DNA of 64,000 nt from assembly GCA_963969365.1 (NCBI GenBank), contig OZ017754.1, positions 930,001 through 994,000 on the forward strand, written 5' to 3'. A program made the translations under genes and the position numbers. Source of the stretch: Asterochloris sp. CNOR1. Its lineage: Eukaryota; Chlorophyta; Trebouxiophyceae; Trebouxiales; Trebouxiaceae. This document shows positions 1 through 64,000 of this stretch, piece by piece. Positions within the stretch are counted from its first letter, which is position 1; each line of letters begins with the position of its first letter. A model generated the notes under the pieces. That model had not been told where the DNA came from. It made no database searches and was given only the letters and a program-made list of their open reading frames with translations.

Positions 1-297
1 GTTGCTGCATGGGCCGCACTGCAGCTGCAAACTGGCAGAAGTGCCGCCCCGGGCTGGGTTGTCTGCTGCAAACTAGCAGAAGTGCCGCCCCGCACTGAGT
101 TGTCTGCTCTCCCTTTTCTCTCCGTCAAAACCTGACTATTGCCAAAGGAGTACATCTCAAGCAGATTGGGCTGGCCTGTGCCGCAAGCAATCCAGTTCTG
201 CCTGATGTCAGAATTGGACATCAGTATCGGGCATCAATTTGAGTGCATGACCTTGTGCATGTGCACCGTCTTTTGATTGAGCTCTGGCACCCTGCAG

Positions 298-742
298 GGG
301 CGTCTGCATCCCTGCCTTCTGCGCTGTTGAGGGCCCTCTGAGGCCCTCAGCCCCCACTGCACCTCCAACCCCCTGGGCTGAGCCGGCAGCCACAGCTGCA
401 TTAGAGGGCCATCAGCTGGACAGCCCGCCCTCGCCCTGCCCGCCGGAGCAGATCAGTCTCCCTGATTTTGGAGACAATGTCCCACAGCGAACCACCAGAC
501 GAGACTCTGACGACACTCAGCAGCAGAGGCTTGTCCTGGCACCAGCAGCTGCTGGCGCCCCCACAGCCGCGCAGGAGGCCCAGCCGGCAGGGCAGGCCAG
601 GCCCCGGCTGCCGGCAGGCGCAGCGGGCGGCGACCTGCAGAGCACGATGCAGCTGCTCCTGCAGGGGCTCGTGGCGCTGGCGCTGCTGCTCAGCATGCTG
701 CAGGAGCGCAGCGCCACCCAGGCCATGCTGTGCCTCATCTTG
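298..742 (+). CDS. Unidentified gene, one internal exon (5' part outside or unplaced)
   Basis: One exon-like open stretch runs from an acceptor (CTGCAG ending at 297) to a donor (TTG followed by GTGAGG at 743). It is open in the frame starting at 299 and ends in phase 0. The predicted peptide is rich in Ala, Pro, Gln and Arg and then becomes strongly hydrophobic near its end (MQLLLQGLVALALLLSML), which could be a membrane helix or an amphipathic helix. I do not recognise the family. No convincing downstream exon was found before 2111, so the gene may end in an unplaced short exon, or this could be a chance open stretch in GC-rich DNA. Confidence 0.3.
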
Positions 743-2110
743 GTGAGGCTGGGTGCTTTACGTTCTTCCTCAGGAAGAACGTTGCTGCTGGCTGCTATAT
801 GCTTTAGTATCCTGCAACCTGGCTGCCCTGCGCTTTTGATGCATTTTGGTTGGCTGCCATATGCTTCAAGTGTACTACGCTTCAGTGTGATGCCAGCGGG
901 GTGAGCTGCCGTGGCTGTGTATCCTTGTGCTGAGCCTGGGGGCCTTAGCATGGGCTGCAGCTCTGGAGAATCTTGTGGCCCTTGAGTGCATGCCTCCGGG
1001 CAGCTGGCTCCTCGCTTGGCGGCCTCCTATGTCTGATAGACGTGAAATGGCATGCTTCTGGTTACATGTCTGCACTCCTTGATGCCAGCAGGCTTTGGCC
1101 TCAAATGGCTGTTCTGCCCTGTGGCTGACCCCTGGTCCTGCTGCGGCCTGCAGTTGGTGAGCCTCCTTGTGGCTACCCCTCAGCACAGGCTCCCTCCAGG
1201 CGTCGATCCCTCACAATAAGCTGTGAACCGCACCCCACAAAGAAACAGAGTGGCAACAAGCCTGAGTAAACCCACACCACCAGCCAAGACCCCTTCCGCA
1301 CCACCAGTCAGTCCTTAAGGATCCAAGTTTCCCTGGAAGCACTTGCCCGAACCCATACGCAGCGGCAGTGAGGTGCCAGCTGTGGCTGCATTTCGAGCCA
1401 ACCATATCGCCCCTGTAGTATAATGTTCCTGCTGATATTTATGCCACCAGTACTGTGTATTGAGAATAGCTAACTCTGCTCGTTCACGTTTCCAGGCAAC
1501 CTGCGCACATAGCCGCCTGGCCTTTTCTTCCTGTTCAGATGTGCTCGAGTTGACTGTGTCTTCCTTAAATCGCGCAGCAGCTTGATGATCTGCTGAAGTG
1601 GCCTGCTGCATGTGCAAACTCAGCCCTCTGCCATGTGGAGCTGGCTGTATGGTGCTATATAAGCCACTGCACCTGTAACAAGCATTATACTTGAGTCTCT
1701 GCTGCTTGGGTCCGCTGGTCTGAATTGATGAGGCCATCTGCATGCGCGGATGGTGATGGTGGACTACAAGAGACTGCACAGGTCTAGATGCCATGTTCTA
1801 AGTCATCCCTTGGATGGCAGACCTTCTGTAGGAGTGCTCGAGCTACGCCTCAAGATCTACAAGTTCACCTCACACGTTGACCTGGACTGCATCTACATGA
1901 GATGCATCGGCTTCTAATGCTTGCTGCCGTCTGACTTCAGACATTGGTTGAGGAGGTGGATCTAGCCCACATGAGGAAACAGTAGCAATGCGGGGAACTG
2001 TGTCACGCTGGAGCACGGGATGAGCATGTCCGCTCCGAAAAGGGACCAGCTCGTGAGTGGAGAAATTGGTACGCACCGCAGGCCCCGACTCTTGACGTTG
2101 AAGCATCTGC
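743..2110. other. Intergenic or intronic stretch, no supported gene
   Basis: I see no recognisable protein or RNA gene here. Two similar short pieces (about 788-810 and 850-872, both containing GCTGCTATATGCTT-like sequence) follow the donor at 743 and look like a decayed local duplication. The only long open frame is the weak candidate on the minus strand at 1315-1794. The upstream control region of the O-GlcNAc transferase gene should lie at the right end. Confidence 0.4.
1315..1794 (-). CDS. Possible small hypothetical protein (159 aa)
   Basis: A single open frame starts at an ATG at 1792-1794 and ends at 1315. The central part is charged and mixed in composition (for example SEQEEKARRLCAQVAWKRER), which is less biased than most random frames in this GC-rich sequence. 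No family is recognised, and no splice junctions or flanking exons support it. It lies head to head with the O-GlcNAc transferase gene about 300 bases away. It may be chance; transcript evidence would decide. Confidence 0.2.
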   Translation of the reverse strand: MASRPVQSLVVHHHHPRMQMASSIQTSGPKQQRLKYNACYRCSGLYSTIQPAPHGRGLSLHMQQATSADHQAAARFKEDTVNSSTSEQEEKARRLCAQVAWKRERAELAILNTQYWWHKYQQEHYTTGAIWLARNAATAGTSLPLRMGSGKCFQGNLDP

Positions 2111-5100
2111 ATGATGAATGTGCCCACTGAATTCATGGCAAGCCCTGCAGGACCCTCAGGCCCAATGCAGCAGCGCGCTCTGCAGCAGCCTGCTGCGGCA
2201 GCAAGCATTGGTGGCTTCCACGCCCTGCATGCGTCACACGCCTTTGGTCAGGCCAGCCAGGGTGGCATGGTCAGCTCGGCCGCGCATCCTGGCATGCACC
2301 CGGGCACAATGGCGCAGCCCCAGGCCGGGCCGGTTGCGTCCGGGCCCCAAAATGTTTCACCTGAGGAGTTTAATCAGATGCTCACGCAGGCGCATGAGGC
2401 ATATCGGGCCCATGACTTCAACAGGGCGCTGCAATTGTGCCAGTCGGTGCGCCTGCCTGCCAGAGGCCATTTGCTTGGGGATCCTGGCAGCCGGGAAGCA
2501 CGCCTGTTTGTGCAGGATGGTGCCTGGTCAGTCATGGTGGCAACATGCCTCCTGCACTTCTGGGAACCAATGACTGAGCTCTGCCTGCCTGATTGTCTTG
2601 CAGATGTCAGCAGGTGAACTGGGTCAGCCAAACAACAAGCCACTGTGCAAGCAGGCACACTGAGTGCCCCCTGGCAGCCACCTGCCAGGTGTAGCTGCCC
2701 TTGCAGCCGACCATCAGCTTGTGCCCTGGGTAGCACCAGCAGCAGCACTCCTGGGGCAGCCAGCTTTGCTCACCCTGTCCCATGTGTGCAGGTATATGTG
2801 GTCAACACCAACAGGACGGATGTGCTGCTGCTTGTTGGGGCCATCTACTACCAGCTGGGCAACTATGAGCAGTGCATCGCCTTCAATGACCGCTGCATTC
2901 TGCTGGACCCACATATGGTGGGCTGCAGAGCCCTTGTTTGCAGGGGCGATGCCTTGAGGCTGTGCTTTGCTGATGCTGCCGGATATATACATCGTGCCAG
3001 CTGCAGCATTGCTCTCCTGGAGAGCTTGGATGCAGTAGAGCAAGCATGGCTGCTCTGAAGCGTCACCAGATCTGCTGCCCGTGTCTCTGCTGACAGTGAG
3101 CGGGATCTGCCTATCGTTCCCTGCCAAGCAGCACATGCTCAAGTGCATCGTGAGAGCTCTTGGCTGTGTGAGGAAGTATGTGGCCATGGCAGCCCATAAA
3201 AAGCTGTCCTTGCCTCTCTCGGGGGGCGGGGGGTGCAGCCGGGCCATGGCAGGCATCCCCTGCTGCTTCCAGGCCCCCACTTTGCCAGCACATGTCTGGT
3301 GGAGAGCTGATGACTCCAGCTGGCCTGCTGCAGGCAGAGGCTCATGCCAATCTGGCCAACGCGCTCCAGCAGCTGGGGAACTTTGACATGGCCGTGATCT
3401 ACTATCAGGTGAGCTTTCTTGCTGCATATAGTCCTTTGCAGATCTGGCACTGATTTCAATAGGCCGCAGCCACGCTTATGTGGGCATGGGTCAGCCTCCA
3501 GTAAAGCGTATGTTGGCTGACATGTCAACCCCTGCACAGCTTGATCAGTCTTGCTGGCTGCAGGGCTTGCCTTTGGCAGAGCACTAAGCCAAATGGCTGC
3601 TGATGGTTGCCTGCCTACTACAATCACCACCTGGTGTTCGGCTGCTGCCTGCCAAACTCCTACTACTCTGCCCTTCTGCCACTGACGCCTGCCTGCCTCC
3701 CCGCTGCAGTCTAATCTGCGGCTGCGCCCCTCCTCACGGATGCAGATGTTGCTGTCTGGCACTCTGCTGTTGCAATGCCCTCTTTGCTTCAGTCTGCCTT
3801 GCTCTAGGGAAAGGTTCTGACAAGGCTACAGCAAGTAATGCGCAACCTGACTCGGGCCTGGTTCCTTGCTTGCAGTCTGGTCTGAGGCTGCAGCCTCTCT
3901 TGAAGGATGCGCACCACGCTTTTGCACACTCTGCTGCTGCCGATTTTCTCCTCTCAGCCATGGGCAGAGTCCCAGAAAAAGGTGCCCACAGGCCTGCAGC
4001 AACTGGGGTGCAGCTCACTGACTCAGGCTGCTTCCCTCGCCCTGCAGTCCGCCCTGCGGCTGAAGCCCACCTTCACGGATGCATACAACAACATGGCCAG
4101 TGCGCTGGTGCAGAAGGGCCTGATCCCCCAGGCAGTGGAGTGCTACAATGCGGCGCTGCAGATCAACCCCAGCCTAGTGAGTCCTGGTCGCGACACTGCT
4201 GCTCTGGCTGGCTGTAGGATTGCTGCAGGCAGGGTAGTGGGAGCACCACTGCTCCTGTAGCTGCCTCTGAGGTTGCTTCTGGAGACGCGCTGCCTGCACA
4301 GCGCTCTGCAGATTGAACTCGCTGGTGAGCAAATGAAGGGCATTGCTCCTCGAGCTGGGTATGGGATTGCCGCAGGCAACGGCGGGCTGCAATACAACAT
4401 CGCAGCTGGACCGCAGCGCTGTGAGCGCTGACGCTGACAACTGGCTGACTTAACCCATTGAAACCTTGGCCCTGAGTCATGCTGGCAGCAGCAGAGCAGC
4501 TGCTGCATCAGCTGGGTTCTGCTGCTGATGAGCTGAGGTGTCCATGTGGCCCAATGTCTTTGCGTAGTGCACAGATCAAGCTGAGGGAACCTGCAGGCCA
4601 CAAGCTCCTTTGATGCACCTGCTACTGCTGGGAGTGGTGGCATCCAGTGCAATTCTTGTTTGGTGGCTGCATGGCTAATGAGAGTCTCAAATGCATGTGC
4701 AGGTGGACGTGCACAACAACCTGGGGGACCTGTGGCGAGCGCAGGGGCAGGTGGGCAAACAGGCAGCCCAGCAGTGCTACAGCGAGGCGCTGCGAATTGA
4801 CCGCACATATGCGCCTGCCTGGCGGGGCATGGGGGACGTCTTCAGGGAGGGGAACGAGCACCAGCAGGCGGTGGCCTGCTATGAGGTGACCATCTGCAGT
4901 TGTGAGCATCTGGCAGGGGCATGATAGACCTTCCTGAGGAGGGGCCTGAGCCCCGCCAGACGGCGGCTTGCTGTGACGTGAGCGTTTGTAGTCAACAGTG
5001 ACTGGCTATGGCAGGAGGGACATCCTCAAGGGCCCCCAGCACCAGCCAGCTGTGGCCTGCTGCAAAGTGCTGGCATGCGCTTGGCTTTAGGCTGCCTCAC

Positions 5101-8100
5101 AGATTGTGACGAAAAGCCCACCAGCCTGCCAGCCTCATGCAGCACTTCTAGGAGCCAGTGTCCACTGCAAAGCTGTGCCCCAGCTTCACCACCTGCCGCC
5201 GGGCAGGAAGCAGCGTGAACGGTGGCCGCGTCCCAACTACACAGGTGCCATTCACAGACATGGGTTGTTGCTTCTCTATTTCCACCCAGGTGGTGACTGC
5301 CTGAGGAAGGCATGCGCCACCACACCAAGCCTGCATCAGCATGGGCATGTCGCACCATGACCACCATGCCGCAGGACTGACTGCAGAAGGCATGCCCAAT
5401 CATACCAAGGAGCCCAGGCGGGTTTCAATTCTACCAAGCCTACATCGTTGATTCAATGCTTGCCCTTGTCGCCTGCAGGAGGCCGTGCGGCTGCGCCCCA
5501 ACTATGCAGATGCCTACACAGGCATGGGAGTGTCGCTGAAGGAGCTCAAGCGCAAGGACGAGGCAGAGCACTGCTTTGCACAGGTGGTGCACCTGCGCCC
5601 TGGGTGCGCCCTCTCTCTAGGGAACCTGGCAGGTGGGCAGCAGAGCAGCATGGGCAGGCTGCCACCTTGGGCTGTACCTGATCATGTCCTCTCTGTCTCT
5701 TACTGCTGTGCTTTGCGAAGCACGCCCTCTCTCAGGGGGATCCAGCAGGTGGGCAGCACAGCAAGGTGTCTTGATCTGTAGCTTTGGCCAGGGAGCAGAG
5801 CAGGCTGCCCTTCCTGCTGGGTAATGTGGTGGCTTGTTGCACCCTCCCCGGCTGTGTACTGTTTGCGCACGTGATCGCCTGCGCGCGGGGTGTGCCATTG
5901 TCTGGGGGAAGCAGGTGGGCATGAGTCAGGGACCTTTTGCAGCGACTTGACAACCAGCCATACGGACAGGCAGATCTCCGCGCCCGGGAGATGACATTGC
6001 TGTGTCCTCCCTGGCCAAGCTGACGTCACTGTGCCAGCTGGTTGCCATCTCAATTGGAGGCGGGTGGCACCACAGTTGTGGGCAACCCTGCGCTGCATGT
6101 GTGCGGGCCTAGGTCTGGCTTGTTGTGCGGGCTTAGCCTGTGGGGTGGGCACTGGACAGGTCCGGCAGTGAGCCTCTGTCATGTCCCACTTGCTGGCAGC
6201 CTGGTGCAGCTCCTCTCAGCCGAGTCCCGGCTCCTGCTGCAGGTGTGTACTATGAGCAGGGTAAGCTGAATGAGGCCATCCAGACCTACCAGGAGGCCAT
6301 CTCACGGGAGCCCAACTTTCCAGAGGCCTACAACAACCTGGGCAACGCCCTGCGGGAGGCAGGGCGCACAGAGGAGGCAATCGCCTGCTACACAATGTGC
6401 ATCCAGCTGCAGTTTGCGCGGCCGCAGAACGCGCAGCTGGCGCGCGCGATGCAGGCCAACCCCCAGATGGCGGCAGTGCAGCAGGCGCAGAGGCTTGGGG
6501 TGGCCTACAACAACCTGGGGGGGATTCTCAAGCTGCAGGTGGGCTTCCGGAGGGTGTGGGGCGTTCTTTGGCTGTAAAGTTGACCTTAGGTGGAGCAGCC
6601 ACTGGGCCGTCTGCTGTACACTTGGTGGCAGCTCCTGTTGGCTGCCTGTGCTGTGGGGTCAAGAGGCGACGGTGCAGCTGCAGATGGGGTCGCCATCTGG
6701 GGACCTGCTGGGAGTCAGGTGCCTCTGTGTGTGTGGCTCGCCCCTGCTTGCCTGCACCCTCTGGAATGGCAAGTCTGTGTTGCTGTTCCTTCTCTAGCAG
6801 GCCAGCCCAGCCAGTTGTGCCCTTTGGTCCAGACCTTGTTCTTGGGGGTCATGCACCTGCCTCACTGAAACACGGCTGCTTCCAGCATACTTATCTAGGC
6901 CTGCCAAATGAAACAGACACCTGGCCCCCACCTTGCAGAACCATGCCATGGAGGCCATTGTTTGCTACAAGCATGTTTCCCCTGCTTCAGGGACCATAGC
7001 CTGCTGATGCCTGCCCGATTCCTGCCCTGCCTGCAGAAATCATTGGCAGATGCCACTGTCTGCTATGCCGTCAAGGGGCACTCCAGCCCGTTCCACTGCT
7101 CCAAATTATTGCCTGCCTGCGGCTCTGNNNNNNNNNNNNNNNNNNNNNNNNNNNNNNNNNNNNNNNNNNNNNNNNNNNNNNNNNNNNNNNNNNNNNNNNN
7201 NNNNNNNNNNNNNNNNNNNNNNNNNNNNNNNNNNNNNNNNNNNNNNNNNNNNNNNNNNNNNNNNNNNNNNNNNNNNNNNNNNNNNNNNNNNNNNNNNNNN
7301 NNNNNNNNNNNNNNNNNNNNNNNNNNNGTGCTGCGGGCCCACGCCTGCACGCTGCTCACTCCCTTTGCCGGCTGCTTCTGCAGGCACTGCTACAGCGAGC
7401 ACCTAGCCTACCTGCCCAATTGCTACTTTGTGAACGACTACAAGTCTGCACACATGGATGTGCTGGATGAACCAAATCTGCCCACCAGGTATGTCACCTT
7501 TACAGCTTCCCGTCTGCAGCTCTATGTCTGCCCCAAAATGTCTGCACACTAGCCTGAACTGTTAAGCATATGCTGGAGGAACCAAACCTGCCGGCCGGGT
7601 GCACACAAGGGGCTTGGCATTGTGGACTGTGCATCAATGCCTCAAGCTGAAGTTGCAGGTGCAGTGTCCAGCAAATGTCTGCTTGGCACACGCAACTGAG
7701 CATGGTTCCTGAAGACGGGGTCACTAGCGGCAGGCTGCATTGCAGCCCCCACAGACCAGCAATAATGCTCTGAAGCAGTGGGTGCCTGCCTGCAGAGCTG
7801 AGAATGGTCTGCCTGAAGACAAAATCATCTATGCCTGCTCCAACCAGTTGTATAAATACGATCCCGAAACCTTCAACTCCTGGTAAGAAGCTGGAGCTTA
7901 CTGCCTGCAGAAGATGCAGCACCTCCCTGCCATGCTTGAGGGCGTGCATAGCCCTTCGAGGTATCCCAGGTGCCCCAGCACTCAGCAACGCAATACTGCT
8001 CCAGCGCTGCTGCCCTTACAGCTTTGCATGCAGGCAGTTTCTGCCTCTCTTTGTAGCACGCTGCGCTCCAGAGAACGGACTGCATGTAGCAGTCGTAATG

Positions 8101-9499
8101 TTTTGTGTCCGCAACCACATCCATGGGCGACCTTGCAGGTGTAACATCCTGCACCGCGTGCCCAATAGTGTACTGTGGCTGTTGCGGTTCCCGCCCTATG
8201 GGGAGCCCAACATCCGGCAGGAGGCAGGAGCACGAGGGGTTGATCCTGCGCGCATCATCTTCACAGACGTGAGGCTTGCGTTGTCGGGGCTTGGGTGCGC
8301 TAGAGCAGACGTTGTGCACCTCAGGGTGACCCTCTGAGTGGCTCTGCTGTGGAGCCTGGTGAGGGATCAGCTCTGAGCCATGTCTATTTACTTTCCACCA
8401 TCTGATTGCGTGGCTGCTGCTGATAGCCGCAGATGGCCATCATGTGCTGCTGCTGAGGCCTTCTGTGGCTGCAGGTGGCCAACAAGCCGATCCACATCCG
8501 CCGCAGTGGTCTGGGGGATGTCTTCCTGGACACGCCCCTCTGCAATGCGCACACGACAGGCAAGTTGGGGGACTGTGGTTCTGCAGTGTGGTCCAGGTCA
8601 AGCTGCTGGTCACTAGCAGGGCAGCAGGGCTGAAGCCGTTGCTTAGTTGGAGGTTGCTTGAGGGCACAATGCATGCCTGCAGTCTGGGGTGGCTCTGCCT
8701 TTGTTGATGCCTGGCCAGCAGCAAGGCTGTGCAGTGGATCTGCTGCCTGTGCAGCTTTGACTCCGCTGGAAGTTGCTGAGTAGGCTCCAGTTCAGGCTAA
8801 CCTTGATATGCAACGTCTCTTCCTGCCTGGTGCAGGATGCGATGTCCTGTGGGGCGGCTGTCCAATTGTGACGCTGCCCCTTGAACGCATGGCCTCCCGC
8901 GTGGCGGCCAGCCTTTGTTATGCAACTGGCCTGGGCCCCGAAATGGTGGTGCGCAGCCAGCAGGTGAGCTGGCAGCGCTGCCTGCCAACAGGTGTGAGAG
9001 ATGCTGCAGGGTGTCCTGCAGGCCTGCTGAGCTGCATTTGTGAATAGATCAAGTAATGCTCACAATTTGTGCAGCCGCCAGACTGCACATGGACTACGCT
9101 GCAGTCCCGCAGAATGCCAGCTTGTCAGCTGCTCTGCGCTGTCCGCAACCTGTACTGCAAGCCTTGCCCGCAAGCTGTGCTGTCATGCCCTTGGACTGCC
9201 CGTTTATTGCTTGCTCTGCGTTGCCCTGACCCTGCCTTGCCCTGTCTGCAGTCCTGCCCGCCTTGACGCAAATGTCACATGCAACTGCCACTCCCCTGCA
9301 GGAGTATGAGGAGAAGGCAGTGGAGCTGGGCCTGAATCACGAAAAGCGCCTGGACCTGAGGCGACGCCTGAAGGCTGCACGGCTCAGCTGCCCCCTCTTC
9401 GACACCACGCAGTGGGTCCAGGACTTGGAGAAAGTCTACTTCAAGATGTGGGACATCCACTGCGAGGGCAGGGGCCCCAGAACTTTTGACATCCAGTGA
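2111..9499 (+). CDS. SEC: Protein O-GlcNAc transferase, SECRET AGENT type (interrupted by assembly gap)
   Basis: Transfers GlcNAc from UDP-GlcNAc to Ser/Thr of nuclear and cytosolic proteins (known for the family). Exons placed: 2111-2446, 2792-2917, 3334-3408, 4048-4176, 4703-4885, 5479-5632, 6243-6538, then the gap, 7384-7488, 7796-7882, 8139-8268, 8475-8559, 8836-8963 and 9302-9499. An in-frame TGA at 2099 supports the ATG at 2111. The first seven exons encode TPR repeats (for example GAIYYQLGNYEQCIAFNDR, YNNLGNALREAGRTEEAIACY). The later exons encode the C-lobe of the GT41 domain: LPEDKIIYACSNQLYK with the UDP-binding lysine, RVPNSVLWLLRFP, CNAHTTG and CPLFDTTQWV. The last TPRs and the catalytic N-lobe are not found and should lie in or around the run of N. 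The intron after 8559 uses a GC donor. Confidence 0.93.
3704..5075 (+). repeat. Decayed tandem copies of O-GlcNAc transferase exon edges inside its introns
   Basis: Before the exon at 4048, two eroded copies of its acceptor and first 45 bases occur at 3704-3749 and 3868-3920. Each keeps a (C)TGCAGTC...TGCGGCTG(C/A)...GGATGC pattern but is frame-broken. After that exon, a copy of its 3' end with donor is visible near 4290-4335. After the exon at 4703-4885, its last 60 bases plus donor are echoed twice, at 4927-4988 and 5012-5075. None can replace the true exon without frameshifts or stops, so I read them as fossils of local tandem duplication. Confidence 0.7.
6930..7085 (+). repeat. Two exon-like TPR fragments upstream of the gap
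   Basis: Two similar segments at about 6936-6990 and 7031-7080 each start after a TGCAG acceptor-like site and translate to TPR-like remnants (AMEAIVCYKH and SLADATVCYAV). They resemble the start of a TPR exon whose intact copy is not seen and may be hidden in the N run. They fit the pattern of eroded exon-edge copies lying upstream of a real exon. Confidence 0.5.
7128..7327. other. Assembly gap of exactly 200 N
   Basis: The gap sits where the final TPRs and the N-terminal half of the catalytic domain of the O-GlcNAc transferase should be encoded. That part is over 200 residues in plant relatives, so with introns it cannot fit in 200 bases. The round number suggests a placeholder rather than a measured length. 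Confidence 0.95.
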
Positions 9500-9932
9500 A
9501 GGTCTAGTAGACTGTCAAAGGGCCCCCCCCAGGCTTGCTGATCATGGCTGGGATGGTTGGTCTTTGTTTTGGTGCTGAGTCCCTCTGCATGGTCTGTTGC
9601 TGGTTCTCTCATTCTTTCTTTTCCCCAGTCCTGGTGCTTTCAGTCGCCTAATTGATTTCAGTCTGGTCGTCTGCATCGCTGAGTGTTCACCCCCCCTTTC
9701 TGAATCAGCAGTCGCCTCAGACCTGAGAATTTTCAGCATGCATCAACGTTTTTCCAAGCCTAGAATAGCTCACGATCTCTGGAGAAGCAGAGCAGGCAGC
9801 TTGCGAATCTCAACAATGTTTCATTGTACAAAGAGGGACTATACACATTTAGCCGGGATACTAGGTGGGCGCAGAGCAACCAGTTCCTCAACGTTGGTAC
9901 AGGCATGCTCACAGAAGGCGGGTGGGATGCAG
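9500..9932. other. Convergent intergenic spacer
   Basis: This 433-base spacer lies between the stop of the O-GlcNAc transferase gene and the stop of the homogentisate dioxygenase gene, which converge here. It presumably holds both 3' untranslated regions. I see no gene in it. Confidence 0.6.
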
Positions 9933-12900
9933 TCAAGACAGCTGTGCCATCATTTTTTGTGGCAGTGTGAGGCCACTCGGCTGCTGAATGTCATTTTGTG
10001 GCAGTCCTTCTTGATTGTTGGGGTCAAAATGGCTCTGCAACCCCAGCCAGCACTTGTAGTATCCTCTGTCCACATGCGGAGAGCCCAGGGCAGCTGCAGT
10101 GACGCGAGGGGTGAAGCTGGTTTCAAACATGAAGGCCAGCGTGTTGGCCGGCAGCTGCTGAGGCTCCTCAGACGTGGGAAGGATGGCACGCTCGTAGGTC
10201 TTTGTGTCGGGCCCATGTGGGGTCATGCAGAGGTGCAGGCTGGCACCTGTAGTACAGACTTGGGGACTGTGTCTCTCAAAGAGACAGACTGGTGCAGGGC
10301 TGTCAACAAAGCAACTACACGCAAGGACGGGCAGCCTCGGCTGGCAGAAGTCACTTTAGGCAGCTGCAGCTGTGGAGTCACCCCAAAGTCCATGTCAGCC
10401 ATAGAGCATCCCAAACCGAGTCAGCAGCTCACCACCAGGCAGGAAGCCCTCCTGTTTGGCTTCATACACTCCCCTGATGAGGCCCATGAACTCGTTCATG
10501 GCATTCCTGTGGTAGTCTGCAGACAAGCACAGGCTGAAGGAAGCATTACAGCCAGAACCGGCAGGTTAGCAGAGCAAGATAGCTGGCAACTTCATAGCAG
10601 CATGCAGGCAAGACAGACGTAGCTGGAGATGCCTTGTCGCCAGGATGGCCAGCTACCAGGGGTTGGGTTGCACAGCATGCCAGTAGGCGCTGGCTGCAAC
10701 ACATGCACTGGCTGCAAAAGCCCAACAGCCAGGCTGACAGCCCATGAGAACTCTTTGAGCTGGGGGCAGGAGTGGTTGCCAGCATGCTTACATGGCGGCC
10801 GGAAGGTGTGTTGCGACACAGTCCACCTTGGCGGGAAGATGACAAAGTCAGCTGTGGCCGTCCCTGCAGACAAGACAGCGCGCACTGCAGGCTCAGATGA
10901 GGGTAGTGACTAGCTTGCAATGGCAGCTTGCATGTTCACATGAAGGTGCCCTTTGTCATGGCCTCACGAGCTGGCTCAGGCCTACCTGCACAGCTTGCTT
11001 CAGGCCAGCGGCTGCATGCTTATGCAGTGCCAGAGCCAGCAAAGTAGCATCTGGTGCATTACAAGGCTTCACTAAGCCATACAGAGGTGAGCAGGACAGA
11101 TTGGCTACTGCCACAGGTGTTGCCCACAGCCACAGAAGCTGGCGGCTTCATTCACTTGCCTGGGATGGCTGAAGGGCAGGTGAGCACCGTGAAGATGCTG
11201 GGGTCTGGGTGGTCAAAGGCAACAGCGTTGACGGGGCAGAATTTAGCCAGATCATACTTGTAGGGCACATAATTGCCGTGCCAGGCCACCACATTGAAGG
11301 GCGAGAAGCTCTGGGCTGCTGAGAAGAGCTCCCCCTCAAACTTGTGAACCACCTGCAGGAAGGGGCGCCCCTGGCATCTGATGCTTGCTTGAGCAAGGTC
11401 AGAGCCTTGCTTGAGCCCCTTGTGCATAGACACACAGCATGGGCTGTGGCCTCGGCAGTGCCTGGGTGCCGGAGGGCACCATCATAGAGAGGGCAGGCCC
11501 AGCCTGCCGCAAGCTTGCCGTGGGAAAGGCTGTCGGCAAGACCTACCTCAAAGTGACATTGTCGCTCCTCAAAGTGTGCCACTGGCGTCTGGAAATCCCT
11601 GGGAGCTGCGAGGCCATTGCTGCCTGCAGGACACCTCCACAGAGTCAGCTCAGCGCCCCGTCACAGAAGCGCTGGCATGCCTAAAAAGAGGCATGCTTGT
11701 ATGGGCTTTGCTGCTTGCCCTTGCGCAACTTCCCCACGCAATGGCAATCACATTGATGGGAGCAAGCTTCTAAACGTCTTGAAAGGTGCTCCACGTGCAG
11801 AGCATGCCTATCAAGCTCATGCACAGCCCCAGGATCTCAGCTGCAACCAGGTCTGCTACCTGGCGGTGCGCTGCAAACACCTCCCAGCACATGGTCCTTG
11901 ACAGGTTACACGGGGTTTTCACCTATGTGGCCCAGGTCTGGCTTAATGAAGGTGCCCTGCAAAACCCTTTGACACAGCAGATTGCAAGTGCACCCACCAA
12001 TGGGGCCCAGGTCTGGCAGCTGGAAGTGCCCCGCAAACACCTCCAGCACGTAGCCCCGGGCAGCTGCTGTGTCCTGGAGCCCCACTGAGAAGCGCATGCC
12101 GCGCTGCACCACGCAGACCTCCCCAGGCGCCACGTGCATCAGCCCAAACTCCGTTGTCATCACCAGGGTCCCTGCGGGCGGGGAAACGAGGGCCATGCTG
12201 CACAGCATTCACTTCTGCATGCACATGCACAGCACACGGCTTGCCAGGTGGCAGGGCAGCAGTGCGGCACGGCAGCGCCAGCAGCCATGCTGAAGAAACA
12301 TCAGAGATGCAGGCGACAGCAGCTACATGGGACCTGCCTTGCTGCGGCACAATCAGCATGTCCCCATCAGCGTTGCCCATGCAACAGTCCACCATTGAAG
12401 CGTTGGCTGTGTAGACGTGGATGGCAAACCCCTCCTTCTTGCCAGGGCTGCAGGCACAGGAGACAGTGTGCCAGAATGCAAAATATCCTCCACGCTGCAG
12501 AAAGCCAGGTGCAGGCGCTGCACAGCCATGTTCAACATGCCCAGGCACTCTCCTTGACAATGATGCCCGCCGCAGGAGCCTAGCAGTTTGCAGCCCGGCA
12601 TGCTTTGCTGGCAGCCAGCTGCCAATATTGGCAGGCCCCTGCCGACACCCAAGTCTGCACATAGCCTAAGCTTCACAGGTGTACAGCTCTGACAGCAGCA
12701 GACATGCAGAGCCTGACACTGGACTGGGAGTACCTGCCAGCCCCACAAATGGTGGTCAGCCCATGAATGAAGTCAGTCTCGGCATCTGTCGGGATGGTAA
12801 AGGGCCGCCAGCGCAGCTGGTTGGGCGTCACCACAGCGTGCTCAAAGTTGCCTGCACAGGGCAGCTTGTCTTAGCAGCTTCTGCTGGTTGGTGCAGACAG

Positions 12901-13818
12901 CTCTGATGGTTGCATTGGCCCTGGGCGTCACAGCCTTGGGATGGGCTGCCTGCTGCCCTGCTGCCTGCTCATGGAGGCAGAAAATGCAGGGATTGCTGAG
13001 CCCTTGGACAAGCTCTGCAGATGTGCACGCAACCTTCATGCTGGCTTAAGACTTGGTCTTAGCCAAGCATGTTCTTGGTAGTCCCAGGGACGGTACCGCC
13101 GCCATGACTGCTCCAACACATGCCCTTGGCAGCCTCTGCACACCCCTGGAGCAGGGGACTGGACCGGCCACACCTTCCCCTGACCTGTTAGCTGCTCCAC
13201 AGGGAAGTTCAGGGGGTGGAATGGCTCATGGGTCACTGAGGGCCGTATTCTGTAGAGCCAGCTGCGCTTGTTTTCCCTGCAAGCAGGCAAGCCAGATAGC
13301 AGATTAGACTTGCTGCTGGCTGGGTGTGGCAAGCTTGTGCAGTGCCAACAATATATCTCATGCTGAGTGGTGCTTACAGCATGCCTCTTGGTGCAGCATC
13401 AGCTGACAGGCAGCATTCAGCTCAAGACGCGTCAGCAGTGTGTCCCTTGGAGGCTCGACAGCAGCAGTGCTGACCTGCGTGGGGCTGTGAAGGCTGTTCC
13501 AGACAGCTGCTCTGCGTACAGACCATAAGGACACGTCTGCACAGCAACTCAGCACGCCGTTCAATGAATTGCAACAATCTGCAATGCCAACTTACCAGGA
13601 GTGCACTCACTCTAGGATTGTTCTGACCATCAGGCAAGGCCTGTGGCAGCGCCTCAGTTTGAAACTCATTCCCTGCAATAGGGCATTGGATAACAGGTGC
13701 AGCACAGACATGGCTAAGGTTGCCCACAACTACTAGACAGCTCACCAAAACCAGACATGTAATGCAGAGGGTCATCACGGGACTCTTCCTGGGCATTAGC
13801 AGCTTCATTGGTAGTCAT
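9933..13818 (-). CDS. HGD: Homogentisate 1,2-dioxygenase
   Basis: Opens the ring of homogentisate to maleylacetoacetate in tyrosine catabolism, using non-haem iron. Twelve exons were placed with consistent phase: 13746-13818, 13611-13672, 13475-13536, 13185-13276, 12734-12851, 12338-12447, 11998-12171, 11547-11623, 11160-11352, 10792-10863, 10433-10516 and 9933-10246. They give about 476 residues, close to the plant enzyme. Family landmarks in order are [86 protein letters not shown] (with the His and Glu iron ligands) and [12 protein letters not shown] (third ligand His). The C-terminal tail after QSHFDP is longer than usual. Two introns, after 12338 and after 11160, need GC donors to keep frame. 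Confidence 0.95.
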
Positions 13819-13962
13819 TCAGATGCAACGAGACGTCCAAGCAAGTCAGCAAGAAACGCAGCAAGGTGTGAAGAGGAATCTAAAGCTCTCGTCGCCCTTC
13901 TTTCATGAGTCGTCCACCTGATCGAAAAAGGAGTTGTCCGTCCAATTCGAACTGAAGTGTCT

Positions 13963-15925
13963 TTACCTGTCATCTTTCACACTGTCATTACTCTGAAGAT
14001 CAGCAAGCTTCACCTTTGCCAGGCTTTCCACAATGCGAACGGCTCCTTGGAAGTCTTCAGACTTTGTGGATCTCGTGTAAGTGATCAGGCAGGGCATACC
14101 TGCACCTAGGGCAGCCTGCGCACAGGAGGCGCGGCTCAGAAGCATGAGCTTTGCAGAGCCAAGCATCAAGCACCAGTACAGCATTGCTAGCTTGCCTGCA
14201 GCCCGATTTTGCTGTCCTCGACGACAAGACAGTTTTCTGGCTTCACCCCCAGCCGCTCTGATGCAATTTTGTAGATGGAGGGGTCGGGTTTCTTGGCCGG
14301 GATGTCATCCCCTGCCAGGAAGCAATCCAGCGCCTGCAGCAGGACAGGGCGCCCATGAGCCAGTGGGAGGGCGGCGGGGCCAGTCAGCGCCTTTTATGTG
14401 ACCTGCGGCAAGTAGGCATTCAAGGTGTCGTGGAGCAAGCAGGAGCCAGCATGAGCAGCAGTACAAGATGCAAAGGCGGCAGCCGCCACACATGCAGCCA
14501 TGCAGCCAGCCTAGTCACACTGAGCAGCGCCGTGACATGAAGGCAGCGATGGCCAGCCTACCCAGATGCAGGTACAGGGCGAGCCTGTGAACATGCTGGC
14601 GCAGAGACACAATTTGCCCAGAGGTGGGCGCACCTCATAGCGCTGCTCGCCCAAGAGGTTCTTGATACAGAAGGCCACACTGCTCTTGGTAGCTGCGCTG
14701 CATACTGCCAGCTTGAGCCCTTCTGCACGTGCCTCATCAAGCAGCTCCATCACCCCTGGCCGCGCATGCACGCTGTCGCTCGCTGCAGCGCAAGACATGA
14801 ACCTCCAGCCATTTTTACTCTGCAGCTGATCTGGCTTTGCACAAACACGGTGTCAGCCAGGGGATGTGCATGCCCACTTTAGCTGGCTGCAGTGCAGGCC
14901 CCAAGCCAACACAGGACAAGCTGTTGGGAGACAAGCATGGCCATGTAGGCTGCTGCTGGCTGCATTTCAACAGCCTGCTGAGCAAGGAGGCCATTTCTGC
15001 TGCACAACCAGCCATCGACACAGCCTTCACCACCTCCAGGCACCGCAACAAATGATTGCAGAGCCATTTGTGCATAGCAAAAATGCACGCTTGTATATTG
15101 CGTGTTATTCCTGCCTCGCACAGTCTCAACATCAACATGGGCTCACCTATGAGGTCCCGGTATTTGTCTGACTTCCAGTCTTGCAGGGCATCTATGAGGG
15201 ACGTCTGCTCGCCCTCTTCACTGGGCACATGGGGCAGGAAGTTGGAGGAGGGCCAGCCATGCTCACCTGCAGGCATGCTCCTGTGAGGTCGCCAAGGGTC
15301 AGTGCAAACGGTAGCTTGACCTTGCAGGATGCAGTAGACAGGCAATCAGGCCTCTGCAGTACGTGAGCGGGCAAGCCGTGCCATGGCTTGAATAACATGA
15401 AGGATGAATTTTGGCAATTCATTTCTGCGGCACAGCGATGCATTCCTATTTGAGATGTAGGGTCAAACAGACAGGTTGCCATGCCTGTGCCCTTGTCCCC
15501 TGCAGGCCAGCTTTCAGGTATTCACAATGCAGGGTCTCACCAAAGTGGTACCTCATTTTGGGCTTGCCCCCGCCCACTTTGTTCTGAAGCATATCGTAGT
15601 ACTCCTCGCTCCATGACACATCGCGATTGTCAATCTTGAGGCCAAAGTGTTTAAAGGCTGCATTGTACGCTTCCCGGTGCAGGTCCTCAGATTCAACAAT
15701 AACACCTACAGTGATGCAGCAAGGACTTTGTCGAAGAACAGCTGAGACTGAGCAGTGGCCTGACAAAGAGTAAGGAGATAAGCACACACCATCACAATCA
15801 AAGACCAGCGCCTCCAAAGCTGCCCTGCAGATGCCTGAAGCTGCATGCTGCTGATGCGGCCTTGCTGGCCCCTGACGTCGGCAGCTCTGGGGGTGCCTGT
15901 ATCCCTGCAGCCTGGAAGCAGGCAT
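13963..15925 (-). CDS. HAD-superfamily phosphatase, CbbY-like (At4g39970 type)
   Basis: Predicted sugar-phosphate-type phosphatase of the haloacid dehalogenase family; plant relatives are plastid-targeted (family knowledge). Exons: 15790-15925, 15541-15705, 15147-15266, 14634-14782, 14196-14333 and 13963-14115, summing to 286 residues. All four HAD motifs are present: the nucleophile in LVFDCDGVIVESEDLHREAY, the Ser/Thr in CSAATKSS, the Lys in AKKPDPSIY and the acidic pair in CLVVEDSKIG. VGGGKPKMRYHFGE marks the subfamily. The first 33 residues are rich in Arg, Gln and Ala and could be a transit peptide, but the start is uncertain because exon-like pieces lie further upstream. The intron after 14196 uses a GC donor (CAG then GCAAGC). 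The gene ends only about 145 bases from the start of HGD on the same strand. Confidence 0.9.
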
Positions 15926-17214
15926 GTGTCAAGCAGACTCTGGTGCAGGTAAGATAGGTGCTCACCTTTGGAATGCAGGACGGTGTCCCAGCCTTCCTGA
16001 GAAGGCAGGTCTTGAGGTCAAGCTGCCACAGGTAAGCAAGAATGCATGTCGCTGGCAGACAGAAGGCTGCTGCAGCACGGCCATGGTGATAATGCTAAAG
16101 CAATCCAGAACTCTGACTATGAAGTCAGGTAGGCCCGAGAGTGCCCCCAAAGTGTACCCTTGTAAGAACAGAGAAGCTATCGCCTCTGGCACGGACAGGA
16201 ATGTCCCAGCGGACCTTGATGCAGTCCCATGCTGAAGACTGTCAGGGAGATTGCGCTCATGCAGCCCTTAAACATGCCAGAAAGCAAAGGCAGCAGCTTG
16301 AGGATGCTACACAGGCAGGCCTATTGCCAGCTCTCTTGTGGCTGTTGCACAGCCCCCCTCGACATTGAGCATGCTGCTGCAGGCTTTGCGCAACAGGCTG
16401 CGTTTCCTCTCCCTTGCTGCCTCCCAAGCTGAGCGGGACACAAGCAAGGCCTCGCAGCATCTGCTGGCACTGCGCAATGGCGGGAAGCAGTCTTTGCAGC
16501 AAGCCGTCTTGAGGCCCCGAACAGCTTTGCTGCTCAGCAAGTGCACCCTGCAGCAAAAGAACCCTGGAGTGACATGCCATAGCGACAGGGACAACTGCAG
16601 CTCACTGAGGCCACTTAGCAGCTGGGCGGCTCAGCGAAGCAGCGATTCAGGGAGGCGCTGCAGCACCGAAGGCACTGCAGGCTCCAGTGGCTGCACAGCA
16701 GCCACAAAGTGCAGGTCTGCCAAGGATCTCGCGAAGCTGCCATGCAAGCAGAGCATTCTTGAAGTTGGTGGGGGTGCCTGGCAGAGAACCAGCCAGCCCT
16801 GAGGCACACTGAGTATCTGATGTAATTAACACTCTGCAAAACTTTTACATGACGTGGAATGTTCAACATACGTTCTCTGGGGGAGACTGGAGCTGGTACT
16901 GGTGGGCCATTCACCAGCCAGAGGAGGTTGCAGTGCAGCTTGGCATCTGTTGAGCCTGGAGGAGTGTCAAGCGGCTACTGCTGCCATGGGGGGTGTTACA
17001 TGACTGAGGGGCGGGCAGCAGGTGATGAGTGGGACATGGGCAGGTAAGCTGCTGTGCCAGCCAGCAGCAGATCTGTGATGACGGGGCCAAGCATGGCACA
17101 AATGCCACTGTACATTGTAGCAGGTGCATGCAGGCCCCTTGAGCGCTTTGATAGAGGTGGGTTGGTGCGTAAGTGCCAGTGGTTGCTGCAGCAGAGTTTT
17201 AGAGACTGGCACCC
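15926..17214. other. Spacer with two unexplained exon-like pieces on the minus strand
   Basis: No complete gene is recognised. Two minus-strand stretches look coding: about 16159-16235 (contains CIKVRWDIPVRARGDSF) and 15966-16025 (contains LDLKTCLLRKAGTPSCIPK, ending at a GTGAGC donor). They could be 5' exons of the neighbouring HAD gene or remains of another gene; I could not link them in frame. The rest shows nothing I can name. Confidence 0.35.
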
Positions 17215-20200
17215 TCAAGCATCTACCATGTCAATCTCTTCGGGAGGGTCTGCCTTGCTAATCTGCTCAGCCTTGGAGAGCTGGTCTGTGAGAAAGTCCT
17301 TCACCCTGGGCATCATCCGCTGCATCATCTGGGCAAAGGCCAGAGTGTCGCTGGTCTTAATGACCTCCTGCAGCCAGGGTGTTGCTTTTCAGAGACCACC
17401 ATAGTAGTGCATGCCACTGACCTTGTGAGGGTGTATGAGAGCATCCACTCTTCTCTCTGCATCAGAGCTTGCTTTTGCATTTGAGCTGTGCCCAAGCCGC
17501 TCTGTCAAGCGTCAAGCTTCACCCACCCTGTGCACACAAAGCCATGCCTTTTGCTGCGCAGCAACCCCACCTTGGCTTTTCCTAAAAGCATAAAGCGTCA
17601 TTTCGTAACAAGCTGAGTGCAGAGGCCACTACTGCAATCCCCGCAGTGAAGCTCTGGGTGCATGCTTGCATTTCCCCCACAATCTCACCTCATAATTCTC
17701 CAGAGCATAGATGGCACACAGCCGGCCCAGCAGGTGCGCGCTGAAGTTTTCAGACAGCTCAAAGGTGTAGGTCAGGTTGTCCACTGACAGCTGCTTGCTG
17801 ATGGCCTGCTCGCACAGGCGCTTGAGCCCATCCAGCATGTACTGGTCAGCAGCTTGTAGCAGGGCCTCAGCATTCTCCCCCGTGACGTCAGTGCTGCCTG
17901 CAGGTCACGAGGTGGAGGCTGAGAGCCCATGCTGCTGGGCAGCTGACAGCAAATCTCAATACATGCTACATCTGAAGATGTTATGTCAGGGCTTTGGGAT
18001 GTGCTCACTTGATCAACTTCAGCAGGAGGGCAGCGCAGACTGGGCCAACTGGCTTGGCTGAGAGCTTATTTGACCAAGCCCCATTGAGCAGGAAGCATGC
18101 AGGCCAGCTTGACAGGGGCGTCAAGCAGATGGGAAAGGCATGGCAGGTAAGACTGACTGAGCAGATGCAGACCCTCGAGGGCTGCGCACCTTGTAGCTGA
18201 ATAAAGCACAGGCAGCAGGGGCCAGCCAGGCCAGCAGCTGCAGGCCGTTGCCTGCGTACCTTGAAGGAGGCAGGCAGGCACTAGATGCACTACATGCCTA
18301 AGGGGGGTGTCTGCCTGTGGCATGAAATGCACCATGGGTGCAGCACAGAGGCGCAGAGCCAGCTATAGGACAAAGCAGGGGCTGCAAGCTGCCCACCTGT
18401 GTAGATGGCACGCATCATGGATGTGAAGACAGGCCACTTGATGTTAGGCACAGGGATGGTGGAGGCCTCCTTCTCCTTGTAGTGGCCGTCAAACATGGCC
18501 CTGCATGAATGACCCGCATTGTAACCAGATATCTGTGCTGTGCTGGACCTTGCCCCCAAGGCCGTCACGCACTAGGAGAGAGCAGGTTGCTGCATTGAAG
18601 ATGCACATCAAGCATTTACAGCAGTACACATGTGCATGCATGCGTCTGTGGAAGCTAGGCCTGTGGTTGCTGCACACAAGGCACAGGTCAAGCATAAGGG
18701 ACGTGACTGTACTGTGCCCAGCAAAGCAGAGAAAGGCAGAGGCTGAAAAAGCTCTGCCTGACATCCCACAGAGCACAAGCACACAGGCAGGTTGTGAATG
18801 CCACATCTGTCCAAGAAATGAATGCTCCATGGATGGCTACAGAAGGCCGCTGTGACTCCCAACACCTAGCTCAAGCAGGGGCAAGCACAGAGAGGTAGGG
18901 ACTGCTGCACTTACCTGAAGATGTCTGAGCTGGCCAGTAGGGCAATACGGTGGGCAAAAAACTCCCTGTTCTCCACCAAGAAGGTGACATCGGAGAGTGT
19001 CTGATTGTTCACAAACTTCTCACCCAAGTACACCTGCACTCAACGACTAGCATGTGCACCAATGACAGCACTGTGGGCCCTTCAAATGCTGGGCTGCGGC
19101 CACTGTCTGTGCAGCATCTTCCCAATCTAGCACAACCATGCGCTATATGCATTGCTGCAGCCATTGCCTGGCTGCTTCCTCACAAGCTGCACAAGGGGTT
19201 TCCTGATGGGCGCTGGCAGGAAACCCAGGCAGCGGGCTGCCAATGGGTGACAGTACCCCACCTACCTGTGGCTTAGGGGCCTCAGGCTGGCAATCAATGA
19301 CATTACTGGTGTCTAGCTTGATACGGTCTACCAGGGCACACAGTGCACCTGCAGCCAGGGCAACAGGCAGTGGTCAGGGGCCAGCTCTGATGAGCTGCAC
19401 ACCACAGAAAGGAGCTGCAGTGCCTTGCTTGAGCGACTAATTTGTTGGAGCAGGCAGACTGCGAGTAGCACCGAAAACAGGTGCTAAGGAGCTGCACATC
19501 ATGCACAATCTGGCAGATGCAGACTGCTGGAGCTCCACGCATGCTGCCTTCTTCTGCATCATGGCTGCAGCCTGGCATCCGCAGGGTACGCCCTACAATG
19601 CCCCATTGTTGCTGGTGCTTGTGCTGTCACGAGGGTACTCACCTGCTGCCTCCTTCTGCACGCTGGCCTCCTTGCGGCTGTCAGTCAGCAGCTCCAGCAG
19701 GATCTCCAGCCCCTTGCGGTTGACAAAGCATTCTCGCAGGTCTGTCGGCTTGGCCAGCCGTGCCAGCGCCATTGCCACTCGTTGCTGCAACTGCTTGTCA
19801 GTGGCCTGCAGAGAGGAAGGGGTGGTGTTGTTGAGATGGCACAGCTTATTACCTACTTTGTCTCTTTTGCAGCACATGAGTGAAGGGATGCCATAAACAT
19901 GTCAAGTGAACGGCGTCCAAGCACGGGGCACCTGGACTTGTTCTGAAGGCCCAGACAGAGTAAGCTCTAGATTGCGCAACCAACACATCCAAACAGGGCC
20001 TCAGGACACCAGCAAGGATACAGGGACACGCCCTCACTGTGAATGCTGACCTGAGCAGAATGCATGCTATACAAAATTTGCTTCAGAACGTGGCCCTCAA
20101 TCTTCTCCTCCAGCCGCTTGATGGTCTTTTGAACGCAGTCCTTGGATGCCTGCAGGATGACAAGCCATGTGAGCTACGGGATACAGAAGGGCAGCCACAT

Positions 20201-23200
20201 ATGGGTCTTTTGCAGGCAGCTGGTGGACATCTGCAGCGTTGCAGCACTGTGAGCTGCAGGCTGCAGATCAGTAGCAAGCAGGGCGGCGGCCCTACCACCT
20301 GTAGGCAGCTGACAGGCAGCAAATGTATGGGGCAGCAGTACGCCTACACCAGAAGTGCCAGAAGGTAACACTGGCATCATGTGCCCCGCACAGCAGCCTT
20401 TGCACGCTATACAGGCAGCTTGCACGCTGGGCCAAACTGCAGGCCGAGCTCAACCCAGCTGCAAACTCTGCAGGCCCAGGTCACCTGAACTATGAGCTCT
20501 GCCTCATGTAGCCTGGACACGCCATTCTGCCTCACTATCTCTGGGATGTTGTCTTTGTTGTCTGCCAGTCCGTAAAGAGCAAAGGCTGCATTGTGCTGAA
20601 GATTGCCTTGCTTGCTCTCCAGCAGCTCCAGCAGAGGGGGGAGTCCACCAGCCTGCACCCAGCAAGCATGCAGTCAGAAGGCAAGGCGCAGAGAAGCACA
20701 GGATTGGGTTGCCTGCTCAATGAAGCATGTCGCTTCTTGAGAGGAAGGGCGGAGGGAGGAGCCATTCAGCTTGCACACCAAAGGGGTAAAGGAGGTGCAA
20801 GCAGTGGTCAGGGACCCCGCAGACTGCCTGAGCACTGCACAAAGACTGAGACATAGGACTGCACAAGGAGGCTACCTCAATGCAGCAGCGGCATACAACA
20901 CATGCCTGAACAGCCCCTGATTTTGCTTGTCTGCTGCCTGCGCCAGAGCAAAGGTGCCCAGGACAATCCTGCACAGATGCAAAGCAGACTGCAGCATGCT
21001 TGCCTGCACGATCCCGGCCTGGTTGTCCACTGCCTGAGCCAGGCGCCCCAGAGCAAAGGCAGCCATCTCCTTCAGCTGGGCATCCTTGTGGCTCAGCATG
21101 TTGATCAGAGGGGGCACAGCCCCTCGCTGCACAATCCTGCAGAAGGCAGCAAGTGCATGAGCTGCTGTGCTGCTACTCATGAGGGAACCAGGATAATCTG
21201 CACCATAAGGGGAGAATTTCTTCTTTCTCACTCAGGCTTTGGACCATGAATAGGGCAGGCTCGTCTCAATGAAGTAGAATCACCACCTGCCTTTGAAGTG
21301 TGGTGTCACCATATTGTTCCTCTACTGTAACATTACAGGACAACGGCGTGGCCAAAGTTCTTGAGCAGCAAAGGCTTTGCTGATCGAGTCAGTGCCAGCT
21401 GTCCCTTCACGAGCAGAAGCAGCACAGCGCTTTGTCATCACGCAGCACCTCGAAAAGCAGCAGGCGAGAAAGAAGAGCAGCATAAGTGCATGTCACTCAG
21501 GCAAGATGGGCACAGGCAGCCGTACTTGGCTTTGTAGTCGCCATCTGTGGTTGCAAACTGCCCCAGCAGCAGCGCCGACTCCCGTTGGCTCTCGTGGCAC
21601 TTGCAGCTGAGCAGTCCAATGACTGGCTGCAGTGCCCCTTCCTCCAGCACCTGCGACCAATACAGAGAACTTCAGCTGGGCAGATGGCATGGACAAGCTA
21701 ATGTCACACAGGCCAGCATGCACCTGAGGGCCTCCTGCTAAGTCACTGGCCCAGGATTGGCTGCAGAAGCAAGCTGATTGCTGTCAGACATGGGCAGCAG
21801 CGGCCTGAGAATTGCTGTGTCTTGCAGAAAGCCCAACAACATGAGTGGCACCGCTACCCTGCGTGACTTCGGCAAATACACACTAAGACAACAGCATAGG
21901 TTTTCTACAGGTCTGGTGGATACAATCAAGGTGCAGAAGCAAGGATGAGTCGTGTGCAGTCACAATGGTGCACTTCGTTTACTGGTACACTACTTCTGGT
22001 GCACAAGGCTGCCATGCATCTGACAGCATGCTGGACTCCTTCACTCCATGAAAGCCCTTTGCAGTCATGTTAGGCCCACCTTGTCCTTACTGGGGGGAGC
22101 GAGGAGTACTACGCAGTCTGAGCAACACACTGATGCCCTGAGTTCCTGCCAAGAAACATCTGCTCAAGGATGGGAGCCCCGTGACCCTAACAACTTGAAG
22201 TTCAGCTGCTAACCTGAGCATGCTGTGCACCATCTTGTTGATGAGCAGCAAAGATGCACCAAAATGCCCATGACGCCCACTGGGAATGAACCTCATGACA
22301 CCACTCACACTTGGCACATCATCCTTTTGGTGTGCAACAGGTGGCCGCATGATTATGAGCATCTCAATGCCATTCCTTTGCAGTTCCTTCTAGCGCACCT
22401 TCTTCTTTATGTGGGGGGAGGAGTGCACCAGGTTCCCGATGACTCCCACCGCCTCATAGTGGATGCCTGCATCCTCGGCCTTCAGCATCTGGATCAGCAC
22501 CGGCAGTGCGCCCTCGCTCACTATGAGATTCTTGTTGTCCTCATTCTTGAAGGCCAGGGTGCGCAGGGCGCCCGCTGCCGCACGCTGCACCTGCAGTCAC
22601 AGGGTCAGGGCACATGTCAGTGCTGTGTTCAAAATGTGACCCTGCAGGTGCAGAACCAGCACGAGATATGGCCAGATAGCCGCAGAAGATCGGGCCAGCG
22701 GCCGCCACAGTACGCTGGATCTGCAGTGAAGGCTGTGCTAAACCCAGAACCACCCAGATCGTTTGATGTGCATGCTGTTGCATGCTTCACTGACAGAACA
22801 GTGCAGATATGTTGAGAGACCGCCAGGCTATAGCAAAACAAGACGCACTCCAACATCACCACCAGGGGTTGAGCTACCTGTTGCTAAGAGCCCAGCCAAA
22901 AGCAGTTCAGAGCCCATTTGGCCTTGCAGGCCTCAAGCAGCGCTGACGGAATCCTCCAGCAGCGCAATTTTGTAAGGCGCTGCAAGCTGCCGTGAGCACA
23001 CCTGGAGACTGGGCTGATTGCTGCTCATCAGTGTCTATGGGTACCAGTGAAGGCTGTTTGCAAAACTGACCTTGGCATCGTAAGCCTGCAGCAGCGCCAC
23101 CAGAGGTGGAATGCCGCCCTCTGCTCGCACCCTGCTCTTGATAGACACATTCTCGTGCGCTAGGTTGGTGATGGCATCAGCTGCTCGGCGCACCACGCTG

Positions 23201-26200
23201 GCACCAGGCATGGGTGACCCAACATTGGTCAGGTGGCGTTTCAGAATGTTGACCAGCCCAGGCAGAGCACCAAGATCTGCAGCAGCAGGCTCCAGTCACT
23301 TGTGAGGGGCTCAGGCACCTTCAGGGTGTTGATCTGCAACACACCCACAGCAGGCAGCAGGTAGCTACCATAGTCCAAAGCACACTCGCAGCTAATGGGT
23401 GGGCGGACTCCAGGCCGAGAGCCAATGCAGCACCCATGCAAAGCACTGACTTACAGCAGCTCAGAGTTCACCACAGGCATCAGGGCAAGCCACGGAGCAG
23501 GAGGCAGGAGTATCGTCTGCCGCAGCAGGCTCTAACTCAGTGATGGTGATGGTCCACCATGGCCAGGCAGGGAGCAGGAGGCAGGAGCGCTGCCATGTTG
23601 CAGGCAAAGCACCAACAATTGCAGCAGCAGCCTCTAGTCGGCGTGGCACCAATCAGCCTGAAACAAGACCAGTCAGGCCCCAAAGCAGCGCAGCAGCTGG
23701 GCCGGAGTGCAGATGGCACAGTCTGCACGTCTATCAACTGACGGTCAGAGCCTGAGTCGCCCAATTGCAGCTGCAGTGACTGATTGCCCATGCCTCGCTG
23801 TCTTACCCGCGATCTTGTGTTGGTGCTCTGACTTGATGGCCAGCAGGCCCAGGATGAAGCAGGCCTCCTTCTCCACATCCTCTCCACTGCAGAGGATGCA
23901 CAGCCGATAACGGTGCAAGTTCCACAGTGCTTGATCTTGCTGTGCTGCTTTGTTGCTTCATTGCAATGGCAGTGTGCTGCTAGTCATCGGGGTGCGCAGC
24001 CCTGACAAACATCTATGTGTCTACAAAGCTGGCAAAGAAGCAGGAGAGTTGGGCTCAGCCTGCCAATGACCTTGCACGAGAACAGCAGCAGGGAATGCTT
24101 CTGGGATTGCGTGCATATAAGCTAATTGCGCTGAGCAGGCGCAGAGCCAGTACAGAAGGTCTGTGCTGGGATGCTTGGCGACCAACATCATAATACTGGC
24201 CACTGGATATTGGCAGCTTGGGCATCAGCAACACAGCAGCCCCCAAGTTGCGCACAGGCAGCGGTCACCTGCGGTCTTTGGCCTCTGCCTCAGGTGCAGG
24301 GAAGAAGTTGAGGAGAGGCACCACAGAGGTGATGCCTCCCTCTGCCACCACCACATCAACATTCTCCTCTGCAGAGGCAGGTCAGACACTGTTACATTGC
24401 CTGAAAACCATGCTAGGCCTCTGCAAGCTCCACACTTAGCGGCAGCTCAAGAGCCTTAACTATTGCTGTACACGTCCTTTGGCAAGCGTCCATGGACTTT
24501 CTTGAGCCTCTGTCTCACACATGGCTCTTGAGCCTCTGTCTCACACATGGCTCTCAGTGATACAGCGCACAAAGTCAGCGTGGCCCAAACAATGAATGTG
24601 CAGGCGCAGCGCACAGAACAACTGATGGCAGCCCTTGCAACAACCCAAGGCGAACCCTAGACAGCTGCCTGCTTGCAGCTGTTCATGTCATTGAGAGCAT
24701 GAGCTGTCCTCGCAATTTTGCTGCTGCATTGCATTTGAGGTCTTTGAAAGCTTTAGGGGACTCTCTGGACATGCTAAAAAAGAGCTGCCCACAGCCCAGG
24801 CTCACCTGACTTGGACAGCTCTGCAAGAGTGTGCGTGGCTCGCCTCAGGTTTGCTTTGTCCACCTCCTGGGGCTGCAGCTCCTGACTCTTAGTGATGACA
24901 GCGATCAGCCGCTGGACCTGTACGTGAGCACAGAGCACACATCAGGGGACATTGCCTGACTGCTGGGTGCCAGTACTATCTGATGACAGCAGTGAGCGGC
25001 TGGCCTGTGCAGCATGAGAGCTCAGTCAGGCACGGAGATCTCCATGAGGGTGCTGTCACGAAGGTGTGCCTGCATACGGCGCCAGGGTCTGCAAGCAGAC
25101 CAACTCCAGGGACTGCAGCTTCCAACTGCTGTGATGATAGCAATGAACGGCGGTGGACCTGCACAGCTCAGAGCCTGGGTCAGGCACAGGACCTTGCTGG
25201 AGGAGCGGGTGCACAAGGTTATCTTGGAGCCCTCAGATCTACACTGGGGTCCAGCGCTGGCCCTGAGCCCTGAAATGAATCAACAATTGGCTTGTCAATG
25301 GGCACATTGCAGGAGCAAGGAAAGGCATTCTGCTGAGTTCAAATGGGCTGAGTGAGGCTGTTTGCCTCAGAATTACCTGCACAGCACAGCAGCTGGGTCA
25401 AGCACTTTGCCTTACAGTTAAGCGCTGCGCCATGCCCGAGAGCAGCCACAGCATTGTTGGGCCTATGCTGGGCCTCCTTTGGGCTGCACGACAGAGTACA
25501 TGCCAAATGCACACACCAAGGCTTGCTACAGCTTGTGTATGCTCCCTTTTGAATACCTCAGGCACAGCAGCTGCTCAACGTGCTGCTACAGAGGGGTCTG
25601 TTGACAGGGCTTGCAGCTTTGCAGGGAACCGCTGCCCTCATAGCCGTGCACACCAGAACCTGGTGGTGTGCTGCAACTGGATTCAAATGTGCGGCCGTGC
25701 CTCGAAGCATTGGCCATTGTACTGCTGCTGCAGTGAACTTCCTGATCCTAATTGAAGCTGTACAATGCAGGAGACAGCAGGGTGGCTTGGGCCACATGGC
25801 GCGCTTGACATTACAAACAATGGCGGGACAGGCGATCCCCACTGCTCACTCATGCTGACTGCCTGTGCAGGCTCAGGCTGAGATCCAAGGACCCCAGGCA
25901 GCATCACCTGAGCGGGCAGCGTCTCCTTTTCCCCGACAGACTGGGCTGCAGGCGGGGGTGTCAGAGTGTCCGCCAGCTTTCTCTTGTGCCCTTTGCGCTC
26001 CGTGTCTGATGCCACCATGTGCCCCAACGCAGCCTGAAAATGAAGCGGCTTGAGGGGGAGAGGGAGCTTGCTGAGGTTGTGCGTCACTGACTTCTGTTTG
26101 GCAATGCTGACTGAGCAATGCCACGCCCGGGCCTTGCTGTAGCTCACCCGGCTGGAGAGTCTCCAGATGCTGACTGCGCTAACTTAGCATGAGGGCCGAA

Positions 26201-26255
26201 CTTAATGTATACTTACTCTCGAGCCCCCAAAGGACCGCAGCAGGGCTGCGGACAT
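17215..26255 (-). CDS. ARIA: Armadillo-repeat BTB/POZ protein, ARIA type
   Basis: In Arabidopsis, ARIA is a nuclear ABA-response regulator and likely a CUL3 substrate adaptor; the role here is inferred. Seventeen exons keep phase: 26217-26255, 25908-26033, 24806-24917, 24269-24368, 23807-23886, 23071-23276, 22399-22590, 21526-21650, 21004-21136, 20485-20652, 20051-20149, 19643-19805, 19266-19348, 18915-19033, 18397-18500, 17689-17897 and 17215-17367. They give about 736 residues, against 710 in Arabidopsis. Order: a basic stretch (KGHKRKLAD), ARM repeats (EGGIPPLVALL, GIHYEAVGVIGNLVHSSPHI, LKEMAAFALGRLAQ, LQHNAAFALYGLADNKDNI), BTB (LSDVTFLVENREFFAHRIA, AMFDGHYKEKEA) and a BACK-like tail (YMLDGLKRLCEQAI). 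An in-frame ATG at 26018 is an alternative start. The intron after 21004 has a GC donor. Confidence 0.94.
23490..25190 (-). repeat. Decayed copies of ARIA exon starts in introns
   Basis: The acceptor side of the exon at 24806-24917 is echoed twice upstream in its intron, at about 24965-25035 and 25115-25185. Each echo keeps, on the plus strand, a GATGA(C/T)AGC...GCGG(C/T)...G(A)CCTG pattern. The acceptor side of the exon at 23071-23276 is echoed near 23490-23545 and 23600-23640 (GCAGCAG(G/C)CTC pattern). The copies contain stops or shifts and cannot serve as alternative exons. Confidence 0.6.
24501..24552. repeat. Perfect 26-bp tandem duplication in an ARIA intron
   Basis: Two adjacent identical 26-base units (each beginning CTTGAGCCTCTG and ending ACATGGCT) lie in the intron between exons 24806-24917 and 24269-24368. 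Their identity implies a recent event. Confidence 0.9.
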
Positions 26256-27638
26256 TTCCTTCACCCGCACAGACTCGGGCAAACGGAAGATTTGGGCAGG
26301 AAAACAGTTTGAGAATGAGAAGGGAAGTATCACAGCACAAGGCAACAGCTCTGTCTGCCGCGCCATCCCAGGTGTGATTGAGACAACATCAGCTTGGTTT
26401 GAAATGCAGCTCAGACGGGTGAATTGTGAATCTGTTCCACCTGCACCGCTGCCCCCCCATTTGAACACACTTCCTCTCCCTTATTGTACAGCAGGCGGTG
26501 GTCAGCATCAAGACAGTTGAGGTCCTTGTCTGTGCCCACTGCACAGCAGGTTAGGCCCCGGGCTGCAATCTTCAAGGCCAGAAGGACCGCTATAGCTGCA
26601 TACCTCCGTGAGGAGGAATGGCCTTGTTGTCAGGCAGCAGAGATTCCCACAGGCAATGAACAGCCCATACCACATCTTGCAGCTGGGCAGCAGCTTGGCG
26701 CTGTCCATCACCTTTGTGTTAAGAGGATGTCAGCTGTGGCGTGGCTGATGCTGTTGAGACCTCTGAAGCAGAGCTCAGCTTTATCTGCTCATTGGGATGC
26801 AATGCAACCATGGAGCCTGCCATGGTTGGAATGTTGGCCCTCCTCCATGGCTGCACCTTATGCAGGGACAGCAGGGTGCAGCCCTGCCTGTTCTGCAACC
26901 CCACGTGGGCCTGCACATGCTGCATGGCTGTGCACAAGTAGGGTGATTGGGGGCTTGGTACAATCGCCTGGGCAGCCAGTGTGAATCACCCAGCCCTTGC
27001 ATTTCAAAGGAAGCCTGCCCTCAATGTCTTGGCGCCTTGGGGGTAGCCTGCAGGGATGCAGTCAGGAAGCTGGCTGCCGGGTGTGCTTTGATGAGCAAAG
27101 CTTGCGCCTCTGCAAGGCTGCCTCTGCCTTTGGAGGAACAGGAGCTCCATGGCTGCCTGCACTCTTCACTGGCCGACTGTGCCCCAAGCACCACAGTGGC
27201 TCCCTCTGCTGGCCTCAGCTCTTGCTTTGGCGAAGGCATGCCTCCGCTGTATTGTCTACTTTGTTTCAAAGCCTTTGCTGGCACAAAATCCCCAAGTCTA
27301 GGTCCATCTCTGTCTTCCGCCTTAATAACACTCTGGCAACAGTGCAGCACCAACCGCACACAACAACACATCCCTGAGCTGATGGTGATTCGATGCTGAG
27401 CGGAATGTCTTGAAAACGCAGAGAGTTGGACTCTCAATCATAAGGAATGTCTGGCCAGGAAGTAAGTGCATCAACCTTGAGGACGCCTACTGCTGGGGCT
27501 GTGCTAGGTTGCCATGAGGGCCCCTGATTGTCACCTGAGCTCGGCGCCGCCAACGCAGCTCAGCAATGAGGTGTCTCCCTGCATGGTTGTACAGGTGCCT
27601 GCCACTGCCCGCCCTAAAGGAGTAGCATGCATACCAAA
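26256..27638. other. Upstream region of ARIA, no supported gene
   Basis: The frame upstream of the ARIA start codon stays open to about 26468, so a longer N-terminus or a coding-like leader is possible. Several frames of 100-170 codons occur on both strands between 26480 and 27440, but none shows a family motif or paired splice sites. I see no gene I can support. Confidence 0.4.
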
Positions 27639-27758
27639 ACGCTACAGCACCAGATATTCCCGCGTGGTCACCCGACGTAGTACTGATCTGGCCCAATCCA
27701 GTTTGCCTTCCGTGATCGAACGAGAACGGGGTTATTCTGGATGGTATGACCGTAGCAT
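27639..27758 (-). rRNA. 5S ribosomal RNA gene (lone, possibly divergent copy)
   Basis: On the minus strand the 120 bases from 27758 to 27639 read as a 5S rRNA. The 5' end ATGCTACGGTCATACC pairs with the 3' end GGTGCTGTAGCG (helix I: GCTAC with GTAGC). Helix III is formed by ATCCAG with CTGGAT, followed by TGGGCC. The 3' half contains AGTACTACGTCGGGTGACC and CGGGAATATCTGGTGCTG, in the canonical 5S positions. A run of four T follows the 3' end, a plausible Pol III stop. The internal box A region reads AAGGCAAAC where many 5S genes have AAGTTAAGC, so this may be a divergent or non-functional copy. No second copy is seen in the window. Confidence 0.8.
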
Positions 27759-28820
27759 AGTGTCCATACACCTCCACATTGCAGGATAGTAATTCAACTT
27801 TGCATGGCATCACTTTTGCAAGTACCTGTGCTTGCCCTGCACATCTGGCTCCCCAAGCAGCTCAGGCTAAGCCACAGGGCTGTCAGTCTGCTCACAAAAA
27901 AAATAGTATTGGCAAAGCGCACCTCTTCCTGAGGCATGCATCATTGCGCTAGGTGGCCTCTCCCTAGGGTGGTGACAACATGGTCCATTGTGATGCGCCA
28001 GCTGCTGCCAATGACAAAATGTGTGGCGCCTGATATGGTTCGTCAGCCTGGCGGGACGCTTACAAGTCCTGTAAGAAATGTGCAGAGCTGTCTGGCTTGG
28101 CTGATGTGGTTGGTGTTCATTTTGATGGTGCTGCACAGCTTGGCACGGATGAGGTGGGCTGCATCTTTCCAATCTTGTCTGCTGGCCATGTTCACAGTTG
28201 ACTGGCAATGCCTGACACCCACATATGGCTCGGGCCCACATCAATACGGAGGCACTTTGGAGGCGGTGCCAGTCATGACTCTGCCCGGCACTTGACATCA
28301 TGTTGATACACTTGATGCGATATTAGCCTGGCACCGCTGTAGCAATTGCTGGCAGCACTGCAGAGACACTTCAGTAAGATAAGTGCGACCAGCATCCAGA
28401 AGACTCCCTTGCTGTGGTCTAGTGTCAACAAACTCCAGGGCTTTGCCAGTGCTTTAGCAAATTGCGGAGGTTAGGGCGGCATGCTGAACAGAGGACGAGG
28501 GCCTCAGCTGGAGGACAACTTAAGTGCTTACCAAAGTTTAATCATGTGGCCTCCAGGATCAGGTTGAGCTGCATCTTCGACCCATCATGGTCTTTCAGCT
28601 TCAGGAGTCCCTGTCAATCATGAGCAATGTTGTGAGCTCAAGTATGCTATGTGACGTCGATTGGGCTGACATATATCAGCATATCAAGGTCTGGCTGCTC
28701 TGCGTGCATGCTTGAACGAGACGCCGTCACATGTCCATTTCTTTGATATTAAACTGGCCTCATTCCAATAACCAAAGATCCAGGCTGGCCGCGCCCAAGC
28801 TCGTTGCTCCTGCTGCTAAT
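27759..28820. other. Spacer with weak coding-like fragments on the minus strand
   Basis: Two minus-strand fragments look coding but cannot be joined. One is at 28542-28610, after a TTGACAG acceptor, and contains LKLKDHDGSKMQLNLILEAT before a TGA. The other starts at an ATG at 28189 and contains RQDWKDAAHLIRAKLCSTI. A short upstream frame near 28665-28710 could feed the first. I name no product. The promoter of the germin-like gene should lie at the right end. Confidence 0.3.
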
Positions 28821-30678
28821 ATGGGTATCGCTCTTCTCCTGGCTGGTGCCCTGTTTGCTGCACCGTGCTTAGCTCAATATGTTGACGCCCCCACCCCCGA
28901 TGACTTTGTTTCTGAGTATGGCACAGCAGCTTATGCCTATCAGCCCTCGCTCAACAACAATTCTGCCACAACGGTAAATTACAAACAGTCCTATGCAGCA
29001 CATGATCTGATCACCTAGGGCTTAACCAAGTCACAAGTCCGGCTGGCCCAACAGCTCTGCCTGGATGCTGGGGCTCCCCTGTCCTGTCTTGGGCATACCT
29101 GGGTGCCTGAGAGGCCGTCTGCTGTGACTGCAGACGACTCTGGGAGCCCAGACGCAAAATCGTGATGAGCCCCAGATGCCCGTCCTTGAGGGCTCAGGCA
29201 TTGCCCAAAACAGCTTCCTGCTGGCTGCGTGTGCCCTGCGCACACCGCACGTCCACCCCAATGCCCATGGCCTGCTGTACGTTGTGAATGGTGAGGGATG
29301 AAAACTTCTTTTGCTTGCTGTGCAATGGGTCAAGCCAGGATCTACATGCAGAGGCTGAGTGCTTGCCAGCTGTGCACTGCTGACTTCTGAGGGGCCCTCT
29401 GCTGTGGCTCACTGCTTGTGGCTTCTGCTGCAGCCGCCAGTCTGGAAGTTGGATTTGTAACAGTCAACGGCACCCTGGTCAACAACACCCTGGCCTCAGG
29501 CGGCACCACCCTCTTCCCCATCGGTGGGTTATGTTCTTTGTGCTCGGCAGTGTAGGAGGCTCTGACTATAACATCACATCTCACAGCAGCCAGTGACTTC
29601 TGCTTGACAGCCTTGCGCAGGCTGAGCTGGTGTCTCTGTCTGCATCAGCCCTGCACCCTCCTTGAGCCGCAAAGCCTTCCATCCACATGGCAGCCACCAG
29701 TGAGGCCCCAATGGGCGCCATCATTGGCCCACCTGTGCATGCTGCCTTCAGTTGGGGGGGAGGGATGGTTTTCTCTGTGTGGTCTCCCCACAGCTTTGCT
29801 TGTGGTGTGCTGTGCCCCGTGTCTGACCGTCCCTGTGCTTTGTACAGGGCTAGTGCATTGCCCGTTCAGCTCAGGCTACTCAGCAGGGGCTTGCTCTAAG
29901 CGTTTGATTTCACCACAGCTTTGCTTGTGCTGTGCTGTGCCCCCTGTCTGACCCTCGATGGCCTTCACTGCCTGCAGGGCTGTGGCACTACCAGTGTTCA
30001 CCACAGCTCTGCTTGTGCTGTGCTGTGCCGCCAGTCTGAGTATCCCTGTGTTCTGCCTGCAGGGCTGTTGCACTATCAGTTCAACTCGGGCTGCTCCGAT
30101 GCAACATACACCATCTCTTACACTGCCTCTGACCCCCAAACCCAGAACGCTGTGGCAGCCCTGCTCAAGTTGCCTGTTGACCTGGTGGCCACTGCCCTGG
30201 GCACCACCACAGACGCCATCACAGCCCTCAAGTCTGGGACACCCAGTGGCAACTTCGTGCAGCGCGACCCTGCCTGCATAGCCAGGTGACTGCGGTAGCC
30301 TGCAGTGCAGCTCCATCAGTCTGGTTGGCTTCCTCCAAATGTGTGATCCTCCGTTGGCCAAGTGACTGCGCTCCCAGATCCATGTTGCTGTCCAATTCTC
30401 AGCTAGGCTGTGAGGCTGAAGTTTTAACTTGGGGCTGCCCTGCTGGGCTGGGCTGCACCGGCTCTTGACAGCATGTGCGGCTGCACTGAGATGGTGTGCC
30501 TCAAGTCAGGCATCCTTTGAAACTTTACTGGGTATTGAGAGCCCGCCAACCCGCCAGCTTGGCATTGCCTTTGCCACATGTGTGCATTACAAGCTGTTGC
30601 TGATGCAGGTGTGGCGCTCAGACCTCCGGCAATCTGACCAGCACTCTGCCATCCGGCACTGTGCAGGCCAGCGGCTGA
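28821..30678 (+). CDS. Germin-like cupin protein, secreted
   Basis: Five exons keep phase: 28821-28973, 29134-29290, 29434-29523, 30063-30285 and 30609-30678, giving about 230 residues, the usual germin-like length. The N-terminus is a signal peptide (MGIALLLAGALFAAPCLA before QYVDAP), so the protein should enter the secretory pathway. Cupin motif 1 reads RTPHVHPNAHGLLYVVNG: the two His of the HxH are kept, but the usual Glu ligand position is Gly. Motif 2 reads TLFPIGLLHYQFNSG with its His and Asn in place. Families of this fold include oxalate oxidases and Mn superoxide dismutases; loss of the Glu makes classical activity doubtful. An ATG at 28731 is possible but would bury the signal peptide. 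If the last intron is not used, translation stops at 30287-30289. Confidence 0.82.
29787..30090 (+). repeat. Three-unit ladder of germin intron-exon boundary copies
   Basis: Three similar units begin near 29787, 29911 and 29999, each with CACAGCT(T/C)TGCTTGTG, then a TGTGCTGTGCC stretch, a (C)AGGGCT acceptor-like site and the start of the exon GGCT(G)...CA(C/T)T. Only the last unit leads into the true exon at 30063. The first two are eroded copies of the branch region, acceptor and exon start. Confidence 0.8.
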
Positions 30679-30919
30679 TTGGCAGCCTGTTGCTCTTTAT
30701 ATGAAGATGCATTGTGTCCAGGGCAGGCAGAGGAGATCGCTGTGCGTCTTGACCCTAGCCATGTGTCCCCAGTTGCTTTCCACGCCAATCATTACCTACA
30801 GCAGCTTGCCCAATCCTTACCCTGCTCATGATTTTGCTAGGGTTGTATCAGGCTTGTCTGCCCACATTCTACTGCCATCGCTCTTTAAACGTGTTGTGAG
30901 ACTCTCTATCTACCCCAAG

Positions 30920-31615
30920 CTACTTCAGCAAAACAATTGCGGCAATGAGTGGCGCAAACAAGGCTGTGGGCAGGGCTACATCAAGCGTTCCTACAACGAG
31001 CTGTCTGAGCCTCTTATGTCTGCACTTTTGCATGGCCTCCCTCATGCTTCTTTTCAGCACATGCAGCAGCATACAGGCTCCTGCCACAACGGTGGCTGTG
31101 CGCAACCCATACTCCTGCAAGTAGTGCTGTGCCTTTGCCCTCAAATATGCATCCAGCAGCAGATTAAAGCGGCCCTGCTCCTCCAGACCAAGTAGCTGAT
31201 CCTGTAAACAGACGTAGGTGCATTGAGGCCAGGCCGCAAGCTGACTGACATTGGCCACTATCTGTGCTGCTGCAGCGCGGAGCCTCACCACGACCCACTT
31301 TGCCCTGTCTGTGTCCATCATGAAGAGCTGTTTGGCAAGTTCTCCCACCGCAGGGGGCTGCCGGACATTCAGGATGGGCCCAATCATCTCAGCATGCCTG
31401 CACTGTACCTGAGAGTACAGCTGGGCCAGCCATTTTGATCCACTGCTGGTCTTCAGCCAGGTCACAAACTCTTCTGAATCTGGTGCCTGGATTGAGCTGC
31501 GAAACTTGGAAACAGGGGTAGCATGGAAGGCCAAACGGGCATGCATCATGACAAGGCTCTTTGACCTAAGCGGCAAATTTGGCTCAAAAATTGCCAGTTC
31601 GGGAACCTTGGGCAT
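30920..31615 (-). CDS. Hypothetical protein with a hydrophobic C-terminal end
   Basis: A 231-codon frame starts at ATG 31613-31615, just after a possible TTTCAG acceptor, and ends at 30920. The composition looks coding: QAPDSEEFVTWLKTSSGSKW, a mixed central part, GLEEQGRFNLLLDAYLRAKA, and a hydrophobic last 25 residues ending in APLIAAIVLLK that could span or anchor in a membrane. A GTACAG...TTTACAG segment (31202-31408, 207 bases, in frame) could be an intron, but its translation looks coding. I do not recognise the family. Its start is only 49 bases after the stop of the GCNA-like gene on the same strand. It converges with the germin-like gene (242-base spacer). Confidence 0.5.
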   Translation of the reverse strand: MPKVPELAIFEPNLPLRSKSLVMMHARLAFHATPVSKFRSSIQAPDSEEFVTWLKTSSGSKWLAQLYSQVQCRHAEMIGPILNVRQPPAVGELAKQLFMMDTDRAKWVVVRLRAAAAQIVANVSQLAAWPQCTYVCLQDQLLGLEEQGRFNLLLDAYLRAKAQHYLQEYGLRTATVVAGACMLLHVLKRSMREAMQKCRHKRLRQLVVGTLDVALPTALFAPLIAAIVLLK

Positions 31616-31664
31616 CAGGCCCTGAAAGTGAGGGGAGGCAAGGGATGGATGAGTTCTGTAGATA

Positions 31665-34600
31665 TCAGGCTGCTGGTTTTATGCTAGATGGGGATCTGTT
31701 CTTCCATTTGTTCGAGAGGGTCTGCATAATCTCCTTGTGGGGAGTGCCAGGCTTGGCTGCGGACTTGACTGCGCTGAAGTGGTCGCGTACAAACAGGCTG
31801 AAGCCAGACGGTGCCCGTTGTTTAGCTGGCGTCCCGTCAGCCTGAAACTTGCCCAGCAGCAGCAGCCTGCCCTCACAGGCTGAGCAGACCTGCATCAAAG
31901 ACCAGTTGGTAACAATTGTGCACAAACTTCCCCACTCAAAGAGGCTGCGGGCTGGCATAACAGCCAGAGTGCTGGCCTGACCTGCTTTTCCACATTGATG
32001 GAGTTTGAGTGCCGCTTGTAGATCCTTTTGCACCTGCAGCGCAGACGCAGGAAGCTCAGGAGGCTGATATGCAGCTCTGTGCCTGCCTCCAGCTTTGCCT
32101 GCACCACTTGCAAGCTGCACTGTACACAAAACTGCTGTATAGCCCTGCTGCACTACAGGCTGCATGTCCAAATGCGCTCCAGGGCAGCCGTGCACCAACT
32201 TCAGCTTGCTGCGCTAGGTGCTGGACCTCACCAGGCTGTGGTACACTGCCACCGGTATGGGAAATGGATGGCGTAGTTGTGGCATGTCTCCACTCGCAGG
32301 TCTGGGCGCCTCCTCATCACCCGGTCAGCCCAAGCCCTAAAGTGCGGCCCGTGGGGCGGCTTGCACGCCTGCAGCGGGCAGTGCAGCTTCAGCGTAGCAT
32401 TGCAGCAGGCTGCGGTATGCTGTTCACAGCTCTGGTATCTGCAGCAGGGGCTCAGCCGGGGGAACACTGCGCTGGAGGGTGCACAAGCCAGTGTAGGTGC
32501 CTACATCCTGACGATAAGGCGTTGCAGCAGGTCCCCATGCTTGACAATTGCCATGTGGCTCGCTGCTTGCTCATGCACAGAAGGGACACATTCAGTGTTC
32601 TGGGTGAGGACCCTGTCACACCTAGACCACCATCCAGAACTCCACATGCCCCACCTCGTGACACAGTGTCCAATGAGTCGTGTGCAAGGCCAGTCTTTGT
32701 CGCACCTTGTCCACCACCCAAGACGCGACATGGCACAGCTCATGGCACAGCGTCTGCTCCAGCTTGTGCATGCCATCCACCACCTTGGTGCTGAGATCCA
32801 CTGACGCCAGGTGGCTGCAGGCAGAGTGGAGCATGGCGTTGGGCCAGTCAAGCAGTGGTTTGACGACATGCCAGTTCACCCCCCTCCTGGTGTGACAATT
32901 GAAATTGTCTGAGGCCAGGCACCTGTAGACCAGCTCATGCATGCTCCCCAGCAGCAGGGGCCTGCTCAGCTATCTCTGATCAGCTTTGCTTGCAGCGCAG
33001 CCCAGGCAGCTGCCCCTGGTGCACAGGCGCAGGCTTGACTTGCGTGCGGATGGCAGGGAGCATGCTGCTGAGCTACAAGAACCTTGCTGTGAAACAATGC
33101 TGATGGTTGCCACAGATGTTTGGAAATGCCAAGATTTGCTGACGTGCAATCCTCACGTGACAGTTCCGTCGGAGCACGTGCTGCGCTTGAAATGAGTCAG
33201 GCCTGCAGTTGTCTTGAGCTTGGTGCTCCAGCTGATGTGCAGGTCCGCTGGCAACTTATTGTCAAACAGCTCAGCATTGTACCTGCAGGCAAGTAGACCC
33301 ATGCATCTGACACACAGGCTGCAATGCCAGATGTCCACGGCTTGACAGGTAGCCAAGCTTAGGAAGAAGGTGTGGCCTGACCTGCCAAGGCAGCCTGATG
33401 TGCTGATGCTGCTTGGGATGAGTGACCGAGACTTTGCTCACTCATGCAGACAGCCGCAGTGCAGTGTGATGCAAGCCCCTATCGAAATCTACCAGCATAT
33501 GGCACCTGTGGCCACTGCAGGCTCCATGTTCAACAGCTGCCGGCCAGAGTCGGTGTGCACACAGTGCTTGAGCCAGCTGCTGCTGCTGCCGCCTGAAGGC
33601 CGCATCACCAAGGCCACCCCAGGTGCAGCAGTCCACACACAACACAGAGCGGCCAGACTCACTGTCGGCAAAGCGCCTGAGCCAGCTACGCCGCAGGGCT
33701 GAACGCCGCATACAACAGCTCAATACCATAGCTGCCCCAGACGCAGCTGCCACTCAGCAGCCAGATTCACACTTGGTACAGCGTTGAGCCAACTGGTGCC
33801 GCTGCCAAATAGAATGTCATCATTTTGACTGCCCCCAGAGCCGCCCGAGCAGCATCGTCCAACACTGGTTCTGGCGGCAGACTCACTGTTGGTACAGCGC
33901 CTGAGCGAGCTGCCGCCGCTGACGCCTGAACGCCACGAATGACAGACCAGCCCCAAGGGCTGCCCCAGCAGCAGCTGGTACCAGTACCAAGCCCAGGCTC
34001 TGGCCAGCTGGGGGCTCTGCCACCTCCACAATTGCATTCTGCAACTCTTGGGAGTGCACAGGCTCCGCCCTTGCTGGCTTCTTTCCGTCCCGGGGCATCC
34101 CTATCTCCACATCAGCAAACTGCATCTCCAGCGAGCGCATGGTCCCTGCGCCAGTTGTGCCCCTGCCACCGCCAGGCGGCGGCCTTGGGGTCGCCAGGCC
34201 TGCAGGCAGCACCTACAATGCGTCAACTGCCAGGCTACAGTCAGCCTTTCCCAGCTGCTGGCATGGCCACAAACCCAGGAGGCACCCACAGCAGCCCAGA
34301 AGTGAAAACTCACTGCTGACTGTCCAGGGCACCTTGACCAGCGTGGTCGGTGCAGGCGCACCTTCCCAGCTTGCGGAGGGGCAAGTGCCTTGCAACGCTC
34401 CAGACCAAGAACTGGACAGGCAGACAGTGCTCAGCAGAAGAGGACACTCACCGCCAACGGTCCTAGATGCCTTTGCCGGCACTGTCTGCGCAGGGGGCGC
34501 CCGCCTTGTCGCCTGCGCGGCTGGCGGCTTGGCAGCCGTCAGCGGCGGCTTGCGAGCCGATGGGGGCACAGTGGGACCCCGCCCAGGCTTCTGCACAGAG

Positions 34601-36742
34601 CCGTGTGGCAGAATGATGGCAGCCTCCTCAGTTGGGCCGCCAAGGGTAAAGGCAAAGGGGTCACCCTGCGCGCTGCGGGCGTACGGGTCGTGTGGTGCAG
34701 CGCCCGGCGTGCACAGGAGGCTGCTAGGCAGGTGCCTGCGGCCACCACTGCTCCCGCTGCTGCTGTTGCTCTCAGAAGAGCTGAGCAGCCTGCAGCAGTG
34801 GAGTGAGGGACTGCGCATGGACCTTTCTGAGGTGTGCAGATAGCCACTCTCTGCTGATGTGGGACCCCGACAGATGGATGAGAGGGTGCAAAGACAGCCT
34901 GAAGGCATGCGCACACCTCGACCGTGCATGAGCAAAGCATGCTGCCACTGACCCATGTCAGGCCTATGAGGCACTGCATCAGCATGCAGTCAGGGAGCCC
35001 AACACAGCAAGCAGCCTCACAACTAGAGCTGCACACCTGCTGTGGCACCCCAGGCGGCTCACAGCACCCTGCTCATGCAATGAAGCCATGCAATGCCTGC
35101 AGGGAATGGACCCCGCAGAAGTGGCACAGACTGACCTGCTGTGGCTCCCCAGGCGCCTGGCGGTGGCCCAGATGACAGGGGATGCCTCCTCCTCACCCTC
35201 TGACAGCAGCACGAGGTGATGTGCTGCCGGCGTCACCCCTGCCGCGCAGCTCGCAGCCGCAGCATGCCTGGCAGGCAGCGGCGAATTTGCCTGCAGCTGC
35301 TGGGCACTGCTGTTCGCAGCCAGCTGGCCGCCAGCATGCTGTCTGCCGCCGGCATTGTCTGTAACAAAGCTTGCATCTCCAGCAGTGGTCCTACTCAGGC
35401 TGCCCCGCCCAGCAGTATCAGCAGCCCCCGGGCTCCATGCAGGCAGGCCTCGCACTGCCTGCCTTCCCCTGAAGCTGGTGACTGCCGACTGCTGTGAGAC
35501 CGGGCATAATGGAGGCTGAGGTAGGGTGTCGCCAGACAGGCTTGCTTTAAGCTGTGGAACCTCCGAAGGCAGAGTGGGAGTGGGCGCTGAGCTGCAGCTT
35601 GACTCTGGACTGCCCGAGGTCGGCTGCTCAGCAGCCCTCCCAGACGCAGCCTGCCCCGCCAGGGCTCCTGTCCATTCAGTCAGGCGCGGGGGCTCCTGTG
35701 CTGATGCCGCATCCTCAGAACCGCCACCATGCCTTGGCCTCCGACCCTCAGAGCTGCTCACCAGGCCAGCTGCCTCCACCTGGCCGAGTGAGAATGTCCT
35801 ACCCTCTGCTGCGCTAGTATACTCCTTCACTCTTGCCGCTTGAGGCCCGTGCCTGGGGCTGCTGCCTGCCACCGACTCTGGGCTGGAGTCGGACAGCACC
35901 TGGAGGCGCCTCCTGGCCCGGCTCCTGCCGCCAGCAGCAGTGAAGGGGCTACCGGCCGGGGATTGATCGTCTGCGGCTGGAGTGGCCAGGGTGGCAGCCC
36001 ATGGCTGCAGGGTGCGGAGCCTGACCTTGGCGGTTGCGGCGTGTTGAGGGGAGGCCAGGCATGGGCTCCACTCCTGCTGCATCTGTGGCTGCGTACCCTG
36101 CTCTGCGGGTGAGCAGGCCTCCGCAACTTGGCTGGCTGACGACCCTGCACAGCACAGCAGCAAGGTGGCGAAGGCTGAGGATGCTGCACAGTGCAAGCAG
36201 CAGTGTGGTGCAGGCTGAGGACCCTGCACAAAGCGGCAACAAGCTTGCACAGGCCGAGGGCATGTCTGTCCTGCACACAGAGGAGCCTTTGAAAGGCATG
36301 CAGTGCTGCTGGCAAGCAGGGCACCTGGCATCCTGACAAACAGCCTGACAGTGTGGCACGTGTACCCCGACGTGCACAACACGTGAGCTTGATGTTCTGC
36401 TGTTGCTGTACAGTGCAGCGCAGATGTATCACCTGGCCCTGCCTCCATGTCATCTGCCTCCACGTCATCTGCCTCTCTGATGTCAAGGCGCTCCAGCAAG
36501 GCGTCCAGCTGGTCTGAGTTTGTGGAGCTGGCTGGACTGACGGCCACAGGTGCGGTGTGGCCTCTGGTGACCATGCTGACATCGAGAGACAGCCTGCTGT
36601 GGCTGACAGGACTTTGCCCGTTGACTGGCACAGCTGGCACGCAAGGAGACTTGCTCTGAGGTGAGCCAGATACCCTGCACAGGCCCTTGTGGAATGGCCT
36701 GATGGGACTGCTGTACAGTGTGATCAGATTCGCCATAGCCAT
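31665..36742 (-). CDS. GCNA: GCNA-like protein: disordered N-terminus, SprT protease, zinc ribbon, HMG box
   Basis: GCNA/ACRC-family proteins are nuclear proteases linked to DNA-protein crosslink repair and genome stability. Ten exons: 36433-36742, 35136-36144, 34452-34789, 34314-34361, 33887-34199, 33157-33282, 32706-32814, 32232-32368, 31982-32033 and 31665-31889, about 888 residues. The first about 670 residues are low-complexity, rich in Ser, Pro and Ala, with acidic patches such as LLSEGEEEASPVIW. SprT domain: YNAELFDNKLPADLHISW, then LSTKVVDGMHKLEQTLCHEL with the HExxH in HELCH, then PHGPHFRAWADRVMRR. Zinc ribbon: WQCTTAWCKRIYKRHSNSI and VCSACEGR (four Cys). The end is an HMG box (APSGFSLFVRDHF, IMQTLSNKWK). 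The segment 36145-36432 is treated as an intron although it is open in frame; it translates to Cys-rich junk. The 34314-34361 exon has a weak acceptor. Confidence 0.86.
32630..32814 (-). repeat. Decayed copy of the SprT active-site exon end
   Basis: Immediately 3' of the exon 32706-32814, the region 32630-32700 read on the minus strand repeats its end. It encodes a degraded TLCHEVGHVEFWMVV before a stop, parallel to the true TLCHELCHVASWVVD. The active-site pattern is thus duplicated but broken, and the copy lies in the intron. Confidence 0.7.
33540..33934 (-). repeat. Four-unit ladder of a GCNA exon 3' end with its donor
   Basis: The last 45 bases of the exon 33887-34199 and its GTGAGTCTG donor region recur downstream in the intron. 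Units, in plus coordinates, are at about 33873-33934 (true), 33756-33816, 33648-33710 and 33540-33602, spaced about 108-117 bases. Shared features are GGC(C/A)AGA(C/T)TCAC, CAGCG(C/T)(C)TGAGCC and GCCGC(T/A). Divergence grows with distance from the true exon only weakly, so the order of copying is unclear. Confidence 0.78.
36125..36235 (-). repeat. Three copies of a GCNA acceptor boundary
   Basis: On the minus strand, GTGCAG followed by (G/C)(G/A)TC(G/C)TCAGCC occurs at the true exon start (36144) and twice more within the next about 85 bases upstream in the intron. The upstream copies are followed by degenerate sequence. Confidence 0.65.
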
Positions 36743-37000
36743 GTGTGTCAGGTCTGTGCACTCATGCTTCTATCATGCCTTTGTAGAGTTGATGTGTGCC
36801 CTCCTGGATGCACCGTTACGTTGTTTTAACTATCCTGCATTTACACACCACGGCCTGCGAGTTCACATGCAAATATTGATACCAGGAATTGGCGATATCC
36901 CCATCTGACAAGTCCACCAATCGAACCCACCTTCGATTCTTGCGGTGGCCTTCAACGTGGGAGTTAAGCAAGCGACCCCTTTGCTACGCGTGTTGCGGGC

Positions 37001-37756
37001 ATGTCTCCATGGATGATGGAGTGAGTGCTGGGCCAGGCAGTTGCATGTGTGGCCGCAATGGCTCAAAGATAAGGGCCCCAGCCTCATGTACTTCATGATT
37101 GCTCTTGCAGGTGCATCGAAGCTGCCGAAACCGAGGATTTGCATTTTCTGCAGTCAAAATACACTGTCCACCAGTTTGAGTATGCTCAGCTCGCGGAGAT
37201 CAGCTACGTCGCAGCCAGAGGAGGCCAGCTGAAAATGCTGCAGTGGTTATGCCATCAGGGCGTTCCTGCATGCAATCGTATGTGCAGTGAGGCAGCCAGT
37301 GGGCCCCACCTGGCCGTGCTCCAGTGATTACAAGAGCAGGGCTGCCAGTTGGATGAGATCACCTGTGCAGCTGCCGCACGCGATGGACAGCTGGCGGTAC
37401 TGAGATGGGCGCGGCAGCATGGCTGTGCCTGGGACTCGAGCACGTGCGAGGCTGCAGCCGAAGGTGGCCACCTGGCAGTGCTGCAGTATGCCCGTCAGAA
37501 CGGCTGTCCCTGGAGCCCAAGCACGTGCGCTCGTGCAGCCAGTGGAGGCCACCTGGCAGTGCTGCGGTTTGCCCGTGAGAAAGGCTGTGCCTGGCACTCA
37601 AGGACATGCGAGGCTGCAGCCAGACGTGGCCACCTGGCAGTGCTGCAGTTTGCACACCAAAACGGCTGCGAATGGGGTCCCGGAACCTGCAGTGCAGCTG
37701 CTGAAGGTGGCAATCTCAGCATTGTGAAGTGGCTGCGCCAACATGGCTGCCCATGA
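37001..37756 (+). pseudogene. Ankyrin-type repeat protein with one in-frame TGA
   Basis: Two exons are inferred: 37001-37020 (MSPWMM and the first two bases of the Glu codon) and 37111-37756, 222 codons in one frame. From about residue 30 the protein is a series of 27-residue (81-bp) ankyrin-like units such as TCEAAAEGGHLAVLQYARQN followed by GCPWSPS. This unit type is common in green algae, oomycetes and large DNA viruses. A single TGA at 37325-37327 interrupts the third unit, where sister units have Trp or an aromatic residue; TGG to TGA is one base. Everything on both sides stays open, so this is either a very young nonsense mutation, a polymorphic null or a base-call error. The gene may encode a functional protein in other strains. 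Confidence 0.65.
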
Positions 37757-38257
37757 GACTGCCGCACAAGTCACTCGGCAGCTCACCACAACCAACTTGA
37801 AGTTTTGAGGTGGTCTCGTCAACAGCAACCTCCATGCCCTTTGTGGTCCCGCCAGATCACACTGTTTGTGCTTCGACCTGACTCCTGTATGCTTGTATAC
37901 CTTTTGCAGCAACAAGCACCCCTGTGTGCCAGCTACATTGCTAAGGCTCGTGCCACTGCAACAGAGATTACACATGCATTTGCTTTACTCAAGGCAACTC
38001 TGCCACAGGACTCCCCATGAGCTTGTGCTGAAAATTGTGAGTTTGGCATTTACAAATGTCCAGAAGTGATCTGACTTTGCATGCTCAAGCAAGCTTTGCA
38101 CAGAAGTGAAGCAGATGTTGTGCTGTTGGAGGTCAAGTTCAGCAGGACTGAATCTATCTGCTACACATACAAGGAACCTCTGGGTCTCTGTGTGGCCATC
38201 TACCAAGCTTGAATGATGAAATCACACACATAAATCAACTTAGGCTGTCCAGATGCG

Positions 38258-41200
38258 TCAGGACTGGTCGAACTCTGGCTTGAGGTGCCACTGCTTGCCG
38301 CCAGCAGCACCTCGTTGCAGCACGGCCACCTGCCGCAGCGTCTGCTTAAACAGCACAGCATGCTGCTGGTCAATGTTCGGGAAGCTGGTGATGATCTGGG
38401 AGCTGCTGGCGGCCCCACTATGCTGCTGCAGGTGATGTACAAGCTGGCGGCTGATGTTTTCAGCAATAGTGTAGGAGCTAGAAGGCCCTGCAACTGAAGG
38501 GGGATCTGCAGAGGCGGCAGCTGTGGCGTCGTCCTGTGCAGCTGTGGTGAGGACCTGCTGCCGGCTGCGCATGCGAGCAAGCAGGTCCTCAGACCGCAGG
38601 GCTGCGCTCGCGCCGCTGGTGCCTGCCAATGCGCCTGAACCAAAGCGGGGGGCGCCCCCTGAGCTGCTCAACCCTGTAGCAAAGGAGGCGATACTTAGTG
38701 ATTGAGTGGAGCCTGCTGCTTCGGCCTGCCTGCCAGTGTTCCAGGAGCTGAAGCAGGAGGCTGCCCTGCACTGTTTGATTTGCAGCAGAACAGGTGGGTG
38801 TAGTGACTGGGCCAGTGCCTGCTGCCGTCCTGGCACTGCACCTGAGCCAAAGCAGGCAGCGCCTGATGTGCTGCACGCACCTGCAGCAGGGCAAGGTGCC
38901 GTGTTGTACATTGATAAAGCCTGCTGCCCCGACCTGCCAGGCAATGCGCCTGAGCCAGAGAAGGGGGGGGGGGGGGTGGTCAGGCTGTGCTATTCTCTAC
39001 CTGGGCCAGACAGCTGGTCTTTTAGGTGTGTGTAGCTGCTCAGGTCAGACAAGGCACAAGGTGCCACGACAATCCTGTAGGGAGGATGCTGGATGGCAGG
39101 GGGCAGCTGGCAGGGCACAGCTCTGGCAGCAGGCAGAAAAGGCCGTCAGTGTCAACATGCAAGAAGGCGGGGGCAAGCCACTGATGGCGTAGACCCCACC
39201 TGCACGCGTGTCCCTACCTGCAGCCCTTCCAGCACGGGTACTAGCTGCCTGCCCGAAGCGGGGGCGCCCAATAGCTCCCCCGCTGGCAGCCACCGCTGAA
39301 GACGGGAGACCAACTGCGCCATGCCTGCCTGTCCAGGTGGGCTGGTTTATGGCAGCCTGCATGGCAGGGCAGGGACTGTCGGAGCAGCTGGGACATGGCA
39401 CTGAGGCACACCGATGCAGGCTGCCATCGGAGGTCTGTGAAACAGAGTACAATGTGGCGAAGCCGCTGCCCGCTGAGCTGACAAGCCGCCAGCATGCCTG
39501 GCATCAGGACAAGTGCAGGGCAGCAGTAGCAACTCAGATGCATGCAGTGTAAGGCCTTCTAGGGGACAGCATCAGCCCACCTGCTGGCATCACGACATGT
39601 GCAGGGCAGCAGCTAGTCAGATATATATGCAGTGTAAGGCCTTCTAGGGGGACAGCATCAGCCCACCTGCTGGCATCACGACATGTGCAGGGCAGCAGCT
39701 AGTCAGATATATATGCAGTGTAAGGCCTTCTAGGGGACAGCATCAGCCCACCTGCTGGCATCACGACATGTGCAGGGCAGCAGCTAGTCAGATATATATG
39801 CAGTGTAAGGCCTTCTAGGGGACAGCATCAGCCCACCTGCTGGCATCACGACATGTGCAGGGCAGCCGCTAGTCAGATATATATGCAGTGTAAGGCCTTC
39901 TGGGGACAGCATCAGCCCACCTGCTGGCACTCCTGACGCGATAGGCGCAGGGCCTCTGCAGCCTGCCGGGCCACGCGGGAGGCCTGATAGTCTACAGCCC
40001 TTGCCTCGGGGTCATTTGCCCCCTCAATCTTGCTGTGGTCCAAGGCGCTCAACACTCCAGTGCCCTCAAAGAGGTCCCTCAGGATCTTGGCATTGTCATG
40101 CCCTGCAGAAGGCATGGCGGGGCCTTTGAAGTGCTGGAGGTGCTGCAGCCAGTGCTTGTGGCCTTGCTGCCATGCCTGCAGAGGGCTTGGCCGCAGTGTT
40201 AAACTCTGTGAGCCCCGCTGCCAGCGCAAACTCACTTGCTTCTGTGACCTGTAGTGAGCCACAGAGTGCAGTTTTAGTGGCTACTTGTACTTGTGCCTTG
40301 CTGGCCCTGCCGAGGCTGCCTGCAGGTCACTTCAAGGGTGACAGGCTGAAATGCACAGAGGCGCACTTTGCAGCAGCACTGCACTCTGCATGCTAAGGCC
40401 ACACGCAGAGGGTCTTCGTCCTGCAACCCTGCAGACAACCTGCACACAGCCCAGTCTCATTCAGGCTTCAATCCTGGCTGCCCACCCTGACAACTTTTCT
40501 TCTTGCAGCTGCCTGTGCTGGCCCTGCCAACAGCAGCAGCTGCAGCCCGCAAAAGCATGCTGGCGTCCTCACCTTCCCCACCATGCAACAAGGCAGCCAG
40601 CGACTGCCTACGTGACAGCTCACCGTCACATCTAGGCTCCTCTTCTGACTGCCTACAGAGACAACAGATAGCTTACCTTGACTGGGCTCCCATCATGGCT
40701 GCCCACTGTGACAGAGGGGCTCCCCTCACTGCTGCCTGCACTGGCCCTGCTGGCTGCACTAGCTATCACCCTCTGCATATTTACTTTGACAACAGGCAGG
40801 TCTCTGTATGCTCTCTCCACCCACCCCACAGAGCACCTTCATCAGGCTTCCTGGCTGCCCGCCATGACAAAAGACAGCCTACCATTGTTTGTCTTCTCGC
40901 TTGCTGTCCCCTGTGACGGCAGGCTCCTTGCGGCTGTCAGCGCTCCAGCCCTGTCGGGAGGTGCAGCCTTCTGCATGCTAACCCTCACACCTTTGCTTCA
41001 CACCACCCCACAGAGCAGCCTGCACACAGCCCACCTTCATTGGGACTCCCGTCCTGGCTGCCCACTGTGACGACAGACTCCTCCTCACTGCTGCCTGCAC
41101 TGGCAGCTGCAGCTGCAGCAGCCCTGACAGAGCCCCCAGCGCGACTGCGGCCGCCAGAGAAACATCCCGCGGGCTGCCCTGAGAGAGGTGAGGGGCTGGC

Positions 41201-44200
41201 CACGCCCTTCACGCCAGTCAGCAGGCTGCCCTCTGCATCCTCATTTGCTGTGCTCTCCTCCAGGACAGCGGCTGTGAAAGCCGCTGCAGCAGCTGCCGGG
41301 GCCTGCACGGAGCCAAGCACCAATCATGGCTTGAGTGCAGGTCACACATGCCATGCTCGTGTGCTGAGCTGTATCCCGGCACAGCAGAGGTGTGCAGTGC
41401 CAGGCTGAGCACCATGTAACAGTGCCCTGCACTGCTCCATGCTGGTCAGCAGTCTCAGAATCACTGGACCCGCCTGTGGGCGCGCAATCTGGCCAGCTTC
41501 TGGGTCCTCAGGAGCGGTGACCTCGCCGTTCAGGCTGGCAAACATGTCAGCAGTCTCAGTCTGGGGTGCATACTCATCCCCCAGGGTAAACAGGTCAGCC
41601 ATGTCCTTGGCCTTGAAGAAACGCTTCTGGCGGGGGTCGCTCAACACCTGCAGGCACGAGGACATCTGTCAAAACGGGTGCACATTCCAGAGTCACGCGC
41701 ATGCTCACATACACAGAGCTCTTGGCCGCTAAGAGTCAGGAATGGCAGCCAGTCGCGACTTCTTGTCGAAGCAGTTGGCATGAGTCCTGCCCAGTGGGCG
41801 GCGTCCAGCCAGCATGCAAAGCGGCTTGGCTCAGCGAGCGGTGGTGCAGAAGCCCCAAGGTAAGTGCAGAGGGCTGAGGCTGGCATGGCAGCGGTTGCTG
41901 TCAGGCTGGCTGTGCACTAATGCACTGCAGGGTATCCACGGTGGAGTGGCCTGAAGGTATCTGTGAGCATGCCTGTGTGCACCAAGCTGGGCAGCCTGGA
42001 CAGCAGGCAGACCAGCATGCAGATCCCTCTGCAGAGCCCACCTTGTTGGTGAGGAACTGCTTGTAGATCTGCCTGTGGTACACCTTCTCCTCAATGGTGC
42101 CACTGGTAATCAGCCGGTACACAGTCACCTGCAGCCACAGCACTGTGCAGCTGGCAGTCCGCTGCTGTGTCACTGCTGTTGAGGGTGACAGGCGCTGGTG
42201 AAGGTGACCGCACTGGCAGTTGGTGCCGCAGATCCTCTATACCACGTTGCCATTTCACAGCACCACCCAGGAGTGGACGGCAGCACTGTCAGCAAGCAAA
42301 ATCCTCTCTGCAACTGGTGCAAGCCTGGATGCAAGGAACTGCACCTGTCGCTTTTGGCCAATGCGCCACGCCCGCTCCCTGGCCTGCATGTCTGTGGAGG
42401 GGTTCCAATCGGGGTCATACACCATCACCCTGCAGGGCACCAGCAGCTGTGTCAGTGAAAATGCTCACCACTGACCTGCTGTGCTCGTGTGACCCTGATG
42501 CTGAAAGCAGGGGCAGCAGTAGTTTGCACCGCAGCACAGGATCAGCCCCAGCTGTGCGCAAGCCGTCTGTAGTGAAGTTGAGGCTGCATGCTCTTGCTCT
42601 GCCTTGTGTGGCTGGCTGCGCCACGGGTGCATTGGCTTTCCATCAGGCTGTGGCCCTCCCTGACAACCTCAAGGGTCAGCAGGAACACAAACACAGCACT
42701 GCAGACTGTGCCGGCCCACCTGTTGGCCCCTGTCAGGTTGATGCCCAGGCCACCGACCTTGGTGGTCAGCAGGAACACGAATACATTGCCCTTGTTGTTG
42801 AAATCATCCACCAGACGAGCGCGCATGCCAATGGGCGTTGACCCATCCATGCGGTGGTAGGAGTAGTCTGCCCTCTGCAGGCACCGGCAGAGGTCGTCTT
42901 GGATGAGCAGTCGCCAAGCCAGCAAAGCGGGCCAATTTTAGCACAGGCAGCATGCAGGCACAGACTACCGGTTGCTTTGAGTGGGCAGCTTGTCTGTTGT
43001 GGCAGCAGGGCAGGCACCAGCCACAGCCAGGATGATGCAGAGACACAGGCAGAATGGCTGCATCAGTGCATGGTGAGTCCTGTCTGTGTTGGCAGCCTGC
43101 CTAAGCAACCTACAGGTCATGCCTGCAGGAGCAAAGACTGAATGTGGCTGAACGCGTTTGCTGGTCTAGAGTCAGCATGGCTATTCCAGCGGTTGACCTG
43201 TAGGCGCCAGAACAATGAGCAAACAGCGTGCAGGCAGCGGCGCAGGACCGCTTGAGACCGCAGCCTGTGGCCTGGATTGCAGGCAGGCACCAACAGCAGC
43301 AGAGGTGGCATGCAGGCCCCGGTCGCGGCAGAGGGTGGCATGGAGGCAAGCGCAGATGGCCCTGCCTGCACAGCGCCCTCCAGGATGTCCAGCATCTGCT
43401 GCGTCTGGGTGAACAGCAGGGCCTTGTGTCCCTGCTCGTGCCAGTGAGCCAGGACCTGCAGCACAGCCACTACCACATCTTGTGCCTGGTTAAATGCCTC
43501 TTGAAACTGTACTTTAGATGCTTTGCCACTGGTCAAAACAAGTCTGCCTCTGGTCCTGCAAGTCGGCCAGCGCGTGCGGCACAGCTGGGGCAGCCTCAGC
43601 TGCCTAGGTGGACAGCAAGGCCCTGCTTGTGGTGAGTCAGCACCTTTCATGACAGAGTGATCCCTGCACCACACACCCCTGCACCATACACACTCAAAGG
43701 CAAGGCTGGAGCCCAGGGGTGGCTGCCATTTGTCACACCAAACAGGGCCCAAGGCTTTGCTGACTGAACGCCAGACAAGATGGGCCACATTGAAGCAGCT
43801 GGTGAGGAAAGTGCACCATCAGCCAAACAGTCAGGGCCTAGCATCCAGTGGGGCTATCCTACAAGTGCAGCACCTCAGATGTGCATTAACCTGGCTGTGA
43901 TGGTGCTGAGGGTCCAGCAGCGCATGTTGAGGCCAACAACGAGTTACCCACAGCATTGGGTACCACGCGTGCAATCAGCGCAACCAGTCTCTGGAGAGGC
44001 CTCCTGCACACCTTGAGTGCGACTGTCAGCTTTCCTGAGCGCTCAGGATTGCCGTAGTCCTCAGTCCCTTGATACTTGGTACGCTCCAGGAGGTCAGGGT
44101 GGTTGCAGATCTTGCGCAGGATGTCGATGCCTGCCAGGGCATTTTTGTCCCCTGCACAATGCAGCAGGCAGCTGAAGCACATCATGGGCAGGTCGTCACC

Positions 44201-47200
44201 GCCTGCTGGGCACTCCAGTCCTGTACGCATTGAGCCAGCATACTGGGCGCTGGTCGCCTAGCAGGGTCATGCAAGCGTCTGCAGCGGTCTGCCATCAAAG
44301 AGGGTGCGTGTATCTCTGCAAGCCCTGCGCCCAGCACAGATGCCTGGTGTGGGACTGCTGACACAGCAACACAGCTGACACCACTCTAGGCAGCATGCCT
44401 ATGAGCTGTGGCAGGTTGTAAGCACACACCTTGCACAATCTCCTCAACTTCCTTGCTGCTGAGGTAGGACCGGTAGATGTCGCGCTGCTCCTTGGACAGT
44501 TTGCAGAAGAGGACCTGCAGGCAGGCAAGGCACTTTAAAGCTAGACAAAACACTGTTGTCACTGTCTGTCCATTGCCAACAGGCGCCTGAACAGCTTGCA
44601 GAGCAGCATCTGCTGCCAAGTCAGGTAAAGAGGAGTATGTGAGCCCACGACACGCGGTCCAGCCGCCTGGACAGTGGGCAACAAGCCCCTGGCGCCAGGG
44701 CCTGCCTGTGGTGCTGACTGTAGAACTTTCGCGGCCACATGGGGGCAGTCAATGTACACGAGCAGCTTCTGCAGGGATTGAGGTCTGCAGGGTGTGCAAC
44801 CTGCTATAGCAGCCACCTGCTCTGTTTTCTGAGGTAGCTGGGCATTGACGTCAGCCTTGCGCCGCCGTAGCAGGTAGGGGGAGATGAGGTCGCGCAGCAC
44901 TACTGCGCATTTGTAGGCGGTAGTCACCTGAAGACAGACAGAGCAGGGCAATGCTCATACAGGGATACCACAGGAAGCAGGTAAACTTGCAGGAGGGATC
45001 CTGGTCACCTGCAGCCAGTGGGGGCAGGCGGTGTGATACGTGTAAGAGAGACCACAGGCAGTGGTTGCCCCTCAAGAGGGGCTGTAGTCACCTGCAGCCA
45101 GCAAAGGAGGCAACCCGATGAAAAGGCCAGCACAGGTGCAGGGTGTGCCCAGATGGGACAGGGTTGCCTGCAGCCGGGGCAGACAGACACTGGGACCAGG
45201 ACACCTTGCAGGCACTTGATGGTCTGCAGCAGTTTAATAGCCCCTGAGGAGCCCTCCTGCTGTGTAAGAATAACAGCTCCCACGGACGGCAACAAGATAA
45301 GGGCCGAGCAGGACTGCCAGGCCTCACACATCAACTGCTCAGGGCAGCCAGAAGTGTCTGCAGAGGGCTTGACTGTCCCGATCAGGCATGCATCATCATG
45401 CTGGCCAGGCCTGCCCGCACTTGCGGGGTCAGCCTAGTTGCCAGGTTGTTTGGGCAGTGCTTTAGGTTCACAGATGCCAGCGCACCCCCCACTGCTGCAG
45501 ACAGCACAGGATCACTGTGGGCCAGGCCCACCTGCACTTGCGAGGCGTTGGCATAGCCACCAAACTGGATGGGGAGCGCGAACTGGGTGGTGAACACAGG
45601 CAGCGTGCCCAACTTGCCAGGGAAGACGTAGTCAAACAGGGACCAGAGCTCTGCCAGCTTGTTCTGAATGGGGCTGCCAGTCATGATGATCCTGTGCACA
45701 GTCTGCAGCTGCTTGGCCACCAGCGTGACCTGCAGACACAGCAAGTCAGATCAAGTGTGTATACCAGCAGGATGCATCAACACTGGGGCTGAGGGTTGGG
45801 TATTGCAAGCACGGGGCTGTGCCTCAGCATCTGGCCTGTCAGGCATGAACCAGTCAGGGAGCTGATCAAAGCAGCTTTGCTGGCACGACATGCCTGCTGC
45901 AAGCAGGTGAACCCACCTCAGCATCTGGATTGCGAATTTTGTGGCCCTCGTCCAGTATGGCATAGCCCCAGGGGACATGCAGGAGCTCATCGCGCTGCAG
46001 GCGAAGCTGCTCGTAGCTGGTGACCAGCACGCCTGCGGGGGACTTAGCTATAGATGCGACGAGGTCCCTGCACACAGTGAGGCTCTGCATCACGATCAGG
46101 TGTTTGGCTCGCAAGTCGGGCTGCCAAATCCACTCATTCCAGTCAGGATAGTTGTGAGGCTCTGCAGATGTGTGCGGCACACTGTAGCGCTGGCATGCAG
46201 ACCCAAGTCTGAAAAGAGCTTGAATCGCTCCCTGCAGAGGATCACTGGGTCTGTGGGACCTGGGCCAGCACAGCGCGCACTGCATGTGCGTAAAGTCTTC
46301 AAGGCTGCGCTGACGTGCATGACACTGCAGAGCACAAAAGCATGAGGACTCCCTCAGCTGCGATGTGCCCACTGCAGCGCTGCATGTAGCAGCTGCCTGT
46401 GGAAGGACAAGGCCAGATTGCGGGACTTCAAAGGTGGCTGTTGTCCTTCTTATTTGAGTGTTGATGCTTGCACTGCAGACCTCTAACAGGTCATGCGCAA
46501 CAGGACAGTGTGGGTGACGCAGGCAGGAAATTGAAGCAGAAGCAGCAGTTTTGTGCGAAGTACTGCCTACCTGCGGCTCTGCCGAATCCTGCTGCTGCTC
46601 TTGGAGCTGTCGTGCAGAATGACAACACGGAACAGAGGATACCACAAGCGCAGCTCGCGCAGCCACTGCCGTAGTACGGTTGCAGGACACACAATCAGGG
46701 TGGGCTTGAACAGCCCGCTCTGATGAAGACCTGCCAGGAAGGCGGCCAGCTGGACCGTCTTGCCCAACCCCATCTCTGCAGCAGGACGCATTGTAATTTC
46801 AGCAGCGTTCATGGTTCTCGCCAAGGCCCTTGTCTGCGGCACCGCGAAGCATCCTCTGCTCACACCTGAGCCACATCAAGAGTGCTCAACCCTGGTGCTG
46901 CCGCAGCAATGCATGCGGGCACAATGATGCCCGGTCCCTAGCATTGCATTCCTGCCAGCTATGCTCAGCACTAGCAGACAGGTGCAAAGGCAGCATCATG
47001 AAGCAGTGCTCGGCACCTTCGGCATGCAGGAGATGACTTACCATCACCAATGATCCCTCCTGCACGCTGAGTGTGCAGCTCCCAAAGCCACTTGACACCT
47101 GCATCACTCAAGTGCTTTGATTGGCAAAGCTAGGACTGCTGAAGCAGCTGACTGCTGGGCATGCAGCGGCGCACTGTTCCAGGATCAGACAGCATGTATT

Positions 47201-50200
47201 TGCGGCCACTTCTGCAGCCGATGCTAGATGCAGATCTGCACAGGATCACTGTCTTGCCTGCAGACAGCAAGTAGTTGCAGCCAGTCACGCAGCGAGCACC
47301 CATGGCACAACTTTGCACACTATGTGTGTGTACGTGCAGGTGGCACCCTGAACAGCCACACAACTAACATCCGAAACTGCAAAGTGGCGCCTTGGGATAC
47401 GGGTGTGCTACACTGATGATACGGAGCTTGATGGTATTGGTTCTGATGTCAAACAGCATCCTGTGCATGCTGCTGGACAGGATGTAATTGTAGGCAATTG
47501 CAGCGGCGGCCACCTCTACAGTTAAACTCAGGCCAAAAGCTTGGGGAGGTCTCTGTTCTTTCAGTTGCAGGCAGCATTGCAGGTGCAGCCACTTGCAAGA
47601 AATGTTGCGTTGAGCAACTAGGAGACAGTGGAGAAAGAGGTCCCTCGCTGCATCTCACCAGTCTTCTGGTAGTCAAATAGCTTATTGTAGATGGTGTTGG
47701 ACAACTTGAAGCCGCCGTCAAACACAACGTCTTCCTCAGCAGGCTCTGCAATATCGCCGCCAGCTTCAGCAGCCTGGGAGGCGGCAGCTGCAGTGGACTG
47801 CTGCAAGCGTTGCACTTTCTTCCTGCGCTCCTCGTACAGGTCCTCATCGGCGTCGTCAAAGTCTCCCAATGGGTCATCAGTCACCTCTGCAAACATGTAT
47901 CTTGGTTCACCTGCCTTATCTCTCTTGTTTGCTCCTTCAGTGCTGGCCTCCAGCCTACGTTCAGAGCCAACTGGTGCCTGAGGCCAGGAACCAGCTCTTC
48001 ATTCTCTGCTGATCAGCTTCAAGCACAATCCCTATCCAGCTGTCATTACCTGTGCAAGAAAACAGCCGACAGACACCTGCACCACGACTTGCTGCTCCTG
48101 GCCTGCTGACTGTCAATAGGTGATCCATCGACTCTGCAGACTTGCAGATGACATTGCTGCATCAGCACAGTTTTTTGGCAGCTGTGCTGACAGGCATGCA
48201 GCTCTGCAAGCAATGTCGGCAGAGTGGGCTGTGTACAGACACCTGCCAGGAAGTCATCAGCATCCTCTGCAAGCAGGCATTGACACGGTCTGTTGGCTCA
48301 GCGCCGCAGACAACCACGAGTCAGCAATGCTCTGCATGCTGAGTTCAGGCAGCGGGCAGCAGCTCCAACACAGCTACTCAAGGTCCCATCCGTGAGCACT
48401 GCAGGCGAGACCTGCCAGCAGGCTTCATGGCACCTGATCATTCAGAGCTTGCTGCACCACCAGCATGAGTAGTCCACACCAGAACAGCATGCCAGGTCAA
48501 GTACAACTCGGATCACTCATTTGGCTGGTGGCAGCGGCGTGCTGATCAGTGCTGGCTTCTAGCACACCCATTGGGCTCCTCGAGGCAGTCTGCTAAACTT
48601 GGAATGTACCTGAGGCCACGTCACTGGCATCAGAGTCAGAACCACCAGCTTCTCCGTCCAGTGTGTCCTCATAAACACTGCCCTCTTCATCATCGTCTCC
48701 TGCCTGCCTGCAGCGCTTCTTGCTGCAGCAGCAGACAGGAGTGGCTGTCGTAGGGGTGCAGTCAGAGCCACACAGACAGCTCAGAATGGAGCCGCAGCAC
48801 ATCTGTCCAAGATCAGAGTTCTTGCAAGTGCATACTGCAACCACCAGTGAACTGCTACATGTCCTGCCCACTGGCTGCATGGCAGCCATCACCATTCCTC
48901 AAGCAGGCGTGCCCGCGCACAGCGCTTCAGGCAGCACCTTAAACAGCGTGGCCAGTAGCCGTGAAATATGAAGATGGGCAAGGCGTATAGCAGCAACCAG
49001 GGCACCTGGCTGGCCTGCATCTGCTTCAGCCCATGCAGACAGACCTACCATCTAGCGAACTTTAGCAGAGTTTGCACTCTTTGCTTTCTCTTCTACTGTC
49101 TTGCCAGCCTTTCGGCACCAACAAACCCTCCATCAGCTAAGCCTGCCCTTACACGGCGGTCCAGGCATACATTGCACACCAAATGCAGGTTTGCACAGCC
49201 ATGGAACTCGAACATCTGCAGAGAATGTGGCAGCAACTGCCTGACCCTGCGGCTGGCGGCTTGCCCCAGATCTGTTGTGAGGCTAATCCCGCTGCTGTGG
49301 GGAGTTGATGTGCCTGCTGCTGCGCCCTAGCAAATCAGTAGGGTCCCCGTCAAGAGTTGTGCTGGGATGACGTGCCAGCTCAGGGTGGAGAGGCTTGCAA
49401 CCTAGCCTCTCTCAAGGTCTCACCTGGGCCTGCCCACACGCAACGGCTTGGACTTGGCTTTTGCCAGAGTCTGTCGCCGCCGCTTCTTGCGGGGCTTCAC
49501 GTTGTTGGCAGTGGCTTGCCGCCAGAACAGCTCATCCACTTTGCGAGCCCGGGCCTCGAGGCGGGGCAGCTCCTCAGGGTGTACCTGGAGCCAAGGTCCA
49601 AGCTACAAGACAGGGCATTTCCTACATTGGGGCAGTGTCAAGCACGGCTGTTTGGGTATGTTTGTAGCCGGATCCCATGTGTCTGACATGGCATTCCCCG
49701 CTGTCACGCAACAAAGATAGACACAACAGCCCTTGTGGTGCACCAGCTATGGGCCAAGCATGTGGAACAGCATGTTCTGCAGTCGGGGTAGAGACCTTCT
49801 GCATGCCAACCTTGACTGAAAACTGCCTGCACTTGAAAGCTAAGCTGCTGAGCGGCCCTTGCCTCACCAGCTGGGCTCTTGGCTTGCTCGCTTTCAGTGC
49901 CTGGTAATCCTTGGCCAGCTGATTGAAGGGTGCTTCAGTGGCAGCTGCAGCGTCCTGGTCCTCATCATCTGCAGTTAGCAAAGATGTTTACAAAATGTAG
50001 AGGCAAGCTGCCGAGGCTAGATGGGTCAGGCAAGCATCACAGCAGCATGCCCAGACAGGCTCAACCACTCAGCTGACTTAGGAGGAGTGTCAGCAGATGC
50101 ACGGCAGCAAACCAGCCAAGCGCCCTCAGGCTACAGGGAGCAGGCGCGACACATGACTTGTGCACTGCTGCTTGGACCCAGATCTGGGACCATCTGCAAT

Positions 50201-51831
50201 GCAGACAGGGCCGAGCAGCCTCAGCATGTTGCATGCACCTCCCATGCCGGATTGTCCAGCAGCTCCTCCAGCAGCAGCAGCCTCTTGGCCCCTGCTCTGA
50301 ACCCGGCGCTCAAAGCCCTCCAGCCTATCAAATGGAGTGAGCACGCCCTGCGGCATGGTGGACAGGGTCAACATGAGCACAATCTGTACAGCAGGCGCCG
50401 TGCAGGGCACAGTTGCACTTGCTTCCACGTCGTCCACTACAATAGCCTCAGCTTATGGACGCAGTGCTCAAGCTGCTCAGCAGGAGTGCCTGACTGACAT
50501 CGCCAGGCTACTCACTGGTTGTCGCAGCGATGACACGCCAGCCATCTCTTTCCTCAAGCTGTCTCACTGGCCGTGGGAGGCTGCCACCCCACCCAGCACC
50601 ATGCCTTGCAGATGCTCCCCAACGACAATGCGATTGTGGCCACAGCGACAATGCATCAGCCATGGCGTCCCTGCGAGCAGTTGATGTGCCTCACCAGCCG
50701 GATGAGCCTGTCCCTCTCTGTTTCCACCATGCTGCTGTTGTCATTGGCAGCCAGCTCCCGCTCAAAGGGATCATCCTCCAGGAGCACCACACCAGGGGCT
50801 ACTTGCGGACCTGGTCCCCCTGAGGCAGCACCCTCTGCTGCAGCCTCAGCCTCCTCCAGAGCCTCCTGCAGTGCAATAGGGCAGGTTGACTGCTGTAGCG
50901 CTGGTGACTGCAGCCATCGTGGTGCAGCCAACATTTGTAGGCGTGCAGCTCAGCTGAGGGGCTCCCATTGACACCTGCCAGCGCGCTCAAACTTTGCAGC
51001 TCGATGGGAGAGATGCATGGCCAAAGTGTCAGGGAAATGCTGACACAGTATTCACATGGCGCGTCTGCCTTGCAGGCTGCATCTGGTATGCCTGCAAAGA
51101 CACCTGGCTGGACGGAAACGCGAGGTGTGTATGGCATGCCTGCCAAAGCCACGGTGCAGCTGCACCCCACATGGGCATCCAAAGGAAATAAGCCCACCTG
51201 CAGCTGAGCTTTCTTGGCCCGCAGGGCCTCCAGACGCTGCAACATTGTGGCTCGCTGCAGCTGGCTGCCGGCTGCTGAGGCAGCTCCATCCTCAGGGGCA
51301 GCAGGCGCCTCTGGCTTGACTGCGACCTCCTGCCTGGCCCCCTCAGCGGCAGCTGCCCCCTTGTCTAGTGGGTCAGCGTCCACAGCAGCAGCTGCAGTGA
51401 CTGCACCTGCCTCCTCCAGGCCCTTCAGCCCAGCCTTGACTGCGCGAATCTCGCGACCCACAGTCTTGAGGCGCCTCTGCAGCTTGACTGCGCGCACCTC
51501 TGCACAAGGAGCCAGTGCACGCCTTTGAGCTTGGGCACAAGATCGTTTGCAGTGTTAAGTTGGAAGTTGCAATTGGGGCAATGGTGAAAATGCAGCACAC
51601 TGAGGTCACCCACCTTGTTGCTGCCCTGACTGACCTTCTGCGCTGACAGCCTTGGCCTGCAGTCAGTGCTGCACAGCTTCAGCGCCGCTACTGCGGGGCA
51701 GAGGACCCCTCAAGTGGTTGACATCCAGCAAACTTGCACAGCTCCGGCACCTTTTGCAACAGGTTGTCTTCGATTTGGGCTGCATTTACTGCTGTAACTC
51801 CCAGGCCCTCCAGCACCTCATCCTGCGCCAT
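38258..51831 (-). CDS. CHR8: SNF2-family remodeller CSB/Rad26 (plant CHR8 type)
   Basis: ATP-driven remodeller that starts transcription-coupled repair at stalled RNA polymerase II (family role). Twenty-five exons, about 1276 residues: 51751-51831, 51635-51656, 51198-51499, 50695-50865, 50239-50347, 49868-49968, 49424-49584, 48610-48722, 47659-47886, 47042-47098, 46571-46775, 45917-46067, 45532-45729, 44817-44927, 44430-44514, 44012-44151, 43366-43455, 42720-42874, 42345-42429, 42042-42128, 41474-41647, 41035-41302, 39921-40102, 39218-39356 and 38258-38673. Motifs: [10 protein letters not shown] (N-terminus), [15 protein letters not shown], basic [18 protein letters not shown] (I), [10 protein letters not shown] (II), [14 protein letters not shown] (III), [14 protein letters not shown] (IV), [12 protein letters not shown] (V), [12 protein letters not shown] (VI), [18 protein letters not shown] and the C-terminal winged-helix/ubiquitin-binding-like region ending [10 protein letters not shown]. 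The intron after 43366 has a GC donor; the 3' end of exon 41474-41647 is uncertain. Confidence 0.94.
38820..38980 (-). repeat. Decayed copies of the last CSB exon start, with a 14-G run
   Basis: Two echoes of the start of exon 38258-38673 lie in the intron before it, at about 38820-38873 and 38921-38980. The true exon encodes [12 protein letters not shown]; the echoes encode [12 protein letters not shown] and [12 protein letters not shown] run of 14 G on the plus strand at 38963-38976 sits inside the second echo and may hide an assembly length error. Confidence 0.65.
39486..39930 (-). repeat. 85-bp tandem array carrying a CSB exon end and donor
   Basis: Four nearly identical 85-86-bp units cover 39566-39906, preceded by a diverged unit at 39486-39565 and followed by a partial unit that runs into the CSB exon at 39921. 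Each unit, read on the minus strand, contains TGCCAGCAG then GTGGGCTGATGC, which is the true exon end and donor at 39921. The units differ by only a few bases (an extra G, CAG versus CCG, loss of an A). The array therefore presents four extra intact-looking donor sites within the intron. Confidence 0.92.
40450..41110 (-). repeat. Decayed copies of a CSB exon end and donor
   Basis: The end of exon 41035-41302 with its GTGGGC donor is echoed in the next intron at about 40825-40905, 40677-40763 and 40450-40540. Each echo keeps, on the plus strand, (C)TTCA or similar followed by CTGGCTGCCC(A/G)C..TGAC and often CTGCCTG(C/T)(A/G)CTGGC. The copies are heavily mutated. Confidence 0.7.
45395..45545 (-). 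repeat. Decayed copy of a CSB exon end in the 44928-45531 intron
   Basis: The sequence around the donor at 45531 (GCAAGTGCAG then GTGGGCCTGGCC on the minus strand) is echoed near 45395-45425 as GCAAGTGCGGGCAGGCCTGGCC. Further on, near 45000-45100, the acceptor of the next exon (CTGCAG then GTGACTAC) is echoed as CTGCAGGTGACTAC and CTGCAGGTGACCAG. So both edges of this intron show copies. Confidence 0.6.
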
Positions 51832-52327
51832 CTGGTGACGAGTATTCCGACTTCCTTGACTGTGACTACCTGGGCTTCTGGTATATGAGCATCCTCATCC
51901 TAAGAGAATTAGCACTTGGGGGGTTCAAGCAATCAATACCGAGACTGAGCTCTTCCAGGTCTTGCTCTGCCCATCTGACTAATCCCATCTGATTTTTAAG
52001 CAATTCCAGCGTCCCCCATCTGTGTTTGAGTATATTGCGTGACATCCAGGCATAGGACTGCACTCAGACAGGTCCCATCCGCCGGTGGCCGCCAAGCTGA
52101 AGTCCCTGTCTTGGCGATCTGACCTCAAGGAGGCCCCTTGCTGTCTAAGCCAGGAGTGAGCGGAGCTGGATTCATCTTATAGGATCAGCGTGGCTGCCTG
52201 ACACTGCTGTCCAGCGAGCGCGATCGCAGTGAAAGTCACAAGACACCTGCTGTGCAGGCTTACTCTGTGCAGCCGCCGTGAGGGCAGCTCAGAGCTTGCA
52301 CAGTAGAGCTAGTTGACAGCAGCCAGC
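51832..52327. promoter_or_regulatory. Divergent promoter region between CSB and eIF3g
   Basis: The start codons of CSB (minus) and eIF3g (plus) are 496 bases apart, head to head, so both promoters should lie here. I see no defined element that I can name with confidence. Confidence 0.5.
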
Positions 52328-55004
52328 ATGGCTGGCAAAATGCGATGGGGAGACACTCTTGACGAGGACACTTCCGATGTCCTGCCTGAGAGATCAGTGG
52401 TGGGGCCAGATGCCAAGGGCTACAAGACTGTGACGGAGTACAAGAAGAATGACAAAGGCGAAACTGTGAGGATGGTCACCAAAACACGGCTGAGCAAAGT
52501 CGAAAAGAAGCTCTATGCGGTGAGCTGCCTGACAGCAGTACTGGCCATGCTGGGGCATGAGAGGTCTGGCAGCTCTTGGGATCACATGTATGTTGCTGTG
52601 TGCCAGGCCACTGGAGGTATCATTCGCTCTCAAACCTCCACTCTGCGGCCACTGGCTCGCTGTGGGGGCTCTCCAGTGCAACTGCTGCCTGTGACCCCTG
52701 CTGCCAGGGTCTGCCGTGCATCACCTGCCCTGCCACCCGGCCTCAGTGCTCTGTGTGCCGTCAGTCTGTTGCTTTGCCATGCATCCCTTGGCCTGGCACG
52801 GCCCAAACCCAGCTCACGTGTCTGAATCTGCACCTGTAGTCTGCCCGAGAGCAATGGCACTGCATGCGCTCTCCACCGCCCTGGCTCGAACTTGTCGTTA
52901 CCTCCCTGTGCCTCCTGTCGGTGCAAGAGTGGCAGCAGCAGAGGTGCTAGGCTGTGGTAGCCATGCCACGTACCACCCTGTCCACCTATTTGAGCATTAT
53001 GTCTGACTGCCTTCCTGCAGTCAGTGCAAGAGCGGCGGGAGTGGAAGCGATTTGGTGACGCGGTGGCGCAGCAGCCAGACCACTCAGTCACCGTGCAGTC
53101 CAACGATGACATCCCCTTTGAGCGCACGCGCCAGCAGAAGACCACTCGTGATGAGAAGCAGCAGATGACCCTGCAGAGCGCTCTGGCCCAGAACGACAAG
53201 AATGCTGTGACTGCTAAGTGAGTGGCCTATCTGGAAGGCAGCTGTCAGGGTGCTGGACGTCCGGGCTGGTCAGGAACAGCTGAATTGCCGTGACTGCCAA
53301 GTGAGCTGTGCATCCCAAGCAAACAGCTGTTGCGTTGACATTTGTTATCAACGTGTGCAGCAATAGGCGCGACTAGAAGTAAGCTGGGCTTTTCTCATTG
53401 GCAGGCAGCTGTGGGGGCTTCTGTTTTGCCCCTGCAGCCTCCATGACACAAGCGATGAGCTGTCTGCCACGTAGAGAGCAGCTCTGGCTGAGGACCCTGC
53501 ACTCACTTTCCTGGCAGCATCACAGCAGCAGTTGCTGATGTATGTGGCAGCAATGTCACACCGCATTCAGCCCTTGGCCTCTTGGGTGTCAGACAAAAAT
53601 GTGAGACCGCCGCCCTGTGGTGACTTGCTGACCAGGCAAGTGCCCAGAATCTTGTGATCATCTCCCTCTGCCTACAGCTTGAAGGACCTGCTGTACAAGC
53701 GGCGCATGGAGAGGCAGCTGGCAGCAGCCAGGGGGGAGCTGCAGGGCGACAAGCCCCCCGAGGAGGTAGGACAAACTTCATGTCTGACACACAAGATGGT
53801 GAGCTCCTGGCCAGGCAAGCTGCCCCCACAACAGCAGGCTGCCTGCTGGCTGGTGCTGTTTCTGCCATTGTTGGCAAGTTCCTCGCTTCCATGCTGCCTG
53901 CGCACTGAATGGCGTGAGCGCATGCAGGGATGCAGTCTTGGCTGGGATGGTGGACTCACACTGCTTGACGGCCCCAAGGCAACCACTGCATGTTCACGCC
54001 CTGCCCCTGGCAGGCAGCAGGGGTGGCTACCTCCTACATGTCCCGCTGCATGTCTTGCCAAGGGAGCTGTGCCCCTCCCTGCAGGATGGCGCCCCTGGAA
54101 GCCTGCCGCCAGCAGGCAGCAAGGGCGGCTACATCCCGCCCAGCCTGCGCAACCGCGCGCCGGGCGATGTCGGGGAGAGCATGACCAAGCGGCGGGAGGA
54201 GAACAGTGTGCGGGTGACCAACCTGTCCGAGGACACACGGGAGGAGGACCTCAGGGTGGGTGGGCACGGCGCGGGTCTGCCATCCAACAGCAGGGGAACC
54301 TTGAGTGCTGCAGCTGCTGTGATACAGGCCAGGCAGCAGCAGGGCAGCATGTCATGCAGTGCTTCAGAAAGGCTGTGGTCGAGCTGCCCTGGGCTGGCAT
54401 GCAAAACCCCCCCCCCCCCCCCCCCCTCCTGCATCATCCCCTGCGGCCATGGCCCCCCCCCCAACCGGGGTCACCTTCATAAGCATCTTGTCCTCCTGCA
54501 GAGTGCCGTGCTCTGGGCTTCCTGTGCTGCAAGTGCTGTGCACCGACTGCGTTGAGTAACTCATGTCCCTTTTCACTACCTCTACATGCTGTGCCTGTGC
54601 TGCAGGATCTTTTCAGTCCATTTGGCCCCATCTCTCGTGTCTACATCGCTTACGACAGGGACACTGGCGAGAACAGGGGGTTTGCCTTTGTCAATTTCGT
54701 GTACAGGTGAGGCACACTGCCTGCTGAGCAATACTGACTTTAGGTTTTGTCACCCTCTTGGGGCAGCCTCCGCTTGGGGCAGCCTGCTGGAGTACACTCC
54801 TCTGAAGACATCTCCTTGCATCCAACAAGCAGAGCAGGCTGCATCACCTGTTCTTGCAACTCTGTTGCCCGCACTGCATTGTCATGTGTTGTTGTTTTGT
54901 TCTACAGGGAGGATGCACAGAGGGCCATCACAAAGCTGGATGGTTATGGATATGACAACCTCATTTTGCGCGTAGAGTGGGCCCAGCCAAGAGCAGAACG
55001 CTAG
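52328..55004 (+). CDS. eIF3g: Eukaryotic translation initiation factor 3 subunit G
   Basis: RNA-binding subunit of the eIF3 complex, involved in scanning and reinitiation in the cytosol. Six exons: 52328-52519, 53021-53217, 53678-53765, 54085-54255, 54606-54706 and 54908-55004, about 281 residues. The N-terminus MAGKMRWGDTLDED and WKRFGDA are typical. The C-terminal RRM has RNP2 VRVTNL and RNP1 RGFAFVNF, framed by SEDTREEDL, SPFGPISRVYIAYDRDTGE and KLDGYGYDNLILRVEWA. The zinc knuckle that usually precedes YKDLL is not seen: exon 2 joins directly to NLKDLLYKRRME. The start is the ATG at 52328; the TTG 15 bases earlier is unlikely. An echo of the exon 2 end with donor occurs at 53281-53310, and of exon 4 at about 54009-54056. 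Confidence 0.95.
54407..54426 (+). repeat. Run of 20 C in an eIF3g intron
   Basis: A homopolymer of 20 C lies between exons 54085-54255 and 54606-54706, close to further C-rich sequence. Its length is likely to be unreliable in the assembly. It does not affect coding. Confidence 0.9.
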
Positions 55005-55198
55005 AGCAGGGCCCGCCTCACACTGCAAGCTTTGCTTCAAGACTATGCTGGGCCTAATTCAGGCAGTTGAAGGATTCAAGGCAGCAGGTTGATATTAGCC
55101 ACGTTTGCGCTGAGAGCAGAGAAGCAGGGCAAGGGCGATCAGTACGGGCCAAAATCTGGTTTAGCAGCGAAGGGTACTACAGGGCATGAGCACGGGGA

Positions 55199-56831
55199 TC
55201 AATTTTCCAAATGATAGATTCCCTTGGTCCTCACTGATTTGCTGCCCATCTGCATCACAGAATCAACCTGCAAGACCCCAGGTGTCAGCATGCTGTAGGT
55301 GTCAGTGCTGGTCCCACTCAAAGGGGCATCCCAGTCAAGCTTGACAGCTACATCGCCCTCTGGAGTGGTGTAAGCATAGCCCCTGTGCCTCCCTTTCCTG
55401 CGGTCCCGCCTGCTGTATCTACATATCTCTCCAGAGAGTGGATACTCCTCGACCACCTGCAAACCACAGTCAGCCTCTTTACACACCAGACAGCTTATGC
55501 CAGCCTGCCATTGTGGCAGGGCTGCAGATGGTGGACCAGCATGGTGGTCGTTCCGCATGATGTTTGGGTGCAGGAGGTACGGGTGCAGCAGTGCTGCAAG
55601 GCTAATGGACCCCAGCTGCGCATTGGGTCGACCGTCCGCCTGCACCTGCCTCAACCCAGGAGGTGGCCCCTGTGTGGCTGTGCTCTGGTCCCCCTCACAA
55701 TGCTGCTGTGCAGCACCACTGGCCTTGACAGCAGGCACTGTCCCAGGTAGGTCAGACCTCAGCAACACAGCTCAGGGGATTGCATCAGCCAGGCATTTGC
55801 CAGGAAGGAGCTGACCTTGAACCATAGGATGCCTGACAAGATGACTATCTTGAACGAGCTATGGCTGTGCTCCAGGCGGACGCCCTTGATGCGGCTGACA
55901 GCCATCCTCATGAGGCTGTTCAGTTGGGCAGCGTCACAGGCAGCATCCATGCTGTCTGAGGCAGCTTTGTCCTGCAGGCAGCAGCCAACCCCTGGGAAAC
56001 CATTCAGGCAATCTGGAGTCAGGCGTCAGGCAGATTCACACGTTTCGATGTGGCACTGTCCTGATGTAGCCAGCCTGCCACTCGTCGTCTATCTAGGCAA
56101 TCTAAAGGCAGAGGCTGTCTGGCAGCAGGCGTCTCGCAGCATCTACACTCTGTGAAGCAGACCCATCTGCAAGCAGGTCTGATTCCCTGGATGCCGATCA
56201 TCCATCAGGGGACAACAACTCAAGGCGAGCTGTGAACTGGCTGTTCCCACCTTGACCCATGTCCCTGTCAGATTGACTGCAGCCTGCCTGCCCCTCATGC
56301 GACTCTGGCCTGCTGCTGCAGGCTGCTGCGCACTCACACGGTTTGCTGCCACACTCACATGGTCTGCTGCCTGCAGCAAAGGGGGTGCAAGATGATTGAG
56401 CCAGTGCAAGAACCAGGGTATAGACAGGGGCAAGCTTAGTGGGCATCAGGAGCAGGTCTGCCATGACCCACCTGCATTAGGTCTTTCCCACTGCTCAGCA
56501 GGAAACAGATCGCCATGCAGACACCTGCTGCCTGCCAGTATGGCCCAGGCCTGACCCACAGGCACACATTGAGCAGGACCAGGCCCGCCAACAGCTGGAA
56601 GATGGGGTGCAGCAGCAGGCTGGGGCGCTGCTGTGCTGGCAGGCCAACTGGAGTGGAATTAGCCTCATCTGGGGTGGGCTGAGCCTCTGGCGATTCATCT
56701 AGCTTGAAGGCTGGCCAGGCTCTGCAGTCTGCTTCTTTGTCTCCGCGCGAGAATACTCTCTTCACAACCTCTACTGACAGCACTGTAGCTCCCAGCACCC
56801 ACAGCTTCATCTGAGCTGCACTCAGATGCAC
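55199..56831 (-). CDS. Membrane-anchored protein with a lipocalin-like domain, unknown function
   Basis: Four exons keep phase 0: 56472-56831, 56257-56370, 55816-55971 and 55199-55456, about 295 residues. The first 120 residues hold hydrophobic segments (KLWVLGATVLSVEVV; FQLLAGLVLLNVCLWV; AAGVCMAICFLLSS) that could form two or three membrane helices. The rest begins with NLTGTW and DKAASDSMDAAC and continues as a beta-rich region (FKIVILSGILWFKV, EYPLSGEICRYSRRD, GDVAVKLDWDAPLSG). The GTW start and repeated strands suggest a lipocalin or fatty-acid-binding-like barrel, but this is inference and no ligand is proposed. It converges with eIF3g (194-base spacer) and is divergent from the NTF2-like gene (190 bases), so the latter pair probably shares a promoter. 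Confidence 0.65.
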
Positions 56832-57021
56832 TTGGGGTTGCTATCAGATGCTCACTGCTGGGCTGATGCCCCGGCAGAATAGCCTAGCATGCGTTAGGGT
56901 GGCTGAGAAAGAAAGAAGAACATAATACAGATCTCTCAGACTGACCATTGCTAACGACGTTGTCTTTGCTCTAACTGCATTACAGGGTCTTTTTCCCAGG
57001 CTTCACGAGTTGGGTGTCAGG

Positions 57022-59127
57022 ATGAACAGCTTGACCTGCCAGCATGCACCATCTATGCATGCTGTCAGCAGGCATGACAGAACACTGCCCTGCTTCAAGC
57101 AATCAAGCTTTCTGAGCGGCCAGGCAGTCAGATGTAGCACTGCATCAAGCATTGGTGCAAGGCCCGGGCGCAAATCGCTCCAGATTGTGTCCTTCAAATT
57201 CCTCAAGTCGATGGGTCTGAAGAAGCCCTCCTTCCTTCCTGACTTTGGGCAGGTGCCAGTCAGCCTTGCCCATGTCTGAGACTGCTCCAGCGCCCACAGC
57301 CATGCAAATCTTCAGCTTGCTTGGTTCATGTGCAGTCTAAGCGGCAAACCCTGCTGACACAGCTGTTTAGTACCACAGACAGGCAGGTGTTGGAGTCCCT
57401 CATTGCAGAGGGCGCCACTGTTCAGGAAGGGGGAAAGGGCTCACGGAAATACAGTCGTGCGGGTGAGTTGCTGCAGACCTTGTTACTGGATCAAGCATGC
57501 GCCGCCTGCTGCAGTGCAGTGTGCTCAGGTCGGGTGGGAGTGAGTCTCTGGAGGTGTTGCTGGGCCTCCACGCAGCGATGTTTGCTCATGTTGATGTATG
57601 TTTGTGAGTGTGTTGCACCTTGAGGGGCTCTCTGCTTTAAAGGCAGGAGACTGCCTGCTGCCTCCGTCCAGATGACCTGAAGAATCCAATGAGATGCCGA
57701 TCACTTCTGGCTGCAGAGTGGATTGACATCCTGGCAGACCGCATTGCACCAGCAGTGCCAGACTTCACATGGGCTGCCAGCACGAACGGCAGTAAGGACG
57801 ATGCTGGATGGGCGCTAGTAGCTGTGCAGGTGTCTGCAGAGATTTGCTGTGGCTGTCGTCTACTGCCTGCCTGTGCAGCTCTGCAGCATGGGGTGCCCGA
57901 TGCGCTCTGAATGTGCAGCTGAGCTCTGGCTGCATGACTGCCGTCTCTTCAGGCGAGAAACACTAGGGCAGGGCTGCCTGTGACGTAGGGTGCTCTGGAA
58001 TGTCATGCCTGCTGCCCGTCTCTGCGGTGATCCAGCACTAGCTGACAGATGAGCCCACATGTTGCTATGCATGAGAGCCTGAAGTGCTTGCACACCTCGT
58101 CAAGGTTATGCTGAACACTGCAGGCAACCGGACATCACACTGGCACACCCTTTGAGCTGCCAGGCCTGGACCCGGTGAGCAATGTTAACTCCATGAGCAG
58201 CCTCACTGCTTGGGCGTGCCTGCCTGCCACTGAGTGTCGGCGCCCTGTGCTGTGGGCTGGAGCTTATAGTCAGGACTAGCATAGCGCCCAGCCTTCTGTT
58301 GCTCATCAAGCTTGCCGGCTGCATTGGATTTTTAACCCTGCATGCTTCTGTGCCTGTTCTGTCTCCTCAGATTGGCCGGCAGCAGCACAGCTCTGTGGCG
58401 CATGCTGCTTACGGAGCCAGAAGTGGTCACTGTTGCTACAACTCTTCCGCATCCCTTCCGCCTCCAAGTGGCCACCTCTTGCTGCATGACCTGCTGTGAC
58501 TGTGCTGCCTCTAACACTCCACCGCTTCATTGGTCTATCAATCTGGCTGAGACTACAGCCCTCGCCTTTGGGCAGCGAGTCCAGTAAGCTTTGCTCACTT
58601 TCTTTGGCCTGCAGATTGCGCATAACGGCACAAGGTTGCACACGGCACAGATTGCGCACAGCATGGAGTTGGTCCCACTATCAACGCAGTGCCTGTGCTC
58701 ATAATGGTGGCGTGCAATAGCGTCAGCACTGCTTCCCTGTTATGGCCTGCAGGTCAAGCCCAGCGGCAAGCATTTCATGCTTGCAGAGGAGTGCATCAAA
58801 GTGAAGGTGGAGGACGGCAAAGCTCAGGAAATGATTGTGAGCGGTGATGCTGCACAGGCAATCTGCTCAGCATGTGTGGGGACATGAGCTGTGCAGGCTG
58901 GCCCTGCATTCATCTCACTGCAAGACACTTTGACTGAATGTGAGCACTGGAGTGTGAATCAATGTTGGTCATGTGCGGCACAGTAAGCACGACGCTGAGG
59001 TGCAGTCTGGCAAGATGTGCATTACATCATCATTTGGCTGCAGGTGCTGTCCTCAAACGATGAGTCAGGCCCTCTTGCACTCTACAAATCACTTCAGGGC
59101 ATCACATCTACCAGTATAGCGAGTTAG
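57022..59127 (+). CDS. NTF2-like (SnoaL-type) protein, probably organelle-targeted
   Basis: Five exons keep phase: 57022-57252, 57336-57462, 57717-57829, 58753-58836 and 59044-59127, about 212 residues. The first about 60 residues are rich in Ser, Arg and small residues with few acids, which fits a chloroplast or mitochondrial transit peptide. The mature part shows LLTQLFSTTDRQVLESLIAE, EWIDILADRIAPAVPDFTW, GWALVAVQVKPSGKHFML and KVEDGKAQEMIVLSSND, then SLQGI near the end. The pattern of a helix, a D-F-x-W strand and paired strands resembles plant NTF2-like/SnoaL-like proteins; the assignment is by pattern only. An exon-like piece at 58614-58650 (IAHNGTRLHTAQ) does not fit the phase and is left out. 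Confidence 0.55.
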
Positions 59128-60561
59128 CGGTCAGACAAGTGTTGCACATCATGTTGTGACTTGACTTCCTGGAAGTTTCATGAACAAATTTGGGAGTCTG
59201 TGTTGTCTTTTTGTAAGGAAGCACTGAAGCAGTGGGACATTGGTTCAAAGACAGGGCAGTTGGCTCTTGGCATCACGTTAAGGCCACTGCACATCTGGAG
59301 CGGTGTAGTTCTCAGCATACTTGCTGTGCACCTGACTGTGACGTTAACACACACAATGACGCAGCAGAGCTGTGCGTAAGGAACCACAAGAGGCCACTGC
59401 ATCAGTATGTGTGAAGCAGCCCAGTAATGATGTGCTCTGCTTTCAAGCTGGTTGGATTCACCGTGGATGATGACTTTTTGCAGTCTGCCAGTAGGCTGTC
59501 GACAGCCTCCTGGCTATGAAAACACACAATCCTGAACTTGGACCCCACCCTTGGCCACACTTACTACACTGGACCAGACTGGGCAAGAAACCCTCCTTGA
59601 TCTGCTGTGCTAGATATGTCTGATGGGTGTGGTGCACAACCAGGCAGCGTGAGGGAAGTGTGGTGGCAGGCCTTGCCCCCGCCCCAAGGGTCATCCTGCC
59701 CCGAAGACACTGCACCAACGCCTACTTTCTGACTTGTGGTGGTCACCCAAGGCAGCCACTGCAGCAGCCAAGCAACTTTGAGTTGCCCGGCAGTGTGCCC
59801 ACACAGCCTACTGGACCATGCGCACTGAACAGCTGCAGCAGGCTGTCCTATGAGGATTCCCTCCTGATGCTGTCTGCATCACAGCGAGCTGCGCCTTTGC
59901 TCTGCTGCCGGGTCTGCTATGCTGTCCCTGTGCAGGCAGCCCAGCATCACTTGACACAGTTTGGGGCCTGCCAGGTTGTGCCTGTGCTGTGGTTGGTGGT
60001 GCGCTATCTGAGCTGTCTAGTGTGCCTTGTGGCATGCACCCTGCATGAAGCATACGTAAGCCAATGGCAGCACAGGTCCACCACAAGTTCACTGGCCAGC
60101 CCAAGTGGCAAACCACCTACCATAGAACCAGGCACCCTCAAGCAGCCAAGTCCCCTGTGCCACACCAACCACGCAAGCACAGCAGCGCAAGTGCAGCACC
60201 AGGCCCACTGATGCACATGGCCCCTGCAGCCCAGCTCAGACTGCTCACACGCACCACAGAACAGGACCTTATGCTTGCGCGCCTACTCAAACAGGCCCCG
60301 GCAAAATGGAGTCAAAGCTGATGACTCAACCCCATATTGGCTTGCGTCGTATTCATTCGACTTTGTTTGGCCTTGTGTCTTGCCAGCGGCAGCATCCCGG
60401 GCCACAGTGCATGTCGTGTCTGAGCAGGCACGGCATGCTCACAGGCTGCCTTTAGCAATCCGAGTAGGCAGAGCTCAACCTCAACTCTTTACCTGAGGCA
60501 GTGCCCTCGCAGCCTGCCATAACTAGAGCACGAGACCAGCCTCAGGCCCCTCTTGTCAGTA
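59128..60561. other. Intergenic region, no supported gene
   Basis: About 1.4 kb between the NTF2-like gene and the bZIP gene. A 194-codon plus frame at 59627-60211 and shorter minus frames exist, but their translations are Cys/His/Pro-rich and show no motif or splice support. The bZIP promoter should be at the right end. Confidence 0.5.
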
Positions 60562-63500
60562 ATGGCGCAAAGGGCCAGCAGGGGTGGCAGAGGTAGAAAC
60601 ACTGCTGTGGCAAACCCAGATGTAGATGGGCTCCCTGCAGACAGCGGTGATCTGGCCACCCTGCTGGCAGCTGTAGATCAGGTGAGCATGGGGGCCGCAA
60701 GTATTCATCACGCTGACTCCAGCCAATCTTGGCTATTGACTGCTTCATCACTGGCAGGTGATGCGCCTGGTGAAACCTGCTGCCTGCTGCTGTGCCTTAC
60801 GGCAGTCTTATGCAAAAGTTTTGCACAACACTTGTCTGCATGCCGGCCTGGAGCTGGCACCGCGCTGGCGGTGTAGCTGGTGCAGCTGGTGACGCTGTCA
60901 CCTCTTGCAGCTGATGCTGTAGAGCTGGGAATAGCCATCCCTAGCACAGCTGTCCCAATGCAAGGCTGGTCCCTGCAGGCATCCTCACAGGGCTTCTGGG
61001 ACTCAGCAGAGGGGCAGCAGGCCGCGGCGTCAGATGCACGCAAGCGTCCAGGCAATGGCGGCTCCCTGCGCACAAAGCACACCCGCAAGAGCCAGACGTC
61101 AGGGCGGACGGGGTCAGGCGCACTGGTGGCTGCTGCAGGTGAAGACATTATCCAAGCTGCCTTGCGATCGTGCACACCTTTCTGGCTGTTTGCAGATATA
61201 GGTCTCTGGTGCTGCCGCGCTGTCCGTTATCACCGTGCACTGCACCAGAGCTGGCTGCCTGCTGGCAAATTGATGCTGCCATCACAGATCGCAGCTCCGT
61301 CATCACAGCTGTCTGCGACAACAGTTGGCAGGTTCAGAGCTCCCATTGCAGCTGTTTAGGCTGGGTGCAGTGCAGGCCAGCTGCCACCTGCAGTTGGCTG
61401 TTTGTCATGGCGGCGCACCTCCAGAGCAGCTTTTTTAAGGTGCCGCTCTGTTGGCTGGGCACTGCTGGATCCAAAGCTGGCGTCACAGCTGTTCGGGTTT
61501 GGGATTAGCATGTAGCAGGTTGCAACTACAGGTTGCCAAGCTGTGCTGCCTGCACATGCACGTGCTGCAAGCTGCCATGCTGGTCGTCCTGGCCAGGCAC
61601 AGCTGCAGAGCTGGCGCCGCAGCTGCCCGACATGCACCATGGCCAGAGCGATGCAAGCCAGGCCAGGCTGAAAGACAGCTTGATGCTGCCACAGCTGCAG
61701 TGCATGCCGCACACAGCGTTGCTGGTTGTCATCAAGCAGCGGTAGACACTTGACTGGTTCCTTTTTGGATGCTGCGGGCATGGCTCAGTGGCGCCACTTG
61801 CATAAAACAATTGTGGGCAGCGGCAGAGACCTTGGTGGGAAGTGACAATGAGTGCAGTTCAGCATGTGTTGCATTCCTGCCAGCCGCAACCACGTCAATG
61901 CCCCAGGCGCAACAACATGCGAGCGTCACCAGTTTGCTCGCTCCCTGCTGCAGATGCAGCCCATGACGACAGCGCACCCCAGCGGCGCAGCGCGCGCGCA
62001 GGCAAGGGGCGCAAGCGCCCAGCGTCCAGTCTGGAGGAGGACATTGACTTTGCACTGGATGACGGGGAGGACCTGGACGAGGAGCCCACAAGTAGGCAAT
62101 GACAGCCGTCCTTCATGCCAGCAGCAAGACGGCTGCCAGCACTGTCAACCTTGTGTTGGGGAGGATGAGGTGGACCCGGAAGAGGAGCTCACAAAAAGAA
62201 TATTATTAGAAAGAGCACAGATTTGTGTTGGCAAGCTTCACTCATTGCTCACACTGGCCTGGCTCATTGTGTTGCATATGCAGCAAGGCGCTGCAGGGTG
62301 ATTGGTGGCACAGAGCCTATAGAGCTCAGCTGCTGGGGGCTGCAAGCTGCTAGGCAGCCATTCGAAGAAGGGAACGAGCCTCATGTTGTCTGAGCCAAGG
62401 TGAGGAGCTCCTTGGTGTGGCAATGGGGGAGTGAGGGAGTCATAAACCTCCTGGGTCAAGACCAGATTGGTTGGTGGTGGGAACGTGCCCTGGGCTGGCT
62501 CAACATGCAAAGCATCGGGTAAGCTAAAGCGCAGACCCACCTGGCAAGCAACAATGCGTGTGCCTGACACTCAATTCTTGTGCATGCTGCTGCTGTAGGA
62601 GGTGGATTCGGGGTCAAGGAGGAGGAGGAGGCCTGATGCCCGCCCCCAAGTCATGGCACGGAACGGGCTGCAGCAGCACTTGAGCACAATGCTGACGTGC
62701 ACTGCTCCTTTGCTGATACAGTGAGCGGCGTTGAGCTAGAGGAAGACGATGAGGGGGATGGGTCTCCTGGCAACAAGAAGAAGATTGGGCGGCCTCGCAA
62801 ATATGATGGACCCCTGGACAACCCCAATCTCACGGAGCCAGAGCGGCGGCGCATCAAGCGGCGCATCGCCAACAGGGAGTCTGCAGCGCGAGTCAGAAAC
62901 CGGCGGACCGTGCTCATCACTGAGCTGCATGATCAGGTGGGCTGACGCTGCGTTCTCAGGGAGGGCAGAAGGGCTGTCCATCCTGGTTGACTGACGGGGG
63001 CCAGCAGCAGGAAAGCAGGTGAGGCCCAGCAGAATGTGGCAGCCAATAGTCACGACTGTGCTTCATCAGGAGAGATGCTGTCAGACATGACTGAGAGCAT
63101 GTCCGAAAGGCAGTCTCTTCCGCCTGCCTCAGGGCCTGGGAGGTGGAATGTGGCAGGCACCATGCCCAAAAGGTGGGTACCGCCGTTCTATTGCATGCAG
63201 GGTATTGATAAGCAACACTTGCAACAAGCTTTAAACACAGCACGTGATGGTAGGCACAAGCATGTGCGTACTCAAGGCAAGCAGTCCATGTCCTTGCATA
63301 GTAAACTGCTCGCCTTTTCGCAAGGTGCTTGCCATGAAGGCGTTGCCTGGGCGCTCCTGGTGCTGAAGGCGCAGCACCTTACCTGCATCTGCATTCAGAA
63401 CTGAGGCTTGAGAATGGCAATGACTACAATGACCTGTCTCGCACCTGCATGCCAAGGCAGCAGCCAGGTCGAGCAGGTGCTGAAGCCCTTTCCTGAGCAC

Positions 63501-63950
63501 TCTTGCATCTGCGCAACTGTACCCTGCTGCACAACATACAGCAGCACACAGCACTGCCTGCACACTGCCCCTGCACCGTGTTCAGGTTCAGGCTCTAGGT
63601 GCCCCTGCCGACAGCAGAAGGGGATGGCACAGGTGGGCCGGGATGTGGGTGGGCTTAGTACGTAACACTTGCGTGCAGGAGGGGCCCTGGGCACTCAGGA
63701 GCACCATGAGAAGCAGTTGAGAGCGGTGAAGCGTGACATGGGTGGGCCATACAATGTGCCCTGGTGCGTGCAGGTCCAGGCCCTGGGCACTCAGAAGGAG
63801 CAGCTTCAGAAGCGGGTGATAGAGGTGGAGCGTGAGCGCGGGCTGTTCTTTCGTCACATGGAGGAACTGCGTCGGCACAGCACCACCCTGCAAGAGGACA
63901 ATGGGCGCCTGCTGACAGAGTTGAATAAGCTGAGACAGGCAATGAAACAG
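60562..63950 (+). CDS. bZIP transcription factor (3' end outside the window)
   Basis: Nuclear DNA-binding regulator. Five exons keep phase: 60562-60681, 60886-61138, 61954-62091, 62722-62936 and 63774-63950, with a donor at 63951, so the gene continues to the right. The N-terminal part is low complexity with basic stretches (RASRGGRGR; SARAGKGRKRP) and an acidic segment (EEDIDFALDDGEDLDEE). Exon 4 has an AT-hook-like IGRPRKYDG and the bZIP basic region KRRIANRESAARVRNRR. Exon 5 is a long zipper-like coiled coil (EQLQKRVIEVERERG, LQEDNGRLLTELNKLRQ). The second exon could also start at 60877 in the same frame. No closer subfamily is assigned. Confidence 0.85.
62155..62205 (+). repeat. Decayed copy of a bZIP-gene exon end and donor
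   Basis: The end of exon 61954-62091 (GGGGAGGACCTGGACGAGGA, then GCCCACAA and GTAGG) is echoed as GGGGAGGATGAGGTGGACC followed by GGAAGAGGAGCTCACAA and AAAG. The donor GT is lost in the copy. A third faint echo may lie near 62600-62640. Confidence 0.6.
63575..63750 (+). repeat. Two decayed copies of the zipper exon start
   Basis: Upstream of the exon at 63774 its acceptor and start (GTGCAG then GTCCAGGCCCTGGGCACTCA) are echoed at 63674-63748 (GTGCAGGAGGGGCCCTGGGC) and more weakly at about 63580-63650 (GTTCAGGCTCTAGGTGCCCC). Both contain frame breaks. Confidence 0.7.
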
Positions 63951-64000
63951 GTGGGCTTTGTCAAGGGTTTGGTCCAAAGACCAGGAGAACTGCCATGCTG

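What the first reader, a model, noticed from the sequence alone, without database searches (positions are those of the whole stretch)
3704..63748. Introns across the window carry eroded tandem copies of the neighbouring exon edge with its splice site
The same pattern recurs in at least seven unrelated genes on both strands: the O-GlcNAc transferase, ARIA, germin-like, GCNA, CSB, eIF3g and bZIP genes. The copies are 40-100 bases, span the exon-intron junction, and sit in the intron next to the exon they copy. This suggests that introns in this genome grow by repeated local duplication across splice junctions followed by decay. I do not know a named mechanism that predicts it.
Basis: partly seen in the sequence, partly recalled or inferred. 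Interest (0 to 1): 0.85.

Follow-up and report, generated by a model that had tools for sequence, protein, structure and literature searches.

The report
Introns grown from duplicated exon edges
In this genome many introns, above all the long ones, contain decayed copies of the end of the exon next door together with its splice site, apparently because short stretches of DNA straddling the splice site were duplicated head to tail and the spare copy was left to decay inside the intron.

Summary
In 364 kb (window plus 30 ten-kb samples; home-made gene models), 50-base probes across splice junctions match their own adjacent intron in 36 of 644 tests. They match introns of other loci in 19 of 12,880, the intron on the exon's far side in 2 of 486, and their own intron reversed in 0 of 644. 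Without the window the own-intron count is 23 of 522.

Best explanation: short tandem duplications (smallest lag 69-130 bp at 36 of 61 junctions) that straddle a splice junction. Splicing keeps using the exon-side site, so mRNA is unchanged and the spare copy decays neutrally. Support: lags in 1:2(:3) series at 9 of 11 multi-copy junctions, a young 5 x 85 bp head-to-tail array, lag unrelated to frame, and a steep rise with intron length (4 of 187 introns under 250 bp; 22 of 38 at 500 bp or more). Each ingredient is known; ten searches listed no genome-wide account of it as a mode of intron growth. Exon edges exceed a neutral simulation about twofold; unexplained.

The parts
3871..4089 (+). TPR/O-GlcNAc-transferase gene: intron copy 3871-3917 of the acceptor-side exon edge 4043-4089 (junction 4047), lag 172; a further copy 3693-3734 at lag 338
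4824..5061 (+). Same gene: donor edge 4824-4929 (exon end 4885), copy 4916-5021 (lag 92, aligned 106, identity 0.64), third copy 5029-5061 (lag 181)
5607..5763 (+). Same gene: donor edge 5607-5647 (exon end 5632) copied at 5723-5763, 83% over 41, lag 116
11847..12050 (-). Homogentisate 1,2-dioxygenase: donor edge (junction at 11997/11998) copied at 11920-11963 (lag 75) and 11847-11890 (lag 160)
   Evidence: exon supported by gap-free alignment to the human enzyme 1ey2/1eyb across the junction
14764..14896 (-). Arm/BTB (ARIA-like) gene: acceptor edge 14764-14792 copied at 14868-14896, lag 104
20111..20236 (-). Arm/BTB gene: acceptor edge 20111-20155 copied at 20192-20236, lag 81
23259..23639 (-). 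Arm/BTB gene: acceptor edge 23259-23297 copied at 23601-23639, 85% over 39, lag 342
29777..30096 (+). Germin-like (cupin) gene: three-unit array (29777-, 29902-, 29997-) whose last unit carries the acceptor and exon start at 30063
33541..33977 (-). SprT-like (GCNA) gene: four units at a spacing of about 110 bp, lags 116/224/333, carrying an exon edge and splice signal; exact used junction depends on gene model
36131..36259 (-). GCNA gene: acceptor edge 36131-36180 copied at 36210-36259, lag 79
39498..39929 (-). CSB gene: young array of five head-to-tail 85-bp units, 96% matches, whose exon-side unit holds the last 9 exon bases and the donor (junction 39920)
42643..42785 (-). CSB gene: donor-side exon edge 42733-42785 copied at 42643-42695, lag 90; exon is in the conserved helicase core
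43427..43585 (-). CSB gene: acceptor edge 43427-43467 copied at 43545-43585, lag 118
44493..44625 (-). CSB gene: acceptor edge 44493-44530 copied at 44588-44625, lag 95
44916..45545 (-). CSB gene: one intron (44928-45531) with a copy of each of its two exon edges (45080-45101 of the acceptor edge, 45403-45428 of the donor edge)
52911..53041 (+). eIF3g gene: acceptor edge 53014-53041 copied at 52911-52938, lag 103
54000..54136 (+). eIF3g gene: exon start region 54102-54136 copied at 54000-54034, lag 102
63670..63835 (+). bZIP gene: 63765-63835 (acceptor at 63774 plus exon start) copied at 63670-63736, 79% over 71, lag 95-99

Best explanation
Short head-to-tail duplications of DNA, most often of roughly 70-130 bp, arise locally in this genome. 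When one straddles an exon-intron junction, both copies carry exon edge plus splice site. The spliceosome keeps using the exon-side copy (first donor or last acceptor), so the mRNA is unchanged and the intron is one unit longer. The inner copy is then free to mutate, and the exon copy is held by selection. Repetition adds further units, so long introns are partly built from eroded exon-edge arrays. Shown: local direct repeats, adjacency to the own exon, head-to-tail periodicity, decay without coding constraint, link to intron length. Inferred: the DNA-level cause (most likely repair of adjacent single-strand nicks or patch repair), the order of events and neutrality.
For: Adjacent against non-adjacent introns: 36 of 644 vs 19 of 12,880. 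Local direct repeats at lags 12-600 in 264 kb: 277 pairs against 30 expected from far lags, with the excess per offset highest at lags of about 75-115 and falling beyond. Smallest lag per junction: 36 of 61 lie between 69 and 130. Of 11 junctions with two or more copies, 9 have lags in a ratio of 1.9-2.13, one of them continuing to 2.87. A young array, five 85-bp units at 96%, includes the donor; in L006 a 53-bp two-copy unit spans an acceptor. Mismatches by codon position of the exon copy are 0.197, 0.209 and 0.274, and lag mod 3 is even (18, 21, 22), so the intron copy shows no coding constraint. Copies rise with intron length: 4 of 187, 15 of 87, 15 of 63, 22 of 38; outside the window 4 of 171, 7 of 64, 12 of 52, 11 of 25. 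Length-matched introns elsewhere: 1 of 1,079 (summed over its five classes; own introns there 1 of 63, 3 of 109, 12 of 87, 11 of 63, 20 of 38). One of five settings of a neutral simulation (units 30-100 bp, old, with indels) gives matched segments like those seen (median 41, exon part 29, intron part 10, against exon part 30 and intron part 7) and extension scores near the null level.
Against: Exon-edge coverage relative to intron 20-60 bp away is 2.68 (bootstrap 1.78-4.25 by intron, 1.47-4.04 by locus). The simulations gave 0.84-1.36, 1.38-1.49 and 1.36-1.65. Coverage falls off faster into the exon than simulated (0.21 against 0.32-0.62). Lags under 65 are rare among exon-intron pairs (3 of 74) but common within introns (19 of 59), which a blind process does not predict. 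Most matched segments are much shorter than the lag and do not extend, which decay can explain but which is not direct evidence for whole-unit duplication. The circular-shift test shows no significant intron-junction excess and fewer exon-junction pairs than expected (46 vs 38.3; 14 vs 23.5). Gene models are ab initio without RNA data. No related genome was available to see an event happen.
Confidence: 0.75

Rival explanations
1. Duplications happen anywhere with equal probability and exon edges only look special because the exon copy is conserved, so old duplications stay visible there (pure ascertainment).
For: Simulations with a conserved exon copy raise detection of junction-spanning over intron-internal duplications (for example 0.24-0.27 against 0.15 in one setting). 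Exon-edge coverage is within error of intron interior coverage (edge/interior 1.36, 0.94-2.01 by intron). The circular-shift test gives no significant excess.
Against: None of the 20 simulated settings reached the observed edge/near-intron ratio of 2.68 or the steep fall into the exon, although the locus bootstrap lower bound of 1.47 overlaps the simulated range at the default lag limit. This is a sub-case of the best explanation rather than a different process.
Confidence: 0.4
2. Splice-junction-directed duplication: something tied to transcription or splicing (R-loops, nicking at exon edges, nucleosome edges) makes breaks at junctions, so duplication is targeted there.
For: About twofold residual excess of exon edges over simulation (against 46 and 47), and a narrower exon extent than simulated.
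Against: Direct repeats of the same lag range are common deep inside introns (interior coverage 7.9%; for lags 65-200 the median lag is 108 within introns and 109 for exon-intron pairs). Selection or intron turnover could make the same excess.
Confidence: 0.15
3. Intron birth by tandem duplication of an AGGT-containing exon piece (Rogers model), so that the intron itself is the duplicated unit.
For: 2 of 402 introns have donor and acceptor flanks alike at score 20 or more, 0 expected: L022 intron of 126 bp with lag exactly 126 across CAG|GTGCAG, and L008 intron of 155 bp with lag 145.
Against: Only 2 of 402 introns; most copies lie one or more units inside a longer intron.
Confidence: 0.05
4. 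The intron copies are functional: alternative exons or decoy splice sites kept by selection.
For: Among alignments spanning the junction by 6 or more bases, copies keep GT in 8 of 14 and AG in 17 of 22; over all 61 junctions 12 of 28 and 20 of 33.
Against: 25 of 36 is near what 77% identity per base gives for two bases; codon positions 1 and 2 mismatch at about 20%, and lags ignore frame.
Confidence: 0.04

Closest known systems
[quoted passage not shown] ATP2A1 of Hellsten 2011, known here through citation; potato RdRp, Ma 2016, PMC4974935)
   Same: Tandem duplication involving splice signals. The potato case crosses an intron-exon boundary, as here.
   Different: There a new intron is created; the potato paper reports a single case. 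Here an existing intron is lengthened, repeatedly and in many genes; only 2 of 402 introns fit the birth model.
Short tandem duplications by patch-mediated or paired-nick DNA repair in plants (Vaughn and Bennetzen 2014 and Schiml 2016, known here only through citations in PMC7971508 and PMC7407515)
   Same: Perfect head-to-tail insertions whose share declines past 125 bp in rice, close to the range of the lag peak here.
   Different: Described as a general insertion mechanism in rice; in the passages read it was not tied to splice junctions or to intron length. Repair origin is not tested here.
Intron sliding and exon tandem duplication in Drosophila (Lehmann 2010, PMC2891723, abstract read)
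   Same: Duplicated exon sequence becomes intronic.
   Different: Concerns novel intron positions (25 cases); not intron growth.
Long introns of core-Reinhardtinia green algae (Craig 2021, PMC8226300, passages read)
   Same: Similar intron lengths, with the driver of length left open in the passages read.
   Different: No junction-spanning repeats mentioned in the passages read.

Membership tests
Tandem duplication (head-to-tail) as the mutational event | Copies on the same strand, close together, in unit-spaced series | tested here: met
   17 direct against 1 inverted pair; lag series of 1:2(:3) at 9 of 11 multi-copy junctions; young arrays
Tandem duplication (head-to-tail) as the mutational event | Aligned length equals the lag in undecayed copies | tested here: inconclusive
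   Met in the CSB array, L006 (52 of 53) and 4824-4929 (106 at lag 92), but most segments are much shorter than the lag (median length/lag 0.33 over all pair classes); simulated decay gives similarly short segments
Intron gain by tandem duplication (Rogers) | Donor and acceptor lie in the two copies, intron length equals the unit | tested here: not met
   2 of 402 introns; not met as a general account
Patch-mediated or paired-nick repair duplications | Size range with decline past about 125 bp | tested here: met
   lag profile; smallest lags per junction (36 of 61 at 69-130, 22 of 61 above 130, some of which may be multiples); comparison value from PMC7971508
Patch-mediated or paired-nick repair duplications | Little or no pre-existing microhomology at the ends | not tested
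   Most copies are too decayed to place ends
Introner elements / transposed introns | Related sequences in introns of unrelated genes | tested here: not met
   19 of 12,880 junction probes match introns of other loci; whole introns were not compared with each other
Alternative (duplicated) exons | Copy under coding constraint, frame kept | tested here: not met

The most novel reading that the evidence does not exclude
Duplication is coupled to splice junctions: breaks or nicks at exon edges during transcription or splicing produce unit duplications of about 100 bp there more often than elsewhere, so that intron length in this lineage is mainly a record of repeated junction duplications, with close decoy sites (under 65 bp) purged by selection.
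Probability: 0.2. Interest if true: 0.85.

Novelty: new variant of a known kind. Interest (0 to 1): 0.6.

Why it matters
How introns gain length without transposons is poorly known, and a paper on Chlamydomonas and its relatives leaves the driver of their long introns open in the passages I read (PMC8226300). Here intron length can be read partly as a count of tandem duplications anchored to the exon edge. The exon copy acts as a preserved ancestor against which the decay of the intron copy can be dated, event by event. That makes intron growth directly testable with one related genome.

Tried and rejected
Raw circular-shift placement test: gave no significant intron-junction excess (observed vs mean of 300 shifts: intron-junction 46 vs 38.3, junction-junction 23 vs 13.8, exon-junction 14 vs 23.5, exon-intron 60 vs 70.6, intron-intron 91 vs 102.8, exon-exon 87 vs 43.4, intergenic-intergenic 8 vs 23.4). 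It used all noisy gene models on 264 kb and a repeat-coding gene near 37.2-37.8 kb, so I moved to filtered introns and probes. Kept and reported as evidence against.

Gene-finder settings: the first runs over-split or fused genes; settings, retrained, are used. Filters from then on keep 375 of 831 predicted introns; the probe tests use 322 of them and the Rogers test, with a looser filter, 402. Introns dropped by the filter were not examined for exon-edge copies apart.

Dispersed short templated insertion instead of tandem duplication: considered because matched segments end near the splice site and do not extend (intron-ward above the null 95th percentile in 1 of 59, exon-ward in 0 of 59). 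Simulated decay of tandem units gives similar shortness and extension scores, and multi-copy lags are unit-spaced, so I did not adopt it; it is not excluded for single copies.

Coding-repeat artefact: the TPR and Arm genes could mimic lags near 102 or 126 bp, and the Arm gene does show lags of 102 and 104. Across 61 junctions lags are not tied to frame, and copies also occur in the non-repetitive HGD and CSB genes. One counted junction (window 37309) lies in coding-type repeats and was not removed from the counts.

Novelty searches: ten full-text searches (one search returned nothing), listings only except the papers named. None listed a genome-wide account of intron growth by junction-spanning tandem duplication. 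The library lacks most subscription papers; three papers asked for were not held.

Full report
Setting. The window lies in an unnamed 56.4-Mb, 21-contig genome. Its genes (Arm+BTB ARIA-like, germin-like cupin, TPR/O-GlcNAc transferase) and the TGCAG acceptors suggest a green alga; that is my inference and was not tested. I trained a simple ab initio gene finder on it. The acceptor is strongly TGCAG. Homology supports the exons where tested. Homogentisate dioxygenase aligns to the human enzyme without a gap across the junction used below. The CSB helicase core aligns to RAD26 and ERCC6. Pfam domains fit the other named genes (bZIP just under its cut-off).

The repeats are local and direct. In the window, 17 of 18 self-matches at E<=0.01 are direct and all 17 lie within 1 kb. 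At a looser threshold there are 60 direct pairs within 500 bp, against 22 inverted pairs of which 21 lie within 100 bp. In 264 kb, 277 ungapped pairs at lags 12-600 compare with 30 expected from lags near 3,000. The excess per offset is highest at about 75-115 bp and drops beyond, with a smaller rise at 170-190.

They attach to edges of the neighbouring exon. Probes of 25 exon plus 25 intron bases hit their own intron in 15 of 322 donors and 21 of 322 acceptors. They hit introns of other loci in 19 of 12,880 tests, other introns of the same locus and strand in 4 of 3,100, the intron on the far side of the same exon in 2 of 486, and their own intron reversed in 0 of 644. The control introns lacked their last 20 bases; with whole introns, acceptors included, the control rates were 0.1% (donor probes) and 0.4% (acceptor probes). 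Without the window the count is 23 of 522 (per-locus counts). Exon probes 60-110 bp from the junction hit in 1 of 486 (filter 4, score 28). Coverage by repeat pairs is about 8% at 0-20 bp inside the exon, near zero by 80 bp, 3% at 20-60 bp inside the intron, and 7.9% deep inside introns of 300 bp or more.

They form tandem series. At junctions with two or more copies, 9 of 11 show lags in a ratio of 1.9-2.13, one continuing to 2.87. The CSB intron holds five 85-bp head-to-tail units at 96%, the exon-side one containing the last nine exon bases and the donor. Older examples (HGD, GCNA, germin-like, OGT) align as two to four units of about 75-125 bp.

The inner copy decays freely. Across 61 junctions, mismatch by codon position of the exon copy is 114/579, 120/575 and 158/577, and lag modulo 3 is even. 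Splice dinucleotides in copies whose alignment spans the junction persist about as often as two bases at this identity would (25 of 36; over all 61 junctions 32 of 61). So the copies are neither coding nor visibly purged or kept as splice sites.

Intron length follows. Introns with an exon-edge copy: 4 of 187 under 250 bp, 15 of 87 at 250-350, 15 of 63 at 350-500, 22 of 38 at 500 or more. Outside the window: 4 of 171, 7 of 64, 12 of 52, 11 of 25. A matched comparison gives own introns 1 of 63, 3 of 109, 12 of 87, 11 of 63 and 20 of 38, against 0 of 189, 0 of 327, 0 of 261, 0 of 189 and 1 of 113 for length-matched introns elsewhere, so chance matches in longer targets do not explain it. Recognisable local repeats cover 16.1% of bases in introns of 500 bp or more against 0.7% in a reversed control. 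This is a minimum if older copies are no longer recognisable.

Does a blind process suffice? I simulated single tandem duplications placed evenly, rejected if wholly exonic or spanning a whole intron, followed by neutral decay with a conserved exon (20 settings). Old units of 30-100 bp with indels reproduce the short matched segments and the missing extension. No setting reproduced the strength of the exon edge. The ratio of exon 0-20 to intron 20-60 is 2.68 observed (1.78-4.25 by intron, 1.47-4.04 by locus) and 0.84-1.65 over the simulated settings. For lags of 65 or more it is 4.11 (2.14-6.41 by locus). Exon-intron pairs rarely have lags under 65 (3 of 74, against 19 of 59 intron-intron; outside the window 3 of 43 against 17 of 42). 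Selection against close competing splice sites would explain the latter, but the gene finder's own choice between two near sites could also contribute. Against a junction preference stands the circular-shift test.

Relation to known work. Rogers-type intron birth fits two introns (L008 and L022), 2 of 402. Ma et al. 2016 (PMC4974935; the first of five parts of the text and passages) describe one potato duplication that crosses an intron-exon boundary. A review (PMC3443670; passages) names tandem duplication as the one intron-gain mechanism shown in vivo. Rice structural variants show tandem duplications declining past 125 bp and attributed to repair of adjacent nicks (PMC7971508; passages). 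I therefore place the finding as a new variant of a known kind: known duplication events, acting widely across the genome to lengthen existing introns from their exon edges.

Limits. There is no RNA data, no related genome, and only 364 kb of 56.4 Mb sampled, with 20 of the 30 extra stretches on three contigs. Copies decayed below about 65% identity are invisible. One of the 61 counted junctions (window 37309) sits in coding-type repeats. The window is enriched over the sample (24 of 126 against 37 of 624 junctions), as expected for a window picked because the pattern was visible in it.

Noticed in passing
L022:3970-4095 (+) and L008:3132-3286 (-): Two introns whose donor and acceptor flanks are copies of each other (lag 126 = intron length 126; lag 145 for length 155): candidate intron births by tandem duplication.
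   Followed up: partly
window 37211-37821: About 81-bp tandem repeats in a predicted coding stretch at the end of the CSB model: probably coding repeats rather than intron decay.
   Followed up: no
window and L001-L030: Exon-intron repeat pairs with lags under 65 bp are rare (3 of 74) while intron-intron ones are common (19 of 59): possible purge of close decoy splice sites.
   Followed up: partly
window 10356-13818 (-): Homogentisate 1,2-dioxygenase gene with two exon-edge copies, not named in the finding.
   Followed up: yes
window 24-108, 24500-24554: Other short tandem duplications (41 bp x 2.1, 90% matches; 26 bp x 2.1, 100%) in predicted non-coding or mixed sequence.
   Followed up: no
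window: 200 N bases (an assembly gap or masked stretch) lie inside the window.
   Followed up: no
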